The notes beneath the pieces were generated by a model. That model saw nothing but the letters and a program-made list of their open reading frames with translations. It had not been told where the DNA came from and did no database searches. The translations under genes were made by a program, and so were the position numbers. A stretch of DNA of 64,000 bases from Solitalea canadensis DSM 3403 (lineage in GTDB: Bacteria > Bacteroidota > Bacteroidia > Sphingobacteriales > Sphingobacteriaceae): contig NC_017770.1 in the NCBI RefSeq assembly GCF_000242635.2, forward strand, positions 310,001-374,000, in the 5' to 3' direction. The first letter of the stretch is position 1; every line of letters starts with the position of its first letter. Positions 1-64,000 of this stretch are shown here, in pieces.

Positions 1-668
1 TCGGTTAATGCACCAAGATCTACTGAAATAAAAGGTTTGCTGCTGCGAAGTGATTTTTGATGCAAGGCCCGTGCTACTAAGTCTTTTCCGGTTCCGTTTT
101 CTCCTAGGATAAGTACGTTTGCATCTGTAGGACCTATCTTATCAATTTTATAAAATACCTCCTGCATAGCTTCAGATGCTCCTAACAGTAAAGAAGTTTC
201 TGAATTATTAAGTCCTGATGTGCTATTCTTTTCCGTTTTAACACTAATTGGTTGTGTAGAAGAATTAGGCGTAGGTGCACTTATCTTCGAAAGTGCCTCA
301 GCGATTACTTCTATTAACTGCTCATTTCGCCATGGTTTTACCACAAAATCACTGGCTCCTTCTTTTAAGGAACGAATGGCCAGGTTAATATCGCCATAAG
401 CGGTAATCATTACCACCAGCACATCTTTATCTTGTGTACGTATTTTATTTAACCAAAAGAAACCTTCATTACCTGTATTTAAGGCACTCTTAAAGTTCAT
501 GTCTAAAATGATCAGGTCGAATTTGGTGCGTGTTAGAAGGGCATTTAAATTCTCCGGATTTTTCTCCGTCACCAATTCTTTAACTTCCGGCTGTAATAGC
601 ATCTTCATGGCTACTAATACATCAGGATCATCATCGACAATAAGAATTTTTGAGCTTTTTAATTTCAT
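1..668 (-). CDS. Sigma-54-dependent response regulator (NtrC family), 3' part cut off by the window edge
   Basis: About 222 N-terminal residues are visible, starting at an ATG whose complement lies at 666-668. The first 120 residues form a receiver domain: acidic cluster DDD at residues 12-14, phospho-acceptor Asp56 in ILDMNF, a conserved Thr in ITAYGD and a Lys in VKPW near residue 110. A Ser/Thr/Asn-rich linker follows, then the start of an AAA+ sigma-54 activator domain with Walker A GENGTGKD. The rest of the ATPase domain and the expected Fis-type helix-turn-helix lie beyond position 1, and a partner histidine kinase may follow there. It is transcribed away from the exporter cluster. The 359-bp gap to the adaptor gene holds a palindrome and a sigma-54-like element, so it is the natural candidate regulator of that cluster. 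Family assignment is secure; the target is inferred. Confidence 0.93.
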   Translation of the reverse strand, partial: MKLKSSKILIVDDDPDVLVAMKMLLQPEVKELVTEKNPENLNALLTRTKFDLIILDMNFKSALNTGNEGFFWLNKIRTQDKDVLVVMITAYGDINLAIRSLKEGASDFVVKPWRNEQLIEVIAEALSKISAPTPNSSTQPISVKTEKNSTSGLNNSETSLLLGASEAMQEVFYKIDKIGPTDANVLILGENGTGKDLVARALHQKSLRSSKPFISVDLGALT

Positions 669-885
669 GTATTTAGACGAGCAGCTTTTGTATGGATAAA
701 AGTAAAACAAAAAGATAGTTATTGAATAATTTAACTGGTTATATCCATTAACTATTCCTTATTTATGTAAAGCTTTCATCGCATCATTCTATCACTATTT
801 ATTTCTCCTAATTACTACTACAATTTTCGTGCTTTTATCAAATCTCCTTAATAACAGCTAAATAGTGTTTCAGCGTGATAAAATG

Positions 886-903
886 CTGTTCGCATGCGAA
901 CAG
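886..903. promoter_or_regulatory. 18-bp perfect palindrome, candidate activator (UAS) site
   Basis: CTGTTCGCATGCGAACAG is a perfect 18-bp palindrome. A looser dyad with TGTTG and CGAACA half-sites follows at 905-924. The palindrome lies about 85 bp upstream of the sigma-54-like element at 988, a normal distance for NtrC-family enhancer sites. It sits in the only long non-coding gap between the regulator gene and the adaptor gene. That the regulator binds here is inference. Confidence 0.5.
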
Positions 904-987
904 ATGTTGTATCGAAACCGAACACTTTTAATTGGCCCAATACGATGTCTTTCTGCTAATGGGTTGAAAATAAGCCGTTTTTAGTGT

Positions 988-1001
988 TGGCACGTTTTTG
1001 A
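988..1001 (+). promoter_or_regulatory. Candidate sigma-54 (-24/-12) promoter for the exporter cluster
   Basis: A perfect TGGCAC (-24 type) at 988-993 is followed by TTGA at 998-1001. The consensus is TGGCAC-N5-TTGC, so the second element is imperfect and the spacing is one base short. Its position, 27 bases before the adaptor start and next to a sigma-54 activator gene, supports it; the poor -12 box weakens it. Nothing else recognisable was seen in the rest of the 669-1027 gap. Confidence 0.35.
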
Positions 1002-1027
1002 AGATAGCTTGGCAAAATTATTAAGCT

Positions 1028-2287
1028 TTGGACAGAATAATAGAAAAGAAAAAATGGTCGGCCAAAAAGATCATGACGATTGTTGGAGCGACTGCAATTA
1101 TAGCACTGATTGGATTTAGTTATTTCTCCATCAGTGGAAAATCTCGTCTGAATGTTAAAGACGAACAAATAATTATTGGAGAGGTTAAAAAAGGTCCATT
1201 TCAGGAGTTCATTCCAATTAATGGTGTGGTACAGCCTATAACTACCATTTATTTAGATGCAATTGAAGGCGGTCGTGTTGAACAAAAGTTTGTTGAAGAT
1301 GGAGCCATTGTGAAAACTGGTCAGCCTTTATTAAAACTGGCTAACACAGATCTGGAGCTTGACTTGGCTAACCGCGAAACAGCCGTTTATGATCTGATCA
1401 CCAATATGCAAAACACTCGCAACTTATCTGATCAAAACAGTATCCGTCAGTTAAATCAAATGGCTGATGTTGATAATGCAATGGCAGAAGCGGAGCGTAA
1501 ATATAAAATGAACAAAACGCTGTATGAACAAAAGGTGGTTTCGTACCAGGAATTTAAAGCCGCAGAAAACGAATACAACTATCAAACTCGTCGTAAGAAA
1601 CTGACTATTGAAACCTTGAAAAAGGATACCATCGCAAGTAATCAGCAAATAGTTCAGATGAAACAGTCGTTAGTACGTATGCAAAATGCGTTGGAGTTAA
1701 TGCGTCAGAAAGCTGAAGACTTAACAGTTAAATCACCTGTTGATGGTCAATTAACTTCATTGGATGTTGAAATCGGCCAGTCGAAAAACAAAGGCGAACG
1801 TTTAGGTCAGGTTGACGTTTTAAGTGGCTTTAAAGTACGTGCTGATATTGACGAACATTATATTTCTCGTGTATTTACCGGCTTAGATGGCGAATTTATT
1901 TTCAACAATGAAACCTACAAGCTTAAGGTTAAAAAGATCTACTCTCAAGTTTCCAACGGACGCTTTCAGGTAGATATGGAATTTGTGGGTGCAGTTCCTA
2001 AAGGAGTTCGTCGTGGACAAACTTTACAAATCCGTTTGGCTTTAGGTGATGAAACCCAAGCTTTATTACTGCCTAAAGGTGGTTTTTATCAGCAAACCGG
2101 AGGTAACTGGATCTTTAAAGTAAGTGCAGACGGAAAAACAGCTTATAAAGTTGATATTCAGTTGGGTCGTCAAAATCCTGATTACTATGAAGTGCTGGGT
2201 GGATTAAAACCGGGCGACAAAGTAGTGACATCAAGCTATGATAACTACGGAGATATTCAGGAGCTGAATATCGGAAAAGGGAAGTAA
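1028..2287 (+). CDS. HlyD/MacA-type periplasmic adaptor (membrane fusion protein) of an ABC exporter
   Basis: A 419-residue adaptor with a short basic cytoplasmic N-terminus, one membrane helix at about residues 16-34, a split lipoyl/barrel-sandwich domain (VEQKFVEDGAIVKTGQPLLKL and VKSPVDGQLTSLDVEIGQ segments) flanking a long alpha-helical hairpin at about 115-235, then beta-barrel and membrane-proximal domains ending in LKPGDKVVTS. Such proteins link an inner-membrane ABC permease to a TolC channel. The start is a TTG at 1028; the next in-frame ATG, at 1073, would remove the basic residues before the membrane helix, so TTG is preferred. It is the first gene of the cluster, and the ATPase at 2721 is the next intact gene. 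The substrate cannot be read from the sequence. Confidence 0.9.
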   Translation: MDRIIEKKKWSAKKIMTIVGATAIIALIGFSYFSISGKSRLNVKDEQIIIGEVKKGPFQEFIPINGVVQPITTIYLDAIEGGRVEQKFVEDGAIVKTGQPLLKLANTDLELDLANRETAVYDLITNMQNTRNLSDQNSIRQLNQMADVDNAMAEAERKYKMNKTLYEQKVVSYQEFKAAENEYNYQTRRKKLTIETLKKDTIASNQQIVQMKQSLVRMQNALELMRQKAEDLTVKSPVDGQLTSLDVEIGQSKNKGERLGQVDVLSGFKVRADIDEHYISRVFTGLDGEFIFNNETYKLKVKKIYSQVSNGRFQVDMEFVGAVPKGVRRGQTLQIRLALGDETQALLLPKGGFYQQTGGNWIFKVSADGKTAYKVDIQLGRQNPDYYEVLGGLKPGDKVVTSSYDNYGDIQELNIGKGK

Positions 2288-2289
2288 GG

Positions 2290-2341
2290 ACTAGTGATTA
2301 GCAGTTAGTTATTAGCCGTTAGCCATTGAATAACTAACGGC
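2290..2341. repeat. TTAGC-type intergenic repeat (left arm)
   Basis: Short degenerate words of the form TTAGC (GATTAGCAGTTAG, ATTAGCCGTTAGCC) follow the adaptor stop codon. The complementary GCTAA words occur at 2682-2711 just before the ATPase gene, so the two could pair around the intervening pseudogene. Confidence 0.65.
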
Positions 2342-2352
2342 AATATTGAGAG

Positions 2353-2630
2353 TTAGTCTCTTAGTTTACTGCTAAATGAGTTAAGCATTTTTTTAGACTG
2401 AATGAGTTCGTCATTCAAAAGTTTGAAAGAGTAAGGGGTGAGATAGCCGAGTTCAAATGATAATAATAGTAAGTATTCGGTTTCTGAGGCAGCGTCCATA
2501 GCAATTGAGAGGAAGCGGTTAAAGTCTGGATTTGAATTTCTTCCGGCATCTTCAGCAGTATTGCAGGGAATTGATACAGCTGCTCTTCGAAGCTGACTGG
2601 TAATGCCGAAGATTTTTTAAGATCTCTCAT
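2353..2630 (-). pseudogene. Decayed four-helix-bundle protein (23S rRNA intervening-sequence protein family)
   Basis: Read on the minus strand, one frame from about 2607 down to the TAA at 2353-2355 gives a near-complete C-terminal part of the family (TIGR02436 type). It includes TSQLRRAAVSIPCN, AGRNSNPDFNRFLSIA and SETEYLLLLSFELGYL, and ends in SSKLRD. There is no start codon in that frame, and a stop lies just upstream. A typical N-terminus, MRDLKK, is present at 2613-2630 but in a different frame and joined directly to the middle of the protein. An internal deletion of the first helix (roughly 30 codons) with a frame change explains this. It opposes the exporter operon and lies between the two arms of the TTAGC/GCTAA repeat. 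The role of this family is poorly known: members occur in 23S rRNA intervening sequences and as the Avd accessory protein of diversity-generating retroelements. Confidence 0.85.
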
Positions 2631-2681
2631 AGAGTGTAAATAAAGAATAATTAAAAAAACGAAAATAAAAAAAGAACAGCT

Positions 2682-2711
2682 AACAGCTAATAACCAACGG
2701 CTAATAACCTA
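2682..2711. repeat. GCTAA-type intergenic repeat (right arm)
   Basis: AGCTAACAGCTAATAACC and GGCTAATAACC lie directly before the ATPase start. They are complementary to the TTAGC words at 2290-2341. Confidence 0.65.
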
Positions 2712-2720
2712 AAGAATACT

Positions 2721-3398
2721 ATGATAAAAATATCCAATCTGGAAAAAATCTACAGAACAGAAGATGTTGAAACTGTAGCATTGAATAAAGTATCCTTTGA
2801 TATAAAAGAAGGAGAGTTTGTGGCCATAATGGGACCTTCTGGATGTGGTAAATCCACACTGTTGAATATCCTTGGTTTGTTAGATGACTTAGATGCCGGA
2901 AGTTTTGTTTTTGCAGGACAAGAGGTGGCTAAATACAACGAACGCAAACGTGCTGATTTACGCAAAAAACATATTGGTTTTGTATTCCAGAGCTTCAACC
3001 TGATTGACGAATTAACCGTGTATGAAAATGTGGAATTACCACTGCTTTATTTGAAAGTTGGCACAGAAGAACGTAAAAAACGTGTGGAAGAAGTGTTGGA
3101 AAAGATGCAGATCATGCACCGTAAAAATCACTTTCCTCAGCAATTGTCGGGTGGTCAGCAGCAACGTGTAGCAGTAGCTCGCGCAGTGGTAAACCGTCCT
3201 AAATTAATTCTTGCCGATGAGCCTACAGGTAACCTCGACTCAAGCAACGGTAATGAAGTAATGCAAATGCTTACCGAACTAAACGATGCCGGTACAACCG
3301 TAATTATGGTAACTCACTCAGAGCACGATGCACGCTACAGTCACCGCATTGTACGCATGCTCGACGGACAAGTAGTGCTTGAAAATGTAATGATATAG
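2721..3398 (+). CDS. ABC transporter ATPase, MacB/LolD type (first ATPase of the cluster)
   Basis: A 225-residue stand-alone nucleotide-binding protein of normal length for the family. All motifs are intact: Walker A GPSGCGKS (38-45), Q-loop Gln90 in [14 protein letters not shown], signature [14 protein letters not shown] (142-155), Walker [10 protein letters not shown] (162-170) and the switch His in VTHSEHDA. The FQSFNL and DEPTGNLDS wording is characteristic of ATPases that pair with FtsX/MacB-fold permeases rather than with classical importers. It should energise one or more of the permeases that follow. A strong hairpin at 3510-3535 separates it from the first permease. Confidence 0.95.
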
Positions 3399-3475
3399 CT
3401 AATAGCCATTAGCCATTAGTCATTAGCTTTTTTAATAACCACTTAAGGCTAACGGCTAATTGCTGACAGCTAACG
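3398..3475. repeat. TTAGC/GCTAA inverted-repeat spacer
   Basis: TTAGC words (ATTAGCCATTAGTCATTAGC) come first and GCTAA words (GGCTAACGGCTAAT, GACAGCTAACG) second. The two halves can pair across about 20 bases. Confidence 0.6.
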
Positions 3476-3509
3476 ATAACGATCTTCTTTTTTTATTTAA
3501 GTTTCAATT

Positions 3510-3535
3510 AAGGGCCCTGCCCGGCAGGGCCTTTT
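3510..3535 (+). terminator. GC-rich hairpin with short T run, terminator or attenuator before the permease array
   Basis: The arms AGGGCCCTG (3511-3519) and CAGGGCCTT (3525-3533) enclose a five-base loop, and TTTT follows. It is the most GC-rich spot of the surrounding region and lies between the ATPase stop and the first permease start. It could end or reduce transcription from the adaptor/ATPase promoter. The T run is only four bases, so partial read-through is likely. Confidence 0.6.
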
Positions 3536-3561
3536 ACAAAAATCAGTTAAAAAATAAACTC

Positions 3562-5919
3562 ATGCTACGTAACTACCTTAAAATAGCATTCAGAAATCTC
3601 TTGAGAAACAAAGGTTTTTCGTTAATCAATATTTCTGGTTTGGCAATAGGAATGGCTAGTGCCGTTTTAATATTGCTTTGGATACAGTATGAGTTTAGTT
3701 ACGATAATTTTAATCAACATAAAGACCGCCTCTACCAGGTATGGAATCGTGGATTTTTTGACGGCAAAGTTCAGTCGTGGAATTCAACTCCAAAGATTCT
3801 GGCTAAAACATTAAAACAAGAATATCCTGATATTGAGGAAGCTTCCCGTGTGGAATTAAGAAGTCCTTTTTTATTGATCGTAGGAGATAAAAAGTTAAGA
3901 ACCCGCGGTGGATTTGTTGATCCCGGATTCTTAAAGATGTTTAGTTTCCCACTTATTAAAGGAAATTCGAAAACAGCATTGGATAATGTGTACTCAATTG
4001 TTATCACTGAAAGTTTGGCAAAGAAACTTTTCGGTGATGAAGATCCAATGGGAAAAACCATTCGCATTGAGAATAAAGATAATTTTATAGTAAGCGGATT
4101 ACTAAAAGACGTCCCCACAAATACCCGTTTCTCCTTTGAATACCTATTGCCCTGGGCTTACATGACTAAAATAGGTTGGGACGATGATTTTTGGGGAAAC
4201 AACTCAACTAATACGTACGTACTTTTAAAAGAACATACTACAGCAGCGTCTGTAGGTGCTAAAATTAAGAATGTTACGATAGCTCATTCAAAAGGGACTG
4301 AGCAAAATGAGTTGTTTCTTCATCCATTATCGAAATGGAGATTATACACCCAATTTGAAGGATCTGTTGCAGGAGGAAGAATAGCTATTGTAAATACTTT
4401 TGGAGTACTAGCTATTTTTATCCTTGTAATTGCGTGTATTAACTTTATGAACCTAAGCACTGCCAGAAGTGAAAAGCGTGCAAAAGAAGTTGGAATTCGT
4501 AAAGTGGTAGGAGCAGAGAAACACACACTGATCAGTCAGTTTTTAGGTGAATCTATCCTTATTTCTTTGTTGGCAGGTATAATAGCATTGTTTATAGTTC
4601 AGTTAGCATTACCTGCATTCAATGCATTTACTCTGCAAAAGATTGAAATTCAATATAGTAATAGTTATTTCTGGATATCGGCTATAGCATTTATCCTTTT
4701 TACAGGCTTACTGGCTGGAAGTTATCCTGCCTTTTACCTTTCTGCATTTCAACCAGTGCGGGTTTTAAAGGGCACATTTAAGGCAGGGCATACTTCCTTT
4801 AGTCCACGAAAAGTGTTGGTGGTTATTCAGTTTACGATTGCCATCATACTGATCATTGCAACCATTTTTGTTAATCGTCAGATTCAGTATTCGCAAGATC
4901 GCGAAACCGGTTACTCAAAAGATAACCTAATCTATCACTTCCTTACAGAAGACCTGGAAAAAAAATATCCGATCATTAAAAGTGAATTGTTAAGCTCAGG
5001 AGTGGCAACTGCTGTTTGTAAAACAAGTGCTCCGATGACACAAGGTTTCAGCAATTCCTGGGGATTCGAATGGCAAGGTAAAGATCCTAAGTCGAAGATC
5101 ATTTTTAACCGCTTTTGTGTGGATGAAGATTTGGCGAAAACGGTGGGTTTAACGATAGTTAAAGGCCGTGATATTAATCTTAAAGATTATCCGACTGATT
5201 CAACAGCTTGCATGATTAATGAATCAGCATTAAAAATAATGGGGTTCAAAGATCCAATTGGTCAAATTATTAAGGATAATAACGTCGATTGGCATGTGGT
5301 AGGTGTGATCAAAGATTTTGTTTTACAATCACCTTTTGAGAATACAGAACCGATGGTCATTGAAGGGGCCAGAGGATGGTTTAATGTAATCCACATTAAA
5401 CTCAATACGCAAAATTCAAATGCTGAAAATTTAAAGATCGCCGAAGAAATCTTTAAAAAGCATAATTACCAGTTTCCGTTTGAGTATCAATTTATTGATG
5501 AAGAATATGCTCAGAAATTCAACGATGTGCAACGAGTGTCAAAATTGATAAGTCTGTTTACAGCATTGATCATCTTTATTTCATGCTTAGGATTATTTGG
5601 TCTGGCAACTTACATGGCAGAAAATAGAATAAAAGAAATCGGAGTTAGAAAAGTTTTGGGAGCCTCAGTATTAAGCATAACAACCTTGTTATCAAAAGAT
5701 TTCTTAAAGTTGATCATTGTGGCAATTGTAATTGCTACACCAATAGCTTATTTCATAGTGAGTAAGTGGCTTCAGAGTATCTCCTATCATGTTTCTGTTC
5801 AATGGTGGGTATTTATCACAGCAGGCTTACTATCCATGTTGATTGCTTTAATAACCATAAGTTATCAAGCAATTAAAGCGGCAACGGCAAATCCGGTGCA
5901 AAGCTTACGATCAGAGTAA
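3562..5919 (+). CDS. MacB/FtsX-type ABC permease, array member 1 of 10
   Basis: A 785-residue inner-membrane permease made of two FtsX halves. Membrane helix 1 is at about residues 19-41, followed by a MacB-type periplasmic core domain (about 45-270). Helices 2-4 lie at about 278-392, with the coupling motif ACINFMNL then EVGIRKVVGA near residues 290-318. Helix 5 is at about 417-440, a second periplasmic domain at 445-660, and helices 6-8 at about 665-772, with EIGVRKVLGAS near 691. The C-terminus is ANPVQSLRSE. Eight helices with duplicated halves mean one chain may suffice for a transporter. In MacB-fold systems such proteins move substrate in the periplasm towards a TolC channel rather than across the membrane. 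I chose the ATG at 3562 because it gives the MLRNY-type start seen in the other members; an upstream TTG at 3460 runs through repeat and hairpin DNA. Confidence 0.93.
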   Translation: MLRNYLKIAFRNLLRNKGFSLINISGLAIGMASAVLILLWIQYEFSYDNFNQHKDRLYQVWNRGFFDGKVQSWNSTPKILAKTLKQEYPDIEEASRVELRSPFLLIVGDKKLRTRGGFVDPGFLKMFSFPLIKGNSKTALDNVYSIVITESLAKKLFGDEDPMGKTIRIENKDNFIVSGLLKDVPTNTRFSFEYLLPWAYMTKIGWDDDFWGNNSTNTYVLLKEHTTAASVGAKIKNVTIAHSKGTEQNELFLHPLSKWRLYTQFEGSVAGGRIAIVNTFGVLAIFILVIACINFMNLSTARSEKRAKEVGIRKVVGAEKHTLISQFLGESILISLLAGIIALFIVQLALPAFNAFTLQKIEIQYSNSYFWISAIAFILFTGLLAGSYPAFYLSAFQPVRVLKGTFKAGHTSFSPRKVLVVIQFTIAIILIIATIFVNRQIQYSQDRETGYSKDNLIYHFLTEDLEKKYPIIKSELLSSGVATAVCKTSAPMTQGFSNSWGFEWQGKDPKSKIIFNRFCVDEDLAKTVGLTIVKGRDINLKDYPTDSTACMINESALKIMGFKDPIGQIIKDNNVDWHVVGVIKDFVLQSPFENTEPMVIEGARGWFNVIHIKLNTQNSNAENLKIAEEIFKKHNYQFPFEYQFIDEEYAQKFNDVQRVSKLISLFTALIIFISCLGLFGLATYMAENRIKEIGVRKVLGASVLSITTLLSKDFLKLIIVAIVIATPIAYFIVSKWLQSISYHVSVQWWVFITAGLLSMLIALITISYQAIKAATANPVQSLRSE

Positions 5920-5944
5920 AAAAACAAAACAAACAATAAACATT

Positions 5945-6020
5945 TTGTGATAAGAAAGGCGTAGTATTTTTCTATCAATAGGAAATCCCATACATCAACT
6001 GCGTCCTTTCCGACTCACAA
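5945..6020. repeat. Imperfect inverted repeat in spacer 1-2
   Basis: TTGTGA at 5945-5950 pairs with TCACAA at 6015-6020. Inside these, AAGAAAGGCG at 5952-5961 roughly pairs with CGTCCTTTCC. The words differ from the TTAGC family used in other spacers, but the hairpin layout is similar. Confidence 0.5.
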
Positions 6021-6039
6021 TACATTAAACCATCAGAAC

Positions 6040-8400
6040 ATGCTATCCAACTATATAAAAATTGCTTTGAGAAATATGTGGCGGAATAAAGGTTTCACCA
6101 TCATAAGTGTATTAGGTCTTGCACTGGGAATGGCCTGTTGCCTTTTCATTTTGTTTTGGGTGCAGGATGAGATATTGCATGATCGTCAGTACGACAATAG
6201 CGACCGGTTGTACCGCGTGATGGAAAACCAGCATTACAGCGGTAATCAGATCTTTACCGTTCAGGCTACTCCGGGATTATTAGCGGAGGCATTAAATAAA
6301 GAAGTTCCGGAAATTGAAAATGCAGTTAATGTTACATGGGGAGGTGATTATGAATTAATCAGGGTAAATGATAAAACTGATAAAGAAAGAGGTTTGTACG
6401 CTGGAGCCAATTTCTTTAAAGTGTTCTCAATTAAGCTTATATCAGGATCGGCAGAAACAGCGCTAACTTCCCCAACTTCAATTGTGATCTCTGAAAAAAT
6501 AGCCAAAAAGTATTTTGGATCAGAAAATCCAATTGGCAAAACAGTTCAGTTTAATGACACATTGAGCTTACAAGTTACAGCTGTTGTAAAAGATGCAGCT
6601 AAGACGTCTTCACTAAAATTTGATTTTATAGCTCCGGTAATAATTTATGAACGTTCAAATACATGGTTAAAACATTGGAGCAATAATGGCATCCGTACTT
6701 TTGTAGTTTTAAAGGAGAACGCGTCTGTAGATAAGGTTCAGGTGAAGATCAAAAACTTCTTGAGAACCAAACAGAAAGACATTACCACTGATCTTTTTTT
6801 ACAGAGTTTCGGAGATTCATACTTGCATGGCCGCTTTGAAAACGGAGTATCAACCGGTGGAAGAATCGAGTATGTACGCTTGTTCTCAGTGGTAGCTGTA
6901 TTTATTTTATTGATCGCTTGCATAAACTTCATGAATTTGGCAACTGCGCGTTCTGCCAGAAGAGCAAAAGAAGTAGGGATTCGTAAGGTTGTTGGAGCCC
7001 CACGTCAGTTTTTGATCGGGCAGTTTATGGGCGAAGCTATCATGATCTCTCTCGTTTCTATTCTGTTGTCTCTTGGTGTCGTTCAATTGCTGTTGCCGGT
7101 TTTTAATTCTGTAACAGGAAAAGAGATCGTAATTGAATATACTAATCTTTTATTCTGGGTGTATTTAGTTGGTTTAGCTATTCTAACGGGAGTTTTATCC
7201 GGAAGCTATCCTGCATTATTTCTTTCATCATTAAAACCTGTTGTGGTTTTAAAAGGGGTGCTGAAATTCGATTCAAAATCAATCATCTTCCGGAAAGGCC
7301 TGGTCGTATTTCAGTTCTGCCTGTCTATTCTTTTAATTGTAGGAACTATAGTTGTTTATCGTCAGGTCAATTTCATCAAAAGCAAAAACCTCGGGTTTAA
7401 TAAAGAAAATCTAATTCTGTTAACTCTCGATGGTGATCTTAGGAAAAATTACGAAGTTTTTAAGCAGGATATATTACAAACATCATCAATAAAAGCAGTT
7501 ACCCAAAGCACTACTAATCCAATTGAAATTGGAAATAACACTGAAGATGTAACATGGCCTGGTAAACAAAGTGATGAGAAAATATTGTTCACCAATCTTT
7601 TTATAGGCCATGATTTTGTTAAAACAATGGGTGTAACAATTAAAGAAGGGCGGGATTTTTCTTCCGCTCGAGTTTCCGATACTGCAGGTTTTATTATTAA
7701 TGAAGAGACCGTTCGCCGCATGAAACTTACAAAAAATGCAGTGGGCACTGTCATAACCATGTGGGATATAAAAGGGCCAATTATAGGTGTTGTAAAAGAC
7801 TTTCACATTAATTCATTGCATTCAGCTATTGAACCGTTGATTATGGTTTTACGCCCTGAGTGGGGCAAAGTAGCGTTGGTCCGCACTGAAGCCGGAAAAA
7901 CACAGGAAGCCATTGCTGCTTTATCAACCGCATTTAAAAAGTACAATCCTAAATATCCATTTAAATACGAGTTTGAAGATGAAAACTACCGTCAGTTGTA
8001 TAAAAATGAAATGATGGTTGGACAGTTAGCTAATTACTTCGCTGTTCTGGGAATCTTCATCTCTTGTTTGGGCTTGTTTGGTTTAGCCATGTTTATTGCA
8101 GAACAGCGCACTAAGGAAATTGGAGTGCGCAAAGTGTTGGGAGCATCAGTGACCAATATTGTAGGAATGCTTTCAAAAGATTTCTTAAAACTGGTAATGA
8201 TCGCTGCAATAATTGCATTCCCGTTAGCTTGGTTTGCCATGAATAAATGGCTGCAAAACTTTGCTTATCGGGTAGAATTAAGCTGGTGGATCTTTTTGAT
8301 TGCCGGTTTTACTGCAATGTTGATCGCATTAATTACAGTAAGCTTTCAGGCAATTAAAGCAGCTGTTGCTAATCCGGTTAAAAGTTTAAGAAATCAATAG
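6040..8400 (+). CDS. MacB/FtsX-type ABC permease, array member 2 of 10
   Basis: 786 residues beginning MLSNYIKIALRNMWRNKGF. The first helix lies at about 20-42. The first periplasmic domain carries the MacB-core wording FFKVFSIKL and SIVISEKIAKKYFG. The first coupling segment ACINFMNLATARSARRAKEVGIRKVVGA starts near residue 292, split here as ACINFMNL plus EVGIRKVVGA. The second, GLFGLAMFIAEQRTKEIG, starts near 677. It ends ANPVKSLRNQ, the only member ending in NQ instead of a final Glu. No truncation or frameshift is seen. Spacing to neighbours is 120 bp upstream and 121 bp downstream, both filled with inverted-repeat DNA. Confidence 0.93.
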   Translation: MLSNYIKIALRNMWRNKGFTIISVLGLALGMACCLFILFWVQDEILHDRQYDNSDRLYRVMENQHYSGNQIFTVQATPGLLAEALNKEVPEIENAVNVTWGGDYELIRVNDKTDKERGLYAGANFFKVFSIKLISGSAETALTSPTSIVISEKIAKKYFGSENPIGKTVQFNDTLSLQVTAVVKDAAKTSSLKFDFIAPVIIYERSNTWLKHWSNNGIRTFVVLKENASVDKVQVKIKNFLRTKQKDITTDLFLQSFGDSYLHGRFENGVSTGGRIEYVRLFSVVAVFILLIACINFMNLATARSARRAKEVGIRKVVGAPRQFLIGQFMGEAIMISLVSILLSLGVVQLLLPVFNSVTGKEIVIEYTNLLFWVYLVGLAILTGVLSGSYPALFLSSLKPVVVLKGVLKFDSKSIIFRKGLVVFQFCLSILLIVGTIVVYRQVNFIKSKNLGFNKENLILLTLDGDLRKNYEVFKQDILQTSSIKAVTQSTTNPIEIGNNTEDVTWPGKQSDEKILFTNLFIGHDFVKTMGVTIKEGRDFSSARVSDTAGFIINEETVRRMKLTKNAVGTVITMWDIKGPIIGVVKDFHINSLHSAIEPLIMVLRPEWGKVALVRTEAGKTQEAIAALSTAFKKYNPKYPFKYEFEDENYRQLYKNEMMVGQLANYFAVLGIFISCLGLFGLAMFIAEQRTKEIGVRKVLGASVTNIVGMLSKDFLKLVMIAAIIAFPLAWFAMNKWLQNFAYRVELSWWIFLIAGFTAMLIALITVSFQAIKAAVANPVKSLRNQ

Positions 8401-8519
8401 CGATTAGCTGTTAGCCATTAGCTATCAGCAGTTAGCTCAAACCTACTGGTCTTATGGTTTCTTTAATAAAAATGATTATGAACTAAATGCTGTTTGCTAA
8501 CAGCTAAAAGCTAATAAAA
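8401..8519. repeat. TTAGC/GCTAA inverted-repeat spacer 2-3
   Basis: TTAGC words (GATTAGCTGTTAGCC, CAGTTAGC) follow the stop of member 2. Complementary words (GCTAACAGCTAAAAGCTAAT) precede the start of member 3, with about 60 bases of ordinary AT-rich sequence between the two arms. Confidence 0.65.
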
Positions 8520-8521
8520 TA

Positions 8522-10939
8522 ATGATAAAGAGCTATTTCAAAATCGCCTACAGAACAATTGTCCGCCATAAGGGTTATGCGGCAATTAATATTACCGGAT
8601 TAGCAATCGGAATTGCGGCATGTTTGTTATTGTTTCTGGTGATAAGGTTCGAGATGAGCTACAACTCGTTTTTTCCTGATAATAAAAATATTTACCGTGT
8701 AGTAACCGATTCTCATGATGCAAACGGAGCAGATTATACTCCCGGTGTTCCTTATCCGGCATTAGATGCGTTACGTACGGATTTTCCACAGTTAAAAACA
8801 GGAGCCCTTTTCTCAGCTTATGGTTCTCAGATCACCATTCCGGTATCCGAACAGAAAGTTTCTGCTGACGACAAAAAGTTTATTGAAGAAACAGGGATAT
8901 TCTTTGCCGATCCGCAGTTTTTTGAGATCGTAAAGTTTAAATGGTTGGTAGGCGATGAAAAACTCATGGCAACGCCGAACACTGTTGTGCTTACCCAAAA
9001 AATGGCTGAAAAGTATTTTGGCGATTGGCATAACGCAGTAGGTAAGATCATCAAAATAGATAATGCTATTCCACTGAAGGTATCCGGGATTTTGGAGAAT
9101 GTTCCTTTTAATACTGATTTCCCATTAGAAGTAGTGGTGTCATTTATTACTTCCAAAAATAATCCGTCTCAGTATAACTATACTACACGTTGGGGAAGTG
9201 TAACCAGCAATTTTCAGGTATTTATGCAATTGCCTTCCAATGTTTCACCGGAAGGCATCAATAAACAGCTTGCAAATTTTATTAATAAGCATAGAGGAGC
9301 TGATGAGCAGGAAAAGATTACCAGTTACCTGCAGCCGCTAACGGAGGTACATTACGATGCCCGATATGGAAGCTTTTCAGATCATACTATTAGTAAATCG
9401 ACCTTGATAACGCTTTCGTTGATTGGCGTATTAATCATCATTATGGCTTGCATCAACTTTATTAATCTTTCTACAGCTCAGGCAATCGGTCGATCAAAAG
9501 AAGTAGGAGTTCGAAAAGTATTAGGAAGCAATAGGGTTCAATTACTATGGCAAATGATGGGAGAAACTGCATTAATCGTGTTTTTTTCAATGGTGTTGGC
9601 GCTAGTTATTTCAACTGTAGCGCTGCCATATCTTGCACAGATTATCAAATTGCCAGAAACTATCTCTTTGTTTACAGTACCTAACTTGTTGTTTTTAATA
9701 GGAGTTTCAATAGTTGTAACCATTTTCTCAGGCATTTATCCTGCTCTTATTCTTTCGGGTTTCAAACCGGCACTAGCGCTTAAAAACAAAATCAGTTCTG
9801 CAAATATTGGTGGCATTTCACTGCGCAGAGGTTTGGTTGTTACCCAGTTCGCCATGTCTCAGATTTTAGTAGTAGGTACTATTGTAGCCGTTGCGCAAAT
9901 GAGTTTTGTTCGCAATGCTGATTTAGGATTTAACAAAGAGGCTGTTTATGTACTAACGTCAGCTTCTGATAGTGTAGTGGTTTCTCGTCACAAAGCCTTG
10001 AAAGAAGAGTTATTGCAAATGCCGGGTGTAAGCAGTGCTACTTTTTGTAGTGATGTGCCTTCTTCCGACATGAACTGGGGCAGCAACTTTGCATTTGATG
10101 GCCGTCCTGATGAAAAATTTGATGTTTTTTTAAAGTTTGGAGATGCTGATTATTTCAAAACATTTGACCTAAAATTAATAGCCGGTCGTGGATTTGCTCA
10201 GAGCGATACGATTAATGAATATGTGATCAACGAGACCTTGATGCATAAGCTAGGTGTTACAGATGCTAAGACAATTATCGGTAAATCAGTGAAACTTGGA
10301 AGTAGAAGAGCATTGCCAATTGTTGGTGTGGTTAAAGATTTTAAGATCAATTCGTTACGTGAGGCTATAAAACCATTACTTATTTCTACCCGAAAAAGTG
10401 TTTACCGTTCATTAGTCGTTAAGTTAAACACTTCAGAAATCTCCAAAGCTAAAGTAGCAATTGAGCAAAAGTGGAATAAATACAATCCGGAATACGCCTT
10501 TACCAGCACATTCTTTGATGAAAATATAGCCCGATTCTACCAGCAAGAAGAGCAGCTGTCTAAACTCTATAAAATATTTGCAGGCCTGGCCATTTTCATC
10601 TCTTGTTTAGGATTATACGGCTTGGTTTCATTTATGGCGGTACAACGCACGAAAGAAGTGGGTATCCGAAAAGTATTAGGTGCTTCGGTTGGAAATATAG
10701 TCTACCTGTTTTCAAAGGAATTTACGGTATTGATAGTAATTGCATTTATAATAGCCGCTCCAGTGGCCTATTACGTGATGCATAATTGGCTGAACAATTT
10801 CGTGTTCCGTGTCAATATTGGGGTTGGCGTGTTTGCCATGTCAATACTCATATCCTTAACCGTTGCCTGGCTAACGGTTGGTTACAAGGCAGTTAAAGCA
10901 GCATTAGCAAACCCGGTTAAAAGTTTAAGAACTGAATAA
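8522..10939 (+). CDS. MacB/FtsX-type ABC permease, array member 3 of 10
   Basis: 805 residues. Helix 1 is at about 20-43. The first periplasmic domain is somewhat longer than in member 1 and has its own stretch, rich in polar residues, around 60-110. The first coupling motif MACINFINLSTAQ is near residue 307, with EVGVRKVLGS after it. The second is GLYGLVSFMAVQRTKEVG near 697, with Tyr replacing the usual Phe in GLFGL. It ends ANPVKSLRTE. It belongs with members 9 and 10 in having IAACLL or LACCLL-type helix 1 wording rather than the MAVAML type of members 7 and 8. The reading frame is intact, so it is likely functional. Confidence 0.93.
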   Translation: MIKSYFKIAYRTIVRHKGYAAINITGLAIGIAACLLLFLVIRFEMSYNSFFPDNKNIYRVVTDSHDANGADYTPGVPYPALDALRTDFPQLKTGALFSAYGSQITIPVSEQKVSADDKKFIEETGIFFADPQFFEIVKFKWLVGDEKLMATPNTVVLTQKMAEKYFGDWHNAVGKIIKIDNAIPLKVSGILENVPFNTDFPLEVVVSFITSKNNPSQYNYTTRWGSVTSNFQVFMQLPSNVSPEGINKQLANFINKHRGADEQEKITSYLQPLTEVHYDARYGSFSDHTISKSTLITLSLIGVLIIIMACINFINLSTAQAIGRSKEVGVRKVLGSNRVQLLWQMMGETALIVFFSMVLALVISTVALPYLAQIIKLPETISLFTVPNLLFLIGVSIVVTIFSGIYPALILSGFKPALALKNKISSANIGGISLRRGLVVTQFAMSQILVVGTIVAVAQMSFVRNADLGFNKEAVYVLTSASDSVVVSRHKALKEELLQMPGVSSATFCSDVPSSDMNWGSNFAFDGRPDEKFDVFLKFGDADYFKTFDLKLIAGRGFAQSDTINEYVINETLMHKLGVTDAKTIIGKSVKLGSRRALPIVGVVKDFKINSLREAIKPLLISTRKSVYRSLVVKLNTSEISKAKVAIEQKWNKYNPEYAFTSTFFDENIARFYQQEEQLSKLYKIFAGLAIFISCLGLYGLVSFMAVQRTKEVGIRKVLGASVGNIVYLFSKEFTVLIVIAFIIAAPVAYYVMHNWLNNFVFRVNIGVGVFAMSILISLTVAWLTVGYKAVKAALANPVKSLRTE

Positions 10940-11027
10940 AGCAGCTGTTGGCAATTAGCCTTTAGCAGGCTAAACTAAAAAACAGATGAGCGTTAAAAGC
11001 CAATAGCTAAACACTAAGAGCTAAAAA
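10940..11027. repeat. TTAGC/GCTAA inverted-repeat spacer 3-4
   Basis: GTTGGCAATTAGCC, TTTAGC and CAGGCTAAAC lie after the stop. GCCAATAGCTAAACAC and AAGAGCTAAAA come just before the next ATG. Confidence 0.6.
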
Positions 11028-11028
11028 T

Positions 11029-13422
11029 ATGATAAGGAATTATTTCAAAACTGCCTTAAGGAATTTGCTTCGAAATAAAGTGTATTCCTTTATAAACATT
11101 GCAGGTTTATCGCTCGGATTAACCTGTGCTATGCTGATCATACTGTATGTAAAAGATGAAGTGAGTTATGATAGGTTTCATAAGAATGTAGATCAGATTT
11201 ACCGAATCGGTTTTCAGGAGATTAATCCAGATGGGTCAAAGGGTCGGAAAGATGCGATCACCGGATTTTTGCAAGGGCCCCGTTTTGCTGAAAGCATTCC
11301 GGAGATCAAAACTTTTGTTCGCTTCAGAAATGATAATAAAGATGTGAAAAAAGGAAGTGAGATTTACTCACAAGAATTGTTTCAGGTAGATTCTTCCTTC
11401 TTTTCTGTTTTCTCATTTCCGCTGTTAAGTGGCGACTCTAAAACAGCTCTTTCTAATCCTAACTCTGTGGTATTAAGTGAAGATGCTGCAATAAGTCAGT
11501 TTGGAACCGCGGATGCAGTTGGTAAAACAATGTACTTTAAGGATAACGATCAATTTGTACCTTATAAAGTAACAGGCGTTGCTAGAAAAAGCCCTCAGAA
11601 CTCCTCGATTAGGTTTGATGTATTGCTGCCATTAGTAGTTTCAAAGGAAGATATGTCGAATAGTGATAACTGGTTCAACTTCTTCTTAAACACCTTTGTA
11701 GTTCTTCGTCCGGGAGCAGATCCTAATGCTGTAATGGCAAAAATGAAAAAAGTTTATGAGGCAGATGCGAGAGATGCTATTAAAAACCAAGCAGCCCAGT
11801 TTGGTGTAAAACAAACCTGGAGCTACCTGTTGCAACCATACACTCAAATGCACCTGAGTACAGAAATGCCTGCTCAGAATGGTTTAAAGGGCGGCAGCCA
11901 TCCGATGTTCTCGTATATTCTGACTGGAATTGTGGGGTTTGTTTTATTAATCGCTTGTATCAACTTCATCAACCTAACGGTTGCCCGTTCAGTAAAACGT
12001 TCAAAGGAAATTGGTATTCGTAAAGTTATAGGCGGCAGAAGAGCTCAGCTTATCATGCAGTTCATGGGTGAGTCATTCATCCTGTGTTTTATTGCATTTG
12101 TGGTTGCCTTAATTACGGTTCAACTAATACTTCCGTTGTTCAATGATCTTGCAAACAAAGCATTATCATTCTCTTACTTGTTTGATTCAAAATTAATCGC
12201 TGGTTATGTATTACTGTTTGTCTTAACAGGATTATTGGCAGGTTTTTATCCGGCCTTAGTATTATCGAAATATAGACCTGTTCAAACGCTATATGGCAGA
12301 TTTACTTTAGGTGGAAGAAATTACCTGCAACGCTCATTAGTGGTTGTACAGTTTGCGTTGGCTTCATTCCTGATCGTTTCAACACTAACCATTTATTCTC
12401 AGTTTAAATTTTTAACCAATGCAAAACTGGGTTATGAAGATAAAGACCTTATTGTGGTTGATAAATGGGGGCTGTCTCGTGAGGAAGCGGCAGTATTTAA
12501 AAATGAACTGAAGAAAAATCCATCCATTCTTGATGTTTCTGCTAAAAACGGAGGATTCTGGGGTACCGTGGCAAAAATAAATGGGGAAACCCAACAGCAA
12601 TTTGCTTATGAAACTGTAGACGAAGGATTTTTACCAATGCTAAAGGTTCCTATAGTTAAAGGCCGTAATTTTTCAAAAGGGTTTCCGTCGGATTCCAGTC
12701 ATTCAGTTTTGGTGAATGAAGAATTTGTAAAAGTTGCAGGTTGGAAAGAGCCTCTGGGACAAATCGTTGACTTTTGGTACCGTAATGAAAAATACACCGT
12801 TGTCGGTGTTGTAAAAGACTATCATTATGAGGGATTAGGTCGCAAGATTGGTCCACAGCTATTTACCATGAAAAAGGATAATGGCTATGGCAGAGCTTTT
12901 ATCAAAATCAGGCCAAACAGTGAGACTGCAAGTTTAAAGCACATCGAAACAGTGTTTAAAAAACTGTTTCCGGTTTCACCATACAGCTATAAGTTTAAAC
13001 ACGCTGAAAACCTGGAAAGCTATGAAACAGAGTCAAAGTGGAAAGACATTATGTTGTTTGCATCTGTTTTAACCATTTTCATCTCAAGCATAGGCTTATT
13101 CGGTTTATCAGTTTTAGCCGCAGAGAAACGAACCAAAGAAATTGGAATCCGTAAAGTCTTAGGCGCTTCAGTGGGAGGTGTAGTTACCCTTTTATCCAAA
13201 GATTTTATAAAACTAATCGTGATCGCATTGCTGGTATCGATGCCAGTTGCATGGTTTATTGCTAATAAATGGCTTGAAAATTACCCTTACCGTATTACCG
13301 TTGGTAGTGGAATTTTTATCGCCACAGCATTGTTTGTAATCATAATAGCCCTGGCAACCATCAGCTATCAGGCAGTTAAAACAGCAATTGCAAATCCGGT
13401 TAATAGTTTACGAACTGAGTAG
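11029..13422 (+). CDS. MacB/FtsX-type ABC permease, array member 4 of 10
   Basis: 797 residues, starting MIRNYFKTALRNLLRNKVYSF. Helix 1 is at about 19-41 with the wording LGLTCAMLIIL. The first coupling region ACINFINLTVARSVKRSKEIG begins near residue 308 and is followed by RKVIGGRR, where the other members mostly have RKVVGA. The second region reads FISSIGLFGLSVLAAEKRTK near 685, with Ser where the other members have Cys (FISCLGLFG). The C-terminus is ANPVNSLRTE. The second periplasmic domain (about 450-670) is intact. Nothing suggests inactivation, and the substitutions point to divergence rather than decay. Confidence 0.93.
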   Translation: MIRNYFKTALRNLLRNKVYSFINIAGLSLGLTCAMLIILYVKDEVSYDRFHKNVDQIYRIGFQEINPDGSKGRKDAITGFLQGPRFAESIPEIKTFVRFRNDNKDVKKGSEIYSQELFQVDSSFFSVFSFPLLSGDSKTALSNPNSVVLSEDAAISQFGTADAVGKTMYFKDNDQFVPYKVTGVARKSPQNSSIRFDVLLPLVVSKEDMSNSDNWFNFFLNTFVVLRPGADPNAVMAKMKKVYEADARDAIKNQAAQFGVKQTWSYLLQPYTQMHLSTEMPAQNGLKGGSHPMFSYILTGIVGFVLLIACINFINLTVARSVKRSKEIGIRKVIGGRRAQLIMQFMGESFILCFIAFVVALITVQLILPLFNDLANKALSFSYLFDSKLIAGYVLLFVLTGLLAGFYPALVLSKYRPVQTLYGRFTLGGRNYLQRSLVVVQFALASFLIVSTLTIYSQFKFLTNAKLGYEDKDLIVVDKWGLSREEAAVFKNELKKNPSILDVSAKNGGFWGTVAKINGETQQQFAYETVDEGFLPMLKVPIVKGRNFSKGFPSDSSHSVLVNEEFVKVAGWKEPLGQIVDFWYRNEKYTVVGVVKDYHYEGLGRKIGPQLFTMKKDNGYGRAFIKIRPNSETASLKHIETVFKKLFPVSPYSYKFKHAENLESYETESKWKDIMLFASVLTIFISSIGLFGLSVLAAEKRTKEIGIRKVLGASVGGVVTLLSKDFIKLIVIALLVSMPVAWFIANKWLENYPYRITVGSGIFIATALFVIIIALATISYQAVKTAIANPVNSLRTE

Positions 13423-13612
13423 CTATTAGCTATTAGGAGTTAGCTATTAGCTAAAAACTAAATAGAAATAGATGCAACGGCTAATAGTTAAAAAACAGTT
13501 CAAGGCTAACAGCCAACAAGCTAATAGCTAAAAAAGAAAAGCCAACAAGCTCATAGCTAAACGCTAAAAAAGAAAAGCTAACAGCTAACAAGCTAATGGT
13601 AAAAAGCTAAAT
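13421..13612. repeat. Expanded TTAGC/GCTAA spacer 4-5
   Basis: This is the longest spacer of the type. About 35 bases of TTAGC words (GCTATTAGCTATTAGGAG) come first. At least three GCTAA blocks follow, each roughly AAGCTAATAGCTAAAAAAG with small changes, spaced by 40-45 bases. The repetition suggests local expansion of the right arm. It is not a CRISPR: units are short, degenerate and without unique spacers. Confidence 0.65.
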
Positions 13613-13615
13613 AAA

Positions 13616-16060
13616 ATGATAAGAAACTACATAAAAATTGCGTGGCGAAGTTTTATGAAAAATAAAACTTTTACGTTCATCAATATTTTCGGCTTGGCAA
13701 CCGGACTGGTTTGCTGCTTGCTAATTGCATTGTATCTGAATCATGAGTTGAATTATGATGCATCGCATAAAAAAGGAGATCGTATCTATTTGCTTGGGAC
13801 TATTTTTAGCAGGCAAGGAAATGAAAACAAAAGTGCCGGAACTCCTTTTCCTATGGGGCCTGCAATGCAACAGGAATTTCCAGAAATCGAACAAACTACG
13901 CACTTGCTTAAAGCCTTTGCGGATGATAAAACATTGCTGCAGTATAATGAAAACGGAAAAGTTAAATCGTTTTACGAAACCCGTGGCTATTTAACCGACT
14001 CTGCTTTCTTCAATGTTTTTACCTACAGCTTTAAAGAGGGAAATGCTGCCATAGCCTTAAAAGAGCCTAATACAATTGTTATTTCTGATAAGATTGCTGC
14101 CAAGATATTTGGAGAAGAACCTGCATTGGGTAAGGTGATTCATATTAATAGCAATACTAACGGGGAGTTTGATTTTAAGGTAGCGGGTGTGTTTACAGCT
14201 GCAAAAATACCTTCTCATATCGACGCCCAGTTTTTTATGTCCATTAAAGGCGGGGGTATCGATTCATACATTGGAAGTTCAACGGATATGGTATCCAACA
14301 ATATGTTTTATACCTATTTCTTGTTGAAACCTGAAGCTGATTGGAAAGGTCTTGAGGCTAAATTTCCGGCTTTTATAGAAAAACATACAGGCAAAGAATT
14401 GCGGGCAGCCGGCGTTGGTAAAAAACAATATTTAACGCCTCTCAAGAAAATTCACCTGGATACAACCACAGAAAATACAGCAACTCCACCAGGAAGTAGG
14501 ACTTATTTATACATACTTGCTTCCGTAGCTTTTTTTACGTTGTTGATTGCTTGCATCAATTTTATGAATCTTTCTACTGCACGGTCGGCCAAACGATCAA
14601 CAGAAGTAGGGGTTCGGAAAGTACTGGGTGCAGAAAAATCTTCCCTGATTCGTCAGTTTTTGAGCGAGTCATTATTGATGAGTTTCTTCGCTTTTCTGTT
14701 TGCTATTGTTGTTACTTGGGCATTAACCCCGTTGTTTGGACAACTGGCAGGTAAAGACCTTAACATGTCTGTTTTACAACATGGTTGGTTATTGGTAGCA
14801 TTTTTTGCGCTTGCCATTATTACCGGGTTGCTGGCAGGTATTTATCCCGCCTACTTTTTATCGTCGTTAAGACCGGTAAAAGCATTAAAAGGAAAACTAT
14901 CCAATTCATTGGCAGCTGTTTCAATAAGAAAGTTTCTGGTAGTTTTTCAGTTTGTGATTTCTGTTGTACTGATAGTATCCTCAGTAGTAATTTATAACCA
15001 GATGGATTTCATGCGCGAAAAAGATCTGGGTTTTGAGAAAGAACAGCAAATTGTAGTTCCGTTGAGAAGTTCTACCGCTAAAAAAATGTATGCCTCCCTG
15101 AAAGAGGAAGTCGGTAGGGATCCGCATGTTGTTTCAGCAGGAGGTTGTTATTTCTATCCTGGCATTATGAATGCAAGTGATATGCGGCTTTATCCGGAGG
15201 GAAAAACTATTGAAGATGCACGACTGGTGTTCATGAATTACATCGATGACAGCTATCTTAAAACATTGCAAATAAAACCTGTGGCCGGGCAATTGTTTTC
15301 AAAGGAGTTCGCAACTGATAGCATTACCAAGGTTGTTTTAACGGAGAAAACAATAAAGGATTTGGGATTTGCTTCGGCACAACAAGCTGTTGATAAATCA
15401 ATCTGGTTCAATTGGCAGGGAAGGGATTACAAGTTTATTATAATCGGTGTTGTAAACGATTTTAATTTCCAGGATTTACGTACCCCAATCAAAGCAATGG
15501 GTTTTCAGTTGGCCGACAGTAATTTTAACTACCTGATCGTTCATGCGAATGCATCCAGTATTCAACATGTGCTCAAATCGATTGAGGCAAAGTGGCAAAA
15601 GTTAAACCCGAATGAGCCTTTTGAATATACTTTTCTGGATGCAGATTTTGCCAAAACATTCCAGGCAGAGAACAGGCTCTTATCCATCGTAGGCTACTTT
15701 ACATTAATTGCCATATTGATTTCTTGCTTAGGATTATTTGGATTAGCAACCTATTCAGCCGAACAACGAATCAAGGAAATCGGTATTAGAAAGGTACTTG
15801 GGGCAAGCATCAGCAGTATAGTACTATTACTTTCAAAAGACTTCCTGAAACCGGTGTTGCTGGCAACCCTAATTGCATTTCCAATTGGTTGGTACGCGAT
15901 GCACAAATGGTTAGAAGACTTTGCCTACCGAACAAATATTGGCTGGTCAGTCTTTCTGATCGCAGGAGTACTAGCAGTGGCCATCGCATTGATTACCGTA
16001 AGTTTTCAGGCCATTAAGGCCGCTATTGCAAACCCTGTTAAAAGTTTAAAAACCGAATAG
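13616..16060 (+). CDS. MacB/FtsX-type ABC permease, array member 5 of 10
   Basis: 814 residues, the longest member. Helix 1 at about 19-41 has the wording LVCCLLIALYL. The first periplasmic domain holds an inserted polar loop near residues 110-125. The first coupling motif ACINFMNLSTARSAKRSTEVG is near 311, with Thr in place of the usual Lys before EVG. The second, GLFGLATYSAEQRIKEIG, is near 704. It ends ANPVKSLKTE, shared only with member 6. Its last roughly 70 bases and the spacer after it are nearly identical to the end of member 6 and the following spacer, marking a duplicated junction. Confidence 0.93.
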   Translation: MIRNYIKIAWRSFMKNKTFTFINIFGLATGLVCCLLIALYLNHELNYDASHKKGDRIYLLGTIFSRQGNENKSAGTPFPMGPAMQQEFPEIEQTTHLLKAFADDKTLLQYNENGKVKSFYETRGYLTDSAFFNVFTYSFKEGNAAIALKEPNTIVISDKIAAKIFGEEPALGKVIHINSNTNGEFDFKVAGVFTAAKIPSHIDAQFFMSIKGGGIDSYIGSSTDMVSNNMFYTYFLLKPEADWKGLEAKFPAFIEKHTGKELRAAGVGKKQYLTPLKKIHLDTTTENTATPPGSRTYLYILASVAFFTLLIACINFMNLSTARSAKRSTEVGVRKVLGAEKSSLIRQFLSESLLMSFFAFLFAIVVTWALTPLFGQLAGKDLNMSVLQHGWLLVAFFALAIITGLLAGIYPAYFLSSLRPVKALKGKLSNSLAAVSIRKFLVVFQFVISVVLIVSSVVIYNQMDFMREKDLGFEKEQQIVVPLRSSTAKKMYASLKEEVGRDPHVVSAGGCYFYPGIMNASDMRLYPEGKTIEDARLVFMNYIDDSYLKTLQIKPVAGQLFSKEFATDSITKVVLTEKTIKDLGFASAQQAVDKSIWFNWQGRDYKFIIIGVVNDFNFQDLRTPIKAMGFQLADSNFNYLIVHANASSIQHVLKSIEAKWQKLNPNEPFEYTFLDADFAKTFQAENRLLSIVGYFTLIAILISCLGLFGLATYSAEQRIKEIGIRKVLGASISSIVLLLSKDFLKPVLLATLIAFPIGWYAMHKWLEDFAYRTNIGWSVFLIAGVLAVAIALITVSFQAIKAAIANPVKSLKTE

Positions 16061-16172
16061 GTAGAGACAAGACATGTCTTGTCTCTGGATGCATAAAGAC
16101 AAAACATGTCTTGTCTCTACCATAAAAAAATAAAAACATGTTACGCAACTACTTTAAAATAGCGCTGAGAAA
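15992..16172 (+). repeat. 181-bp junction repeat, copy 1 (end of member 5 to start of member 6)
   Basis: This covers the last codons of member 5, the spacer and the first codons of member 6. It matches 18511-18691 over the same length with few differences, mainly in the spacer middle. The two copies are 2519 bp apart, about one gene plus one spacer, as expected from tandem duplication or later gene conversion. Confidence 0.8.
16063..16121. repeat. Palindromic spacer repeat 5-6
   Basis: Positions 16063-16086 are a perfect 24-bp palindrome centred on ACATGT with arms AGAGACAAGACA. A second, slightly altered copy follows at about 16097-16119, so the two also pair with each other. This replaces the TTAGC family found in spacers 2-3, 3-4 and 4-5. 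Confidence 0.75.
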
Positions 16173-18579
16173 TCTGTCAAAAAACAAGGTATTCTCATTT
16201 ATCAATATTGGAGGACTAACAATTGGATTGGCAAGTTTCCTGTTGGTATCACTATATATATTTGATGAGTTAACGTTTGATGGATTTCATAAAAATGCTA
16301 ATTCAATTTATCGTGTTGTGGAAAAGAAAATTGCCTCGGATGGAAAAGAAACACAAAGCGCTACTATAAGCTATTTGCTTTCTCAGCGTTCCAAAACAGA
16401 TATTCCTGAAGTAAAGGACTTTGTGCGAATTTTAGGATTAGGAAGATCAAATGTTGGTACAACAGAGAATGCAAACGTTTTTTATGAAAGATATTGGGTT
16501 GCAACCCCTGACTTTTTAAAAGTGTTTGATTTTGATGTGCTTTATGGTGATCGGGAAACTGCATTGAAAGACCCTCACAGTGTTGTGGTGACGAAGGAGA
16601 CAGCCGAAAAATTGTTTGGGAATGCTGATGTGCTTGGTAAAACAATTAACCTCGATGGTGATAGCATTCCATGTAAAATCACAGCTGTATTAGCCAACTT
16701 TCCGATTAACTCTCAGCTTTCCTTCAATTTACTGTTTCCAGAATCGAGCCTCACAAGTGAGCGTTTTATGAAATTTGTGAACTCCGACTGGGATTCAAAT
16801 ACCTTCACTACCTATTTGTTGTTAAATGAGAATGCCAATCCTGCAACTGTTCAAACTAAGATCAGCAATCTTGTTAAGGCAAATAGTAAAGATGAAAATA
16901 AGGAAAAGCGCAGCTTCCTATTGCAACCCCTTAAAGAGGTTCATTTTAATTCAGAGAATATTGAGGGAAATTTAGGAAAAACAGGAAGTATAGGGTATAT
17001 CTATATCTTTTCAGGTGTGGCCTTGTTTGTATTGCTTATTGCCTGTATTAATTATATGAATCTGACAACCGCCCGTTTTATGCATCGTGCAAAAGAAATA
17101 GCGGTGCGGAAGGTGGCGGGAGCCTCCCAACAAACATTGGCAGGTCAGTTCCTTTCAGAAGCTTTTCTGACAACTTTATTTGCATTATTTTTTGCATTGA
17201 TAGTAGTAAAAGTATTGCTGTCTAAATTTAATGCCTTTACAGAAAAACAACTAACATTAGGAACCTCAACCGATTACCGGGTGTGGATAGGAATTTTGAT
17301 GGTGGTTATAGTTGTCGGGCTTTTGTCAGGCATCTACCCGGCATTGGTTCAATCTCGGTTAAAACCTTTATTGCTACTAAAAAATAAGATTACATTGGGT
17401 AAAGGAAACATTTCTTTGCGCAAGTCGTTGGTGGTTTTTCAGTTTACCCTGTCCATTATTATGATTGTGGCAACGCTGATCGTTTATCAGCAAATGTCTT
17501 ATATGAAAAATAAAGACATGGGATTTAAGAAAGATCAGCTAGTGGTCATTGATATTAATAGTGGTGAAGTAAGAAGAGGACAGGAAACTATTAAATATGA
17601 ATTTGCGAAACTGCCACAGGTTAAGGAGGTAACACTTACCTCTAGAGTTCCCGGTGAATGGAAAAATCTACCTAAAGTAAAAGTTAATAAAGAACAAAGT
17701 GCTACAACAAAAGGGAACGACATGTTCTTTCTTGGTGTGGATGATCAGTTCCTGAAAACCTATAAAGTTGAATTAGTAAAAGGAAGGAACTTTACGAACA
17801 GTAATGCATCTGACTCTTCAGCAGTATTGTTAAATGAATCAGCTGCAAAAGCCTTAGGTATCATAGCGCCTTCGGAAGAGCTCATCGAAATTCCGTCTGC
17901 TAATTATGGCGATGGCTTTTCTTCACTTGATGCACCTTTTAAAGCGCGTGTTATAGGAATTGTAAAAGATTTTAATTTCCAGTCGTTACACGAGCCATTA
18001 GCTCCAATGGTGATCGCCAATATTAACAACCCAATTCATTCATCAGACTATTTTACAATTAGGGTTGCTTCAGGTGATTTAACCGCTACGCTAAAGCAAA
18101 TGGATGCAATTATGCGTGGCATCGACCAAACACACTTGTTAGAATACCATTTTTTAGATAAGCAATGGGAATTGCTGTATAAAGAGGATAAAATCAGGGA
18201 AACCATATTTTTCATTATTGCGATTTTAACTATAAGTATTGCTTGTTTAGGATTATTTGGCTTGGCTACATACGCTGCTGAACAACGAATAAAAGAAATT
18301 GGGATCCGCAAAGTGTTAGGGGCAAGTGTACAAAGCATCGTTACTATGCTGTCGACAGATTTTTTGAAGATGGTCTTGATTGCAGCTGTTATTGCATTCC
18401 CAATAGCATGGTATGCAATGCATAACTGGTTACAAGATTTTGCATACCGTATTACCATCCAATGGTGGATGTTCGTTATTGCGGGATTATTGGCCTTATT
18501 GATTGCTGTGATTACCGTAAGTTTTCAGGCCATTAAAGCCGCCATTGCAAACCCTGTTAAAAGTTTAAAAACCGAATAG
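16138..18579 (+). CDS. MacB/FtsX-type ABC permease, array member 6 of 10
   Basis: 813 residues, starting MLRNYFKIALRNLSKNKVFSF. Helix 1 is at about 19-41. The first coupling region ACINYMNLTTARFMHRAKEI is near 301, followed by AVRKVAGAS; both Tyr in CINY and Ala in IAVRK differ from most members. The second, GLFGLATYAAEQRIKEIG, is near 704. The second periplasmic domain has a longer loop near 590-610. It ends ANPVKSLKTE like member 5. The first 34 bases of the gene are identical to the start of member 7. The frame is intact. Confidence 0.93.
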   Translation: MLRNYFKIALRNLSKNKVFSFINIGGLTIGLASFLLVSLYIFDELTFDGFHKNANSIYRVVEKKIASDGKETQSATISYLLSQRSKTDIPEVKDFVRILGLGRSNVGTTENANVFYERYWVATPDFLKVFDFDVLYGDRETALKDPHSVVVTKETAEKLFGNADVLGKTINLDGDSIPCKITAVLANFPINSQLSFNLLFPESSLTSERFMKFVNSDWDSNTFTTYLLLNENANPATVQTKISNLVKANSKDENKEKRSFLLQPLKEVHFNSENIEGNLGKTGSIGYIYIFSGVALFVLLIACINYMNLTTARFMHRAKEIAVRKVAGASQQTLAGQFLSEAFLTTLFALFFALIVVKVLLSKFNAFTEKQLTLGTSTDYRVWIGILMVVIVVGLLSGIYPALVQSRLKPLLLLKNKITLGKGNISLRKSLVVFQFTLSIIMIVATLIVYQQMSYMKNKDMGFKKDQLVVIDINSGEVRRGQETIKYEFAKLPQVKEVTLTSRVPGEWKNLPKVKVNKEQSATTKGNDMFFLGVDDQFLKTYKVELVKGRNFTNSNASDSSAVLLNESAAKALGIIAPSEELIEIPSANYGDGFSSLDAPFKARVIGIVKDFNFQSLHEPLAPMVIANINNPIHSSDYFTIRVASGDLTATLKQMDAIMRGIDQTHLLEYHFLDKQWELLYKEDKIRETIFFIIAILTISIACLGLFGLATYAAEQRIKEIGIRKVLGASVQSIVTMLSTDFLKMVLIAAVIAFPIAWYAMHNWLQDFAYRITIQWWMFVIAGLLALLIAVITVSFQAIKAAIANPVKSLKTE

Positions 18580-18691
18580 GTAGAGACAAGACATGTCTTG
18601 TCTTTATGCATCTAGAGACAAGACATGTCTTGTCACCACCATAAAAAAATAAAAACATGTTACGCAACTACTTTAAAATAGCGCTGAGAAA
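18511..18691 (+). repeat. 181-bp junction repeat, copy 2 (end of member 6 to start of member 7)
   Basis: Near-identical to 15992-16172. Both copies have the same 3' gene end (SLKTE codons), the AGACATGTCT spacer palindromes, the CATAAAAAAATAAAAAC leader and the same first 34 bases of the next gene. Confidence 0.8.
18581..18636. repeat. Palindromic spacer repeat 6-7
   Basis: Two units built on GACAAGACATGTCTTGTC, at about 18585-18602 and 18617-18634. They are the same family as the spacer between members 5 and 6 but have diverged in the flanking bases. Confidence 0.75.
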
Positions 18692-21059
18692 CCTGGTGAA
18701 GCACAAGGTGTTCTCATTCATAAACATTGGTGGCTTAGCGGTTGGTATGGCTGTAGCCATGTTAATTGGTTTGTGGATTTGGGATGAGTTATCTTTCAAT
18801 AAACACTTTGCAAACTACGACCGGTTGGTACAGGTTATGCAGAATCAAACATTTAATGGAAAAATAAACACACAAACGGCACAACCAATGCCGTTGGGTT
18901 ATGAATTACGATCATCCTACAAAAGCGATTTTAAATATATAGTGCTGTCATCTTGGACCCAGGAGCATATTATTGCCAATGGTGAAAAGAAACTTTCCAT
19001 TGAAGGTAATTTTATGCAAGCGGAAGCTCCTGAAATGTTAACACTCCATATGTTAAAGGGAAGCAGAAATGGCTTAACAGATCCATCATCTATTCTTATT
19101 TCTGCTTCCTATGCTGAAAAATTATTTGGTGACGAAGATCCAATAGAAAAGGTTATCAAGCTAGATAATAGACACAGCCTAAAAGTTACCGGGGTTTATA
19201 AAGATTTTCCTTTCAATACTTCATTCAGGGGAGTGAAGTTTATTGGTGCCTGGGATCTGTATGTAACTACAGAACCCTGGTTAAAAAGAGCGTTGACTTC
19301 TTGGGGAAATAATTCGTTTCAGCTTTTTGGTCAACTGGCACCTAATGCAGATATCTACAAGGTATCAGCTAAAATCAAATACTCAAAATTCAATAAAATA
19401 AAACTAACCGATGATGTGGTTGGTACATCATTTAAACCAACAATCTTCCTTCATCCCGCTAGCAAATGGCATTTGTATTCTGAGTTTAAAAACGGAGTAA
19501 ATGTTGGAGGGTCGATAGAATTTGTTTGGATGTTCGGGTTGATCGGAGTTTTTGTGCTCCTGTTGGCCTGTATCAACTTTATGAATTTAAGTACTGCACG
19601 TTCTGAAAAAAGGGCAAAAGAGGTTGGCGTACGAAAATCAATGGGTTCATTACGCCGTCAGTTGATCGTACAATTTTTTAGCGAATCACTAATGATCGTT
19701 TCATTCGCCTTTGTTTTGGCCTTGGTATTTGTTGTACTATCCTTGCCGTTATTTAATGAAGTTGCCGATAAACGGATGATCATTCCTTGGAACAAACCAG
19801 TGTTTTGGGTGATTGGAGTTGGGTTTACTTTAGTTACAGGCCTCATTGCCGGTAGTTATCCGGCGCTTTATTTATCATCTTTTCAGCCTGTTAAAGTGCT
19901 TAAAGGAAAACTGCGTGTTGGCAAACTTGCCTTATTACCTCGTAAAGTATTGGTTGTGCTGCAGTTTACGGTTTCGGTGGTGTTAATTATCGGAACGATT
20001 GTGGTATTCCGTCAAATTCAATATGCGAAAGACCGTCCGATTGGATATGATAGAAATGGCTTGATTTATAGCATCATGAAAACTCCTGATATAGTGAATC
20101 ATTATGATGCTGTAAAAAATGATGTGATTAATTCAGGAGCCGCCATTGAGATGACCGCATCTCAAAGTCCGGTTACTGAAGTTTGGTCGAACAGCAGCGG
20201 TTTTACCTGGAAAGGAAAAGATCCTAACAGTCAGGATGATTTTGGGATAATAGGAGTATTCTACGATTATGGAAAAACCATCGGCTGGCAGTTCACCAAA
20301 GGCCGGGATTTTTCAAAGGAATTTAAAACGGATACGACTGCATTTGTTATCAATGAAGCGGCAGCAGAGTTTATGGGTCTTAAAGATCCGGTTGGTGAAA
20401 TAATTGGCAGTGTAGGTGGACCTGAAAGGTACAAGATTGTAGGAGTGGTAAAAAATATGGTGATGTCATCACCTTACAATCCGGTAAAACCAACCTTGTT
20501 TTATTTAAATTCTGGTCGTGGCGATGTCATCACTGTTAAGTTAAATCCAAAAGTAAGTTCTAAAGAATCGCTTGTTAAAATTGAAACCATCTTTAAAAAA
20601 TATAATCCTGCGGTTCCGTTCGAATACAAATTTGCCGATTTTGAATACAACAAGAAATTTGGTGCCGAGGAACGGATAGGGAAGCTTTCTTCTGTATTTG
20701 CTTGTCTGGCTGTTTTCATTAGCTGTTTAGGTTTGTTTGGTTTGGCTTCATTTACTGCCGAGCAGCGAACCAAAGAAATTGGTGTACGTAAAGTACTCGG
20801 AGCTTCTGTGATGAACCTATGGGGATTACTCTCAAAAGATTTCGTAAAGCTTGTGATCATTTCATGTTTAATTGCAATTCCAATCGCTTACTACTTTATG
20901 CATGAATGGTTACAGCGTTATGAATATCGCTCAACAATAGCCTGGTGGATTTTTATTGCTACTGTAATTGGTGCAATGATGATCACCTTATTAACGGTGA
21001 GTTTTCAGGCTGTAAAAGCAGCTTTAGCCAATCCGGTTAAAAGTTTAAGAACAGAATAA
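18657..21059 (+). CDS. MacB/FtsX-type ABC permease, array member 7 of 10
   Basis: 800 residues. It is clearly the closest relative of member 8: both share GGLAVGMAV in helix 1, NKHFANYDRL, the MLKG-RNGL-DPSSIL stretch in the first periplasmic domain, and LPRKVLVVLQFTVS in helix 5. The first coupling motif ACINFMNLSTARSEKRAKEVG (near 304) is followed by VRKSMGSLRRQ, an unusual replacement of the RKVVGA wording. The second, GLFGLASFTAEQRTKEIG, is near 691. It ends ANPVKSLRTE. A small NTF2-like gene, beginning 25 bases after its stop, separates it from member 8. Confidence 0.93.
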   Translation: MLRNYFKIALRNLVKHKVFSFINIGGLAVGMAVAMLIGLWIWDELSFNKHFANYDRLVQVMQNQTFNGKINTQTAQPMPLGYELRSSYKSDFKYIVLSSWTQEHIIANGEKKLSIEGNFMQAEAPEMLTLHMLKGSRNGLTDPSSILISASYAEKLFGDEDPIEKVIKLDNRHSLKVTGVYKDFPFNTSFRGVKFIGAWDLYVTTEPWLKRALTSWGNNSFQLFGQLAPNADIYKVSAKIKYSKFNKIKLTDDVVGTSFKPTIFLHPASKWHLYSEFKNGVNVGGSIEFVWMFGLIGVFVLLLACINFMNLSTARSEKRAKEVGVRKSMGSLRRQLIVQFFSESLMIVSFAFVLALVFVVLSLPLFNEVADKRMIIPWNKPVFWVIGVGFTLVTGLIAGSYPALYLSSFQPVKVLKGKLRVGKLALLPRKVLVVLQFTVSVVLIIGTIVVFRQIQYAKDRPIGYDRNGLIYSIMKTPDIVNHYDAVKNDVINSGAAIEMTASQSPVTEVWSNSSGFTWKGKDPNSQDDFGIIGVFYDYGKTIGWQFTKGRDFSKEFKTDTTAFVINEAAAEFMGLKDPVGEIIGSVGGPERYKIVGVVKNMVMSSPYNPVKPTLFYLNSGRGDVITVKLNPKVSSKESLVKIETIFKKYNPAVPFEYKFADFEYNKKFGAEERIGKLSSVFACLAVFISCLGLFGLASFTAEQRTKEIGVRKVLGASVMNLWGLLSKDFVKLVIISCLIAIPIAYYFMHEWLQRYEYRSTIAWWIFIATVIGAMMITLLTVSFQAVKAALANPVKSLRTE

Positions 21060-21083
21060 TAATCTCATTACAAATAGCTAATA

Positions 21084-21575
21084 ATGAAAACAACACTATT
21101 GAGCTTTAAGATTGCAATTATCTTCATTGCCTGTTTTGTGGAAAGGAGTAATGCACAGACTATATCAAAGCCATATAAGCCGGCTTCTCAAGAGCTTTTT
21201 AATGAAATTGCTCATATGGATAGCGTAATGTTTAACGCTTTTAATGCACATAATTTAGAGGCACTTAAAACAACTTTTTCAACTGATTTAGAATTCTATC
21301 ATGATAAAGGCGGATTAGCAGGTTATGATCAAACAATGGAAAATTTTAAATCCTTGTTCGAAAAAAATAAAGACACTGGCTTAAGAAGAGACCTTGTAAA
21401 AGGAAGTCTAGAGGTGTATCCCATCAATAATTATGGAGCTGTAGAAGTCTGCAGTCATAAGTTTTGCCATGTAGAAAACGGTAAAGATGATTGTGGTGTA
21501 TTCAAAAACATTATGATCTGGCAAAAGAAAGACGGACAATGGAAAGTTACCCGCGTAATCAGCTACGACCATTAA
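21084..21575 (+). CDS. Exported NTF2-like (DUF4440-type) protein inside the permease array
   Basis: 163 residues with an N-terminal signal peptide (hydrophobic residues about 7-19, cleavage expected after SNAQ, near 25). The rest fits the NTF2/SnoaL alpha-beta cone fold: HMDSVMFNAFNAHNLEALKTTF (first helix, positions about 44-65), DLEFYHD, a central segment ending in NYGAVEVCSHKF, and a final strand DGQWKVTRVISYDH. Members act as small-molecule-binding or enzyme scaffolds, and no catalytic residues can be assigned here. It lies 24 bp after member 7 and 70 bp before member 8, so it is probably co-transcribed. A periplasmic substrate-binding or chaperone role for the exporter is possible but not shown. 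Confidence 0.85.
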   Translation: MKTTLLSFKIAIIFIACFVERSNAQTISKPYKPASQELFNEIAHMDSVMFNAFNAHNLEALKTTFSTDLEFYHDKGGLAGYDQTMENFKSLFEKNKDTGLRRDLVKGSLEVYPINNYGAVEVCSHKFCHVENGKDDCGVFKNIMIWQKKDGQWKVTRVISYDH

Positions 21576-21599
21576 TTAGTTCTAGGAATTAATTCAATA

Positions 21600-21640
21600 A
21601 CTAATAAATAGAGGATAACGGCTATAGGCTAACAACAATA
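21600..21640. repeat. Short GCTAA-type repeat before member 8
   Basis: GATAACGGCTATAGGCTAAC precedes the start of member 8. Only the right-hand arm type is seen here, without a clear TTAGC partner after the NTF2-like gene. Confidence 0.4.
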
Positions 21641-21645
21641 AGATT

Positions 21646-24030
21646 ATGATAAAGAACTACTTTAAAATAGCAATAAGAAACGTCTCAAAACATAAGGTGT
21701 TTTCGATCATCAATATTGGTGGTTTGGCAGTAGGTATGGCAGTGGTTATTTTAATCGGCTTATGGATGTGGGATGAACTATCCTATAATAAACACTTCGC
21801 AAATTATGATCGCCTAGCAAGAGTAATGCAAAGCCAAACTTTTAATGGGGTTAAAGGTGCTCAAACTGCAGTTCCTTATCTTTTAGGAGATGAGATAAAA
21901 GAGAAATACGGCAGCGATTTTAAATATGTGGTGATGGCCTCCGGAGAGAATGGACATGTAATAACTGTCGGTGATAAAGTATTGATTCAAACAGGAGGCT
22001 TCTTTGAACCTGCTATAGCGGAAATGCTATCGTTGAAAATGCTGAAAGGCACACGCAACGGCTTAGCTGATCCCTCTTCGATTTTATTGTCAGCATCAGC
22101 CGCAAAAGCATTTTTTGGGGATACAGATCCGATAAATAAAATGCTGAAGATCGACAATACACATTCAGTGAAAGTAACCGGAGTGTATGAAAATTTACCT
22201 TACAATACTGATTTCAAAGAGCTGAATTTTATTGCTCCGTGGAAACTTTATATTGATAATGAAGAATGGATTGAAAAAGCGTCAAACCCTTGGCGAAGGA
22301 ATTCTTTTTCGGCATATGCCCAGATAGCGGATAATGCGGATATGACTAGAGTTTCAGCTAAAATAAAGGATGTAAAACTGAACAAGGTTACCAAGGCTGA
22401 TGCGGCATTTAAACCGGTGGTATTTCTTCATCCAATGGACAAATGGCATTTGTATTCAAAGTTTGAAAACGGAATTAGTGTAGGCGGTCGGATAACTTTT
22501 GTATGGTTGTTTGGCATAATAGGTGCATTTGTATTACTGTTGGCTTGTATCAATTTCATGAATTTAAGTACTGCACGTTCTGAAAAACGTGCGAAGGAAG
22601 TTGGTATCCGCAAGGTGGCAGGTTCAGAGCGTTGGCAGCTGATCCTTCAGTTTTTCTGTGAATCCTTCCTTATTGTGCTGTTTGCATTTGTGCTTTCATT
22701 GGTATTAGTTCAGTTGGTTTTGCCAATGTTTAATGGGGTTGCAGATAAAAGACTTTCGATATTGTGGAGTAACTCGTTATTCTGGTCCCTGTGTATTGGT
22801 TTTTGTATGCTTACAGCATTACTCTCAGGAAGTTATCCTGCTCTTTATCTCTCGTCGTTTCAACCTGTAAAAGTGCTTAAGGGAAAGCTCAGAACTGGCC
22901 GTTTGGCGTCGTTGCCGCGCAAAGTATTAGTGGTATTGCAGTTTACGGTATCGATTACATTAATTATCGGAACTGTTATTGTATTCCGCCAGATTCAGTA
23001 CGCGCAAGATCGTTCTGTTGGTTATAACAGAGATGGGTTGGTTATAGTTCCGGTACGTACACAGTCGGTGCTCAAACATTATGATGCATTAAGAAATGAT
23101 CTTGTAAAAAGTGGTGCAGTTATGGAGATGTCGCAATCATCAAATCCAACTACCGGTGTTTGGGCAATAAATAACGGATACGAATGGAAAGGAATGCAAC
23201 CTGGCGATCAGGGCAATTTCGGAACGGTAGCAATAAGTCATGATTTCGGAAAAACAATTGGTTGGCAAATTAAAGCAGGACGTGATTTCTCCCGTGAGTA
23301 TCCTTCTGATTCGTCAGCAATTATTCTGAATGAAGCTGCTGTTAAATTTATGAACCTGAAAAATCCGGTTGGCGAAATTGTAAAATGTGATGGCAAATCC
23401 TACCAGGTTATCGGAGTGATAAAAGATATGGTTATGGATTCTCCGTATACACCGGTCTTTCGTACGGTTTTCATGCTTGATTATAGCTGGGTAAATATTA
23501 TTAATGTTAAGTTAAATCCGGCTTTGGATTCAAAAGAAGCATTAAGCAAAATCGGAGCAATATTCAGGAAGTATGACCCTGAAGCTCCGTTTGAATATCG
23601 CTTTATTAAAGAAGAATACTCCATTAAATTTAGTGATGAAGACCGCATAGGAAAATTGGCCTCTGGCTTTGCTATGCTTGCCATTCTTATTTCTTGTTTA
23701 GGACTTTTTGGCCTTGCATCATTTGTGGCGGAACAGCGAACAAAAGAAATTGGAGTAAGAAAGGTTTTGGGTGCAACAGTTTTCAATTTATGGCGTCTCA
23801 TATCCAAAGACTTTGTCCTTTTAGTGATCATTTCATTTTTTATCGCCACTCCACTGGCTTATTATTTTATGTCAGGCTGGCTTCAGCGATTTGAATACAG
23901 AACTGAAATGTCATGGTGGATATTTGTTTTCGCAGGATTGGCGGCCATACTTATCACATTACTTACAGTAAGTTACCAAGCGATAAAAGCGGCAATAGCA
24001 AATCCTGTTAAAAGTTTAAGAACGGAATAG
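21646..24030 (+). CDS. MacB/FtsX-type ABC permease, array member 8 of 10
   Basis: 794 residues, the paralogue most similar to member 7 along its whole length. Helix 1 is at about 19-41. The first coupling region ACINFMNLSTARSEKRAKEVG near 300 is followed by IRKVAGSERWQ. The second, GLFGLASFVAEQRTKEIG, is near 685 with VRKVLGATVFNLW after it, matching the MNLWGL of member 7. It ends ANPVKSLRTE. Differences from member 7 concentrate in the two periplasmic domains (for example residues 75-110), which suggests that the substrate-facing part has diverged faster than the membrane core. Confidence 0.93.
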   Translation: MIKNYFKIAIRNVSKHKVFSIINIGGLAVGMAVVILIGLWMWDELSYNKHFANYDRLARVMQSQTFNGVKGAQTAVPYLLGDEIKEKYGSDFKYVVMASGENGHVITVGDKVLIQTGGFFEPAIAEMLSLKMLKGTRNGLADPSSILLSASAAKAFFGDTDPINKMLKIDNTHSVKVTGVYENLPYNTDFKELNFIAPWKLYIDNEEWIEKASNPWRRNSFSAYAQIADNADMTRVSAKIKDVKLNKVTKADAAFKPVVFLHPMDKWHLYSKFENGISVGGRITFVWLFGIIGAFVLLLACINFMNLSTARSEKRAKEVGIRKVAGSERWQLILQFFCESFLIVLFAFVLSLVLVQLVLPMFNGVADKRLSILWSNSLFWSLCIGFCMLTALLSGSYPALYLSSFQPVKVLKGKLRTGRLASLPRKVLVVLQFTVSITLIIGTVIVFRQIQYAQDRSVGYNRDGLVIVPVRTQSVLKHYDALRNDLVKSGAVMEMSQSSNPTTGVWAINNGYEWKGMQPGDQGNFGTVAISHDFGKTIGWQIKAGRDFSREYPSDSSAIILNEAAVKFMNLKNPVGEIVKCDGKSYQVIGVIKDMVMDSPYTPVFRTVFMLDYSWVNIINVKLNPALDSKEALSKIGAIFRKYDPEAPFEYRFIKEEYSIKFSDEDRIGKLASGFAMLAILISCLGLFGLASFVAEQRTKEIGVRKVLGATVFNLWRLISKDFVLLVIISFFIATPLAYYFMSGWLQRFEYRTEMSWWIFVFAGLAAILITLLTVSYQAIKAAIANPVKSLRTE

Positions 24031-24118
24031 TATTAATAGCTAGCTGTTTGCAGTTAGCTGAAAAAAATAAAATCGAAAACAAGAAAAGCTAATGGCCAAC
24101 AGCTAACAGCTAAAAACT
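24031..24118. repeat. TTAGC/GCTAA inverted-repeat spacer 8-9
   Basis: TAGCTAGCTGTTTGCAG and GTTAGCTG form the left arm. AAGCTAATGGCCAACAGC and TAACAGCTAAAAAC form the right arm, just before the start of member 9. Confidence 0.6.
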
Positions 24119-24125
24119 ATAAAAC

Positions 24126-26540
24126 ATGTTAAAGAACTATATCACCATCGCTTTTCGAAATCTTTTTAGGCATAAAGCATATTCCGCCATAAATATTGCC
24201 GGTTTGGCTATAGGTATAGCAGCCTGTTTGCTTATTCTTCAGTACGTAGCTTTTGAATTAAGTTATGATGACTTTCATGTTAAAAATGAACGTATTTACC
24301 GGATTAAACAAGACAGGTATAATAAAGGACAGCTAAGTACCGAATGGGCGGCTGGTCCTTTTGCGGCAGCCAATTCATTTAAAGAAGCCTTTCCGGAGAT
24401 TGAGGATTATGTAAAATTGGTTCGTGCCGAACAACAGGTTGTGGATAAAGGAGGGGAGCCTTATAAAATCGAAAAGGTTTACTATGCATCAGGCTCTTTC
24501 TTTAAAGTATTTTCATTTCCGCTGCTTGCAGGTGATCCGAAAACAGTTTTAGCTGAGCCGCATTCAATGGCTATCTCCGAAACACAAGCAAAGGCATTAT
24601 TTGGTTCTGCGAATCCGATAGGGAAAACGCTGAATTTAAATAATAAAGAAGCATTTAAAATTACCGGTGTATTTAAGGATATCCCCAACAACTCGCATCT
24701 TAAAACAGATGTTCTCTTGTCTTACGCAACATTCCTGACTTATTTTAAAGATGGTAGTCCGGAAACCGCATGGCAATGGGACGGTTGTTTGTCGTATTTA
24801 TTGTTACGTCAGGGGACAGACCCTCTAAAATTACAGTCGAAGTTTCCTTCAGTGGTAGATAAACTGGCAGGAGCGGAACATAAACAATACAATAGCTCCG
24901 CAACGTACACTTTGCAGCCCTTAAAAGATATTCACCTTTATTCACACTATATGATGGAGGCAGAAGCTAACGGCGATGGTAAAACTGTCTACCTCTTATT
25001 AGGTATTGCCTTTTTTATTGTGGTTATAGCCTGGGTTAATTATATAAACCTGGCAACAGCAAGAGCGGTAACCCGTGCCAAAGAAGTAGGGATCCGTAAA
25101 GTTGTAGGATCTGAACGTAAACAGTTGGTCTTCCAGTTTTTGTTAGAGTCTGCTTTGTTGAATATCATGGCGGTTGTTATTGCCATTTTATTGATGATTG
25201 CGATTATTCCTTTGTTTAATCAATTATCCGGACAGCATCTTACATTAACCTTGTTCACAAAAGGTTATTTCTGGCTAACATTCATCAGCCTGCTTCTTTT
25301 AGGAATTTTATTTTCCGGTATTTATCCGGCATTTGTCTTATCAGGTTTTAAGCCGATAAAAGTGTTGAAAGGAAAAATAACTTCAACTGCAGAAGGAGCT
25401 TTTTTACGTAAATCATTGGTGGTGTTCCAGTTTGCTATTTCATTATTCTTGCTAATCGGGACATTTACCGTTTTTAATCAGATACAGTACATGCGTAAGC
25501 AGGCATTGGGCTTAACAATCGATCAGACATTGGTTGTAAATGGTCCTTTAGTTCGAAATGATTCTACGTTTAAAAACCAGATGGAATCATTTAAACAGGA
25601 ATTATTGCAAAATACTAGTATTAAGGGTGTTGCTGCCTCAACTACTGTTCCGGGACAACCTGTTAATTGGAATGCCGGAGGTATCCGTTTGATTGGGCAG
25701 GGTGAAGGAGAGGGAAAACAATACCGGGTTATTGGTGTCGACTACGGTTTCATGGATGTTTATGGATTAAAATTAATTGCTGGTCGAACTTTTTCTAAAG
25801 ATCATGGTACTGATCCTAAAGCTGTTATTTTTAATAAAAAAGCGATTGAACAGTTAGGCTTTACCAAACCGCAGGAAGCTATTGGTAAGCAAATTGAGTT
25901 TTGGGGCGAAACCTATACGGTTGTTGGTGTTACAGAGAACTTCCATCAACAATCGTTGCGTGAAGCCTATGAACCACTTATCATTCGGTTAATCCCTGAG
26001 TCAAGAGATTACTTCTCTATACGTATAAATTCCGATCAGGCTGCAAGTTCTATTACTTTAGTAAAAGCAAAATGGGACCGGTTTTTTCCGGGTAATACAT
26101 TCGAACATTTTTTCCTCGACCAACATTTCAATGATCAGTATAAGGCCGATCAGCGTTTTGGTCATGTATTTACATTTTTCTCACTGCTGGCAATTTTGGT
26201 AGCCTGTTTAGGTCTGTTTGGCTTAGCGTCATTTACCACTATTCAGCGAACAAAGGAAATTGGAATTCGCAAGGTACTTGGAGCTTCCGTAATAGGGATA
26301 TTGAGATTATTGTATAAGGAATTTGCTTATCTGTTAATCATCTCATTTATAATTTCAATACCAGTTGCATGGTATGCCTCTAATGAATGGTTGCAAAGCT
26401 ATGCGTTCAGAGTTGATATCCATTGGTCATACTTTGCATTTCCTTTTATAATTGTGTTATTAATCGCACTGTTAACGGTAAGTTACCAGTCATTAAAAGC
26501 AGCATTAAGTAATCCCGTAAATAGTTTAAGAACCGAGTAG
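24126..26540 (+). CDS. MacB/FtsX-type ABC permease, array member 9 of 10
   Basis: 804 residues. Helix 1 is at about 19-42 (AIGIAACLLILQYV). It departs from the family wording at the first coupling motif: IAWVNYINLATARAVTRAKE near 301, with Trp for Cys and Val for Ile in the usual ACIN. The second motif reads ACLGLFGLASFTTIQRTKEIG, near 694, without the usual Ile-Ser before Cys. It ends SNPVNSLRTE, with Ser replacing the Ala of ANPV. The frame is complete and the periplasmic domains keep the MacB-core wording FFKVFSFPL and SMAISETQAKALFG. Confidence 0.93.
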   Translation: MLKNYITIAFRNLFRHKAYSAINIAGLAIGIAACLLILQYVAFELSYDDFHVKNERIYRIKQDRYNKGQLSTEWAAGPFAAANSFKEAFPEIEDYVKLVRAEQQVVDKGGEPYKIEKVYYASGSFFKVFSFPLLAGDPKTVLAEPHSMAISETQAKALFGSANPIGKTLNLNNKEAFKITGVFKDIPNNSHLKTDVLLSYATFLTYFKDGSPETAWQWDGCLSYLLLRQGTDPLKLQSKFPSVVDKLAGAEHKQYNSSATYTLQPLKDIHLYSHYMMEAEANGDGKTVYLLLGIAFFIVVIAWVNYINLATARAVTRAKEVGIRKVVGSERKQLVFQFLLESALLNIMAVVIAILLMIAIIPLFNQLSGQHLTLTLFTKGYFWLTFISLLLLGILFSGIYPAFVLSGFKPIKVLKGKITSTAEGAFLRKSLVVFQFAISLFLLIGTFTVFNQIQYMRKQALGLTIDQTLVVNGPLVRNDSTFKNQMESFKQELLQNTSIKGVAASTTVPGQPVNWNAGGIRLIGQGEGEGKQYRVIGVDYGFMDVYGLKLIAGRTFSKDHGTDPKAVIFNKKAIEQLGFTKPQEAIGKQIEFWGETYTVVGVTENFHQQSLREAYEPLIIRLIPESRDYFSIRINSDQAASSITLVKAKWDRFFPGNTFEHFFLDQHFNDQYKADQRFGHVFTFFSLLAILVACLGLFGLASFTTIQRTKEIGIRKVLGASVIGILRLLYKEFAYLLIISFIISIPVAWYASNEWLQSYAFRVDIHWSYFAFPFIIVLLIALLTVSYQSLKAALSNPVNSLRTE

Positions 26541-26632
26541 ATACAAGCCACTGGCTTGTATCCAAAACAGCCATTGGATTGTATCCCAAACGATAATTGG
26601 TTAGTATTTAAAGCGGTCATTGGTTAGTATTT
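26541..26632 (+). repeat. Four degenerate 23-bp tandem repeats before member 10
   Basis: Units lie at 26541-26563, 26564-26586, 26587-26609 and 26610-26632, each exactly 23 bases. A shared core of the form CATTGG-TT-GTAT is strongest in units 2 to 4. Unit 1 is itself a palindrome (ATACAAGCCA, then TGGCTTGTAT). Units 3 and 4 are most alike. Confidence 0.7.
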
Positions 26633-26649
26633 ACATACATAATAAAGAA

Positions 26650-29079
26650 ATGTTAAAGAATTATATAAGAATCGCTTTCAGAAACCTTAACAGGTACAGG
26701 TTTATATCCTTCATTAATCTATTCGGATTAACAGTAGGTTTAGCCTGTTGTTTATTAATTCTGAATTATATTGTTAATGAATTAAGCTACGACAAGTATA
26801 ATTCGGAGGCAGATAATATATACCGTGTAACAAGGAGTTTCAATACGCCCGATGGTGTAGATGTATTGCATTTAAGTGCCGTTGCACCTCCCTTTGCAGG
26901 ATTGCTGAAAAATGATTTTCCGGATATAAAGGAAGTTACCAGTGTACTCAGTAATGGAAATCTGGCTGTAAAGTATGAAGAAAAACTATTCAACGAGCAA
27001 AATGCCTTTTTTGCAGATGATAAGTTCTTCCAGTTTTTTCCTGTTGCGGTGGTACGAGGAAATGCTCAGAAAGCTTTAACAGAGCCTTATTCAGTAATGC
27101 TAACCGAAAAATTAGCGACGAAATACTTCGGCAATGAAGACCCGATGAACAAAATGATTAAGATTGATAACCTTCCTAATCAGTTTAAAGTTACCGGAGT
27201 CTATAAAGAGTTACCTACTAATTCGCACATGCATCCGGAATTGCTTTTGTCGTTTAAAACGCTAAAAGATCCGGTTGTTTATGGAGAGCAGAATCTGAAA
27301 ACAAACTGGGGTAATAATGCATTTCACACCTATTTGTTATTCCCTAAAAATTATCCTGTCGAAAAAATAGCCAATCAGTTTCCTGCATTCCTGGATAAGC
27401 ATGTTCATTTTTCTGGAGAGCCAGCCGATGCAAAAGCTTCAAAGGGTACAAAACTGTTTTTACAGAAGCTGACCGATATTCACCTGCACTCGCATCTGGC
27501 AGATGAGTTAGAAGAAAGCGGAGATATCAAAAGGGTCTATATTTTTACAGCAATTGGATTATTTATCCTGCTGATCGCTTGCATCAACTATATGAATTTG
27601 TCGACAGCAAGATCGATAGCCAGGGCGAAAGAGATAGGAGTCAGAAAAGCAATAGGAGCACAACGCAAAGAACTGATCATACAGTTTCTTACAGAATCAG
27701 TACTGATAACAATTATTTCGCTCGTGTTGGCGGTAATCGCTACCAGTGTGCTTCTGCCATTTATTAACAAACTTGCCGGACAAGAATCAAATAGTCTGAT
27801 TTTGTTGAATTGGAAGTTTATTGTTCCCTTGCTGGTGTTACCTGTATTTATTGGTTTAATGAGTGGAATTTATCCAGCTCTGTTCATGTCATCTTTTGAT
27901 CCAGTTAAGGTACTCAAAGGCGTAGGCAAGATAGGTACAAGGGGAATTTCATTCAGACAGGTTTTGGTGGTAGTACAATTCTCTATTTCAATCATCCTGA
28001 TTGTATCGACCATTGTAGTGTTCCAGCAATTAAAATATTTGCAGAGCACTTCATTGGGTTTTAATAAAGAGCATATTCTTACCATGCGTTACAACTTTGG
28101 TAATAATTATGACTCTTTCAGAAATGAGTTGCTGCGTTCCTCTACTATTGTTGATGCTGGACGATCTTCAAGAATTCCTTCGGGACGATTGTTGGATGAA
28201 ATGGATACGAAAGTATTTGAAAAAGAGCAGGAACAGCCTGTAAAAATAAGTTTAAAAGTTGTTGCGGTTGATTACGATTTTATTCCTACTTATGGAATAG
28301 GTGTAGTGGCAGGAAGGAACTTTTCACGTGAGCATTCCACCGATACAACTAATTTTATGTTGAATGAAACAGCAGTTAGCAAGCTGGGTTGGGGAGCGCC
28401 ACAAAATGCAATCGGCAAGGATATTATGTATGGTGGAGTAAGAGGTAAAGTAATTGGAGTGGCTAAAGATTTTCACTTTGAATCAATGCATGAAAAAATC
28501 GTTCCATTGATTATGAGCCTGCCTCCTGAACGTATTAACGCTTATGGACGACTTTCAGTTAAAATAAAAGGAAATAATATCCAGGCGGCAATTGCAGAAG
28601 TTGAAACCAAATGGCATAAATATCTACCTGAAACACCGTTTGAGTACACTTTCTTAAATGAACGATTCGACCGCTTGTATAAATCGGAGCAACAGCAAGG
28701 AAAAGTATTTACCATTTTTGCTTGTATTGCAGTGTTTATTGCCTGTTTAGGTTTATTCGGGCTTTCGGCATTTGCCATTTCACAACGTATAAAAGAAATC
28801 GGAATTCGTAAAGTGCTGGGAGCAAGTATTCCTGAGATCGTTAAAGTTTTATCGGTCGATTTTCTGAAATTGGTGATAATAGCAGCAGTCATAGCATTTC
28901 CGGTTGCATGGTACGTAATGCATCAATGGTTACAAGATTTTGCCTATCGCGTTTCAATTCAGTGGTGGGTATTGGCAATTTCAGGAATTGCAGCTATTTT
29001 GATTGCATTAATTACCATTAGTTTTCAATCGATAAAAGCAGCAATGGCCAATCCGGTAAAAAGCCTGCGGTCAGAATAG
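26650..29079 (+). CDS. MacB/FtsX-type ABC permease, array member 10 of 10
   Basis: 809 residues from the ATG at 26650. A TTG at 26620 would add ten residues encoded by the tandem repeat and is rejected, because the ATG gives the standard MLKNYIRIAFRNL start. Helix 1 is at about 19-42 (LTVGLACCLLILNYI). The first coupling motif ACINYMNLSTARSIARAKEIG is near 309, with RKAIGAQRKE after it. The second, GLFGLSAFAISQRIKEIG, is near 699. It ends ANPVKSLRSE. It is followed after 126 bp by the second ATPase, the most direct candidate partner. Confidence 0.93.
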   Translation: MLKNYIRIAFRNLNRYRFISFINLFGLTVGLACCLLILNYIVNELSYDKYNSEADNIYRVTRSFNTPDGVDVLHLSAVAPPFAGLLKNDFPDIKEVTSVLSNGNLAVKYEEKLFNEQNAFFADDKFFQFFPVAVVRGNAQKALTEPYSVMLTEKLATKYFGNEDPMNKMIKIDNLPNQFKVTGVYKELPTNSHMHPELLLSFKTLKDPVVYGEQNLKTNWGNNAFHTYLLFPKNYPVEKIANQFPAFLDKHVHFSGEPADAKASKGTKLFLQKLTDIHLHSHLADELEESGDIKRVYIFTAIGLFILLIACINYMNLSTARSIARAKEIGVRKAIGAQRKELIIQFLTESVLITIISLVLAVIATSVLLPFINKLAGQESNSLILLNWKFIVPLLVLPVFIGLMSGIYPALFMSSFDPVKVLKGVGKIGTRGISFRQVLVVVQFSISIILIVSTIVVFQQLKYLQSTSLGFNKEHILTMRYNFGNNYDSFRNELLRSSTIVDAGRSSRIPSGRLLDEMDTKVFEKEQEQPVKISLKVVAVDYDFIPTYGIGVVAGRNFSREHSTDTTNFMLNETAVSKLGWGAPQNAIGKDIMYGGVRGKVIGVAKDFHFESMHEKIVPLIMSLPPERINAYGRLSVKIKGNNIQAAIAEVETKWHKYLPETPFEYTFLNERFDRLYKSEQQQGKVFTIFACIAVFIACLGLFGLSAFAISQRIKEIGIRKVLGASIPEIVKVLSVDFLKLVIIAAVIAFPVAWYVMHQWLQDFAYRVSIQWWVLAISGIAAILIALITISFQSIKAAMANPVKSLRSE

Positions 29080-29080
29080 G

Positions 29081-29200
29081 TCGTAGTTAGCCACCGGCTA
29101 ACAGAAAAAGAATAAGGTCGTAGCTGTTAGCCACTGGCTAACAGAATAATAGAAGCAATAGAAAAAATAATGTAGAAAAGGCTAAAAGCCAAAAGCCAAA
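29081..29200. repeat. Double-hairpin spacer between member 10 and the second ATPase
   Basis: Two direct repeats beginning GGTCGTAG each hold a perfect hairpin: GTTAGCC-acc-GGCTAAC at 29086-29102 and CTGTTAGCC-act-GGCTAACAG at 29124-29144. A GCTAA-type arm (GGCTAAAAGCCAAAAGCC) follows before the ATPase start. Here the TTAGC and GCTAA words form compact stems instead of long-range arms. Confidence 0.65.
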
Positions 29201-29205
29201 AACAT

Positions 29206-29868
29206 ATGTTAAAGTTAAAAGATATTTCAAAGTGGTATGCTAACGGATCGTCAAAAGCGCACATATTACGTCATCTTGATTTAGAGATTAAAGAAGGAGA
29301 ATTTGTTTCGATCATGGGGCCTTCCGGTTCAGGTAAATCAACCTTGCTGCACATTTTGGGAATGATAGATGATCCTTCAGAAGGGGAATACTTTTTTGAT
29401 GAAGAGCCAGTACATAACATACGCGAAAAACAACGTTCAGAATTATATAAAAAACACATAGGTTTTGTGTTTCAAGCATATCACCTGATCGACGAACTTA
29501 CGGTTTATGAAAATATTGAAACGCCGTTGTTGTATCATAAGGTGAGCTCAGGGGAACGAAAAGCGATGGTAGCAGATATCCTCGATCGCTTTCAGATAGT
29601 GGGTAAAAAAGACCTTTTCCCGGATCAGCTATCAGGAGGGCAGCAACAATTAGTAGGTATTGCAAGAGCAGTGATAACCAAACCTAAATTGATTTTAGCA
29701 GATGAACCAACCGGTAACTTAAATTCAAAGCAAGGCGAAGAAATTATGGATCTGTTTACACGTTTAAATAAAGAAGATGGAGTTACCATAGTACAAGTAA
29801 CCCACTCCGAAAAAAACGCGTCATATGGGTCGAGAATAATTAATTTGCTGGACGGAAAAGTAATCTAA
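29206..29868 (+). CDS. ABC transporter ATPase, MacB/LolD type (second ATPase of the cluster)
   Basis: 220 residues, co-linear with the ATPase at 2721: Walker A GPSGSGKS (38-45), Gln90 in GFVFQAYHLIDELT, signature LSGGQQQ (142-148), Walker [10 protein letters not shown] (162-170) and the switch His in VTHSEKNA. Two positions are unusual. The signature continues LVGIARA, where the first ATPase and most relatives have RVAVARA, and DEPTGNLNS replaces the usual DEPTGNLDS. These lie next to the catalytic elements and may alter hydrolysis or partner choice, though the essential residues remain. It lies between permease 10 and the tolC-like gene, so it may serve the last permease, the whole array, or both. 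Confidence 0.93.
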   Translation: MLKLKDISKWYANGSSKAHILRHLDLEIKEGEFVSIMGPSGSGKSTLLHILGMIDDPSEGEYFFDEEPVHNIREKQRSELYKKHIGFVFQAYHLIDELTVYENIETPLLYHKVSSGERKAMVADILDRFQIVGKKDLFPDQLSGGQQQLVGIARAVITKPKLILADEPTGNLNSKQGEEIMDLFTRLNKEDGVTIVQVTHSEKNASYGSRIINLLDGKVI

Positions 29869-30032
29869 ACCAGTTATCTCATTAACTTATTCGCATATAA
29901 TTTAATTGTAAGTTGCGACGTTATTGTTTCGTGATTATTAGGCTGTAATAAAAAAATTACGGCCAGTTAATCGGATTTGAGTATTAATAAATAAAAATTG
30001 TAATAAATTCAGCCTCAAATAATTTTAATACC

Positions 30033-31457
30033 TTGAAAAAGTCAATTTTCCTTTTTATAACATCAGGCATTTTGTTGTTTAATGAAGCCAGAGCCCAAGA
30101 AAAATTTACACTTGAACAGTGTGTGAATTACGCTATGGAACATAATTTAACAATAAAGCAAGCTCGGTTTAGTCAGGCCATAACCGAGAAAGATTATTCT
30201 CAAACAAAATATTCTTTGCTACCTGAAATTAATGGTCAGATTTCTCAGAATTTTAATAAAGGTAGAACAACTGACCCGCAAACAGGTTTGATTGTGGATC
30301 AAAATATCAATACTTCAAATTTTGGAGTTGGAGCCAGCTGGGTATTATTTTCTGGTCTGCAAAAAGTAAATACCATTAAACAAATAAAATACAGTTTAAT
30401 GGCAGAACAAAGTAATGTAGAGAAGGTAAGACAAGATGTTTCTTTGAATGTAGTATCTTCTTTTCTTAGTTCACTGTTCAACAAAGAACAAGTTATTAAT
30501 CTTACAAATCAGCTACAGGTGAGTAATGAACAATTAAGTATTGCTCAAAAGAAAGCAGATGTAGGATCGATAACTGAAGCAGATTTTTTGCAGTTCAAGG
30601 CTCAGGTTTCCACTGATGAAACAAACTTAACAACAGCACAAAATCAGCTTGAAATTTCTATGTTAGAATTAAGGCAGCTTTTGAATATTGATCCTCAACG
30701 TACTTTTGATATTGAGCCTCCGACAGATATTAGCTTATTAGGTAATATCAAAACAGATTATAACGCAACGGATGTTTATAATGAAGCTTTAAAAATTAAT
30801 CCTACTATTAAGTATGCGAATTATCAAAAACTATCTTATGAAAAATCGTTGCAAGTAACCAGAGGTAAATATTATCCTACTTTATCGATGGCGTATAACA
30901 TAAACACGCTTTATGGTAATAACTATGAGCAACTGTTAAGTTCTACCCCAGGTGGATTAGCTCCAACTTCATTTGTGACACAATCAGGCGAAGCTGTATT
31001 TGCTCAAACGGTAGATCGTGAGTTTGGAACTACTCCGTTTAAAGACCAGTTTAAAAATAACAGGGGTAGCATGTTATCCTTTACCTTGCAAATTCCTATA
31101 TTCAATGGGTTGCAGGTTAGAAACAGTACAAGCAAAGCAAAAATAAGCTATCAGAATGCCATTGCAACAGAAGAGCTAACTAAAAATACTTTAAATAAAA
31201 CCATAGCTCAGGCAGTAGCAGACTTAAGGGCAGCTGAAAAGAAAAATGTTTCTGCTCAAAGCTCTTATGAGTCACTTAAAAAAGCTTATGAATACAGTCA
31301 AAAAAGATTTGACGTGGGACTGATCAATAGCTTAGATTTGAATATTGCTAAAACCAATTATAGTAAAGCGGAGTCTGAGGCTTTACAAGCAAAATATGAT
31401 ATGATCTTTAAAAGTAAGGTGATTGATTACTATTTAGGGAAGCCGCTAACATTATAA
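30033..31457 (+). CDS. TolC-family outer-membrane efflux channel
   Basis: 474 residues with a signal peptide (hydrophobic stretch about 4-15, cleavage expected after EARAQ, near 22). Two long outer-membrane efflux repeats follow: the first from FTLEQCVNYAMEHNLTIKQA (residues about 25-44), the second from about residue 240. Both are rich in coiled-coil Ala, Gln and Asn, as in the TolC periplasmic tunnel. The conserved C-terminal VGLINSLDLNIAKTNYSKAE segment (about 427-446) is present. The start is TTG at 30033, since no in-frame ATG precedes the signal peptide. It sits 33 bp before a MacA-type adaptor and should form the outer-membrane exit of the exporter. The 163-bp gap upstream has an imperfect stem at 29941-29964 without a T run. 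Confidence 0.92.
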   Translation: MKKSIFLFITSGILLFNEARAQEKFTLEQCVNYAMEHNLTIKQARFSQAITEKDYSQTKYSLLPEINGQISQNFNKGRTTDPQTGLIVDQNINTSNFGVGASWVLFSGLQKVNTIKQIKYSLMAEQSNVEKVRQDVSLNVVSSFLSSLFNKEQVINLTNQLQVSNEQLSIAQKKADVGSITEADFLQFKAQVSTDETNLTTAQNQLEISMLELRQLLNIDPQRTFDIEPPTDISLLGNIKTDYNATDVYNEALKINPTIKYANYQKLSYEKSLQVTRGKYYPTLSMAYNINTLYGNNYEQLLSSTPGGLAPTSFVTQSGEAVFAQTVDREFGTTPFKDQFKNNRGSMLSFTLQIPIFNGLQVRNSTSKAKISYQNAIATEELTKNTLNKTIAQAVADLRAAEKKNVSAQSSYESLKKAYEYSQKRFDVGLINSLDLNIAKTNYSKAESEALQAKYDMIFKSKVIDYYLGKPLTL

Positions 31458-31490
31458 AATTACTATTGAACAGCATAAATAGAAACTTAA

Positions 31491-32849
31491 ATGAAGAAGA
31501 AGAATAAAACGCTATGGTACTTATTAGGTGGTGTAGCTTTATTAGTAATAGTTGCATTTGTTGGCAAGAAGCAAGGCTGGATAGGAGGACAAAAAGAAAC
31601 GGAAGTTTCTGTTGAGGCCACAGCTCGTCGTAGCATCATTGAAATGGTTTCGGCCAGCGGTAAAATTCAACCTGAAGTAGAGGTAAAATTAAGCCCTGAG
31701 GTTTCAGGTGAGTTAGTTGAGATCTATGTTAAGGAAGGCGACAGAGTAAAAAAAGGACAGCTTTTATGTAAAATCCGTCCTGATTTCTATGCTTCAGATT
31801 ATAGTCGTTCAGAAGCAATGGTGAATGAAGTAAAAGCAAACTTAGCAAACAGTCAGGCTCAGTTAGCATCGTCAGAAGCAACTTTTAAAAATGCTGAAGC
31901 ATCATTCAAAAGAAATCAACAACTATTTAAAGAAAAAGTAATCTCTCAATCGGAGTACGATGCTGCTTTGGCTCAATACGAGCAAGCCAGAGAAAGTGTA
32001 TCTGCTGCAAAGCAAAGTGTACAAGCGTCTAAATACAGTGTAGCTTCTAACCAGGCTTCATTGCAACAGTCGGGCGTTAACCTTGCTAAAACAACGATTT
32101 ACTCGCCAATTGATGGTATTGTATCGTTGTTAAGCGTTAAAAAAGGTGAGCGTGTTTTAGGTACAGCGCAAATGCAAGGTACAGAGATCATGCGTATAGC
32201 CGACTTAAAAAGCATGGAAGCTGTTGTTGACGTAAACGAAAACGATATTAACCGTATTTCACTTAATGATACAGCAGACGTTGAAGTAGATGCATTCCTT
32301 GGTAAAAAATTCAAAGGCTATGTAACTTCAATTGCAAATTCAGCAACTTCAGCAAGTGCAACCGCAACAACCGATCAGGTTACAAACTTCCAGGTAAAAG
32401 TTCACCTTATTCCTTCTTCGTATGAAGCTGCAATAAAAGAAGGTCAGGAATCTCCTTTCCGTCCGGGTTTGTCGGCTACAGTTGACGTGCATACTAATAA
32501 AGTGAATAAAGTGATTGCTGTTCCTATTCAGGCAGTAACCACTCGCGAACCTGAAAAAGATAAAGCTGAAAAAGACGGTAAGAAAGAGAATAAAGACGAT
32601 AAAAAGAAAACAGATAAATCAGAGCCTGTAAAATCAATCGTATTCGTAATGCGTAACGGAGTTGCTCAAGCAGTAGCTGTTACAACCGGTATACAAGATG
32701 ATTCATTCATCGAAATTAAATCAGGTTTAAAAGATGGAGATCAGGTAATTGTAGCTCCTTACTTAGCAATTTCTAAGAATCTTAAAGACGGTGATAAGGT
32801 GAAAAAAGTAGATCAAGAGAAACTTTTTTCTGCCGAAAAGAAAAAATAG
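31491..32849 (+). CDS. MacA/HlyD-type periplasmic adaptor, second in the cluster
   Basis: 452 residues. It has one N-terminal membrane helix (about 7-24), a lipoyl half-motif at about 74-98 (VSGELVEIYVKEGDRVKKGQ), and an Ala/Ser/Gln-rich alpha-hairpin at about 105-200. The second lipoyl half is TIYSPIDGIVSLLSVKKGER; beta-barrel and membrane-proximal domains follow. A strongly charged Lys/Glu/Asp insertion (about residues 356-382, EPEKDKAEKDGKKENKDDK and on) interrupts the membrane-proximal domain, probably as a flexible loop. It is the partner expected to join a MacB-type permease to the TolC-type channel just upstream. A hairpin terminator follows its stop, marking the likely end of the cluster. 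Confidence 0.92.
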   Translation: MKKKNKTLWYLLGGVALLVIVAFVGKKQGWIGGQKETEVSVEATARRSIIEMVSASGKIQPEVEVKLSPEVSGELVEIYVKEGDRVKKGQLLCKIRPDFYASDYSRSEAMVNEVKANLANSQAQLASSEATFKNAEASFKRNQQLFKEKVISQSEYDAALAQYEQARESVSAAKQSVQASKYSVASNQASLQQSGVNLAKTTIYSPIDGIVSLLSVKKGERVLGTAQMQGTEIMRIADLKSMEAVVDVNENDINRISLNDTADVEVDAFLGKKFKGYVTSIANSATSASATATTDQVTNFQVKVHLIPSSYEAAIKEGQESPFRPGLSATVDVHTNKVNKVIAVPIQAVTTREPEKDKAEKDGKKENKDDKKKTDKSEPVKSIVFVMRNGVAQAVAVTTGIQDDSFIEIKSGLKDGDQVIVAPYLAISKNLKDGDKVKKVDQEKLFSAEKKK

Positions 32850-32864
32850 TTTTTAACAATTGTT

Positions 32865-32905
32865 TTAAAATGGCCTAATTTAATGTAAAATTGGGCCATT
32901 TTAAT
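32865..32905 (+). terminator. Intrinsic terminator after the exporter cluster
   Basis: The stem TTAAAATGGCCTAATT / AATTGGGCCATTTTAA closes on a short A/T-rich loop and is followed by TTTTAG. It lies 16 bases after the adaptor stop. Confidence 0.7.
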
Positions 32906-33024
32906 TTTAGCATAAGCTTGTCCGGTTCATTTGTTTTCCGGTTAAAGCCTGGATGTTCCATAGCTATCTATCCTGAGCTAATTATAGATTCCTGTAATTA
33001 CTGTGCTTGTTAAATCAATACACC

Positions 33025-34035
33025 ATGTCATCAGAGGAAAAGAAAAATATTGTTGTTATCGGCGGAGGAAGTTGGGCTACCGCGATTGTGAAAATGTTGA
33101 CAGATAATAGTCAAAAACACATAATTCATTGGTGGATGCGAAATGCTGAAGATATTGAGCATCTGAAAAAATACCGTCATAATCCACGTTACTTAAGCTC
33201 TGTTGAAATCAATGTTCTTCCTGAGAACCTCACCACTGATTTAAAAGGTACCATCACTAAATGTGATGTACTGATTCTGGCTGTTCCTGCTGCATTCCTA
33301 AAGAGTGCAATAGCTGAACTTTCAGAAGAAGATTTTAAAAATAAGATCGTCGTTTCTGCAATTAAAGGGTTTGAGCCATCTGATAACCTGATTATAGGTG
33401 AGTTCTTAAATACTCGTTATAATGTGTCATTTAACAACATTGCGGTAATAACCGGACCTTGCCATGCCGAAGAAGTGGCGCTTGAAAAACTTTCTTATCT
33501 GACCATTGCATCGCAAAACACTGCTGTTGCTGAGTTTATTGCAGGTGCATTGAATAATAGATATATTAAAACCACCGTTTCGGATGATATTTATGGAACC
33601 GAATACGCTGCAGTTCTTAAAAATATTTTTGCTGTTGCAAGTGGTATCTGTCATGGCTTAGGCTATGGAGATAACTTTCAGGCTGTGTTGATCTCAAACG
33701 GGTTACAAGAGATTAAACGTTTTGTTGATGCCGTTCACCCGATCGATCGTGATATTAAAGATTCGGCCTACTTAGGGGATTTGCTGGTTACAGCTTACTC
33801 CCAGTTTAGCCGTAACAGAACCTTTGGAAATATGATTGGTAAAGGCTATTCTGTTAAATCTGCTCAGCTGGAGATGAATATGATTGCCGAAGGATACTAT
33901 GCTGCGAAATGCTTGCATGAGATCAACAGAACGTATAAAGTATACATGCCTATTAGTCGTGCTGTTTACGCCATACTTTATGAAAATATATCGCCAAGCA
34001 TGGAGATTAGGCTCTTAACGGAAAAATTAAGCTAA
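33025..34035 (+). CDS. gpsA: NAD(P)-dependent glycerol-3-phosphate dehydrogenase
   Basis: 336 residues. It reduces dihydroxyacetone phosphate to sn-glycerol-3-phosphate for phospholipid synthesis in the cytoplasm. The N-terminal Rossmann motif is GGGSWATA, the first domain ends in VSAIKGFEP with the conserved Lys, and the C-terminal helical domain carries the catalytic Lys in EYAAVLKNIFAVASG and the GDNFQAVL helix. I start at the ATG at 33025. An upstream TTG at 33007 would add six residues and has no support, because the next residues MSSEEKKNIVVIGGG already resemble a usual N-terminus. It overlaps nothing, and the DUF1294 gene begins two bases after its stop, so the two are likely co-transcribed. 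Confidence 0.93.
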   Translation: MSSEEKKNIVVIGGGSWATAIVKMLTDNSQKHIIHWWMRNAEDIEHLKKYRHNPRYLSSVEINVLPENLTTDLKGTITKCDVLILAVPAAFLKSAIAELSEEDFKNKIVVSAIKGFEPSDNLIIGEFLNTRYNVSFNNIAVITGPCHAEEVALEKLSYLTIASQNTAVAEFIAGALNNRYIKTTVSDDIYGTEYAAVLKNIFAVASGICHGLGYGDNFQAVLISNGLQEIKRFVDAVHPIDRDIKDSAYLGDLLVTAYSQFSRNRTFGNMIGKGYSVKSAQLEMNMIAEGYYAAKCLHEINRTYKVYMPISRAVYAILYENISPSMEIRLLTEKLS

Positions 34036-34037
34036 TA

Positions 34038-34325
34038 ATGCTTAAAGAGTTTTCTTTTTCAGGTATTGGTCTGGTACTTATTGCTTATTTCGTATTTATC
34101 AATCTACTGTTAATGTTATTAATGGGAATTGATAAATATAAGGCTAAACATCATAAATGGAGGATACCAGAGTCAACATTGTTGGCAGCTGGTTTGGCCG
34201 GAGGGGGAATTGGTGGTTTGTTAGGAATGTTTCTGTTTCGTCATAAAACAAAGAAATTGGTGTTTTATATTGTTTATGCCTTAGGTATAGTGGTACTATA
34301 TTTTACCGGCTATAAACTGGCATAA
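34038..34325 (+). CDS. DUF1294 small membrane protein
   Basis: 95 residues with two or three membrane helices (about 8-29, 48-66 and 72-92). The family hallmark is visible: a short basic loop GIDKYKAKHHKWRIPESTLL, then a Gly-rich helix AGGGIGGLLGMFLFRHKTKK. Function is unknown for the family. It begins two bases after gpsA and probably shares its promoter. It ends facing the GH19-like gene on the other strand with 14 bp between them. Confidence 0.85.
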   Translation: MLKEFSFSGIGLVLIAYFVFINLLLMLLMGIDKYKAKHHKWRIPESTLLAAGLAGGGIGGLLGMFLFRHKTKKLVFYIVYALGIVVLYFTGYKLA

Positions 34326-34339
34326 ATTGATCTGACAGA

Positions 34340-34900
34340 CTAAGGGATAATACCTAAAGCCGCATAAAACTTCCTTCCATAGTCAGCAATAAGGTTGGCT
34401 TTGTCTGTTCCGTTAATGATTCTGCGTGCGTTTACCCAATCTTCTTTTGTGCCATTAAAATAATCACTTAGTTTTTTTCCGGTAAACATTCCCCGGTTCA
34501 TTCCAACAAATAAAATAGGGGTGGCATATTCGTCCTGAAGTGCCAATTCGGGTTTATGGTAAAGATCTATATCGAGTAAATCTCCCATTTTTTTATAGTT
34601 GTAATCCCACGTGAGTTGAACATAACCCCTGCCGTAATAGGATTTACCGGTTTGAGGGTCTGTAGCTCCGTATTTTCGACCTTTTCCCTTGCCATACTCC
34701 TCAATCGCTTTAAATTTTTTGTCTGTTTCGTGATAGGTGGTGGCAAGCATATAAGCTAACCATCGAGCATCTTTATAGGTAACGGGGTCAGCTTCCCAAA
34801 CGTTAATAAAATTGGTCAGTGTTTTTTGCTGTTGGGAATTTATCGTTCCGTTAAACAAGCGGGTTTTAGTTTCCTCAAAGAAGAACTTTCGATTAATCAT
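34340..34900 (-). CDS. GH19-like chitinase/lysozyme-type protein
   Basis: 186 residues related to glycoside hydrolase family 19 (COG3179-type putative chitinase), a fold also used by phage and bacterial peptidoglycan hydrolases. Visible elements are LAYMLATTYHETDKKFKAIE near residues 48-67, with the Glu expected as catalytic acid, then YYGRGYVQLTWDYNYKKMG near 88-106, typical of the substrate groove, and a C-terminal ARRIINGTDKANLIADYG segment. No signal peptide or membrane helix is seen, so release would need another route, or it acts in the cytoplasm. There are no phage genes nearby. Cell-wall turnover and chitin degradation cannot be told apart from sequence alone. Confidence 0.8.
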   Translation of the reverse strand: MINRKFFFEETKTRLFNGTINSQQQKTLTNFINVWEADPVTYKDARWLAYMLATTYHETDKKFKAIEEYGKGKGRKYGATDPQTGKSYYGRGYVQLTWDYNYKKMGDLLDIDLYHKPELALQDEYATPILFVGMNRGMFTGKKLSDYFNGTKEDWVNARRIINGTDKANLIADYGRKFYAALGIIP

Positions 34901-35048
34901 CCGGAGATTAGATTGATGTATTTCTAATATACTTAATTACAATGAACTAATCAATGGTGTGTAATAGTTTGAGGGGATAGATTAAAACAAAAAAACTCCG
35001 GGATTGTGCCCGGAGTTTGGTATAATTTGGATGGTATTTAACAAAAAA

Positions 35049-36890
35049 CTACCAACGACCTCTTTTGTCGTCGCTACCACTGTTAGAAGGTTTGCGCTCA
35101 CGGTTACCTCCGTAGCCACCGCGTCCGCCTCTGTCGCCACGATCATTGCGATCACGGTCTCCACCACGTTCACGATTTCCATTGAAACCTCCACGACGCT
35201 CACCACCTTCGCGGTTGCCGCTAAATGAGCGACCACCACCAAAACCTGAACGGCGCTCTTCACGTTTACGATCTCCATCTTGTGAGATTTCGATACGAAC
35301 CTGACGACCGTTGAAGTCTTTTTGTTTAAAGCCTTCAAATACTTTATCAACGATTTCCGATTCAACCTCGAAGAATGAATAAACACCTTTAACGTCGATA
35401 CGGCCAATTTTGCTTCCGCTTACGTGTGCATTATCACAAACATAGCGTAACATATCGCCACGAGTGAAGTCGTCTAATGAACCTAAGTTTACAAATAAAC
35501 GAGTGAATTTACCACCGCTACGCATAGTATTACGATCACCACGCTCACGACTTTCACGCTCGTCTGCTCTTGCATTTAAATCAGGTGCATTTTTGTAGTA
35601 GTCAAGGAAACGATTGAATTCTAATGAAGCAAAACGTTTGATGATATCTTCTTTGCTTACATCAGCAAATTCAGCGTTGATGCGTTCTAAGTATTGATCG
35701 ATCTGCTCATTCACTTGTACATTGTGAACTTTGTGGATCAATGCAAATAATTGTTTTTCACAAACATCAAATCCGCTAGGGATATCACATTTAGTAAATT
35801 TCTTTTTGATAATGCGTTCAATCTGACGAATCTTACCCATTTCTTTGCTATTGATAATAGCCATAGAAACTCCGGTTTTACCGGCACGCGCAGTACGACC
35901 ACTTCTGTGAGTGTAGCTTTCCACATCATCAGGTAATGAGTAGTTAATAACGTGTGTTACGTCGTTAACGTCAATACCACGTGCAGCAACGTCAGTAGCA
36001 ATCAATAACTGTAATGAACGATCTCTGTAGCGTTTCATTACTTTGTCACGTTGTTGCTGAGATAAGTCGCCGTGTAAAGCATCTGCATTATATCCATCAC
36101 GGATCAATGCTTCAGCAATTTCCTGAGTTTCAATTTTGGTACGACAGAAAACGATACCAAAGATCTCAGGGTTAAAGTCTACTAAGCGTTTGAACGCTGC
36201 GTATTTATCACGAGCTTTTGCAATATAATATTCGTGTTCAATGTTTGAGTTACCTTCGTTACGGTTACCAACAGTAAGTTCAAACGGATCAGTCATGTAG
36301 TTTTGAGAGATACGACGAACTTCGTTAGGCATGGTTGCTGAAAATAACCAAGTGTTTTTAGTATCAGGAGTGTGAGAAAGAATAGCGTTGATGTCTTCCT
36401 GGAAGCCCATATTCAACATTTCATCAGCCTCGTCTAATACAGAGATACGTACATTATCAAAATTGATAACGTTACGGTTGATAATATCCAGCATACGGCC
36501 TGGTGTAGCCACAATAATGTGAGCACCACGCTTTAGGTCACGCATTTGGTTAATAATGCTGGCACCGCCATAAACGGCAACAACACTAACCTGACCTAAG
36601 TATTTACTGAAGTTTACTAAGTCGTTAGTAATTTGTAAGCATAACTCGCGAGTAGGGCACAGCACTAATGCCTGAGGCTGACGTAGACCAAGGTCGATAA
36701 GCTCTAGCATTGGTAAACCAAATGCTGCAGTTTTACCGGTACCAGTTTGCGCCAAACCAACAAAGTCGCGGTTGCCTTTCAAAAGTTCAGGGATTGCCTG
36801 TTCCTGGATAGGAGTAGGAGCTTCAAATCCCAGCTCAGAAATAGCTTGGACAGTTTTTGGGCCAATGCCCAATTGTTCAAATAAATTCAT
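35049..36890 (-). CDS. DEAD-box ATP-dependent RNA helicase with RG-rich tail (DeaD/CsdA type)
   Basis: 613 residues. The helicase core runs over about 1-370: Q motif TPIQEQAI, motif I TGTGKT (49-54), PTREL, TPGR, DEAD (153-156), SAT, then ARGID and HRSGRTARAG in the second RecA domain. Residues about 450-535 resemble the DbpA-type RNA-binding domain (GRQVRIEIS at its end). The last 80 residues are a disordered Gly/Arg/Asp-rich tail (RRGGFNGNRERGGDRDRND and similar) that should bind RNA non-specifically. The role is probably ribosome assembly and mRNA unwinding in the cold. The upstream non-coding region is long, which fits post-transcriptional cold control, as in other deaD genes. Confidence 0.93.
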   Translation of the reverse strand: MNLFEQLGIGPKTVQAISELGFEAPTPIQEQAIPELLKGNRDFVGLAQTGTGKTAAFGLPMLELIDLGLRQPQALVLCPTRELCLQITNDLVNFSKYLGQVSVVAVYGGASIINQMRDLKRGAHIIVATPGRMLDIINRNVINFDNVRISVLDEADEMLNMGFQEDINAILSHTPDTKNTWLFSATMPNEVRRISQNYMTDPFELTVGNRNEGNSNIEHEYYIAKARDKYAAFKRLVDFNPEIFGIVFCRTKIETQEIAEALIRDGYNADALHGDLSQQQRDKVMKRYRDRSLQLLIATDVAARGIDVNDVTHVINYSLPDDVESYTHRSGRTARAGKTGVSMAIINSKEMGKIRQIERIIKKKFTKCDIPSGFDVCEKQLFALIHKVHNVQVNEQIDQYLERINAEFADVSKEDIIKRFASLEFNRFLDYYKNAPDLNARADERESRERGDRNTMRSGGKFTRLFVNLGSLDDFTRGDMLRYVCDNAHVSGSKIGRIDVKGVYSFFEVESEIVDKVFEGFKQKDFNGRQVRIEISQDGDRKREERRSGFGGGRSFSGNREGGERRGGFNGNRERGGDRDRNDRGDRGGRGGYGGNRERKPSNSGSDDKRGRW

Positions 36891-37016
36891 TCGAGTTTTT
36901 TTAAGTTTTAACCGGATGGTTAACAGGAGGGTAGCTCGGGATTTAAAAAGGGAATGATCGCCAGATCAAAATACCTCTACCATTTCCGATAACAATCGGG
37001 TGTGTAAAATCAGCCG

Positions 37017-37024
37017 CAAAGGTA
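37017..37024 (-). promoter_or_regulatory. Bacteroidetes-type -7 box for the helicase gene
   Basis: TACCTTTG on the minus strand is a perfect TAnnTTTG match 127 bases before the helicase start. A TTTG lies 14 bases further upstream, too close for a standard -33 element, so only the -7 box is convincing. Confidence 0.4.
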
Positions 37025-37159
37025 AACTTTAAAAATGACAAAATGAAATTTGGTTTGCTTATAGTTGGCTGAAAGTCAGGTTTTAACCATTTTTGATTGA
37101 TGTTTTACCACTCGCAACGCTATTGAAAACAGTGTTTTAACATGTTTTTACGCAGAAAA

Positions 37160-37192
37160 AATGCGCCATAACACTAAATGTCGTGGCGCATT
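37160..37192 (-). terminator. Intrinsic terminator of the DUF4293 gene
   Basis: The stem AATGCGCCA / TGGCGCATT closes a 15-base loop. On the minus strand it is followed by TTTTTCTGCG, and on the plus strand by AAATTTCTTTTT, so it may work in both directions. Confidence 0.7.
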
Positions 37193-37262
37193 AAATTTCT
37201 TTTTAAAAAAGTATAAAACGAATGAAAATTGATGAAAGATTATTCGGTTATCTGGTCAGTTA

Positions 37263-37748
37263 CTACCTCAATCTATCCGCTGATTTGATAAGATTATCAT
37301 CTTTTCGGATCGATTTTATGGCAAGTATCAGGCAGATAATGATAACGGAAAATAAATATGCACCAATTTTAGCACTCCAGTCAGAAACCTGTCCAACACT
37401 TTCGGGTTGAGCTTTAAGCATCATGAACACAGAAAGGCCAATAGCCAAAAATGCATTTAACCAACAAAGATTGATCTGTAGTTTCCTGTTTTTAAACGTA
37501 AAGATCGCTGCTAAAGCTAATCCAGCTACTAAAACAGTTAATATTAAGCCAGGTGTATAGGCCTCTACCTTGTTAGGGCCCGCCATTGACATTACATATT
37601 TTCCTAAAGCTCTTATTTCTACCAGTTCTTTAATGCTTCCCTGACCAATATTGTCTAGATCGACAAAGCTTACAACTGGAACAAAAAATAAAGCTGAAGC
37701 AGCTAAGAAGGCGACAGCTAAGTAGATTGATTGAATGCGTTGAATCAT
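37263..37748 (-). CDS. DUF4293 four-helix membrane protein
   Basis: 161 residues from the ATG at 37748 (MIQRIQSIYLAV, the standard start of the family). An in-frame ATG seven codons upstream overlaps the promoter and is rejected. Four membrane helices are visible at about 9-28, 63-83, 92-110 and 122-142; the C-terminus is basic and cytoplasmic. Function is unknown; the family is widespread in Bacteroidetes. The -7 box ends only four bases before the start codon, so the transcript may be leaderless. Confidence 0.85.
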   Translation of the reverse strand: MIQRIQSIYLAVAFLAASALFFVPVVSFVDLDNIGQGSIKELVEIRALGKYVMSMAGPNKVEAYTPGLILTVLVAGLALAAIFTFKNRKLQINLCWLNAFLAIGLSVFMMLKAQPESVGQVSDWSAKIGAYLFSVIIICLILAIKSIRKDDNLIKSADRLR

Positions 37749-37752
37749 GCGC

Positions 37753-37783
37753 CAAATATAGTTAGTCAATTGTTTATAGTCAA
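37753..37783 (-). promoter_or_regulatory. Bacteroidetes sigma-A-type promoter of the DUF4293 gene
   Basis: On the minus strand, TTG (37783-37781), exactly 20 bases, then TATATTTG (37760-37753), which fits the TTTG-N19-21-TAnnTTTG pattern well. Initiation would fall at or next to the ATG at 37748. Confidence 0.6.
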
Positions 37784-37815
37784 TGGCAGATAGTTTTCCT
37801 TAAAAAGTATAATAC

Positions 37816-37823
37816 TATCTTTG
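37816..37823 (+). promoter_or_regulatory. -7 box for the exported protein at 37846
   Basis: TATCTTTG is an exact TAnnTTTG match 22 bases before the start codon. The expected -33 TTTG is replaced by TTTTC, so strength is uncertain. Confidence 0.45.
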
Positions 37824-37845
37824 GAGCAAAAATGTACATCCGTTT

Positions 37846-38502
37846 ATGAAACTTATGAGTTTTATTTTGAGCACTGTCTTAATGTTATTTTGTGGGCAGC
37901 TAATGGCTCAGGATTATATAATTGATAAAGATTCAGTAAAGCATTTTGGTGAGTTAAAAAGAAGACTTCCGCGAGTAATTAAAATACATCTTACAGTAGA
38001 AAAGAGCAATAAATGGTTTGATGCGACAGAAATAATAGGCTATTATGACTCTTCAAATGGCTTGTATCATACTGCAGCAAAAGTTCAAAATGAGGATTAC
38101 GCTGTTTTTTTACCATTTTCAGAGTTGGATAGTAATATTGAAAATTCTGTTGAACATAGCGATGGGAGTTATAATTGGATATCTTATGGTAAGATAAATT
38201 ATTATGAGGTAATTGCTTATGGTATTCCTATGACGGCTAATGGTATGACTACAGGACGCAGCACGCAAAAAGATATTTATCTTGGAAATGAAAAGATTGG
38301 TATAAATCGTATGCCTGTTGGTTTTCTTGGGGAAAGGCTTGAGACTCGGAAACTCTTGATTAAATATTTCGGAGATAATACTTCAATAGTTACCAAGATC
38401 AATACAGACAAAATAAAGAATACTGCTGATGGAATTAAGGAGTTAGTGCAAGAATACATTAATGACAAGCTTGGAAAGACTGACAAAGTGGTAATTAAAT
38501 AG
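37846..38502 (+). CDS. Exported protein of unknown function
   Basis: 218 residues with a clear signal peptide (MKLMSFILSTVLMLFCG, cleavage expected after LMAQ near residue 22). I do not recognise the family. The mature part is mixed alpha/beta with many aromatic residues around 70-130 (YYDSSNGLYHTAAK, SYNWISYGKINYYEV) and a Lys-rich C-terminal helix (TADGIKELVQEYINDKLGK). It may be a periplasmic or surface protein. It has its own promoter-like box and precedes truA by 19 bp, so read-through is possible, without implying a shared function. Confidence 0.7.
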   Translation: MKLMSFILSTVLMLFCGQLMAQDYIIDKDSVKHFGELKRRLPRVIKIHLTVEKSNKWFDATEIIGYYDSSNGLYHTAAKVQNEDYAVFLPFSELDSNIENSVEHSDGSYNWISYGKINYYEVIAYGIPMTANGMTTGRSTQKDIYLGNEKIGINRMPVGFLGERLETRKLLIKYFGDNTSIVTKINTDKIKNTADGIKELVQEYINDKLGKTDKVVIK

Positions 38503-38521
38503 AAGAATTAAAACCTGTGAT

Positions 38522-39337
38522 ATGGATGAGGGACAACAAAAACACAGATATTTCATAGAGCTTGCATACAAAGGCACTAATTTTCATGGTTGGCAAGTTC
38601 AACCCAATGCAATTAGTGTGCAGGAAGTATTGAATAAAGCATTATCGACCGTTTTACGTGAACCAATTGAAACATTAGGTTGTGGTAGAACTGATACCGG
38701 CGTACACGCCACTAATTTTTTTGCTCATTTCGATACTTCAATAGCAATAGTAGTTGACCATTTAGCTAAGGAAAAACCGGAATTGGCAATGGGTGAATTC
38801 CGATTGGTAAAGGCAGTGAATGCATTAATTGGATATGAAGTAGCCGTAAAAAGATTTATCGCTGTAAAACAGGATGCCCATGCCCGTTTTGATGCAACAA
38901 GCCGTTCTTATGAGTATCATGTCGTTTTTGAAAAAGACCCGTTTAAAAGAGAGTTCTCCCATCATGTTACCAATAAACCTGATGTTGCTGCAATGAACGA
39001 AGCGGCAAAAGTCATCATGACTTATACCGACTTTAGCTGTTTCAGTAAAAGTAATACCCAAACGTTTACCAATAACTGCAAGATAACTCGGGCAGAATGG
39101 GTTGAACAGGCAAATGGATTAGTTTTTCACATTACAGCCGATCGTTTTCTACGCAATATGGTACGGGCAATTGTAGGAACGCTCTTGGAAGTAGGAAAAG
39201 GTACCCTTTCCATCGATGGAATTAGAAAAGTGATCGAAAGTAAAAATCGCTCAAAAGCAGGTGAATCAGTGCCTGCAGCGGGATTGTTTTTGACCGAGAT
39301 AACCTATCCCGAAGAAACTTTAAAGTCTAAAAGCTAA
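38522..39337 (+). CDS. truA: tRNA pseudouridine(38-40) synthase
   Basis: 271 residues, the usual TruA length. It converts uridines 38-40 in the tRNA anticodon arm to pseudouridine. The first half has YKGTNFHGWQVQ and the catalytic motif GRTDTGVHA with Asp57 as nucleophile. The second half has FLRNMVRAIVGTLLEVG, the conserved RNA-binding helix, and ends in AGLFLTEITYP. Start is at the ATG at 38522. It follows the unknown exported protein after 19 bp; a short GCTAA-like tail (AAGCTAATCGCTAGGAGCC) lies across and after its stop. Confidence 0.95.
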   Translation: MDEGQQKHRYFIELAYKGTNFHGWQVQPNAISVQEVLNKALSTVLREPIETLGCGRTDTGVHATNFFAHFDTSIAIVVDHLAKEKPELAMGEFRLVKAVNALIGYEVAVKRFIAVKQDAHARFDATSRSYEYHVVFEKDPFKREFSHHVTNKPDVAAMNEAAKVIMTYTDFSCFSKSNTQTFTNNCKITRAEWVEQANGLVFHITADRFLRNMVRAIVGTLLEVGKGTLSIDGIRKVIESKNRSKAGESVPAAGLFLTEITYPEETLKSKS

Positions 39338-39408
39338 TCGCTAGGAGCCAATGACTGAAATAACTTAAAACAATACAAAAGGAACAATTGTAATTATTAG
39401 ACTACAGT

Positions 39409-39440
39409 TTTGATAATGTAGTGGAGTCTGAATATTTTTA
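39409..39440 (+). promoter_or_regulatory. Candidate sigma-A promoter of the ABC exporter at 39484
   Basis: TTTG (39409-39412), 20 bases, then TATTTTTA (39433-39440), one mismatch from TAnnTTTG. Initiation would be near 39447, giving a leader of about 37 bases. Confidence 0.45.
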
Positions 39441-39483
39441 ACTTCTGTCAACAACTGCTTCAATTCATAAAATAAATAGATAG

Positions 39484-41244
39484 ATGGCCGTAACAGGTAA
39501 TGCACTTGATTTAAAACTAACACGCAGAGTATTTAATTATGCCAAACCTTATAGGGGGATTTTTTATTGGGCTGTAATACTCACCATTGCGTTGGCAATT
39601 GTAGCTCCGTTGCGTCCTTACCTGGTTGAATATACAGTAGACCATTATATCTTATTTAATGATATGAATGGTCTATTAAAAATGACAGGGATTATGATTG
39701 GTTTGCTACTACTGCAGACTGTCATTCAGTATAATCATACCTTTTGTACAAATTGGTTGGGGCAATCGGTAATTAAAGACATACGAAAAGACATCTTCGA
39801 TCATATTACTAATTTAAGACTCAAATATTTTGACAATACACCTATTGGTACATTGATTACCCGTACTGTTTCAGACCTTGAAACTATTGCCGATGTTTTT
39901 TCTGAAGGTATTATCTCCATAGTAGGCGATATTTTGCAGATTGTAACCATTATAGCATTTATGTTATACACTGATGTGAAACTGACATTAGTTGTATTAG
40001 CTCCTATGCCATTGTTAATAATGGCCACTTATATTTTCAAGGAAGCGATCAAATCTGCATTTCAGGAAGTACGTCAGCAGGTAACCAGGTTAAATACGTT
40101 TTTGCAAGAGCATATAACCGGAATGTCGGTAACCCAATTGTTTAGCCGTGAAGATCAGGAATTCAATAAATTTAAGCAGATCAACAGGGCTCACAGGCGT
40201 GCACATATTCGTTCAAACTGGTATTATTCCATCTTTTTTCCGGTAGTGGAGTTGATCTCAGCAATGTCTATTGGTTTATTGGTTTGGTGGGGTTCCAGAG
40301 AAATTATTGGTGATAAAATATCACCGGGCGTTGTGGTATCATTTATTATGTATATCAACATGCTTTACCGCCCGATCAGAGAGCTGGCAGATAAATTTAA
40401 CACCTTGCAAATGGGTATGGTGAGTGCCGAACGTGTGTTTAAGGTAATTGATACGGATGAAATTACTCCAAACAACGGAACTCTTCAGCCAGCTGTTATT
40501 AAAGGCGACGTTGAATTTAATAATGTTTGGTTTGCCTATAATGATGAACAGTGGGTATTAAAAGATATTTCATTTAAGATAAAACCGGGTGAAACACTGG
40601 CATTAGTAGGAGCAACCGGAGCAGGAAAATCTTCAACCATAAATATTTTAAATCGTTTTTATGAAATAGGGAAAGGGTCAGTGAAGCTGGATGGTGTAGA
40701 TATTCGTGCTTACGATTTGCATTATCTTCGTTCGTGCATCGCAACTGTTTTGCAAGATGTGTTTTTGTTTTCGGATACAATCTATAATAACATCAGCCTT
40801 AATAATAGTAAGATCACGAAAGAGGAAATAGAAGAGGCCGCACGCGAGGTGGGTGCCGAAGAGTTTATTAAACGTCTGCCCGGAGGATTTGAATATAATG
40901 TAATGGAGCGTGGCGCAACTTTGTCGGTTGGACAAGCGCAGCTAATATCATTTATCAGGGCATTAGTTTATAACCCTAAGATTTTAGTGTTGGATGAAGC
41001 CACGTCATCTGTTGATACAGAAACAGAAGAACTGATCCAAAATGCCATATTGAAATTAATGCAAGGACGCACCACAATCGTAATTGCTCACCGTCTCTCT
41101 ACGATTCAGAATGCCGACAAAATTATTGTGTTGGATAAAGGGGAGATCAAAGAAATGGGTAATCACCAGGAACTGCTTCGTCTGAACGGTTATTATAAGC
41201 GATTGTATGACCTTCAATTTAATTCCGCAGGTATCAAAGTATAG
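39484..41244 (+). CDS. ABC exporter half-transporter (membrane domain fused to ATPase), MsbA/MdlB-like
   Basis: 586 residues. Six membrane helices span about 20-310, with the intracellular loop FDNTPIGTLITRTVSDLE. The ATPase domain starts near 340 and has Walker A GATGAGKSS (375-383), Walker B ILVLDEATSS (about 499-508), and the switch His in IAHRLSTIQ. The signature reads LSVGQAQ near 479 instead of LSGGQ, so one Gly is replaced by Val. I recall LSVGQ as common in Bacteroidetes members of this family; confirm by search. It probably acts as a homodimer, or as a heterodimer with a partner outside the window. Substrate (lipid or drug) cannot be assigned. A strong terminator follows. Confidence 0.92.
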   Translation: MAVTGNALDLKLTRRVFNYAKPYRGIFYWAVILTIALAIVAPLRPYLVEYTVDHYILFNDMNGLLKMTGIMIGLLLLQTVIQYNHTFCTNWLGQSVIKDIRKDIFDHITNLRLKYFDNTPIGTLITRTVSDLETIADVFSEGIISIVGDILQIVTIIAFMLYTDVKLTLVVLAPMPLLIMATYIFKEAIKSAFQEVRQQVTRLNTFLQEHITGMSVTQLFSREDQEFNKFKQINRAHRRAHIRSNWYYSIFFPVVELISAMSIGLLVWWGSREIIGDKISPGVVVSFIMYINMLYRPIRELADKFNTLQMGMVSAERVFKVIDTDEITPNNGTLQPAVIKGDVEFNNVWFAYNDEQWVLKDISFKIKPGETLALVGATGAGKSSTINILNRFYEIGKGSVKLDGVDIRAYDLHYLRSCIATVLQDVFLFSDTIYNNISLNNSKITKEEIEEAAREVGAEEFIKRLPGGFEYNVMERGATLSVGQAQLISFIRALVYNPKILVLDEATSSVDTETEELIQNAILKLMQGRTTIVIAHRLSTIQNADKIIVLDKGEIKEMGNHQELLRLNGYYKRLYDLQFNSAGIKV

Positions 41245-41245
41245 A

Positions 41246-41288
41246 AACTAAAAAGGAGCTTCGATCCAGTTGAAGCTCCTTTTTAGTT
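41246..41288 (+). terminator. Intrinsic terminator after the ABC exporter
   Basis: The arms AACTAAAAAGGAGCTTC (41246-41262) and GAAGCTCCTTTTTAGTT (41272-41288) pair perfectly around a nine-base loop. The A/T ends make it bidirectional, serving the convergent gene as well. Confidence 0.85.
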
Positions 41289-41327
41289 ATAGCGAAATTG
41301 ATTAACAATTTACGAGCCGGTAACTGA

Positions 41328-42413
41328 TTAATACTTTATAGCAAGTTTAAGCTTAGCCCAAAGTTGTTCATCAAAAGATGATGGTCCGAGTACAGCAGTG
41401 CCCGTATCATCACCCTGTCTTACCACTACCAAATCGAGACTTGGGATTACATAGATTTTTTTATCTCCTTTGCCTAAGGCTGCATACATATCAGCTGGGG
41501 CACTAGGTGTTAAGGGACCTGAAAAACTGGTTTGTAAAGTAGGCACCATAAATGATGATTTACCATTTAACCACCATAAATAGCCATAAGATGGATTGTA
41601 GTTATTGGAAGTATGGATCATGTCGGCAAAAAACTGTTGATCAGTCATTAGTGTTTTCTCGCCCCATTTTCCTTTGTTAAGCATGAGAATTCCAAAGCGT
41701 GCCATATCCCGGGTATTAAGCCAAAGAATATGGTTGATCCATGTATAATTCTTCATTCCTATTTGATCGGCTAATCTGGTTTTAGTGAAGTTGCTGATTG
41801 TGGAGTTGGATGCTTTGGCTATAACATCATGCAACAAATGATAGGGAGCATTGTGATAAGCCCATCGAGTTCCGGCATCAGCTTTATAAATCAGGCAAGA
41901 AGGGTCGGTGCAATCTACATCAACTACATTGTCGTCTAAACCGGTTGTCATGATGAGCTGATGTTTTAGTGTAATCAGTTCTTCTTTTGCTATTGGCAGA
42001 CTCGACCAGCCATTTCCTAAGTAATGAGCGGTTTTGTCATTAATCTTTAGCAAACCTTCTTGCTGTGCAATTCCTACAAGATAAGCAGTAACACTTTTTC
42101 CAGCAGAAGCAATATAATATTTCGTGTTTTTATTCCAGTTGTTCCAGTAGTTTTCAGAAACAATACGGCCCTTATGCAGAATGATAAGGCCATACGTGTT
42201 TTTACTTTGTGCAAAGGTTATCGCTTCGTTAAGCTTTGCTTCATCCCAGCCTAATGACGCAGCTGTTTCAGTTTCCCAATCATCACTATTTAGCGGCGGG
42301 AAGTAAAATGAGCTATTATTAGTGTTAGGCGTTGGTTCTGTATGGTTATCAGAGTTTGAGCAGGAAATCAGGAGGACGGAAATTAAACAAACGAAAGTAG
42401 ACTTTTGAATCAT
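41328..42413 (-). CDS. Serine hydrolase lipoprotein (beta-lactamase class C/penicillin-binding fold)
   Basis: 361 residues from the ATG at 42413. A longer start at 42470 would bury the lipoprotein signal and is rejected. The N-terminus has a hydrophobic segment and a lipobox LISC with the Cys near residue 18. The catalytic Ser-x-x-Lys is SAGK in YYIASAGKSVTAYLVG, near residues 102-105, and the Tyr-x-Asn motif is YHN further on. A GDDTG segment near the C-terminus takes the place of the KTG-type strand. Such enzymes include esterases, amidases and peptidases, so a beta-lactamase activity should not be assumed. It is probably anchored in the cell envelope. Confidence 0.87.
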   Translation of the reverse strand: MIQKSTFVCLISVLLISCSNSDNHTEPTPNTNNSSFYFPPLNSDDWETETAASLGWDEAKLNEAITFAQSKNTYGLIILHKGRIVSENYWNNWNKNTKYYIASAGKSVTAYLVGIAQQEGLLKINDKTAHYLGNGWSSLPIAKEELITLKHQLIMTTGLDDNVVDVDCTDPSCLIYKADAGTRWAYHNAPYHLLHDVIAKASNSTISNFTKTRLADQIGMKNYTWINHILWLNTRDMARFGILMLNKGKWGEKTLMTDQQFFADMIHTSNNYNPSYGYLWWLNGKSSFMVPTLQTSFSGPLTPSAPADMYAALGKGDKKIYVIPSLDLVVVRQGDDTGTAVLGPSSFDEQLWAKLKLAIKY

Positions 42414-42615
42414 GTGTAAAGAATTGACTTTTTTGACTAGCGCAATATAAAAACGTTTAACAGCAACCAACCTATTCTTTAAGATGAAAATGATAATGAT
42501 AATGAATAAACTAACAATGATTTATGTGATGCTATGTAATTAATTGATAATCAATATAAATAGACTATTTACTGTTACTTTTTTTGTATATTTAAGCTAA
42601 CCAACCTTAAATAAT

Positions 42616-43191
42616 ATGAAAAAGTATGCTCTATTATTCACAGTTATTTTCTTACTAACAATCTGTTGTAAGGTACAGGCTCAGGCAAATAATGATGCAC
42701 AAATGCAGGCCTGGAAAGCTTACATGACTCCCGGAGATATTCACAAAATGATGGCTAAAGATGTAGGTAAATGGAAAGCCGAAGTGACTTCATGGATGGC
42801 TCCTGATGCACCTCCAACTAAAAGCACTGCAGAATGCGTTGATAAGATGATTTTGGGTGGACGTTACCTACATCAAACTTTTACAGGAAACTTTATGGGA
42901 CAGCCATTTGAAGGAATTGGAACGATAGGTTATGATAACGCAAAGAAAATGTTTGTAAGTTCATGGGTCGATAATTTTGGTACGGGCATGATGTACATGG
43001 AAGGCCCTTGGGACGACGCAACCAAATCAATCACCTTTAAAGGTAAATGTGTAGATCCGATGTCGGGAAATGATATGGAATGCCGTCAGGTAATGAAATT
43101 TATTGATGACAAAACCCAAATGATGGAAATGTACATGACCCAAGGTGGTAAGGAAATGAAAACGATGGAAATCACATTCACTAAGCAATAA
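42616..43191 (+). CDS. DUF1579 exported protein
   Basis: 191 residues with a signal peptide (KYALLFTVIFLLTICC, cleavage expected after KVQAQ near 23). The body is the DUF1579 lipocalin-like type: KDVGKWKAEVTSWMAPDAPP, GGRYLHQTFTGNFMGQPFEG, a strand series with IGYDNAKKMFVSSWVDNFGT, and a Met-rich C-terminal part. The function is unknown. A weak TATATTTA -7-like box lies about 25 bases before the start. A shared bidirectional terminator separates it from the convergent TPR gene. Confidence 0.85.
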   Translation: MKKYALLFTVIFLLTICCKVQAQANNDAQMQAWKAYMTPGDIHKMMAKDVGKWKAEVTSWMAPDAPPTKSTAECVDKMILGGRYLHQTFTGNFMGQPFEGIGTIGYDNAKKMFVSSWVDNFGTGMMYMEGPWDDATKSITFKGKCVDPMSGNDMECRQVMKFIDDKTQMMEMYMTQGGKEMKTMEITFTKQ

Positions 43192-43240
43192 AATAAAACA
43201 GCCCATCTTGTTTCGAAAACATGATGGGCTGTTTTATTTT
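43190..43240. terminator. Bidirectional terminator between DUF1579 and TPR genes
   Basis: AAAATAAAACAGCCCATC (43190-43207) pairs with GATGGGCTGTTTTATTTT (43223-43240) around a 15-base loop. U runs on both strands and its position between convergent stops support use in both directions. Confidence 0.85.
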
Positions 43241-43979
43241 ATGCGGTTACTTTAAGTTGCTCTTTTACCAGGTTAAACCACTTACGGTTCATTCTTCTTT
43301 CTTGAGCACTTAAATGGGTTTCTTCTTCAGTGATTTCTTCAAAAAGAAGTCGTGCTTCTTCGATCTTTTCGTTTCTTTCAAGAAATAATCCATACTGATA
43401 ACGATGTTCGTAATAGGAAAAGCTGCCGTTCATCATTTTGAATTCTTTGTCTGCTTTGGCAATATCTCCAGTTTGTTCCAATGCAAGTGCATAAATCATG
43501 TGCTCTCTTGAACGGGCAAATTTTAGTTGATTATAGATTTTTCTTGCTATTGTTACAATGTCGGAAAAGCGCTCTTTCTCATAATAAGCATTAATCAATT
43601 TCGAAAGTACATGCTCATTTTCGGTAAAAGCTCCGGTTAAACTTTGTTCATATATCGTTATGGCCTCATCGGTCCTGCCTAATTCCAGGTAAGCATCAGC
43701 TAATGTAATTTTATTATTAAATGTATTGGAGAATTTGAGCCTGTCTTCCAGTTTTCTGATTTTTCCTGAAGGATTAATGGTCGATGAAATTCCAGACTGT
43801 ACTCCTTGCAGTTGATTCCGGTTAATCATTTCTGTGAAAATATAAACCAGACAACCTACAAGAGGAAGAAATACAATTAGCCATATCCACTTTTGTTGAT
43901 TTCCTTTGCGAATACAATGAAATGCACAAATAGCTTGTAACCAGATAATTAGATAGTAATAATTCTCAAATAAAAACAT
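43239..43979 (-). CDS. Membrane-anchored tetratricopeptide-repeat protein
   Basis: 246 residues. Two N-terminal membrane helices (about 4-20 and 30-49, KWIWLIVFLPLVGCLVYIF resembling the PLDc_N-type hairpin) are followed by a soluble domain of helical repeats from about residue 75. TPR-like units include ADAYLELGRTDEAITIYEQS, LINAYYEKERFSDIVTIA and a YQYGLFLERNEKIEEARLLF unit. A scaffold or assembly role at the inner membrane is typical; no partner is evident. Its stop codon lies inside the bidirectional terminator. Confidence 0.82.
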   Translation of the reverse strand: MFLFENYYYLIIWLQAICAFHCIRKGNQQKWIWLIVFLPLVGCLVYIFTEMINRNQLQGVQSGISSTINPSGKIRKLEDRLKFSNTFNNKITLADAYLELGRTDEAITIYEQSLTGAFTENEHVLSKLINAYYEKERFSDIVTIARKIYNQLKFARSREHMIYALALEQTGDIAKADKEFKMMNGSFSYYEHRYQYGLFLERNEKIEEARLLFEEITEEETHLSAQERRMNRKWFNLVKEQLKVTA

Positions 43980-44082
43980 TTTTTCGGCAGATAGATTTTT
44001 CTTTAATGGAGGTCAAAGATAAAATTCTTATTGAAAGATAATAGACTACCTGTTTTCATTTGAGGAGTTAATTTAATAGACC

Positions 44083-44393
44083 CGTTGTGCGATTTGATTC
44101 ACATATGTGAATTTAAAGGATAAGTTATCATATAAGCCAAAATCGCCTCGTACAGTTCGGAAGAGATGATTTAAATACTTGCACTAACCTTCGGAGAACT
44201 GTACGCAGCGACGGCATTTTTTGCTTACTTTTTTTTGCTGAAGAAAAACATGCGCAGCATTCTTGAATACCTTTAAAATAAAACACTGCATGAAAAAAGT
44301 GAGTCCCGCTGAAAGCGGCGGGAGAAAATAATTCATCAAACTGTGTTTATTGCACTATTAGGCTTTTTTTGAGGTATTTTAAATCGCACAACG
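44083..44393. mobile_element. Candidate MITE-like element with 13-bp terminal inverted repeats
   Basis: CGTTGTGCGATTT at 44083-44095 and AAATCGCACAACG at 44381-44393 are perfect inverted repeats 311 bp apart from end to end. Inside lie a second inverted repeat, CGTACAGTTC (44149-44158) with GAACTGTACG (44196-44205), and a GC-rich hairpin TCCCGC/GCGGGA near 44304-44322. The T-rich stretch around 44218-44236 resembles recurrent non-coding repeats of Bacteroidetes. There is no transposase and no clear target duplication; flanks share only an AATAG-like word. Confidence 0.45.
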
Positions 44394-44503
44394 TATTTCA
44401 ATAGCTTATCAAAGCTAAATAAGCCAATCCATTTCTTTTTAAAGAACTGCTCAACTTGTTTGCGTTTAATTTTTCGAGAGAGTATTAATAGCAGTATCAG
44501 CAT
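44336..44503 (-). CDS. Small open frame, 55 residues, doubtful
   Basis: The ATG at 44503 lies three bases after the stop of the epimerase gene. The peptide begins MLILLLILSRKIKRKQVEQF and stays basic (KKKWIGLFSFDKLLKYVVRF), ending at the TGA at 44336-44338. The hydrophobic start and basic remainder could be a small membrane protein translated from the same mRNA. It runs into the inverted repeat at 44381-44393, so it may be a chance frame. I recognise no family. Confidence 0.25.
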   Translation of the reverse strand: MLILLLILSRKIKRKQVEQFFKKKWIGLFSFDKLLKYVVRFKIPQKKPNSAINTV

Positions 44504-44506
44504 GGT

Positions 44507-45493
44507 TTAACAGTATTTATTTGTTTTGAACCAATCGATTGCACTTTTTACGGCACTTTTTGTTGAAGAGTAGTGAATACCTAACTCTCTTTCCGACTTC
44601 TGTCCGGAATAATAGTTGGAAAGGCAGAGCATATACGCAGCTGAATAAGTTAACTTGTAAGATTTTCCTGTAAGTGTGTGTAGTATTGAACCTATTAGAC
44701 CTGCTGTTTTCAAAAAGAAGGAAGGTATTTTGATCATGAAGGTCTTTTGGTCGGCAACCTCATTTAATAACTTGAAAAAGGAACGGTAACTTAAGTTTTC
44801 TCCAGCTATTAAATAACAATCACCTATTGACCCAACGATTAATGCGTTTGCAATACTGGCACATACATCCTGGATATGGACAAAATTCTTTCCTCCGGAA
44901 GGATAGAAAATAAGGCGTTTGTTTAATCCATGAAAAATTATTTTTCCTGAACTTGGTTTACTGTCGTGAGGACCGATCATGAAAGTAGGATTGATGATTA
45001 TTGCAGAGAGTTTGCGTCGTTCAACTTGTTCAGAGACATATTGCTGTGCTATGTATTTAGTGTTGATATAACCGGAGTTGAGATGCAACAAAGAAAATGA
45101 ATTCAGCTCATTACCCGGTTTGTCTATAGAACCTGGTCCTAATGTGTTAGCTGTACTCACATGGATCAACCGTTTAACATTGTGCAGTAAACATGCTTCA
45201 ACAACGTTTTTTGTTCCGGTTATATTAATTCTTTCATACTCTTCAAAAGTTACTCCCCATTGTTGGGTTATAGATGCTGTATGAATAACATAGGAGCAAT
45301 CACTAACAGCCATTAACACATCGTGAAGATTTCCAATATCACCATAAAACATGTCACAGTTAATATCATTTAAAATATCAGTGGCGGCCATTGGACGCAT
45401 CATCAATTTTATTTTGTATCCTCTGTTAAAAAGCTCCCTGGCTACGTTGGAACCCAAAAAACCATTGCCTCCGGTTATTAATACTTTTTCCAT
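44507..45493 (-). CDS. NAD-dependent epimerase/dehydratase family oxidoreductase
   Basis: 328 residues from the ATG at 45493. An alternative ATG at 45514 would overlap the upstream gene by 17 bases. The chosen start has AAGGAT directly before it and lies four bases after that gene's stop. The extended-SDR Rossmann motif is TGGNGFLG near 8-15. The catalytic Tyr-x-x-x-Lys is YINTK in LNSGYINTKYIAQQYV, near 147-151, with a Ser in HVSTANTLGPG. It resembles dihydroflavonol-4-reductase, 3-beta-hydroxysteroid dehydrogenase and OleD-type enzymes, so it probably reduces or oxidises a hydroxy/keto group on a small lipid-like substrate. It is the last gene of a three-gene operon. Confidence 0.88.
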   Translation of the reverse strand: MEKVLITGGNGFLGSNVARELFNRGYKIKLMMRPMAATDILNDINCDMFYGDIGNLHDVLMAVSDCSYVIHTASITQQWGVTFEEYERINITGTKNVVEACLLHNVKRLIHVSTANTLGPGSIDKPGNELNSFSLLHLNSGYINTKYIAQQYVSEQVERRKLSAIIINPTFMIGPHDSKPSSGKIIFHGLNKRLIFYPSGGKNFVHIQDVCASIANALIVGSIGDCYLIAGENLSYRSFFKLLNEVADQKTFMIKIPSFFLKTAGLIGSILHTLTGKSYKLTYSAAYMLCLSNYYSGQKSERELGIHYSSTKSAVKSAIDWFKTNKYC

Positions 45494-45497
45494 ATCC

Positions 45498-46295
45498 TTA
45501 AAATGATAGTTCAACTTCTTTTCTCACTTCTCTTGATACAATTTTTAGCTTGGTTTCTAAAGGCAGCATTTTCATTAGATTATAACTTATAGAATTCCAT
45601 AAGCCCGGAATAATAACTGCATGACCATTTAGTGTTTTATTGAGTGCTATTCTGGCGATTTCTTGTGTAGGTAATAAGCCCAATCTCGCCATAAAGCCTT
45701 GTTTCATTATCCTTCCCGAAACGTTTGAATTGGTCATAATGGGACCTGGGTAAACTACACTGACCGACAACCCTGAGCCCTGTAGTTCTTCACGCAGACC
45801 TAAAGAAAAAGATGATACAAAGGCTTTTGAGGCCGGGTAAACAGTTTTATAGGCAATAGGTGTAAAAGCTGCCATGCTTGAGATGTTCATGATGTAACTT
45901 TTATTGTGCTTGATCAGGTGAGGAAGTAAGCGACGGGTGATAAAGGTCATGCTTCGAATGTTCAGTTGTATAATATTATCCAGTGCTTCAAACGATGACT
46001 CACTTATCGATACTGTGCCACCTATTCCGGCGTTGTTAATCAGAAAACTTATCTCAAAGTTTTCTAATATAAAATCCAGTTTTTCAGCCAGAATTGTTTT
46101 GTTGGTAAGATCAAATTCAAATACATGAACCTCAATGTCAAACTCAATCCTGATATGTTTGGCCAAGGAATATGCATTGCTACCGGGTAGAGCAATAAGG
46201 ATAATGTTGAATCCTTTAGCTGCACATTGCAAAGCCAGTTCTTTACCAAGTCCGGAACTTCCGCCAGTTATTAAAACATAATTAGTTGTTTTCAT
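45498..46295 (-). CDS. Short-chain dehydrogenase/reductase
   Basis: 265 residues, classical SDR. The cofactor motif TGGSSGLGKE is near 10-19, NNAG near 87, the catalytic Ser lies in MNISSMAAF and the Tyr-x-x-x-Lys is YPASK near 153-157. A PGPIMTNSN segment is typical of NAD(P)-binding SDRs of the DltE/YqjQ type. The hydrophobic C-terminal part may bind membranes. It lies between the DUF6134-like gene (23 bp) and the epimerase (4 bp), so the three are surely co-transcribed; together with the epimerase it suggests a two-step modification of a lipid or pigment precursor, but this is inference. Confidence 0.9.
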   Translation of the reverse strand: MKTTNYVLITGGSSGLGKELALQCAAKGFNIILIALPGSNAYSLAKHIRIEFDIEVHVFEFDLTNKTILAEKLDFILENFEISFLINNAGIGGTVSISESSFEALDNIIQLNIRSMTFITRRLLPHLIKHNKSYIMNISSMAAFTPIAYKTVYPASKAFVSSFSLGLREELQGSGLSVSVVYPGPIMTNSNVSGRIMKQGFMARLGLLPTQEIARIALNKTLNGHAVIIPGLWNSISYNLMKMLPLETKLKIVSREVRKEVELSF

Positions 46296-46318
46296 GATAC
46301 GTACAGATTATATGAAGA

Positions 46319-46921
46319 TCAGCTTATCAGCTGCAGATGAATAGTGTAAAGGGTATGATGAATTTCTACTTTATAACAAATACCATTTTTATAATAATAG
46401 TAATTGAAGTTCCCATCCGGGAGTTCAAGCTTGTAAAGGTGTGTGTCTGTTTGTTTAATTCGCAAAAGCTGTTGGAAACTATCGGAATAAATCAATTGGT
46501 TATCTTTAGGTTCTTTGTAGTACAGTAGTGTGATATTGTAGTCGATTGGGTCACATTTAATCGTTCCATTTTTCTCTTTTGAAAACGTCATATAACCATA
46601 ATCAGTGGCTTTAGTTTGTTTGTTAGTTTTTTCTTTTCCGTTTACAGTTTTCAATGATGATGAATAGAGCAGTTTCCCATTTTTAAACATCGATTCCTCT
46701 TCCAGATTTATCTTTATTTTCATGAGCATTTGCAGTTGCGCACAAGAAACCAGTTTTAGGTAGGTGTTGTCACCATCTTGCTTCTGAAAGCAGCTCATAT
46801 TGCCAATATTGTCGCCTTTAAAGAGCACCTTATACTTTAACAATTGTTCCTGAGCCCAAATAGAGGGGATGAATAAAAACAATGAGACTGCAGTTGATAT
46901 ATGTTTTATAAAGGATATCAT
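46319..46921 (-). CDS. Exported DUF6134-like protein
   Basis: 200 residues with a signal peptide (SFIKHISTAVSLFLFIPS, cleavage expected after IWAQ near 24). The body is beta-rich with the pattern LKYKVLFKGDNIGNMSCF, ESMFKNGKLLYSSSLKTVNG and PDGNFNYYYYKNGICYKVEI, resembling the DUF6134 family of Bacteroidetes, whose role is unknown. Family assignment comes from memory of this wording and is moderate. It is the first gene of the operon that continues with the SDR and epimerase. Confidence 0.7.
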   Translation of the reverse strand: MISFIKHISTAVSLFLFIPSIWAQEQLLKYKVLFKGDNIGNMSCFQKQDGDNTYLKLVSCAQLQMLMKIKINLEEESMFKNGKLLYSSSLKTVNGKEKTNKQTKATDYGYMTFSKEKNGTIKCDPIDYNITLLYYKEPKDNQLIYSDSFQQLLRIKQTDTHLYKLELPDGNFNYYYYKNGICYKVEIHHTLYTIHLQLIS

Positions 46922-47119
46922 AGTTGTACATCAGGGTTTTAATCCGTTGATATACTTAAGACAATGAAGGTTTATTTTACCCCTATACGGGATAGGAAAA
47001 AAAGAAATTAACCCTATAGCAAAGAGTTGTAGTTTAATTGGTTAAAAAGAGGGTTGTTAGGATGCAAAAACCTATGCTGCTAATTCTGAAACTTCTTTTT
47101 CAATTTATTAAAATAAACT

Positions 47120-47127
47120 TAGCTTTG
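47120..47127 (+). promoter_or_regulatory. -7 box of sucD
   Basis: TAGCTTTG is an exact TAnnTTTG match. No convincing TTTG is found 19-21 bases upstream, where the sequence is T-rich instead. The implied leader is about 105 bases. Confidence 0.4.
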
Positions 47128-47139
47128 CACCACAACTTT

Positions 47140-47190
47140 AAACCCATAATTAATTCGCTTTCAACCGAGATTGGATTTATGGGTTTTTAT
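47140..47190 (+). promoter_or_regulatory. Hairpin with T run in the sucD leader
   Basis: AAACCCATAA (47140-47149) pairs with TTATGGGTTT (47177-47186) around a 27-base loop and is followed by TTTAT. The layout resembles an intrinsic terminator placed in a leader, which would act as an attenuator. No short leader peptide or known riboswitch is recognised. Confidence 0.4.
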
Positions 47191-47241
47191 GGCCTTTTAA
47201 ATAATCGACTTAAATAATCGACATTCATAAATAAGCATAAA

Positions 47242-48126
47242 ATGAGCGTACTAGTTAATAAAAACTCAAAAGTTATCGTTCAGGGATTCACAGGAAGCGA
47301 AGGTACTTTCCACGCTTCTCAAATGATTGAATACGGAACAAACGTAGTGGGTGGTGTAACTCCGGGCAAAGGTGGCCAGCATCATCTTGAATTACCAGTA
47401 TTTAATACTGTGGCTGATGCGGTAAAAGAAACCGGAGCTGATGTGTCGATCATTTTCGTTCCGCCTGCATTTGCTGCTGACGCTATCATGGAAGCTGCTG
47501 CTGCTGGCATCAAAGTAATTATTTGTATCACTGAAGGTATTCCTACCAAAGATATGATCCAGGTAAAAGAATACTTAACAGATAAAGACTGCCGTTTAAT
47601 CGGTCCTAACTGTCCTGGTGTTATGACTGCAGGCGAGGCTAAAGTTGGTATTATGCCAGGCTTTATCTTCACTCCTGGTCGTGTTGGTATTGTTTCTAAA
47701 TCAGGAACTTTAACTTACGAAGCGGTTGATCAAATTACTAAACAAAATTTAGGTCAGTCAACAGCGATCGGTATTGGTGGAGACCCAATCATTGGTACTA
47801 CTACCAAAGAAGCTGTTGAATTATTAATGAACGACCCTGAAACTGACGGTATCATCATGATTGGTGAGATTGGTGGTGGTATGGAAGCTGAAGCTGCACG
47901 TTGGATCAAAGAATACGGTACTAAACCTGTTGTTGGTTTCATCGCAGGACAAACAGCTCCTCCGGGACGTCGTATGGGCCACGCCGGTGCTATTGTTGGT
48001 GGCGCTGACGATACTGCTGCTGCAAAAATGAAAATTATGCGTGAGTGCGGTATCCGCGTAGTAGAATCTCCTGCTGAAATTGGCGAAGCTATGGCAGAAG
48101 AGTTGAAGAAGGCCGGAAAAATCTAA
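47242..48126 (+). CDS. sucD: Succinate-CoA ligase, alpha subunit
   Basis: 294 residues, the usual length. It carries the nucleotide-exchange phosphohistidine of the citric-acid-cycle enzyme that interconverts succinyl-CoA and succinate. The N-terminal CoA-binding fold starts [19 protein letters not shown]. The catalytic His is in [12 protein letters not shown], near residue 247, and the GPNCPGVM loop is intact. No beta subunit (sucC) lies next to it in this window, so it is encoded elsewhere. A strong terminator follows. Confidence 0.96.
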
Positions 48127-48138
48127 GATTAGCTATCA

Positions 48139-48180
48139 GATATGCGATGTGAGATATGAGACACATCGCATATCTTTTTT
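48139..48180 (+). terminator. Intrinsic terminator of sucD
   Basis: GATATGCGATGTG (48139-48151) pairs perfectly with CACATCGCATATC (48162-48174), followed by TTTTTT. The loop and the later stretch at about 48229-48263 repeat GATATGAGAT-like words, so the terminator is part of a repeat family. Confidence 0.85.
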
Positions 48181-48228
48181 ATTATAAGGGTTTTGATTTA
48201 TTTGATTTCTCATTTTCTACTTTCGATC

Positions 48229-48263
48229 TGATCTCATATCTCAAATCTCATATCTCAAATCTA
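48229..48263. repeat. GATATGAGAT-word repeat before fabG
   Basis: CTGATCTCATATCTCAAATC and CATATCTCAAATCTAAC lie directly before the fabG start. They are the complement of the word GATATGAGA in the sucD terminator loop, so the two stretches can pair. Confidence 0.55.
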
Positions 48264-48265
48264 AC

Positions 48266-49012
48266 ATGAAACTTCTTGAAGGAAAAGTAGCCCTGATCAC
48301 TGGTGCATCTAAAGGAATCGGTCGTAAGATCGCTGAATTATATGCAAAGAATGGTGCGCAAGTGGCTTTCACTTATTTATCATCTGTTGAAAAAGGACAG
48401 GCTTTAGAGCAAGAATTACAACAGTTCGGTACTAAGGTTAAAGGTTACCGCTCGGATGCTTCTGATTATGCTGCTGCTGAGCAACTAATCAATGATATTG
48501 TAGCTGAATTTGGTAAAATCGATATCGTAGTTAATAACGCCGGTATTACTAAAGATGGCTTATTGATGCGTATGACTGAAGAGCAATGGGATGAGGTTTT
48601 ACGTGTTAACTTAAAGTCAATCTTTAACGTTACTAAAGCTGCATCAAAACCAATGATGAAACAGCGTTATGGTGTGTTTGTAAACATGAGCTCTATTGTT
48701 GGTTTACAGGGTAACGCCGGACAAGCAAACTATGCTGCCTCTAAAGCTGGTATTATTGGTTTTACCAAATCAATTGCTAAGGAATTAGGTTCGCGTAATA
48801 TTCGTGCAAACGTAGTTTGTCCAGGTTTTATTAAAACTGAAATGACCGAAGTATTGCCTGCTGAGCAAGTAGCAAAATGGTCAGAGTCGATCCCATTAAA
48901 ACGTATGGGCGAAACTGAAGACGTTGCCAATTTAGCTGTTTTCTTAGGTTCAGAAATGAGTGCTTATATCACCGGACAGTCAATTGCTGTTTGTGGTGGT
49001 ATGGAGTCGTAA
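48266..49012 (+). CDS. fabG: 3-oxoacyl-[acyl-carrier-protein] reductase
   Basis: 248 residues, the canonical FabG length. It reduces 3-oxoacyl-ACP with NADPH in fatty-acid elongation. The cofactor motif is TGASKGIG, NNAG follows near 89-92, the catalytic Ser lies in MSSIVG near 142 and Tyr-x-x-x-Lys is YAASK near 155-159; VCPGFIKTEMT and the C-terminal YITGQSIAVCGGM match the family. The neighbours are not fatty-acid genes, so another SDR role is not fully excluded, but the sequence fit is good. It ends at a palindromic terminator. Confidence 0.92.
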   Translation: MKLLEGKVALITGASKGIGRKIAELYAKNGAQVAFTYLSSVEKGQALEQELQQFGTKVKGYRSDASDYAAAEQLINDIVAEFGKIDIVVNNAGITKDGLLMRMTEEQWDEVLRVNLKSIFNVTKAASKPMMKQRYGVFVNMSSIVGLQGNAGQANYAASKAGIIGFTKSIAKELGSRNIRANVVCPGFIKTEMTEVLPAEQVAKWSESIPLKRMGETEDVANLAVFLGSEMSAYITGQSIAVCGGMES

Positions 49013-49364
49013 TATTTTTTAGTCCATGGACCATAGACCATAGTCCATGGACTTTTCTTTCTACAATTGTTAGTTCAAGGCTCATGGAACTGTTTTTTCT
49101 ACAGCATCTCTTGAAAATCAACTCTTGTTGATCATTCTTTCAATATACTTTCTTATAACTTATTAACTATTACAACCTGTAAATCCATAACAGGATTATC
49201 CTAAAACCTGTAAACTTTTTTTAGGACGATACAGAAAGTAATCCATGGTCTATGGTCTATGGACTATTTTTCTACAGCATCTCTTTAGAAAAACTCATCA
49301 TCTATTAGAAAGTATTCCATGTACTCAGAACTAAAGACTAAGGACTAAAGACTAAAAACTGCCC
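49013..49364. other. 352-bp repeat-rich intergenic region
   Basis: Besides the fabG terminator it holds a second CCATGG/CTATGG word block at 49241-49267, a direct repeat TTTCTACAGCATCTCTT (about 49095-49112 and 49268-49285), a stem TCCTAAAA/TTTTAGGA at 49199-49225, and an AAAGACTAAGGACTAAAGAC block at about 49330-49360 just before the convergent esterase stop. No gene is seen. Confidence 0.6.
49021..49057 (+). terminator. Palindromic terminator of fabG
   Basis: AGTCCATGGACC at the left pairs with the mirrored TAGTCCATGGACT at the right (49021-49053), followed by TTTTC. It is made of CCATGGAC-type words also seen at about 49241-49267 and 54914-54946. Confidence 0.6.
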
Positions 49365-50150
49365 CTACATCTTTCCTTTAAAAAACTCAAACTGCTGTTT
49401 AATTGATTTCTTCCAATACTCGCGGTTGTGATTTCCAGGCTGGGTAACATAAGTGGCTTTTATTTTTAAAGAATCACATTTTGCACGAAGCTGATTGTTG
49501 GCCTGATAAAAGAAATCTTCCGTTCCACAATCAAAGTAAATAGGCTTATCGGTGCCTTTCAGTTTTTCAATTTTGGTGGTTATAGAAGCCTCCTGCCAGG
49601 TAGGCAATGCGGTTTGAAATCCGCCCAATAATTTGCTGATGCCAAACTTATCACCCGAAGCAGGCAGGTAAACGCCTCCACTTGTACTTCCCGCACTTTT
49701 AAATACCTCAGGATGTTCAAGGAAAATATTTAATGCTCCGAAACCACCCATACTTAATCCGGAGATGAATACATTGTCATTATCAATTCGGTAAGAAGAT
49801 TTTACTTTAGGGAGAAGGGTTTCATAAAAAAAATCAACAAACTGGTTGTTGGGTTTTAAAGGAGAGTTAAGATACCAGCAGTCGTAAAAACCATCCGGAC
49901 AAACAATCATCATGTTATACTCGTCGGCATATTTTTGTGCATCCATGATGTTATTCCACTGATTATAATTTCCCGACCAACCATGGAGCAGGAATATAAC
50001 CGGTACCCTTGAAACGTAATCATAATGCTTAGGCTTAAATATTAATACAGTATCGGTGCCAGGAATTTTAGGCGATTTTAGCAATAACCTGTCCTGAGCA
50101 TAAGAAGTAAGTGCAACAAAAAGGAATAGGAATAGAATTACTTTTTTCAT
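49365..50150 (-). CDS. Exported alpha/beta-hydrolase esterase
   Basis: 261 residues with a signal peptide (KKVILFLFLFVALTSYAQ, cleavage expected near 18). The fold resembles esterase D/feruloyl-esterase proteins: oxyanion part FLLHGWSGNYNQW, then nucleophile elbow GLSMGGFG near 131-138 with Ser as catalytic residue, an acid in FDCGTEDFF, and His in PGNHNREYW. The substrate is unknown (carbohydrate esters are common in this group). It lies 17 bp after the Omp85-type gene and is probably co-transcribed with it. Confidence 0.88.
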   Translation of the reverse strand: MKKVILFLFLFVALTSYAQDRLLLKSPKIPGTDTVLIFKPKHYDYVSRVPVIFLLHGWSGNYNQWNNIMDAQKYADEYNMMIVCPDGFYDCWYLNSPLKPNNQFVDFFYETLLPKVKSSYRIDNDNVFISGLSMGGFGALNIFLEHPEVFKSAGSTSGGVYLPASGDKFGISKLLGGFQTALPTWQEASITTKIEKLKGTDKPIYFDCGTEDFFYQANNQLRAKCDSLKIKATYVTQPGNHNREYWKKSIKQQFEFFKGKM

Positions 50151-50167
50151 GGGCTAAAAGTAATGAA

Positions 50168-51331
50168 TTATTTCAACCATGAACTTCCAAAGACAATGTA
50201 ATAAGCCCATTTTTCAGGTCCTCTAGCTATATCAATACCCATTCTTAATCCAAATTTTCTGGCCATCAAATACCTGAATCCTGTTCCAAAGCTATACGCC
50301 CAAGTGGCGTCTCCAAAATCACTCCAGCTATTAAAGGCTTTTCCTGTGCCGCCGAATGCCATTAAACTCCACCTTTTTTGAAAATCCCAGCGTAACTCAG
50401 CTTCGGTTAAAATGTCTCCTTTACCTTGGTAACGATTCGCCGGAATACCACGCATATCAATGTAGGGAAGTAAATAAAATGGCGTATTGCCGAATGCTTG
50501 TTGACCATCAAGACGAAGACCGCCAATGAGATTGGAACCCATAGTCTTATACGCATAAATGAAATAATTAATGCGCCCATAACTATAATCACTCCCAATG
50601 ATTTCATCCGACCAATAAGTGTCTATGTGGGCTTTAAATCCCTTGTTTGGAGTGAAAATATTATCACGGTTATCAAATTCAAATACAGGACCAATGGAAG
50701 AAACAGTACTTGTAATGTCGTCCGGATTTACAAAATCAGGCAATGGTCCTGCATACTTTACTTTCGTATAAAGGAATAAGTACTGTAATCCTGCATTCCA
50801 ATGGGGGTTTCTGAATTGCTTTAGTGCATAACCGTAAAAAGGAATGGTTTTAAAGTTAAATTCAAAGGTTTGTTCTCCTATGTTGGGAATGTTTCGGTAA
50901 TAATCCATGTTCACATTAGCATACCCTCCAACCAGTCTATATTTTATTCGCTTCTTTTTCCATGTTCCCGATCTTGCCAGAATAGCCCCCCAGGTATTAT
51001 TAAGCGTATAAAAAATAGCACCTCCTGTAATATCTGGCGGAACCGGAGTAATTCTTTTCTTGCCTCCAATAGAATCGATATAAGGAGTTTTAGGTGAAAG
51101 AAAAACCGGGGCAATAGCCAAACCAAAATTACCGAGTGATGGTTCGGTAATGATGTATGGAACAGGAATAAATCCGTGTGCGTCTATAAGCCAGTCACTT
51201 ACATCGAAAGCGTGGTCAAGCGAATCCCGAAATGATAGTCTCTTTTTCTGGCTGAAACAAGCATCAGGTTTAGATAGAATGAAAGAAAATAGGAAAAATG
51301 TAATTATAAAAGAAGAGAGCGATAATTTCAT
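50168..51331 (-). CDS. Omp85/BamA-type outer-membrane barrel protein without POTRA domains
   Basis: 387 residues with a signal peptide (about 1-28). After a short linker, an Omp85-type surface-antigen barrel starts at about residue 50 (PYIITEPSLGNFGLAIAP). Alternating strands run to the C-terminus, and the segment GPVFEFDNRDNIFTPNKG near residue 200 is the typical BamA/TamA barrel start. It closes with WAYYIVFGSSWLK. No POTRA repeats are present, so it is unlikely to be the general BamA. Short barrels like this are often paired with exported hydrolases, and an esterase gene does follow it. Confidence 0.82.
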   Translation of the reverse strand: MKLSLSSFIITFFLFSFILSKPDACFSQKKRLSFRDSLDHAFDVSDWLIDAHGFIPVPYIITEPSLGNFGLAIAPVFLSPKTPYIDSIGGKKRITPVPPDITGGAIFYTLNNTWGAILARSGTWKKKRIKYRLVGGYANVNMDYYRNIPNIGEQTFEFNFKTIPFYGYALKQFRNPHWNAGLQYLFLYTKVKYAGPLPDFVNPDDITSTVSSIGPVFEFDNRDNIFTPNKGFKAHIDTYWSDEIIGSDYSYGRINYFIYAYKTMGSNLIGGLRLDGQQAFGNTPFYLLPYIDMRGIPANRYQGKGDILTEAELRWDFQKRWSLMAFGGTGKAFNSWSDFGDATWAYSFGTGFRYLMARKFGLRMGIDIARGPEKWAYYIVFGSSWLK

Positions 51332-51411
51332 AGAATACGCAGATTTTAAGTGGGGTTCTTTTGGCTTAACTTAAAATACGTATTTATTTATTTATTGTGA
51401 TTAAAGCTTGC

Positions 51412-51843
51412 TTATTTGAAATCAATGTTCCCATTTATATACTTCAAATTATACTTAAAGCTATTGATGCGCCATCCGGCTGCTGTTTTTTCACAACCTA
51501 TATTATAGCTTCCAACAAACTCTCTGGTTTTGCCTTCGGTAGCTGCAGCTTTGTAATGAGAGGCAATAGCATAACAGTAAATCGCCGCCTCATTATTATT
51601 TAGGGTTACCAAAAAGTTTCCTGATTGATGATGAACAGCATCAATGCCCTCAAAGCCTACATTCCATAAGCTACAGACCATATCAACAGTCATTTTTGCA
51701 GCAGTACCTGCGCCTGTTGAAGTCATATCAATAAAGATGTCTCCTTCAACGAAGACCTCTTCTTTCAATTTTTGCCACTCTTTATAATCAGTGTAGATAA
51801 AGAGTTTGTTGCTAAGTTCAATTAGTTGTTCTCTTTCAGTCAT
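51412..51843 (-). CDS. SnoaL/NTF2-like protein, cytoplasmic
   Basis: 143 residues, no signal peptide. The alpha-beta cone fold is visible: EQLIELSNKLFIYTDYKEWQ as first helix, FVEGDIFIDMTSTGAG, HHQSGNFLVTLNNNEAAIYC and the closing GSYNIGCEKTAAGWRINSFK strands. This family includes polyketide cyclases, dehydratases and binding proteins, and no function can be picked. It starts 16 bp after the hydrolase gene upstream and is likely in the same operon. Confidence 0.8.
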   Translation of the reverse strand: MTEREQLIELSNKLFIYTDYKEWQKLKEEVFVEGDIFIDMTSTGAGTAAKMTVDMVCSLWNVGFEGIDAVHHQSGNFLVTLNNNEAAIYCYAIASHYKAAATEGKTREFVGSYNIGCEKTAAGWRINSFKYNLKYINGNIDFK

Positions 51844-51859
51844 GTTTTATCAGTAAAAG

Positions 51860-52585
51860 TTAAAAGTGTGTATTTAAAGCTTCTCCGGCCTTTAACGCAT
51901 AGATATGCAGGTCGGCAATATCATTGGTTAACTCTTTAAGTTCTTCGGGAGTACCTGCGAGCATAGGCCAGGTACCGTAATGAAACGGTACTACGTGTTT
52001 AACATTCAATAAACGGATTGCATAAGCAGCTTCAAGTGGGCCCATAGTAAAACGATCTCCAATTGGTAGAACAGCAATATCAGGTTTATAGATATCTCCA
52101 ATTACCTTCATGTCGGTAAATACGCTGGTGTCTCCGGCAAAGTAAATGCTGATATTGTCGGAAAGTTTAATCACAAATCCAACAGTTGAATGAGGAAAAC
52201 CAATTTCAGTTGCGCTTAATGGAATATGAGCAATATGAAACGCATTAACCATTGAAACCTTTAAATCGAAAAAAGAGATAGTTCCTCCCAGGTTCATTGC
52301 TTCAATGCGATTTGCAGGTACACCTTTGCCCAATAAATACCATCTTACAATTGGGTTTACAACTACCTTTGCATTCCATTTTTCCAATAAGGCAGGTAAA
52401 TCAGGGTCCATGTGATCTTCGTGACCATGTGTTACCAAGATAAGGTCTACTTTGTCAATAGTTTTAAGATCGTTCGGAATGGCAGGGTTATCAGCAATCC
52501 ATGGGTCGACTAAAATTATTCTTCCTTCAGGAGTAGTAACCTTAAAAGATGCGTGTCCGAGTAGTTGTAATTGTGTTGAATTCAT
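51860..52585 (-). CDS. Metal-dependent hydrolase, UPF0173 (metallo-beta-lactamase fold)
   Basis: 241 residues. The metal-binding signature THGHEDHMD is near residues 51-59, with further ligands in FHIAHIP and FAGDTSVFTDM. The start GHASFKVTTPEGRIILVDPW is typical of UPF0173. The substrate is unknown, and it is not a beta-lactamase in the clinical sense. It is the first gene of a two-gene unit with the NTF2-like protein. Confidence 0.9.
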   Translation of the reverse strand: MNSTQLQLLGHASFKVTTPEGRIILVDPWIADNPAIPNDLKTIDKVDLILVTHGHEDHMDPDLPALLEKWNAKVVVNPIVRWYLLGKGVPANRIEAMNLGGTISFFDLKVSMVNAFHIAHIPLSATEIGFPHSTVGFVIKLSDNISIYFAGDTSVFTDMKVIGDIYKPDIAVLPIGDRFTMGPLEAAYAIRLLNVKHVVPFHYGTWPMLAGTPEELKELTNDIADLHIYALKAGEALNTHF

Positions 52586-52788
52586 TAGTTGGTTTAATCA
52601 GTTGATAGATTTATGAGAATAAAATTATCGATTTATACGAAGAAATTAACTATTAGTTTTCAGCAGGTTTAGATTAATATTTGTAAAATGATAGCAAATT
52701 AAAGAGCAGTCTTGCGGAATGCCTGAAATTTTTAATAATTTAAAACCCTGATTACATAGCCCGGCATTTATCATTTAAAGAATAATTA

Positions 52789-54870
52789 GTGATCATTTTT
52801 AGCAGTGTTTCTCCCTGGTGGATAATTCCATGTTTATTACTTGGCGTGGCTTACGCCTGGTTACTTTATCGTAATAGCAATTCATTAAATACCAATCTCA
52901 GAAAGTTTTTGGCTGTTGTGAGGGCGCTTGCAGTGGCATTTATTGCATTCTTATTACTCGCACCACTTATAAAAACTGTTTCCCGAACGGTTGAAAAACC
53001 ATTGATCATTATTGCGCAAGATAATTCATCATCAATTTTATTGAGTAAGGATGTTGAACGTTATAAAGCAGGATTAACAAAAGATTTGGAAGGACTTTCC
53101 AAAAAGTTGTCAGGAAAGTTTGAGGTTAAAACGTATTTATTCGGCGACAAAATTACAGAAGGAGCTGCTGTAGATTATTCTGCAAAGCGTACAGATTTTG
53201 GCCAGTTGTTTGACGAGCTGAATAGCAGGTATGCAAACCGGAATGTAGGGGCGATAATCATAACAAGTGATGGTTTGTATAACCGAGGTCCAAATCCGGC
53301 CTATCAAAAACTGAATTTTAATGCTTCAGTTTTTACAATTGCACTAGGAGATACCACTCCTAAAAGAGATTTGCTGGTTTCATCTGTTGATTATAATAAA
53401 ATCGCCTATCTCGGAAATACTTTTCGTATTACTATAAACATAGCCGCAAATGGATTTCCAAACCAGAAAACTCGTTTAACGGTTTCAAACGGTGGTAAAG
53501 TGTTGTCACTAAAAGAGATTCAAATAAACGCTGATGATTTCCGGCAATCGATTTCTGTGGATTTGGAAGCCGATAAAGCAGGAACTCAACAGTATATTAT
53601 TAGTGTTCAACCTTTACAGAATGAGATCACTACGAAAAATAATACCCAGCGTATTTTTGTGGATGTGTTAGATGCACGTCAGAAAGTGCTCGTCTTGGCT
53701 GATTCACCACATCCTGATTTAGGTGCAATAAAACAATCGTTAGAGAATAATAAGAACTATGATGTAACCACTGAACTGGCTGAAAAAGCAGGTGTCTTGA
53801 AATTTGGGGATTATAGTTTGATCATTCTTCATCAGTTGCCGTCTTCTGATGCGGCAAGCAGTGGAGTGGTGAGTAAGGTGGTAGCTTCTGGCGTTCCGAT
53901 ATGGTATATTCTAGGTAATCAAACTTACATTGATCTGTTTAACCGTGCACAGAACAGTGCCGTTGTAAATAATTTTCGCAATAGCTATAATGAAAGCCAG
54001 CCAGTATTTCAGGGTGATTTCTTTCAGTTTACGTTATCTGAAGCGGCTCAGAAGCAGTTTGCAGGGTATCCACCATTAAACACCCCATTTGCTAAGTTTA
54101 CACTGAAAAATCTGACAGGAACTTTATTAACGCAGCAAATCGGGACAGTGAAAACAGGGGAGCCACTGTTAAGCTTTAGTGACAACAATGGATTGAAAAC
54201 CGGTTATTTATTTGGTGAAGGCTTATGGCGTTGGCGTTTGGCCGATTTTCAAACGAATGGTAATCACGAAGCTTTTAATGAATTTCTGACAAAAACGGTT
54301 CAGTATTTAACGGCCCGCGAGGATAAGCGCAAATTCAGAGTTACTCAACCTAAAAAAATCTTCGATGAGAATGAATCGATTTTGTTTAATGCTGAGTTGT
54401 ATAATGATAGCTATGAGCCAGTTAATGATCCGGAAGTAACCGTTGTGGTAAAAAATAAAGAAGGGAAAAATTATAACTTTTCATTTAGTAAAACGGATAA
54501 GGCTTATTTTTTAAATGCAGGTGTTTTACCCGTAGGAGATTATACCTATACAGCCAAAACAAAGTTGGGAAGTAAAGAGCAATCTTTCTCTGGTGCATTT
54601 ATAATCAATGCTTTAAATGTAGAAGAGCTTCAAACTACCGCTGACCATCAATTATTATTTAACCTGGCCAAAAATAATGGAGGTGAAATGGTATATCCGA
54701 ATCAGCTTAACAAACTTGAAGAGCTGATAACAAACAAAGAAACCATCAAAACAATCACTTTTGAAGATAAAAAGCTCGATGAATTAATTAACTTAAAGTG
54801 GCTTTTCGGATTGATCATTACGTTGCTCGCCATAGAGTGGTTTATCAGAAAACGTAACGGGGATTATTAA
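52789..54870 (+). CDS. Membrane-anchored VWA-domain protein
   Basis: 693 residues starting at GTG (52789), since no ATG precedes the first helix. Two helices at about 9-26 and 40-60 are followed by a von Willebrand A-type domain with the metal-binding motif DNSSS (Asp-x-Ser-x-Ser) near 78-82 and the typical IIITSDGLYNRG strand near 155-166. Then come Ig-like/beta-sandwich regions (about 190-290 and 520-610), a central glutamine-amidotransferase-like alpha/beta part (about 300-400), and a C-terminal anchor KWLFGLIITLLAIEWF near 670-685. The layout resembles BatA/BatB-like or ATPase-associated surveillance proteins, but no MoxR ATPase is adjacent. Most of the chain should lie in the periplasm. 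Confidence 0.8.
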   Translation: MIIFSSVSPWWIIPCLLLGVAYAWLLYRNSNSLNTNLRKFLAVVRALAVAFIAFLLLAPLIKTVSRTVEKPLIIIAQDNSSSILLSKDVERYKAGLTKDLEGLSKKLSGKFEVKTYLFGDKITEGAAVDYSAKRTDFGQLFDELNSRYANRNVGAIIITSDGLYNRGPNPAYQKLNFNASVFTIALGDTTPKRDLLVSSVDYNKIAYLGNTFRITINIAANGFPNQKTRLTVSNGGKVLSLKEIQINADDFRQSISVDLEADKAGTQQYIISVQPLQNEITTKNNTQRIFVDVLDARQKVLVLADSPHPDLGAIKQSLENNKNYDVTTELAEKAGVLKFGDYSLIILHQLPSSDAASSGVVSKVVASGVPIWYILGNQTYIDLFNRAQNSAVVNNFRNSYNESQPVFQGDFFQFTLSEAAQKQFAGYPPLNTPFAKFTLKNLTGTLLTQQIGTVKTGEPLLSFSDNNGLKTGYLFGEGLWRWRLADFQTNGNHEAFNEFLTKTVQYLTAREDKRKFRVTQPKKIFDENESILFNAELYNDSYEPVNDPEVTVVVKNKEGKNYNFSFSKTDKAYFLNAGVLPVGDYTYTAKTKLGSKEQSFSGAFIINALNVEELQTTADHQLLFNLAKNNGGEMVYPNQLNKLEELITNKETIKTITFEDKKLDELINLKWLFGLIITLLAIEWFIRKRNGDY

Positions 54871-54884
54871 TTAGTCGATAGTCG

Positions 54885-54950
54885 ATAGTGAATGCTTTCA
54901 GTCTTATTTTATACTATGGTCTATGGACTATGGACCATGGTCTAACTCAA
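54885..54950. repeat. Two-word repeat after the VWA gene
   Basis: GTCGATAGTCGATAG at about 54874-54888 is followed by CTATGGTCTATGGACTATGG, then ACCATGGTC, at about 54914-54944. The second block matches the CCATGG/CTATGG words in the region 49021-49267. Confidence 0.55.
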
Positions 54951-54957
54951 AAATTAC

Positions 54958-55572
54958 ATGTCCATTTTACACCTTTTTGATATTTTAGGAACAATTGCGT
55001 TTGCTATTTCCGGTGCTTTGGCGGCCATGAACAAACGTCTGGATATTTTTGGAGTACTTATATTGGCATTCGTGACAGCGGTTGGTGGGGGAACACTGCG
55101 GGACGTAATGATTGGTTACACACCTGTTGCCTGGATGCGAAATTTCACCACTGTTTTAACAGTTTTTGGTGCTTATGTGGTGATATTGTTTGCTAAACCA
55201 TATGTTCATCATTTTAAAAAAACACTCTTCTTTTTCGACTCCTTTGGGTTGGGGGCCTTTACGGTAACCGGAATTGCCCAAGGATTGGCTTTTGGGTTGC
55301 ATCCGGCCTTGTGTGTAGCACTAGGCACTATGACAGGGGCGTTTGGAGGGGTGTTGAGAGATATGCTGATCAATGAAATTCCACATGTTTTTAGAAAGGA
55401 AATTTATGCAACTGCTTGTATTTTAGGAGGTACTTTGTTCTTTCTATTACAGTATTTTGAGGTAAGCCGGCATTTAACTGAAATAGCTTCAGCTGTTACG
55501 GTAGTTTTGGTTCGTGTAATTTCCATCAGGTATAAATTATACCTTCCAATGATTTACGAAAGGGAAGCCTGA
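54958..55572 (+). CDS. TRIC/YicG-type membrane channel (UPF0126 family)
   Basis: 204 residues with seven predicted membrane helices, as in prokaryotic TRIC channels. It has two internal repeats whose Gly-rich kinks are visible: AVGGGTLRDVMIG near 40-52 and GAFGGVLRDML near 125-135. The family conducts potassium or other cations, or moves small solutes in some members, so the cargo is not settled here. It stands alone between the VWA gene and enolase. Confidence 0.87.
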   Translation: MSILHLFDILGTIAFAISGALAAMNKRLDIFGVLILAFVTAVGGGTLRDVMIGYTPVAWMRNFTTVLTVFGAYVVILFAKPYVHHFKKTLFFFDSFGLGAFTVTGIAQGLAFGLHPALCVALGTMTGAFGGVLRDMLINEIPHVFRKEIYATACILGGTLFFLLQYFEVSRHLTEIASAVTVVLVRVISIRYKLYLPMIYEREA

Positions 55573-55706
55573 AAACAACATTTAGTGTTAATATTACACT
55601 AAGTATTGTTTGTTTTGATAACTTTAATAAAGTGTTCTTAATTTAATCAAATCAGTAATTTATTTGAATTATTTTATAAAATTAATAAAAGCCTGACAAA
55701 AATCAG

Positions 55707-55738
55707 TTTGTCTGTGTGAGTATTTTTAGCTACTTTCG
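55707..55738 (+). promoter_or_regulatory. Candidate sigma-A promoter of enolase
   Basis: TTTG (55707-55710), 20 bases, then TACTTTCG (55731-55738), one mismatch from TAnnTTTG. It predicts initiation near 55745 and a 95-base leader. Confidence 0.5.
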
Positions 55739-55819
55739 GCTGCACTATTAAAAGCAGGAATAACGGTTTGGGATAGCTGGGAAACAGATAATTTCTGCAA
55801 ACCACACAGAACATAATAA

Positions 55820-57136
<1,317 letters not shown>

Positions 57137-57147
57137 CCATAATATTT

Positions 57148-57208
57148 AACCGCAAAGGCGCGAAGGCACAAAGTTAATCTTTGCGTCTCCGCGCCTTTGC
57201 GGTTTTAA
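57148..57208 (+). terminator. Intrinsic terminator of enolase
   Basis: AACCGCAAAGGCGCG (57148-57162) pairs perfectly with CGCGCCTTTGCGGTT (57190-57204), with an inner CAAAG/CTTTG pairing, and TTTT follows. Confidence 0.88.
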
Positions 57209-57277
57209 TATCTTCTCATTACCTTTGAAAGAGACGGTATACGAATGTGCCGTTGAAACAGTAAGCTCGCAGTCAGT

Positions 57278-57577
57278 ATGATACAGAAACTTGTCTCCAT
57301 CGTAAAAAATAAATATTACTTAACACTAGTTGTTTTTTTTGTTTGGATGATGTTTTTGGACAGAAATGACTTTACGTCCCAATATGAATACCGTCAGAAA
57401 TTAAGTCAGATTCATAAAGATCAACAGTATTACAAAGAAGAGATTATTAAAGTTAAAAAAGATCTAAAAGAACTCTCTACTGATCCTGAACAACTGGAGA
57501 AATTTGCACGTGAAAAGTACCTTATGAAAAGAGATGGCGAAGATATTTTCGTGATCGTTCCTGAAGAAGAAAAATAA
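57278..57577 (+). CDS. FtsB/DivIC-type septum formation initiator
   Basis: 99 residues. It is a small bitopic division protein with a membrane helix at about 13-28 (YLTLVVFFVWMMFLD), then a coiled coil at about 40-70 (KLSQIHKDQQYYKEEIIKVK) and the family hallmark LEKFAREKYLMKRDGEDIFVI near 72-92. It should join the FtsQ/FtsL-type divisome complex in the periplasm. Enolase directly upstream is a frequent neighbour of this family, but a terminator between them indicates separate transcription or only partial read-through. Confidence 0.88.
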   Translation: MIQKLVSIVKNKYYLTLVVFFVWMMFLDRNDFTSQYEYRQKLSQIHKDQQYYKEEIIKVKKDLKELSTDPEQLEKFAREKYLMKRDGEDIFVIVPEEEK

Positions 57578-57905
57578 TCTTTTACTCATTTTTTGAATTT
57601 GTATCTTCAATTTCCTTTAAATTAAGTTATCAAATTCAACACTTTTGAGTAAATTGTTTACACGATAATGTGCGAATAGTATGCAAGTTCTAAAAGCGCT
57701 TCAATTTAAGGTTCTCGTTTGTTTGTTAGCCACTACCAGAGTAAGTTATAGGTTTAATACTTAAAAATGGCCCATCCTGCTCGTAGATTTTAAAACTAAA
57801 CTTATAGTAAAGTTGTTATAATATTAATACAAAAATAGTGTATGACTTTTATCATAAAACCTCAATTTGATACGTTTTATCTTTAAATAAATCAAAGTTC
57901 ATAAA
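57578..57905. other. 328-bp intergenic region without visible gene
   Basis: AT-rich. No coding frame, long repeat or terminator is convincing. A TATCTTTA box at about 57878-57885 lies 21 bases before the stress-protein start but lacks a properly spaced -33 element. Confidence 0.4.
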
Positions 57906-58715
57906 ATGAAAACCATATTAGTTCCAACCGATTTTTCTAAGTCCGCCTCAAATGCATTGACGTATGCCAAACGATTAGCGATTAATCACGGGTATAAATT
58001 AAGGCTGCTACATATTGTGCAAACGATGGTTGATCCTAATATGCCACCTGAGATAATTGATGATGTACTTACCACTCAGGAAAGAGATGCCAAAGAACGC
58101 AATGATGCTATTCAACAAGAATTGCACGATGCAGGAGTGGAAACAGAGGCTGTTACACGTCGAGGATTTCTTATTGAAAGTGAAATATTAGATGAGTTAA
58201 CCAAAGGAGACATCAATCTAATTATCATGGGAACAAAAGGCGTTACAGATTTAGTTGAAAAACTTTTGGGAAGCAATGCTTCATCTATATTAGAGCGTGC
58301 AACCTGTCCCGTGTTAGTAGTTCCTGCTAATATTGATCCGGAGAAACCATTGAAGAAAATTGTGTACACCACGCAGTTCCATGGAGAAGAGCTTCCTTAT
58401 GTTGAGCGTATTATGGATTTTGCAAGTAGCGTAAACGCGGATGCAACGATCCTGAAGATCAATACAAGTGATAAACAAGAAGAGTCACTAATCAATAAGC
58501 TTAACCTGGTTTCTCAAACGCTTAACTGCAAAGTTGAAACACATACAGCAAACTCAGTTTCTGAAGGTATCATCAATTATGCAAAACAAAATGATGTTGA
58601 CCTTTTAGTAATGGTTACGCATAAACGTACGATGATTGAGAAGTTCTTTAATCCTAGTTTAACGAAAAAGCTTGCTGAACATATTAACATTCCTTTGTTA
58701 GCATATCATGCATAG
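57906..58715 (+). CDS. Universal stress protein with two tandem UspA domains
   Basis: 269 residues. The first UspA domain (about 1-142) starts KTILVPTDFSKSASNALTYA and has the ATP-binding pattern GTKGVTDLVEKLLGSNAS (Gly-x2-Gly-x9-Gly-Ser type). The second (about 150-268) is more diverged: its VMVTHKRTMIEKFFNPSL segment lacks the glycines, so it may not bind nucleotide. Tandem Usp proteins are typical of Bacteroidetes and respond to starvation or stress. A terminator follows. Confidence 0.9.
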   Translation: MKTILVPTDFSKSASNALTYAKRLAINHGYKLRLLHIVQTMVDPNMPPEIIDDVLTTQERDAKERNDAIQQELHDAGVETEAVTRRGFLIESEILDELTKGDINLIIMGTKGVTDLVEKLLGSNASSILERATCPVLVVPANIDPEKPLKKIVYTTQFHGEELPYVERIMDFASSVNADATILKINTSDKQEESLINKLNLVSQTLNCKVETHTANSVSEGIINYAKQNDVDLLVMVTHKRTMIEKFFNPSLTKKLAEHINIPLLAYHA

Positions 58716-58744
58716 ATGTCTGCAACTACATAAATGATATAAAG

Positions 58745-58770
58745 AATCCTCCCTGTCGGAGGATTTTTTT
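58745..58770 (+). terminator. Intrinsic terminator of the universal stress protein gene
   Basis: AATCCTCC (58745-58752), loop CTGTC, GGAGGATT (58758-58765), then TTTTT. Confidence 0.88.
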
Positions 58771-58799
58771 ATTTTTAGATAAACTCAGTATCTATTCTT

Positions 58800-59793
58800 A
58801 TGAAAATTGCTTTCTTTTCAACTCGTAACTACGATAAAGAAATATTTAGTACCCTCAACGAAACGCATCATCAACATACAATCGAGTTCTTTGAACCTGA
58901 GCTTAATGAAAAATAGGTGATTCTTGCAAAAGGCTATGATGCCGTATGCATTTTTGTTAATGATCAGTTGGGTGAAAAAGTTATTACCGAATTGGCAAAC
59001 TACAAAGTAAAAGCGATTTTGCTGCGATGTACCGGTTATAACAATGTAGATCTGCAAGCTGCCAAAAAACACAATATTGCAGTTATGCGCGTAAGTCATT
59101 ATTCACCTTATTCGGTTGCAGAATATGCAATGACATTAATAATGGCTTTAAATAGGAAGGTTTATAAATCCTATAACCGCATAAAAAGAGGGAATTTCGA
59201 GTTATCCGGACTGATGGGTTTTGATCTGTTTAATAAAACCGTAGGGGTTGTAGGAACAGGAAAAATAGGACAAGTATTCAGCGCTATTTTAAAAGGTTTT
59301 GGATGCAGAGTTATTGCATACGACATTTATCCAAACAAGCAATGTGTAGAGAATGGGGTTACTTACGTAAGTTTTAGACCAATTATTCGTCGAATCAGAT
59401 ATTGTTAGTTTGCATTGTCCCTTAACGGAAGAAAATAAGCATATCATCAACGAGCAAACAATTGCGTCGATGAAACAAGGTGTTATGCTTATCAATACAA
59501 GCCGGGGAGGACTAATTGATACTAAAGCGGTAATAAATGCTTTAAAGACCGGTAAAATAGGTTCCTTGGGAATTGACGTTTATGAAGAAGAAGCAGAATT
59601 GTTCTTTAAAAATCTCTCAGATAAAATTATTCAGGATGATGTTTTTGCAAGACTATTAACCTTTCCAAATGTGTTAATCTCCGGCCATCAGGCATTCTTT
59701 ACTGTAAATGCATTAAACGATATTGCCAATGCTCCATTACAAAATGCAAGCGACGCTGAAAATGCCCTGTCTAATGAAAATTCCTTATCGTAA
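58800..59793 (+). pseudogene. D-lactate dehydrogenase-type 2-hydroxyacid dehydrogenase, inactivated
   Basis: Joining three reading segments recovers a full D-isomer-specific dehydrogenase of about 330 residues. The ATG at 58800 gives MKIAFFSTRNYDKEIF. A TAG at 58914-58916 then interrupts codon 39. The same frame continues through VVGTGKIGQ (cofactor site) to about 59370. One extra base in the T run 59372-59375 (before AGACC) shifts the frame, after which DIVSLHCPL, NTSRGGLIDT with the catalytic Arg, and the catalytic His in SGHQAFF follow. Two independent lesions with catalytic residues still recognisable suggest recent decay. The two later pieces are not likely separate genes. Confidence 0.88.
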
Positions 59794-59829
59794 ATTGTCT
59801 ACTTTTGCGAACTCAATAAGTTACTATTT

Positions 59830-60183
59830 ATGCCTAAAATCTATCATTTGTCGAGCTGCAGTACTTGCAGCAAAATAATTAAGCAAGCAGAAGAGGCCGG
59901 AATTTCTTTTGAAAAACAGGATATAAAGGCAGAGCCAATTACTTCGGCTCAATTAGATGCCATGAAAGAACTTGCCGGATCTTATGAAGAATTATTTAGC
60001 CGTCGTTCTCAAAAGTTCCGACCAATGGGCTTACATGAAAAGCAACTGACAGAGAATGACTACCGTGATTTGATTCTTCAGGAATATACCTTCTTAAAAC
60101 GTCCTGTTGTTATTGACGGGTTCAAAATATTCGTTGGAAACAGTGCCAAGGTAGTGGAGGCGATGATAGGTGAGTTGAAGTAG
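59830..60183 (+). CDS. ArsC/Spx-family thioredoxin-fold protein
   Basis: 117 residues. The N-terminal SSCSTCSK has a CxxC motif at about 10-13. The ArsC-type segment RRSQKFRPMG and the C-terminal LKRPVVIDGFKIFVG follow; the latter is the usual end of the active site region. Members are arsenate reductases or Spx/MgsR-type regulators. No ars genes are nearby, so a reductase or regulatory role cannot be decided. It is followed by a long perfect hairpin. Confidence 0.85.
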   Translation: MPKIYHLSSCSTCSKIIKQAEEAGISFEKQDIKAEPITSAQLDAMKELAGSYEELFSRRSQKFRPMGLHEKQLTENDYRDLILQEYTFLKRPVVIDGFKIFVGNSAKVVEAMIGELK

Positions 60184-60189
60184 AAAATA

Positions 60190-60262
60190 AACACACCCCT
60201 AACCCCTCTCAAGAGGGGAACCGCGTCCAGATTCCCCTCTTGAGAGGGGTTAGGGGTGTGTT
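60190..60262. terminator. 31-bp perfect hairpin between convergent genes
   Basis: Positions 60190-60220 and 60232-60262 are exact inverted repeats (arms begin AACACACCCCTAACCCC and end CAAGAGGGGAA) around an 11-base loop. It sits between the convergent ArsC-like gene and carA. This length is unusual for a plain terminator and resembles a mobile palindromic unit reused as one. Confidence 0.7.
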
Positions 60263-60337
60263 CCTTATCGCGCTAGAACAAAAACAAAAAACACCACAGG
60301 AAATCTGCGGCGTTTATATTTTTAAGTAAGCAATAAC

Positions 60338-61435
60338 CTATTTAAGCATCGCTATGAAATCATCAAATAAATAACGAGAATCGTGAGGTCCGGGTGATGA
60401 TTCAGGGTGATATTGAACCGAGAATGCATTTTTACCTTTTACACGGATACCTTCAATTGTTCCATCATTAAGATTGATGTGAGTGATCTCAACTTTATCA
60501 GAAGCTTTAACCTCATCAGGGTTTACGGCAAAGCCGTGATTTTGAGAAGTTACCTCGCAATGATTTTTAATAATGTTTTTAACAGGGTGGTTTAATCCAC
60601 GGTGCCCGTTTTTCATTTTATAAGTTGAAATACCGTTTGCTTGGGCCAACATTTGGTGACCTAAACAAATACCAAACATTGGTTTTTCGGCAGCAACTAT
60701 TTTCTTAACGGTATCAACACCATAAGGCATAGCTCCAGGATCGCCTGGGCCATTAGAAATAAAGTAACCCTGAGGATTCCATTGCTCCATTTCTTCAAAC
60801 GTTGTTTTTGCAGGGAATACCTTGCAATAAACATCGCGCTCATCAAAATTGCGGAGAATGTTTTTCTTTACACCTAAGTCTAAAACGGCTACACGGTGGG
60901 TAGCTTCAGGATTTCCGTAAAAATAAGGTTCACGGGTACTTACTTCCGAAGATAATTCCAAGCCTGCCATTGAAGGAACTTCGCTAAGTTTCTTTTTCAA
61001 TTCATCAAGGTCAAGGGTTTCAGAAGAAATGATACCATTCATGGCTCCTTTATCGCGGATGTGACGTACCAATTGACGAGTATCTACATCGCAAATTGCC
61101 ACTACATTTTCGTTAAGGTAATATTCCTGGATCGATTCATCAGCCATTTTACGTGAATAATTCGACGTGAAATTCTTACAAACCAATCCTGCAATTTTTA
61201 CCGAACCAGATTCAACTTCTTCATCGCTGATACCATAGTTACCAATGTGTGCATTGGTCGTAACCATGATTTGACGATAGTACGAAGGATCTGTGAAAAT
61301 TTCCTGATAACCGGTCATTCCGGTGTTAAAACAAATCTCGCCGGTAGTGGTACCTATTTTACCGGCAGCTTTTCCATGGAATACCGTACCATCTTCAAGT
61401 AATAGTACAGCAGGGATTTTCTCGAACGTGCTCAT
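60338..61435 (-). CDS. carA: Carbamoyl-phosphate synthase, small (glutaminase) subunit
   Basis: 365 residues from the ATG at 61435. A longer start at 61477 would run through the promoter-like box and is rejected. The N-terminal CPSase domain starts LLLEDGTVFHGKAAG and has the GEICFNTGMTGYQEI stretch. The C-terminal class I amidotransferase carries the nucleophile Cys in FGICLGHQM and His/Glu in HPESSPGP. It supplies ammonia from glutamine to the large subunit for arginine and pyrimidine synthesis. carB is not in the window. It is divergent from panB with a 64-bp gap. Confidence 0.96.
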   Translation of the reverse strand: MSTFEKIPAVLLLEDGTVFHGKAAGKIGTTTGEICFNTGMTGYQEIFTDPSYYRQIMVTTNAHIGNYGISDEEVESGSVKIAGLVCKNFTSNYSRKMADESIQEYYLNENVVAICDVDTRQLVRHIRDKGAMNGIISSETLDLDELKKKLSEVPSMAGLELSSEVSTREPYFYGNPEATHRVAVLDLGVKKNILRNFDERDVYCKVFPAKTTFEEMEQWNPQGYFISNGPGDPGAMPYGVDTVKKIVAAEKPMFGICLGHQMLAQANGISTYKMKNGHRGLNHPVKNIIKNHCEVTSQNHGFAVNPDEVKASDKVEITHINLNDGTIEGIRVKGKNAFSVQYHPESSPGPHDSRYLFDDFIAMLK

Positions 61436-61442
61436 TAAGTTG

Positions 61443-61450
61443 CAAAGGTA
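61443..61450 (-). promoter_or_regulatory. -7 box of carA
   Basis: TACCTTTG on the minus strand is an exact TAnnTTTG match seven bases upstream of the start codon, giving a leaderless or near-leaderless transcript. No properly spaced TTTG is seen upstream. Confidence 0.4.
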
Positions 61451-61499
61451 GAAAAAATCAGGTACTTTCGCCTGCATTTATTCAATTAAATCCTACAAA

Positions 61500-62315
61500 A
61501 TGTCAGTCAATACCGAAATACGTAGAATTACCACTAATACCGTACAGGAAATGAAACTGAACGGCGAAAAAATTTCAATGCTAACGGCTTATGATTACTC
61601 GACAGCAGTAATTCTTGATGGTGCCGGAATTGATGTTATTTTGGTAGGTGATTCGGCGTCAAATGTAATGGCGGGGCATGAGACTACGCTTCCTATTACA
61701 CTTGACCAAATGATTTATCATGCTTCGTCGGTAGTACGTGGTACTAAACGTGCATTGATAGTGGTTGATTTACCTTTTGGTTCTTATCAGGGTAATTCAA
61801 AAGAAGCTTTAGCCTCTGCTATTCGCATAATGAAAGAATCAGGAGCTCACGGTGTAAAATTAGAAGGTGGTGCTGAAGTGAAAGATTCTATAGAGCGTAT
61901 TATATCTGCAGGTATTCCGGTAATGGGACACCTTGGATTAACTCCACAGTCGATCTATAAGTTCGGAACCTATTCAGTAAGAGCCAAAGAGGATGCTGAA
62001 GCCAATAAGTTGTTATCTGATATTCAAATACTACAAGATGCGGGGTGTTTTGCCGTTGTGTTGGAAAAAATACCTGCTAAATTGGGAAAAGAAGCAACTT
62101 CATTAGTTAAAATTCCGACTATTGGCATAGGTGCAGGACCGGATGTTGACGGACAAGTGCTGGTGGTGAATGATATGTTGGGTATTACTAAAGGCTTCCG
62201 CCCAAGATTTTTGCGTCAGTATTTAAACTTATTTGAAGAGATTACCGGTGCGGTAAAACAATACATCACTGATGTAAAAAGTCAGGATTTTCCTGGAAAA
62301 AAGGAACAATATTAA
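61500..62315 (+). CDS. panB: 3-methyl-2-oxobutanoate hydroxymethyltransferase
   Basis: 271 residues, usual length. It forms ketopantoate from 2-oxoisovalerate and methylene-tetrahydrofolate in pantothenate synthesis. Diagnostic parts are [20 protein letters not shown], the metal-binding [36 protein letters not shown] with the conserved Lys/Glu, [10 protein letters not shown] and IGIGAG. No other pan gene is adjacent in the window. Confidence 0.96.
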
Positions 62316-62393
62316 TTAGCAGCGAAATAAATATTAATTGGCAGGCCCGATCACTGATCTGGTACTGTTTTTCATCATAATTAACTAATAGGG

Positions 62394-63101
62394 ATGGGGA
62401 AAGGGTTAGTTAATACATATACTTATAAAGACATTGAAGTTCTTTATGAAGACAATCATATACTAGCTATCAATAAGCCGGCAGGAATTGCTGTTCAGTC
62501 TGATGAATCAGGAGATAAGCCACTGATCGACTTTGTTAAAGATTATATTAAATATACTTACGATAAACCTGGTGCTGCTTTTGCAGGGCTGATACATCGT
62601 TTGGACCGACCGGTAAGTGGAGTAATACTTTTTGCTAAAACAAGCAAAGCATTAGAACGCTTCAATAAGCTGTTTAAAGGGCGAGATATCCATAAAACTT
62701 ATTGGGCCGTTGTAAAAAATGCTCCTCCTAAAAAAGAAGATACGCTCATCAACTATCTGAGAAAGAATCCGCAAACGAATACCTCCAAAGCTTACGATAA
62801 AGAAATTGAAGGAAGTTTAAGAAGTGAGCTTTCTTATAAAGTGCTTTCCAAATCAGACTCCTATTATCTGCTAGAGATAAATCCGTTAACCGGTCGTCAT
62901 CATCAAATTCGTGTGCAGTTAGCCAATATGGGTTGTCCAATTCGGGGCGACAGGAAATATGGGTTTCAACGCTCTAATCCCGACTGGAGTATTAATCTGC
63001 ATGCAAGAAAAATTACGTTTGAACATCCGGTAAAGAAAGAACCCATGGAAATTATTGCTCCATTGCCTTCGGATCCTATTTGGCGAAATTTTAATATATA
63101 A
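62394..63101 (+). CDS. RluA-family pseudouridine synthase
   Basis: 235 residues. The catalytic Asp lies in LIHRLDRPVSGVILFAKT near 68-85, the N-terminal EDNHILAINKPAGIAVQ and the C-terminal GRHHQIRVQLANMG are hallmark segments. It lacks an S4 domain, so it is a compact member; rRNA or tRNA target position cannot be told. The start is the ATG at 62394, with GGG just upstream. Confidence 0.92.
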   Translation: MGKGLVNTYTYKDIEVLYEDNHILAINKPAGIAVQSDESGDKPLIDFVKDYIKYTYDKPGAAFAGLIHRLDRPVSGVILFAKTSKALERFNKLFKGRDIHKTYWAVVKNAPPKKEDTLINYLRKNPQTNTSKAYDKEIEGSLRSELSYKVLSKSDSYYLLEINPLTGRHHQIRVQLANMGCPIRGDRKYGFQRSNPDWSINLHARKITFEHPVKKEPMEIIAPLPSDPIWRNFNI

Positions 63102-63201
63102 TCCTAATAATAAATTGCCGTATCATTTTACAGTTATAAATAGTAATTTATAGGTAAATGATATGCTTCATTAATTTGCGCTCAACATTAATTTAACGCT
63201 G

Positions 63202-64000
63202 ATGTTTGAAAAACTTTTTCAGTTATCCAGTCATAAAACAACAGTCAGAACAGAAATTCTTGCAGGTATAACCACTTTTATGACCATGGCTTATATTCTT
63301 GCTGTAAATCCGGCCATTTTAGGATCTACAGGAATGGATAAGCATGCATTGTTTACAGCAACCGTACTATCTACAGTAATCGCCACAATGGTTATGGCTT
63401 TTATGGCCAACTTGCCAATTGCCGCTGCACCCGGAATGGGATTAAATGCATTTTTTGCTTTTACGGTGGTTCAGGTAATGGGTTACTCTTGGCAAATGGC
63501 AATTACTGCCGTTTTTATTGAAGGACTAATTTTCCTGGTTTTAACTTTCTTTAATGTTCGGGAATTGATTGTGAATAGTATTCCAAAAACATTAAAAGAT
63601 GCAATTCCAGTTGGTATAGGTTTATTTATAACGTTCATTGGATTACAGCATTCAGGCTTGGTTGTGGCTAATTCGGCCACTTTAGTTACATTAGGTAATA
63701 TGGCCGACAGACATGTTTGGGTTGTTCTGATTGGATTACTTGTAACAGCTGTTCTAGTAGCTCTTGATGTTAAAGCTGCTATATTAATTGGAATTTTAGC
63801 CGGTACATTGTTAGGAATTCCACTTGGAGTAACTGAACTTCCTAAAGGAAATTTGGTTAGTATGCCACCTTCATTATCACCAATTTTTGCCCAATTCGAT
63901 TGGAAAGATATTTTTTCGGCAGATATGCTTGTTGTCATACTCACTTTTCTGTTTGTTAATTTATTTGATACCGTCGGAACTTTACTTGGCGTAGCAGCAA
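63202..64000 (+). CDS. NCS2-family purine permease (AzgA/GhxP-like), 3' end beyond the window
   Basis: 266 residues visible, starting MFEKLFQLSSHKTTVRTEI. Multiple membrane helices of the UraA/AzgA 14-helix fold are seen, with ITTFMTMAYILAVNPAIL (helix 1), AAAPGMGLNAFFAFTVV (the substrate-site helix 3 region), DAIPVGIGLFITFIGLQ and the diagnostic VNLFDTVGTLLGVA at the edge. The GMGLNAFFAF wording favours the adenine/guanine/hypoxanthine branch over uracil/xanthine transporters. It imports purines with protons. The remaining part, about 170 residues, is outside. Confidence 0.92.
   Translation, partial: MFEKLFQLSSHKTTVRTEILAGITTFMTMAYILAVNPAILGSTGMDKHALFTATVLSTVIATMVMAFMANLPIAAAPGMGLNAFFAFTVVQVMGYSWQMAITAVFIEGLIFLVLTFFNVRELIVNSIPKTLKDAIPVGIGLFITFIGLQHSGLVVANSATLVTLGNMADRHVWVVLIGLLVTAVLVALDVKAAILIGILAGTLLGIPLGVTELPKGNLVSMPPSLSPIFAQFDWKDIFSADMLVVILTFLFVNLFDTVGTLLGVAA

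Follow-up and report, generated by a model that had tools for sequence, protein, structure and literature searches.

Could ten double permeases be served by two ATPases, and how does so long a row of related genes arise and persist? The question is raised by a window of 64,000 nucleotides, the whole stretch of DNA analysed here, from the 5.2 Mb one-contig genome of Solitalea canadensis DSM 3403 (NC_017770.1, positions 310,001 to 374,000). Double permeases of this type number in the tens per genome in Bacteroidota, with 28 and 33 copies, labelled as of unknown function, in two Dyadobacter genomes (PMC11573002), and iron-responsive ABC permease genes of Bacteroides are listed in PMC10434189, with no tie to the present system established. 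In the open-access literature searched, with subscription papers mostly outside it, we found no description of the array itself.

The first-pass annotation had described ten complete double-FtsX permeases on one strand, flanked by adaptors, ATPases and a TolC-type channel, and this layout is borne out. All ten permease ORFs are intact on the + strand (3562-29079) and bracketed by two ATPase genes; each encodes two MacB_PCD and two FtsX domains, giving 20 matches per family across the array. A domain search of the genome placed every double permease that it detected inside the array, with six more FtsX domains elsewhere, one each in frames of 305-443 aa. The window yielded no tRNA and no Rfam match at the gathering threshold. 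The features are as follows.

1-710, -: sigma-54-dependent response regulator, cut by the window edge, with receiver, AAA+ sigma-54 interaction and Fis-type HTH domains
Just outside the window, after the regulator: histidine kinase (in locus L009, regulator and kinase lie at 11274-12710 and 9932-11284)
887-902, no strand: palindrome TGTTCGCATGCGAACA, putative binding site of the regulator
987-1003, +: candidate sigma-54 -24/-12-like promoter TTGGCACGTTTTTGAAG, -12 part imperfect
1028-2287, +: adaptor 1, HlyD/RND-MFP type, TTG start supported by orthologs beginning MDR
2721-3398, +: ATPase 1, canonical motifs
3562-5919, +: permease p1, a core lineage that is conserved, with relatives of 49-61% identity in other genera
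6040-8400, +: permease p2
8522-10939, +: permease p3
11029-13422, +: permease p4
13616-16060, +: permease p5
15990-16232, +: junction repeat copy A (p5 end, 77-nt spacer, p6 start)
16138-18579, +: permease p6, between the two junction repeats
18509-18751, +: junction repeat copy B (p6 end, 77-nt spacer, p7 start)
18657-21059, +: permease p7
21084-21575: unrelated DUF4440 gene, splitting the row between p7 and p8
21646-24030, +: permease p8, 62% identical to p7
24126-26540, +: permease p9
26650-29079, +: permease p10, in a TTG-extended ORF from 26620; the start is probably the ATG at 26650
29206-29868, +: ATPase 2, with other residues in place of the D-loop Asp and of the Arg that follows the signature
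30033-31457, +: TolC-type channel, resident neighbour (59% identical in G002, a Solitalea genome where the module is absent)
31491-32849, +: adaptor 2, MacA-like, resident neighbour (81% identical in G002)

Among the extra genes scanned inside arrays there is no common function, those other than the DUF4440 gene of the window and one secreted protein being unrelated enzymes. The secreted protein occurs in three other arrays; it is a DUF4097 protein in one and has no Pfam match in the second, while the third was not scanned.

The permeases begin directly with a membrane part, and their ATPases are encoded by separate genes. Averaged hydropathy indicates eight helices, as does a structural model of p1 (pLDDT 90) in which the two halves are joined directly. 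Each chain comprises two four-helix units, in which a large periplasmic domain separates helix 1 from helix 2 and an FtsX region forms the C-terminal part, the arrangement that defines the Type VII (MacB) fold. A Foldseek search matched MacB, YbbP and LolE, with YbbP at the top. The loops facing the ATPase are among the most conserved permease parts, and the coupling residues Glu692, Arg696 and Lys697 (p1 numbering) are invariant in 105/105 aligned permeases, namely the ten of the window and 95 others of 770-830 aa that are complete within a single retrieved stretch. When the two coupling loops are searched with strict motif patterns, only 142 and 144 of 176 full permeases match, a set drawn from the retrieved stretches of 18 genomes and thus a subset of the permeases of those genomes; 14 fragments under 740 aa found beside them were left out of the counts.

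Comparison across Bacteroidota identified a recurrent unit made up of a kinase and regulator, adaptor 1, ATPase 1 and ATPase 2, with N double permeases between the two ATPases. Double permeases are present in 24 of 60 relatives (own genome included), where the weakest best E-value to the ADOP profile is 1e-88, against a best of 4e-49 in the other genomes. With ortholog thresholds chosen after viewing the gap in the score lists, adaptor 1 was found in 23 of these 24 genomes (E<1e-90) and in none of the 36 others (best 8e-19; Fisher 1e-15 for the co-occurrence). ATPase 1 follows the same distribution (23/24 and 0/36), and so does full-length ATPase 2 (23/24 and 0/36), of which G026 has a partial copy where a contig stops. 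However many permeases a genome carries, each ATPase is represented by a single close ortholog. G004 and G013 contain a second match to ATPase 1 elsewhere (56-58% identical), so that near paralogs of the pair occur there. In a phylum sample of 247 genomes, assumed to be the same for both searches, 78 have the permease, 71 the adaptor and 65 both; in the 13 genomes with the permease but no adaptor, the permease match is weaker (E 9e-76 at best), and six show the reverse. Among 80 named loci, after those short of flank were dropped, ATPase 1 follows in 73/75 and a full permease in 69/69 with enough downstream DNA.

The idea that shared ATPases serve many permeases, raised in the first-pass annotation, thus gains from the conserved and co-occurring partners, the single close ortholog of each ATPase and the strong conservation of the ATPase-facing loops. 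Gene counts in related genomes had been suggested there as a check. In 12 genomes the two ATPases fall within a single stretch, and the values of N are 0, 4, 4, 4, 6, 6, 6, 7, 9, 10, 21 and 21. The 98 full permeases between those ATPases all lie on the ATPase 1 strand (98/98). In the one-contig genome G009, ATPases 1 and 2 have no permease between them and the permeases lie elsewhere, as expected if ATPases and permeases work in trans.

Within Solitalea, the module occurs in its entirety or not at all. G002 lacks all of it and keeps TolC and adaptor 2, which we therefore regard as resident neighbours; this empty site led us to reject these two genes as obligate parts and, with them, the earlier grouping of both adaptors and the channel into one system. 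The resident TolC-type channel (30033-31457) may nevertheless serve the system. One alternative is that the unit is not an exporter, its permeases extracting or repositioning lipids or lipoproteins, or acting as mechanical sensors, like LolCDE, YbbAP and BceAB. The fold is common to YbbP, LolE and BceB, YbbP being the top structural match, and a kinase and regulator adjoin the unit, just as BceAB works with a kinase according to PMC12646458. We nonetheless consider this reading rather unlikely, given the marks of a tripartite pump: the HlyD-type adaptor is a constant partner, and TolC is found no more than three ORFs ahead of adaptor 1 in 9/80 loci and adjoins ATPase 2 in six of the eight loci that show ATPase 2.

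The regulator (1-710, -) and its kinase belong to the module and had been overlooked in the earlier reading. The regulator carries a sigma-54 interaction domain (PF00158, E 5e-63), and a divergent regulator is found among the four ORFs preceding the adaptor in 71/80 named loci. No second exact copy of the palindrome at 887-902 exists in the genome; the corresponding position in congeners has an exact copy in G003, one with a single mismatch in G001 and none in G002. The form GTTCG-N4-CGAAC occurs in 7/79 named upstream regions (one of less than 80 nt was excluded) against 0.25 expected, and a -24/-12-like site scoring at least 9 precedes 53/80 loci against 9.4 expected, both expectations coming from shuffles that preserved base composition only. 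The window's own site before the first gene, TTGGCACG, scores 9/13. The sigma-54 signal emerged solely from comparing the upstream regions of relatives; in the window alone, a loose sigma-54 pattern gave a chance number of matches (48 found, 47 expected). A Bacteroidota-type promoter pattern matched five times (3.6 expected), never in permease spacers, and when the array was scanned for sigma-70-like and terminator-like patterns, the numbers were again those of chance, so that we make no claim on internal promoters or stops. We envisage that the regulator would bind the palindrome and fire the sigma-54 site.

The two ATPases differ systematically. In ATPase 1, the signature is followed by Arg and the D-loop contains its Asp in 22/22 and 76/76 sequences, two sets with five members in common. 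Both residues are missing from ATPase 2 in 13/13 and 8/8, the D-loop Asp being absent from 21/21. This constant inequality of sequence suggests a heterodimer, which would fit the two dissimilar halves of whichever double permease it serves. Alternatively, each ATPase might form its own homodimer, one driving efflux permeases together with the adaptor and the other having different permeases or a regulatory role. Walker A and Walker B DEP with its glutamate are found in both proteins, so each could hydrolyse ATP alone; moreover, G024 carries ATPase 2 on the opposite strand, and in G015, where ATPase 2 accompanies many permeases, no ortholog of adaptor 1 or ATPase 1 was found. Two separate motors are nevertheless unlikely in our view: both ATPases occur together in 23/24 double-permease genomes and in none of the 36 others, and the two replaced residues are constant across 21 sequences of ATPase 2, as expected of a specialised partner.

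How, then, did the row arise? A dosage array formed by recent tandem duplication, still under way according to the first-pass annotation, would be exemplified by the neighbours p7 and p8 at 62% identity. The other 44 permease pairs of the window are only 31-45% identical, and across genomes the nearest relative of a permease lies in the same genome for 14 to 16 of 176, which is the chance level. Nearest-neighbour and permutation tests, together with the pair identities, led us to reject recent duplication except for p7/p8, leaving the dosage array highly improbable. Membrane-part identity is 47% for same-genome copies and 46% for copies elsewhere, and periplasmic identity 26% for both. By these comparisons, the permeases are old divergent lineages, p7/p8 excepted.

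The earlier observation that p7 and p8 differ chiefly in their periplasmic parts is correct (54% identity, against 74% in the membrane parts). Periplasmic acceleration as a special sign of the array, proposed alongside it, is not distinguishable from single-permease controls. Between the window and congeners, periplasm/membrane divergence is 0.92-0.97 for p1 and 1.49-2.11 for p2, p3, p4, p5 and p8, against 0.92-1.84 in controls with the same genome compared; other control pairs span 0.96 to 3.56, so the control is not clean. Array pairs between two congeners give 0.90 to 1.79. As far as these alignments go, the ratio is ordinary for the fold.

This last result also fits neutral birth and death, with permeases duplicated and lost without functional specialisation. 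Gene number varies widely and remnants occur, namely the 14 fragments and p8 itself, reduced to 130 aa in G001. Mere redundancy is still quite improbable: same-genome copies are hardly closer than copies elsewhere, indicating lineages that are old and kept, and p1 is conserved between genera.

Within-genome homogenisation is, at the level of sequence, limited to the gene junctions. Junction repeats A and B, on either side of p6, are 88% identical over 245 alignment columns; for p6 itself, no ortholog was seen in the congeners' arrays. Similar spacer pairs number 93/518 within genomes and 51/6268 between genomes, homogenised spacers being strong in G026, G014 and G016 and long ones in the window lying only around p6. 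For TM7-8, 40/176 permeases have their nearest relative within their own genome (14 expected; reached in 0/1000 label permutations, which ignore kinship), and the other permease regions remain at chance. Synonymous identity over the last 14 codons shows a modest excess (0.54 in the window, 0.37 expected, 0.41 between genomes). Recombination between homogenised junctions could add or remove whole permease genes, so that rows grow and shrink.

Taken together, the locus is probably a two-component, sigma-54-switched envelope machine, in which one ATPase pair and an adaptor power a set of permeases that can be exchanged. With adaptor 1 and a TolC, the channel would become tripartite, and each permease would use MacB-type mechanotransmission to act on a periplasmic or membrane-borne substrate of its own. 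A more detailed version is plausible but somewhat doubtful: a fixed heterodimeric ATPase, adaptor and channel into which up to ~30-36 permeases per genome (an estimate based on the 80 FtsX domains of G014) are plugged in cis or trans, with whole genes swapped via homogenised junctions and sigma-54 switching the row on. Sharing of a motor by several permeases occurs in some ABC importers; an exporter-type system with such a permease:ATPase ratio and a consistently unequal pair was not found in the open-access literature searched. The proposed machine ties a large unexplained paralogous family to one ATPase pair, adaptor and regulator, and thereby makes it a testable system: if the reading is true, deleting two small genes should silence all double permeases. 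The cassette logic would further supply the missing ATPases of dispersed Bacteroidota double permeases, offer a concrete mechanism for array turnover, and let the bacterium renew its permease repertoire while the motor stays.

Several known systems resemble parts of this one. The solved Porphyromonas gingivalis domain 3is6 shows 26-27% identity (TM-score 0.74-0.80 by target length, profile E 1e-28) but is an isolated domain, whose entry title names a putative permease and no system. YbbAP and BceAB likewise have two permease units per chain and a separate ATPase, YbbP being the closest solved fold; these permeases have two linking helices (PMC5985334) and 10 helices in all (PMC12646458), whereas the p1 model predicts eight, with no linking pair between the halves. 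All ten permeases match both halves of ADOP (TIGR03434), nine in one stretch and p10 in two (E 1e-79 to 3e-104), yet at 268.6-349.6 bits they fall under the curated cut-off of 622.3, which is exceeded in 1/247 Bacteroidota genomes. The lack of a neighbouring ATPase is why ADOP permeases are termed orphan, whereas two dedicated ATPases bracket the present row. The darobactin exporter DarB/DarC/DarD (NF038008, NF038010, NF038007) likewise has separate ATPase, adaptor and double permease, and its models outscore all other NCBIfam models on adaptor 1 and the two ATPases; every score is nonetheless under its equivalog cut-off, at 92-176 of 700 for the permeases, 302 and 243 of 375 for the ATPases and 169 of 450 for the adaptor. 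The darobactin exporter has one permease and is adjoined by a darobactin-type precursor and a radical SAM enzyme; neither came up among the proteins scanned here, a subset of the genes in the region. MacAB-TolC, the Type VII ABC efflux pump, shares the MacB-type fold with periplasmic core and FtsX domains, the separate HlyD-type adaptor and a TolC nearby, the corresponding genes being neighbours here. It differs in its defining N-terminally fused ATPase, in place of which the array has two separate, unequal ATPase genes, many permeases per ATPase pair, two units fused in each permease chain and sigma-54 two-component control.

The ten permease genes of the array (p1 to p10, numbered in order; 3562-29079) are intact and lie on a single strand, and each encodes two MacB_PCD and two FtsX domains; the first-pass annotation of a ten-permease array was right and even understated. 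The source genome, 5.2 Mb on one contig and belonging to the genus Solitalea (Sphingobacteriaceae, Bacteroidota), encodes 26 FtsX domains: 20 belong to the array, and the other six to permeases with a single such domain at other sites. A DUF4440 gene (21084-21575) sits between p7 and p8; its product has, by eye, a signal-like N-terminus and no evident partner role.

Annotation of 27 stretches from 25 genomes, including the source genome, revealed a recurrent gene order, in which a divergent kinase and regulator are followed by adaptor 1, ATPase 1, permeases, ATPase 2 and, often, TolC. In the 12 genomes with both ATPases in one stretch, the numbers of full permeases between them are 10 (the window), 6, 6, 4, 9, 21, 21, 6, 7, 4, 4 and 0; all 98 are encoded on the strand of ATPase 1, which ATPase 2 shares in 11 of the 12. 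In four genomes (G009, G014, G015 and G027), the row is split and permeases occupy other sites. Among the named loci, the best 80 of at least 550 matching stretches and drawn from Sphingobacteriaceae, Chitinophagaceae, Flavobacteriaceae and other families, 71 of 80 carry a divergent regulator; ATPase 1 is present in 73 of the 75 where the DNA extends far enough, and one or more full permeases in 69 of 69; ATPase 2 closes the row within reach in seven, after two or three permeases.

Individual loci depart from this order. In G026 (stretch L047, 1039-9984), the regulator and three permeases are divergent ahead of adaptor 1, and the row spans both sides; in G009 (L081, 69-9866), a 3265-amino acid open frame lies between the two ATPases, where permeases are expected. 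The arrays of G004, G026 and G034 contain a secreted-looking protein of 345-359 amino acids (53-57% identical), possibly a real partner:
L054, 4029-5090: secreted-looking array protein, with a DUF4097 match
L048, 6785-7822: secreted-looking array protein
L058, 2855-3934: secreted-looking array protein

In a survey of 60 relatives, including the source genome, 24 gave strong matches to the double permease (best E at or below 1e-88; best among the remaining genomes, 4e-49). Adaptor 1 (E<1e-90) is encoded in 23 of these 24 and in not one of the remaining 36 (best match, 8e-19), ATPase 1 in 23 of 24, and ATPase 2 at full length in 23 of 24, with G026 retaining a piece at a contig end; no comparable match to either ATPase was found in the 36 genomes lacking a strong double permease. 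The exception, G015, has permeases and ATPase 2 only. Across the 19 genomes with strong double-permease matches that were counted, FtsX domains number 13 to 80. There is one close ortholog of each ATPase per genome, except for an extra ATPase 1 match in G004 (contig C34, 94169-94828) and G013 (C2, 575639-576298); these second relatives, 56-58% identical, adjoin other permease matches and perhaps represent a sister system. In a phylum sample of 247 genomes, 78 have the permease (E<=1e-60), 71 the adaptor and 65 both. Permease without adaptor occurs in 13, all with weaker matches (E no better than 9e-76), and adaptor without permease in six. One draft genome in this sample (G289; contigs C35, C40 and C42) yields three ADOP matches above the curated cut-off (787-840 bits), reflecting either contamination or transfer.

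The congener G002 has the left flank, a deacetylase-like gene (by eye), and the right flank, consisting of TolC, adaptor 2, glycerol-3-phosphate dehydrogenase and a helicase; between them there is no kinase, regulator, adaptor 1, ATPase 1, permease or ATPase 2, and the whole genome contains no ortholog of adaptor 1 or of either ATPase. The unit is thus either complete or entirely missing, and TolC and adaptor 2, previously counted with it, are residents. In G009, from another genus, TolC and adaptor 2 also come after ATPase 2 (42 and 47% identical), so this neighbourhood may be old. An adaptor presumably links to TolC.

The earlier account missed the adjoining response regulator and kinase. 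The divergent regulator gene is cut by the left window edge and is completed in L009, a stretch that reaches outside the window; it encodes a sigma-54 interaction domain and a Fis-type HTH. The next gene encodes a histidine kinase that contains PAS and HATPase domains. The regulator presumably binds between its gene and adaptor 1, where two features are found:
887-902: perfect palindrome
987-1003: TTGGCACGTTTTTGAAG, a -24/-12-like site, with the -12 part imperfect in the window
The exact palindrome has a single genomic copy, this one; it stands at the same position in G003 and, with one mismatch, in G001, and is missing there in G002, where the module is lacking. A -24/-12-like site (score at least 9/13) precedes the adaptor in 53 of the 80 named loci (best 80 of at least 550), compared with 9.4 expected from shuffles.

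ATPase 1 contains LSGGQQQR and GNLDS in all 22 sequences from fetched genomes and all 76 from named loci (five sequences are shared). In ATPase 2, Leu or Ile takes the place of the Arg, and the D-loop Asp is changed to Asn, Gln or His, in 13 of 13 fetched and 8 of 8 named sequences, which do not overlap (named loci throughout being the best 80 of at least 550). Every sequence of both ATPases retains Walker A and the glutamate of Walker B, and all except two named ATPase 2 sequences, in which a simple pattern did not detect it, retain the switch His. Two unequal ATPases, together with permeases composed of two unequal halves, suggest a heterodimer.

Aligned across 18 genomes, 176 full permeases (with 14 fragments excluded) show eight helices and two periplasmic domains, with conservation peaking around two coupling loops and at the ends. 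Eleven columns are invariant among 105 aligned permeases, including Glu692, Arg696, Lys697, Gly700 and Asn777 (p1 numbering); one or two of the eleven lie within periplasmic domains. The model of p1 (pLDDT 90.3, pTM 0.86) consists of two four-helix units joined directly; its nearest solved folds are YbbP, MacB and relatives, and its nearest sequences MacB and a Porphyromonas domain.

Orthologous permeases of the source genome and its congeners are 52-76% identical, compared with 90% for adaptor 1, 96% for ATPase 1 and 89-92% for ATPase 2. The periplasmic acceleration proposed earlier was not borne out: the periplasmic/membrane divergence ratio is 0.92-0.97 for p1 and 1.49-2.11 for p2, p3, p4, p5 and p8, against 0.92-1.84 for single FtsX permeases of the same genome; thus, array permeases evolve fast over the whole protein, without special periplasmic excess. 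A dosage array, the alternative raised in the first-pass annotation, was rejected for all but p7/p8 because same-genome permease pairs are as distant as other pairs, the nearest relative lies in the same genome at chance frequency, and 44 of the 45 window pairs are 31-45% identical (p7/p8, 62%).

Gene junctions tell a different story from whole proteins. For TM7-8, 40 of 176 permeases have their nearest relative within their own genome, against 14 expected (0 of 1000 permutations); 3' ends contain same-genome DNA tracts 80-88% identical, mostly in G026 and G027; and non-coding spacers match in 93 of 518 same-genome pairs (45 of the 93 in G026) versus 51 of 6268 between genomes. In the window, p6, which has only distant relatives in the comparison set, lies between such repeats:
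15990-16232: junction repeat copy (gene end, 77-nt spacer, next gene start)
18509-18751: second copy, 88% identical
16060-16137 and 18579-18656: p6-flanking spacers, doubled palindromes with a 20-base core (up to one mismatch)
The core has four genomic copies, all flanking p6, and none in three congeners. Promoters or repeats conserved inside one genome could explain part of the junction likeness, and heptamer repeats (TAGCNRT-like) indeed occur genome-wide in the source genome; they fill several array spacers (20 of 21 window matches at 2299-29137), with 82 genome-wide matches here, 20 in G001, 1 in G002 and 3 in G003. Recombination from junction to junction would gain or drop whole permease genes; this is well supported in G026, G014 and G016, and within the window the support is thin away from p6. 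Solitalea arrays share the order p1, p2, p3, p4, p5, p8, with whole genes extra or missing. In G001 (L040, 11023-11415), a 130-amino acid p8 remnant, a permease being lost, stands where G003 has an intact p8.

The system represents a regulated module of the MacB-fold class that is widespread and combines a variable permease row with a fixed pair of unequal ATPases; it presumably exports a substrate and falls outside the definitions of ADOP, DarBCD and YbbP.
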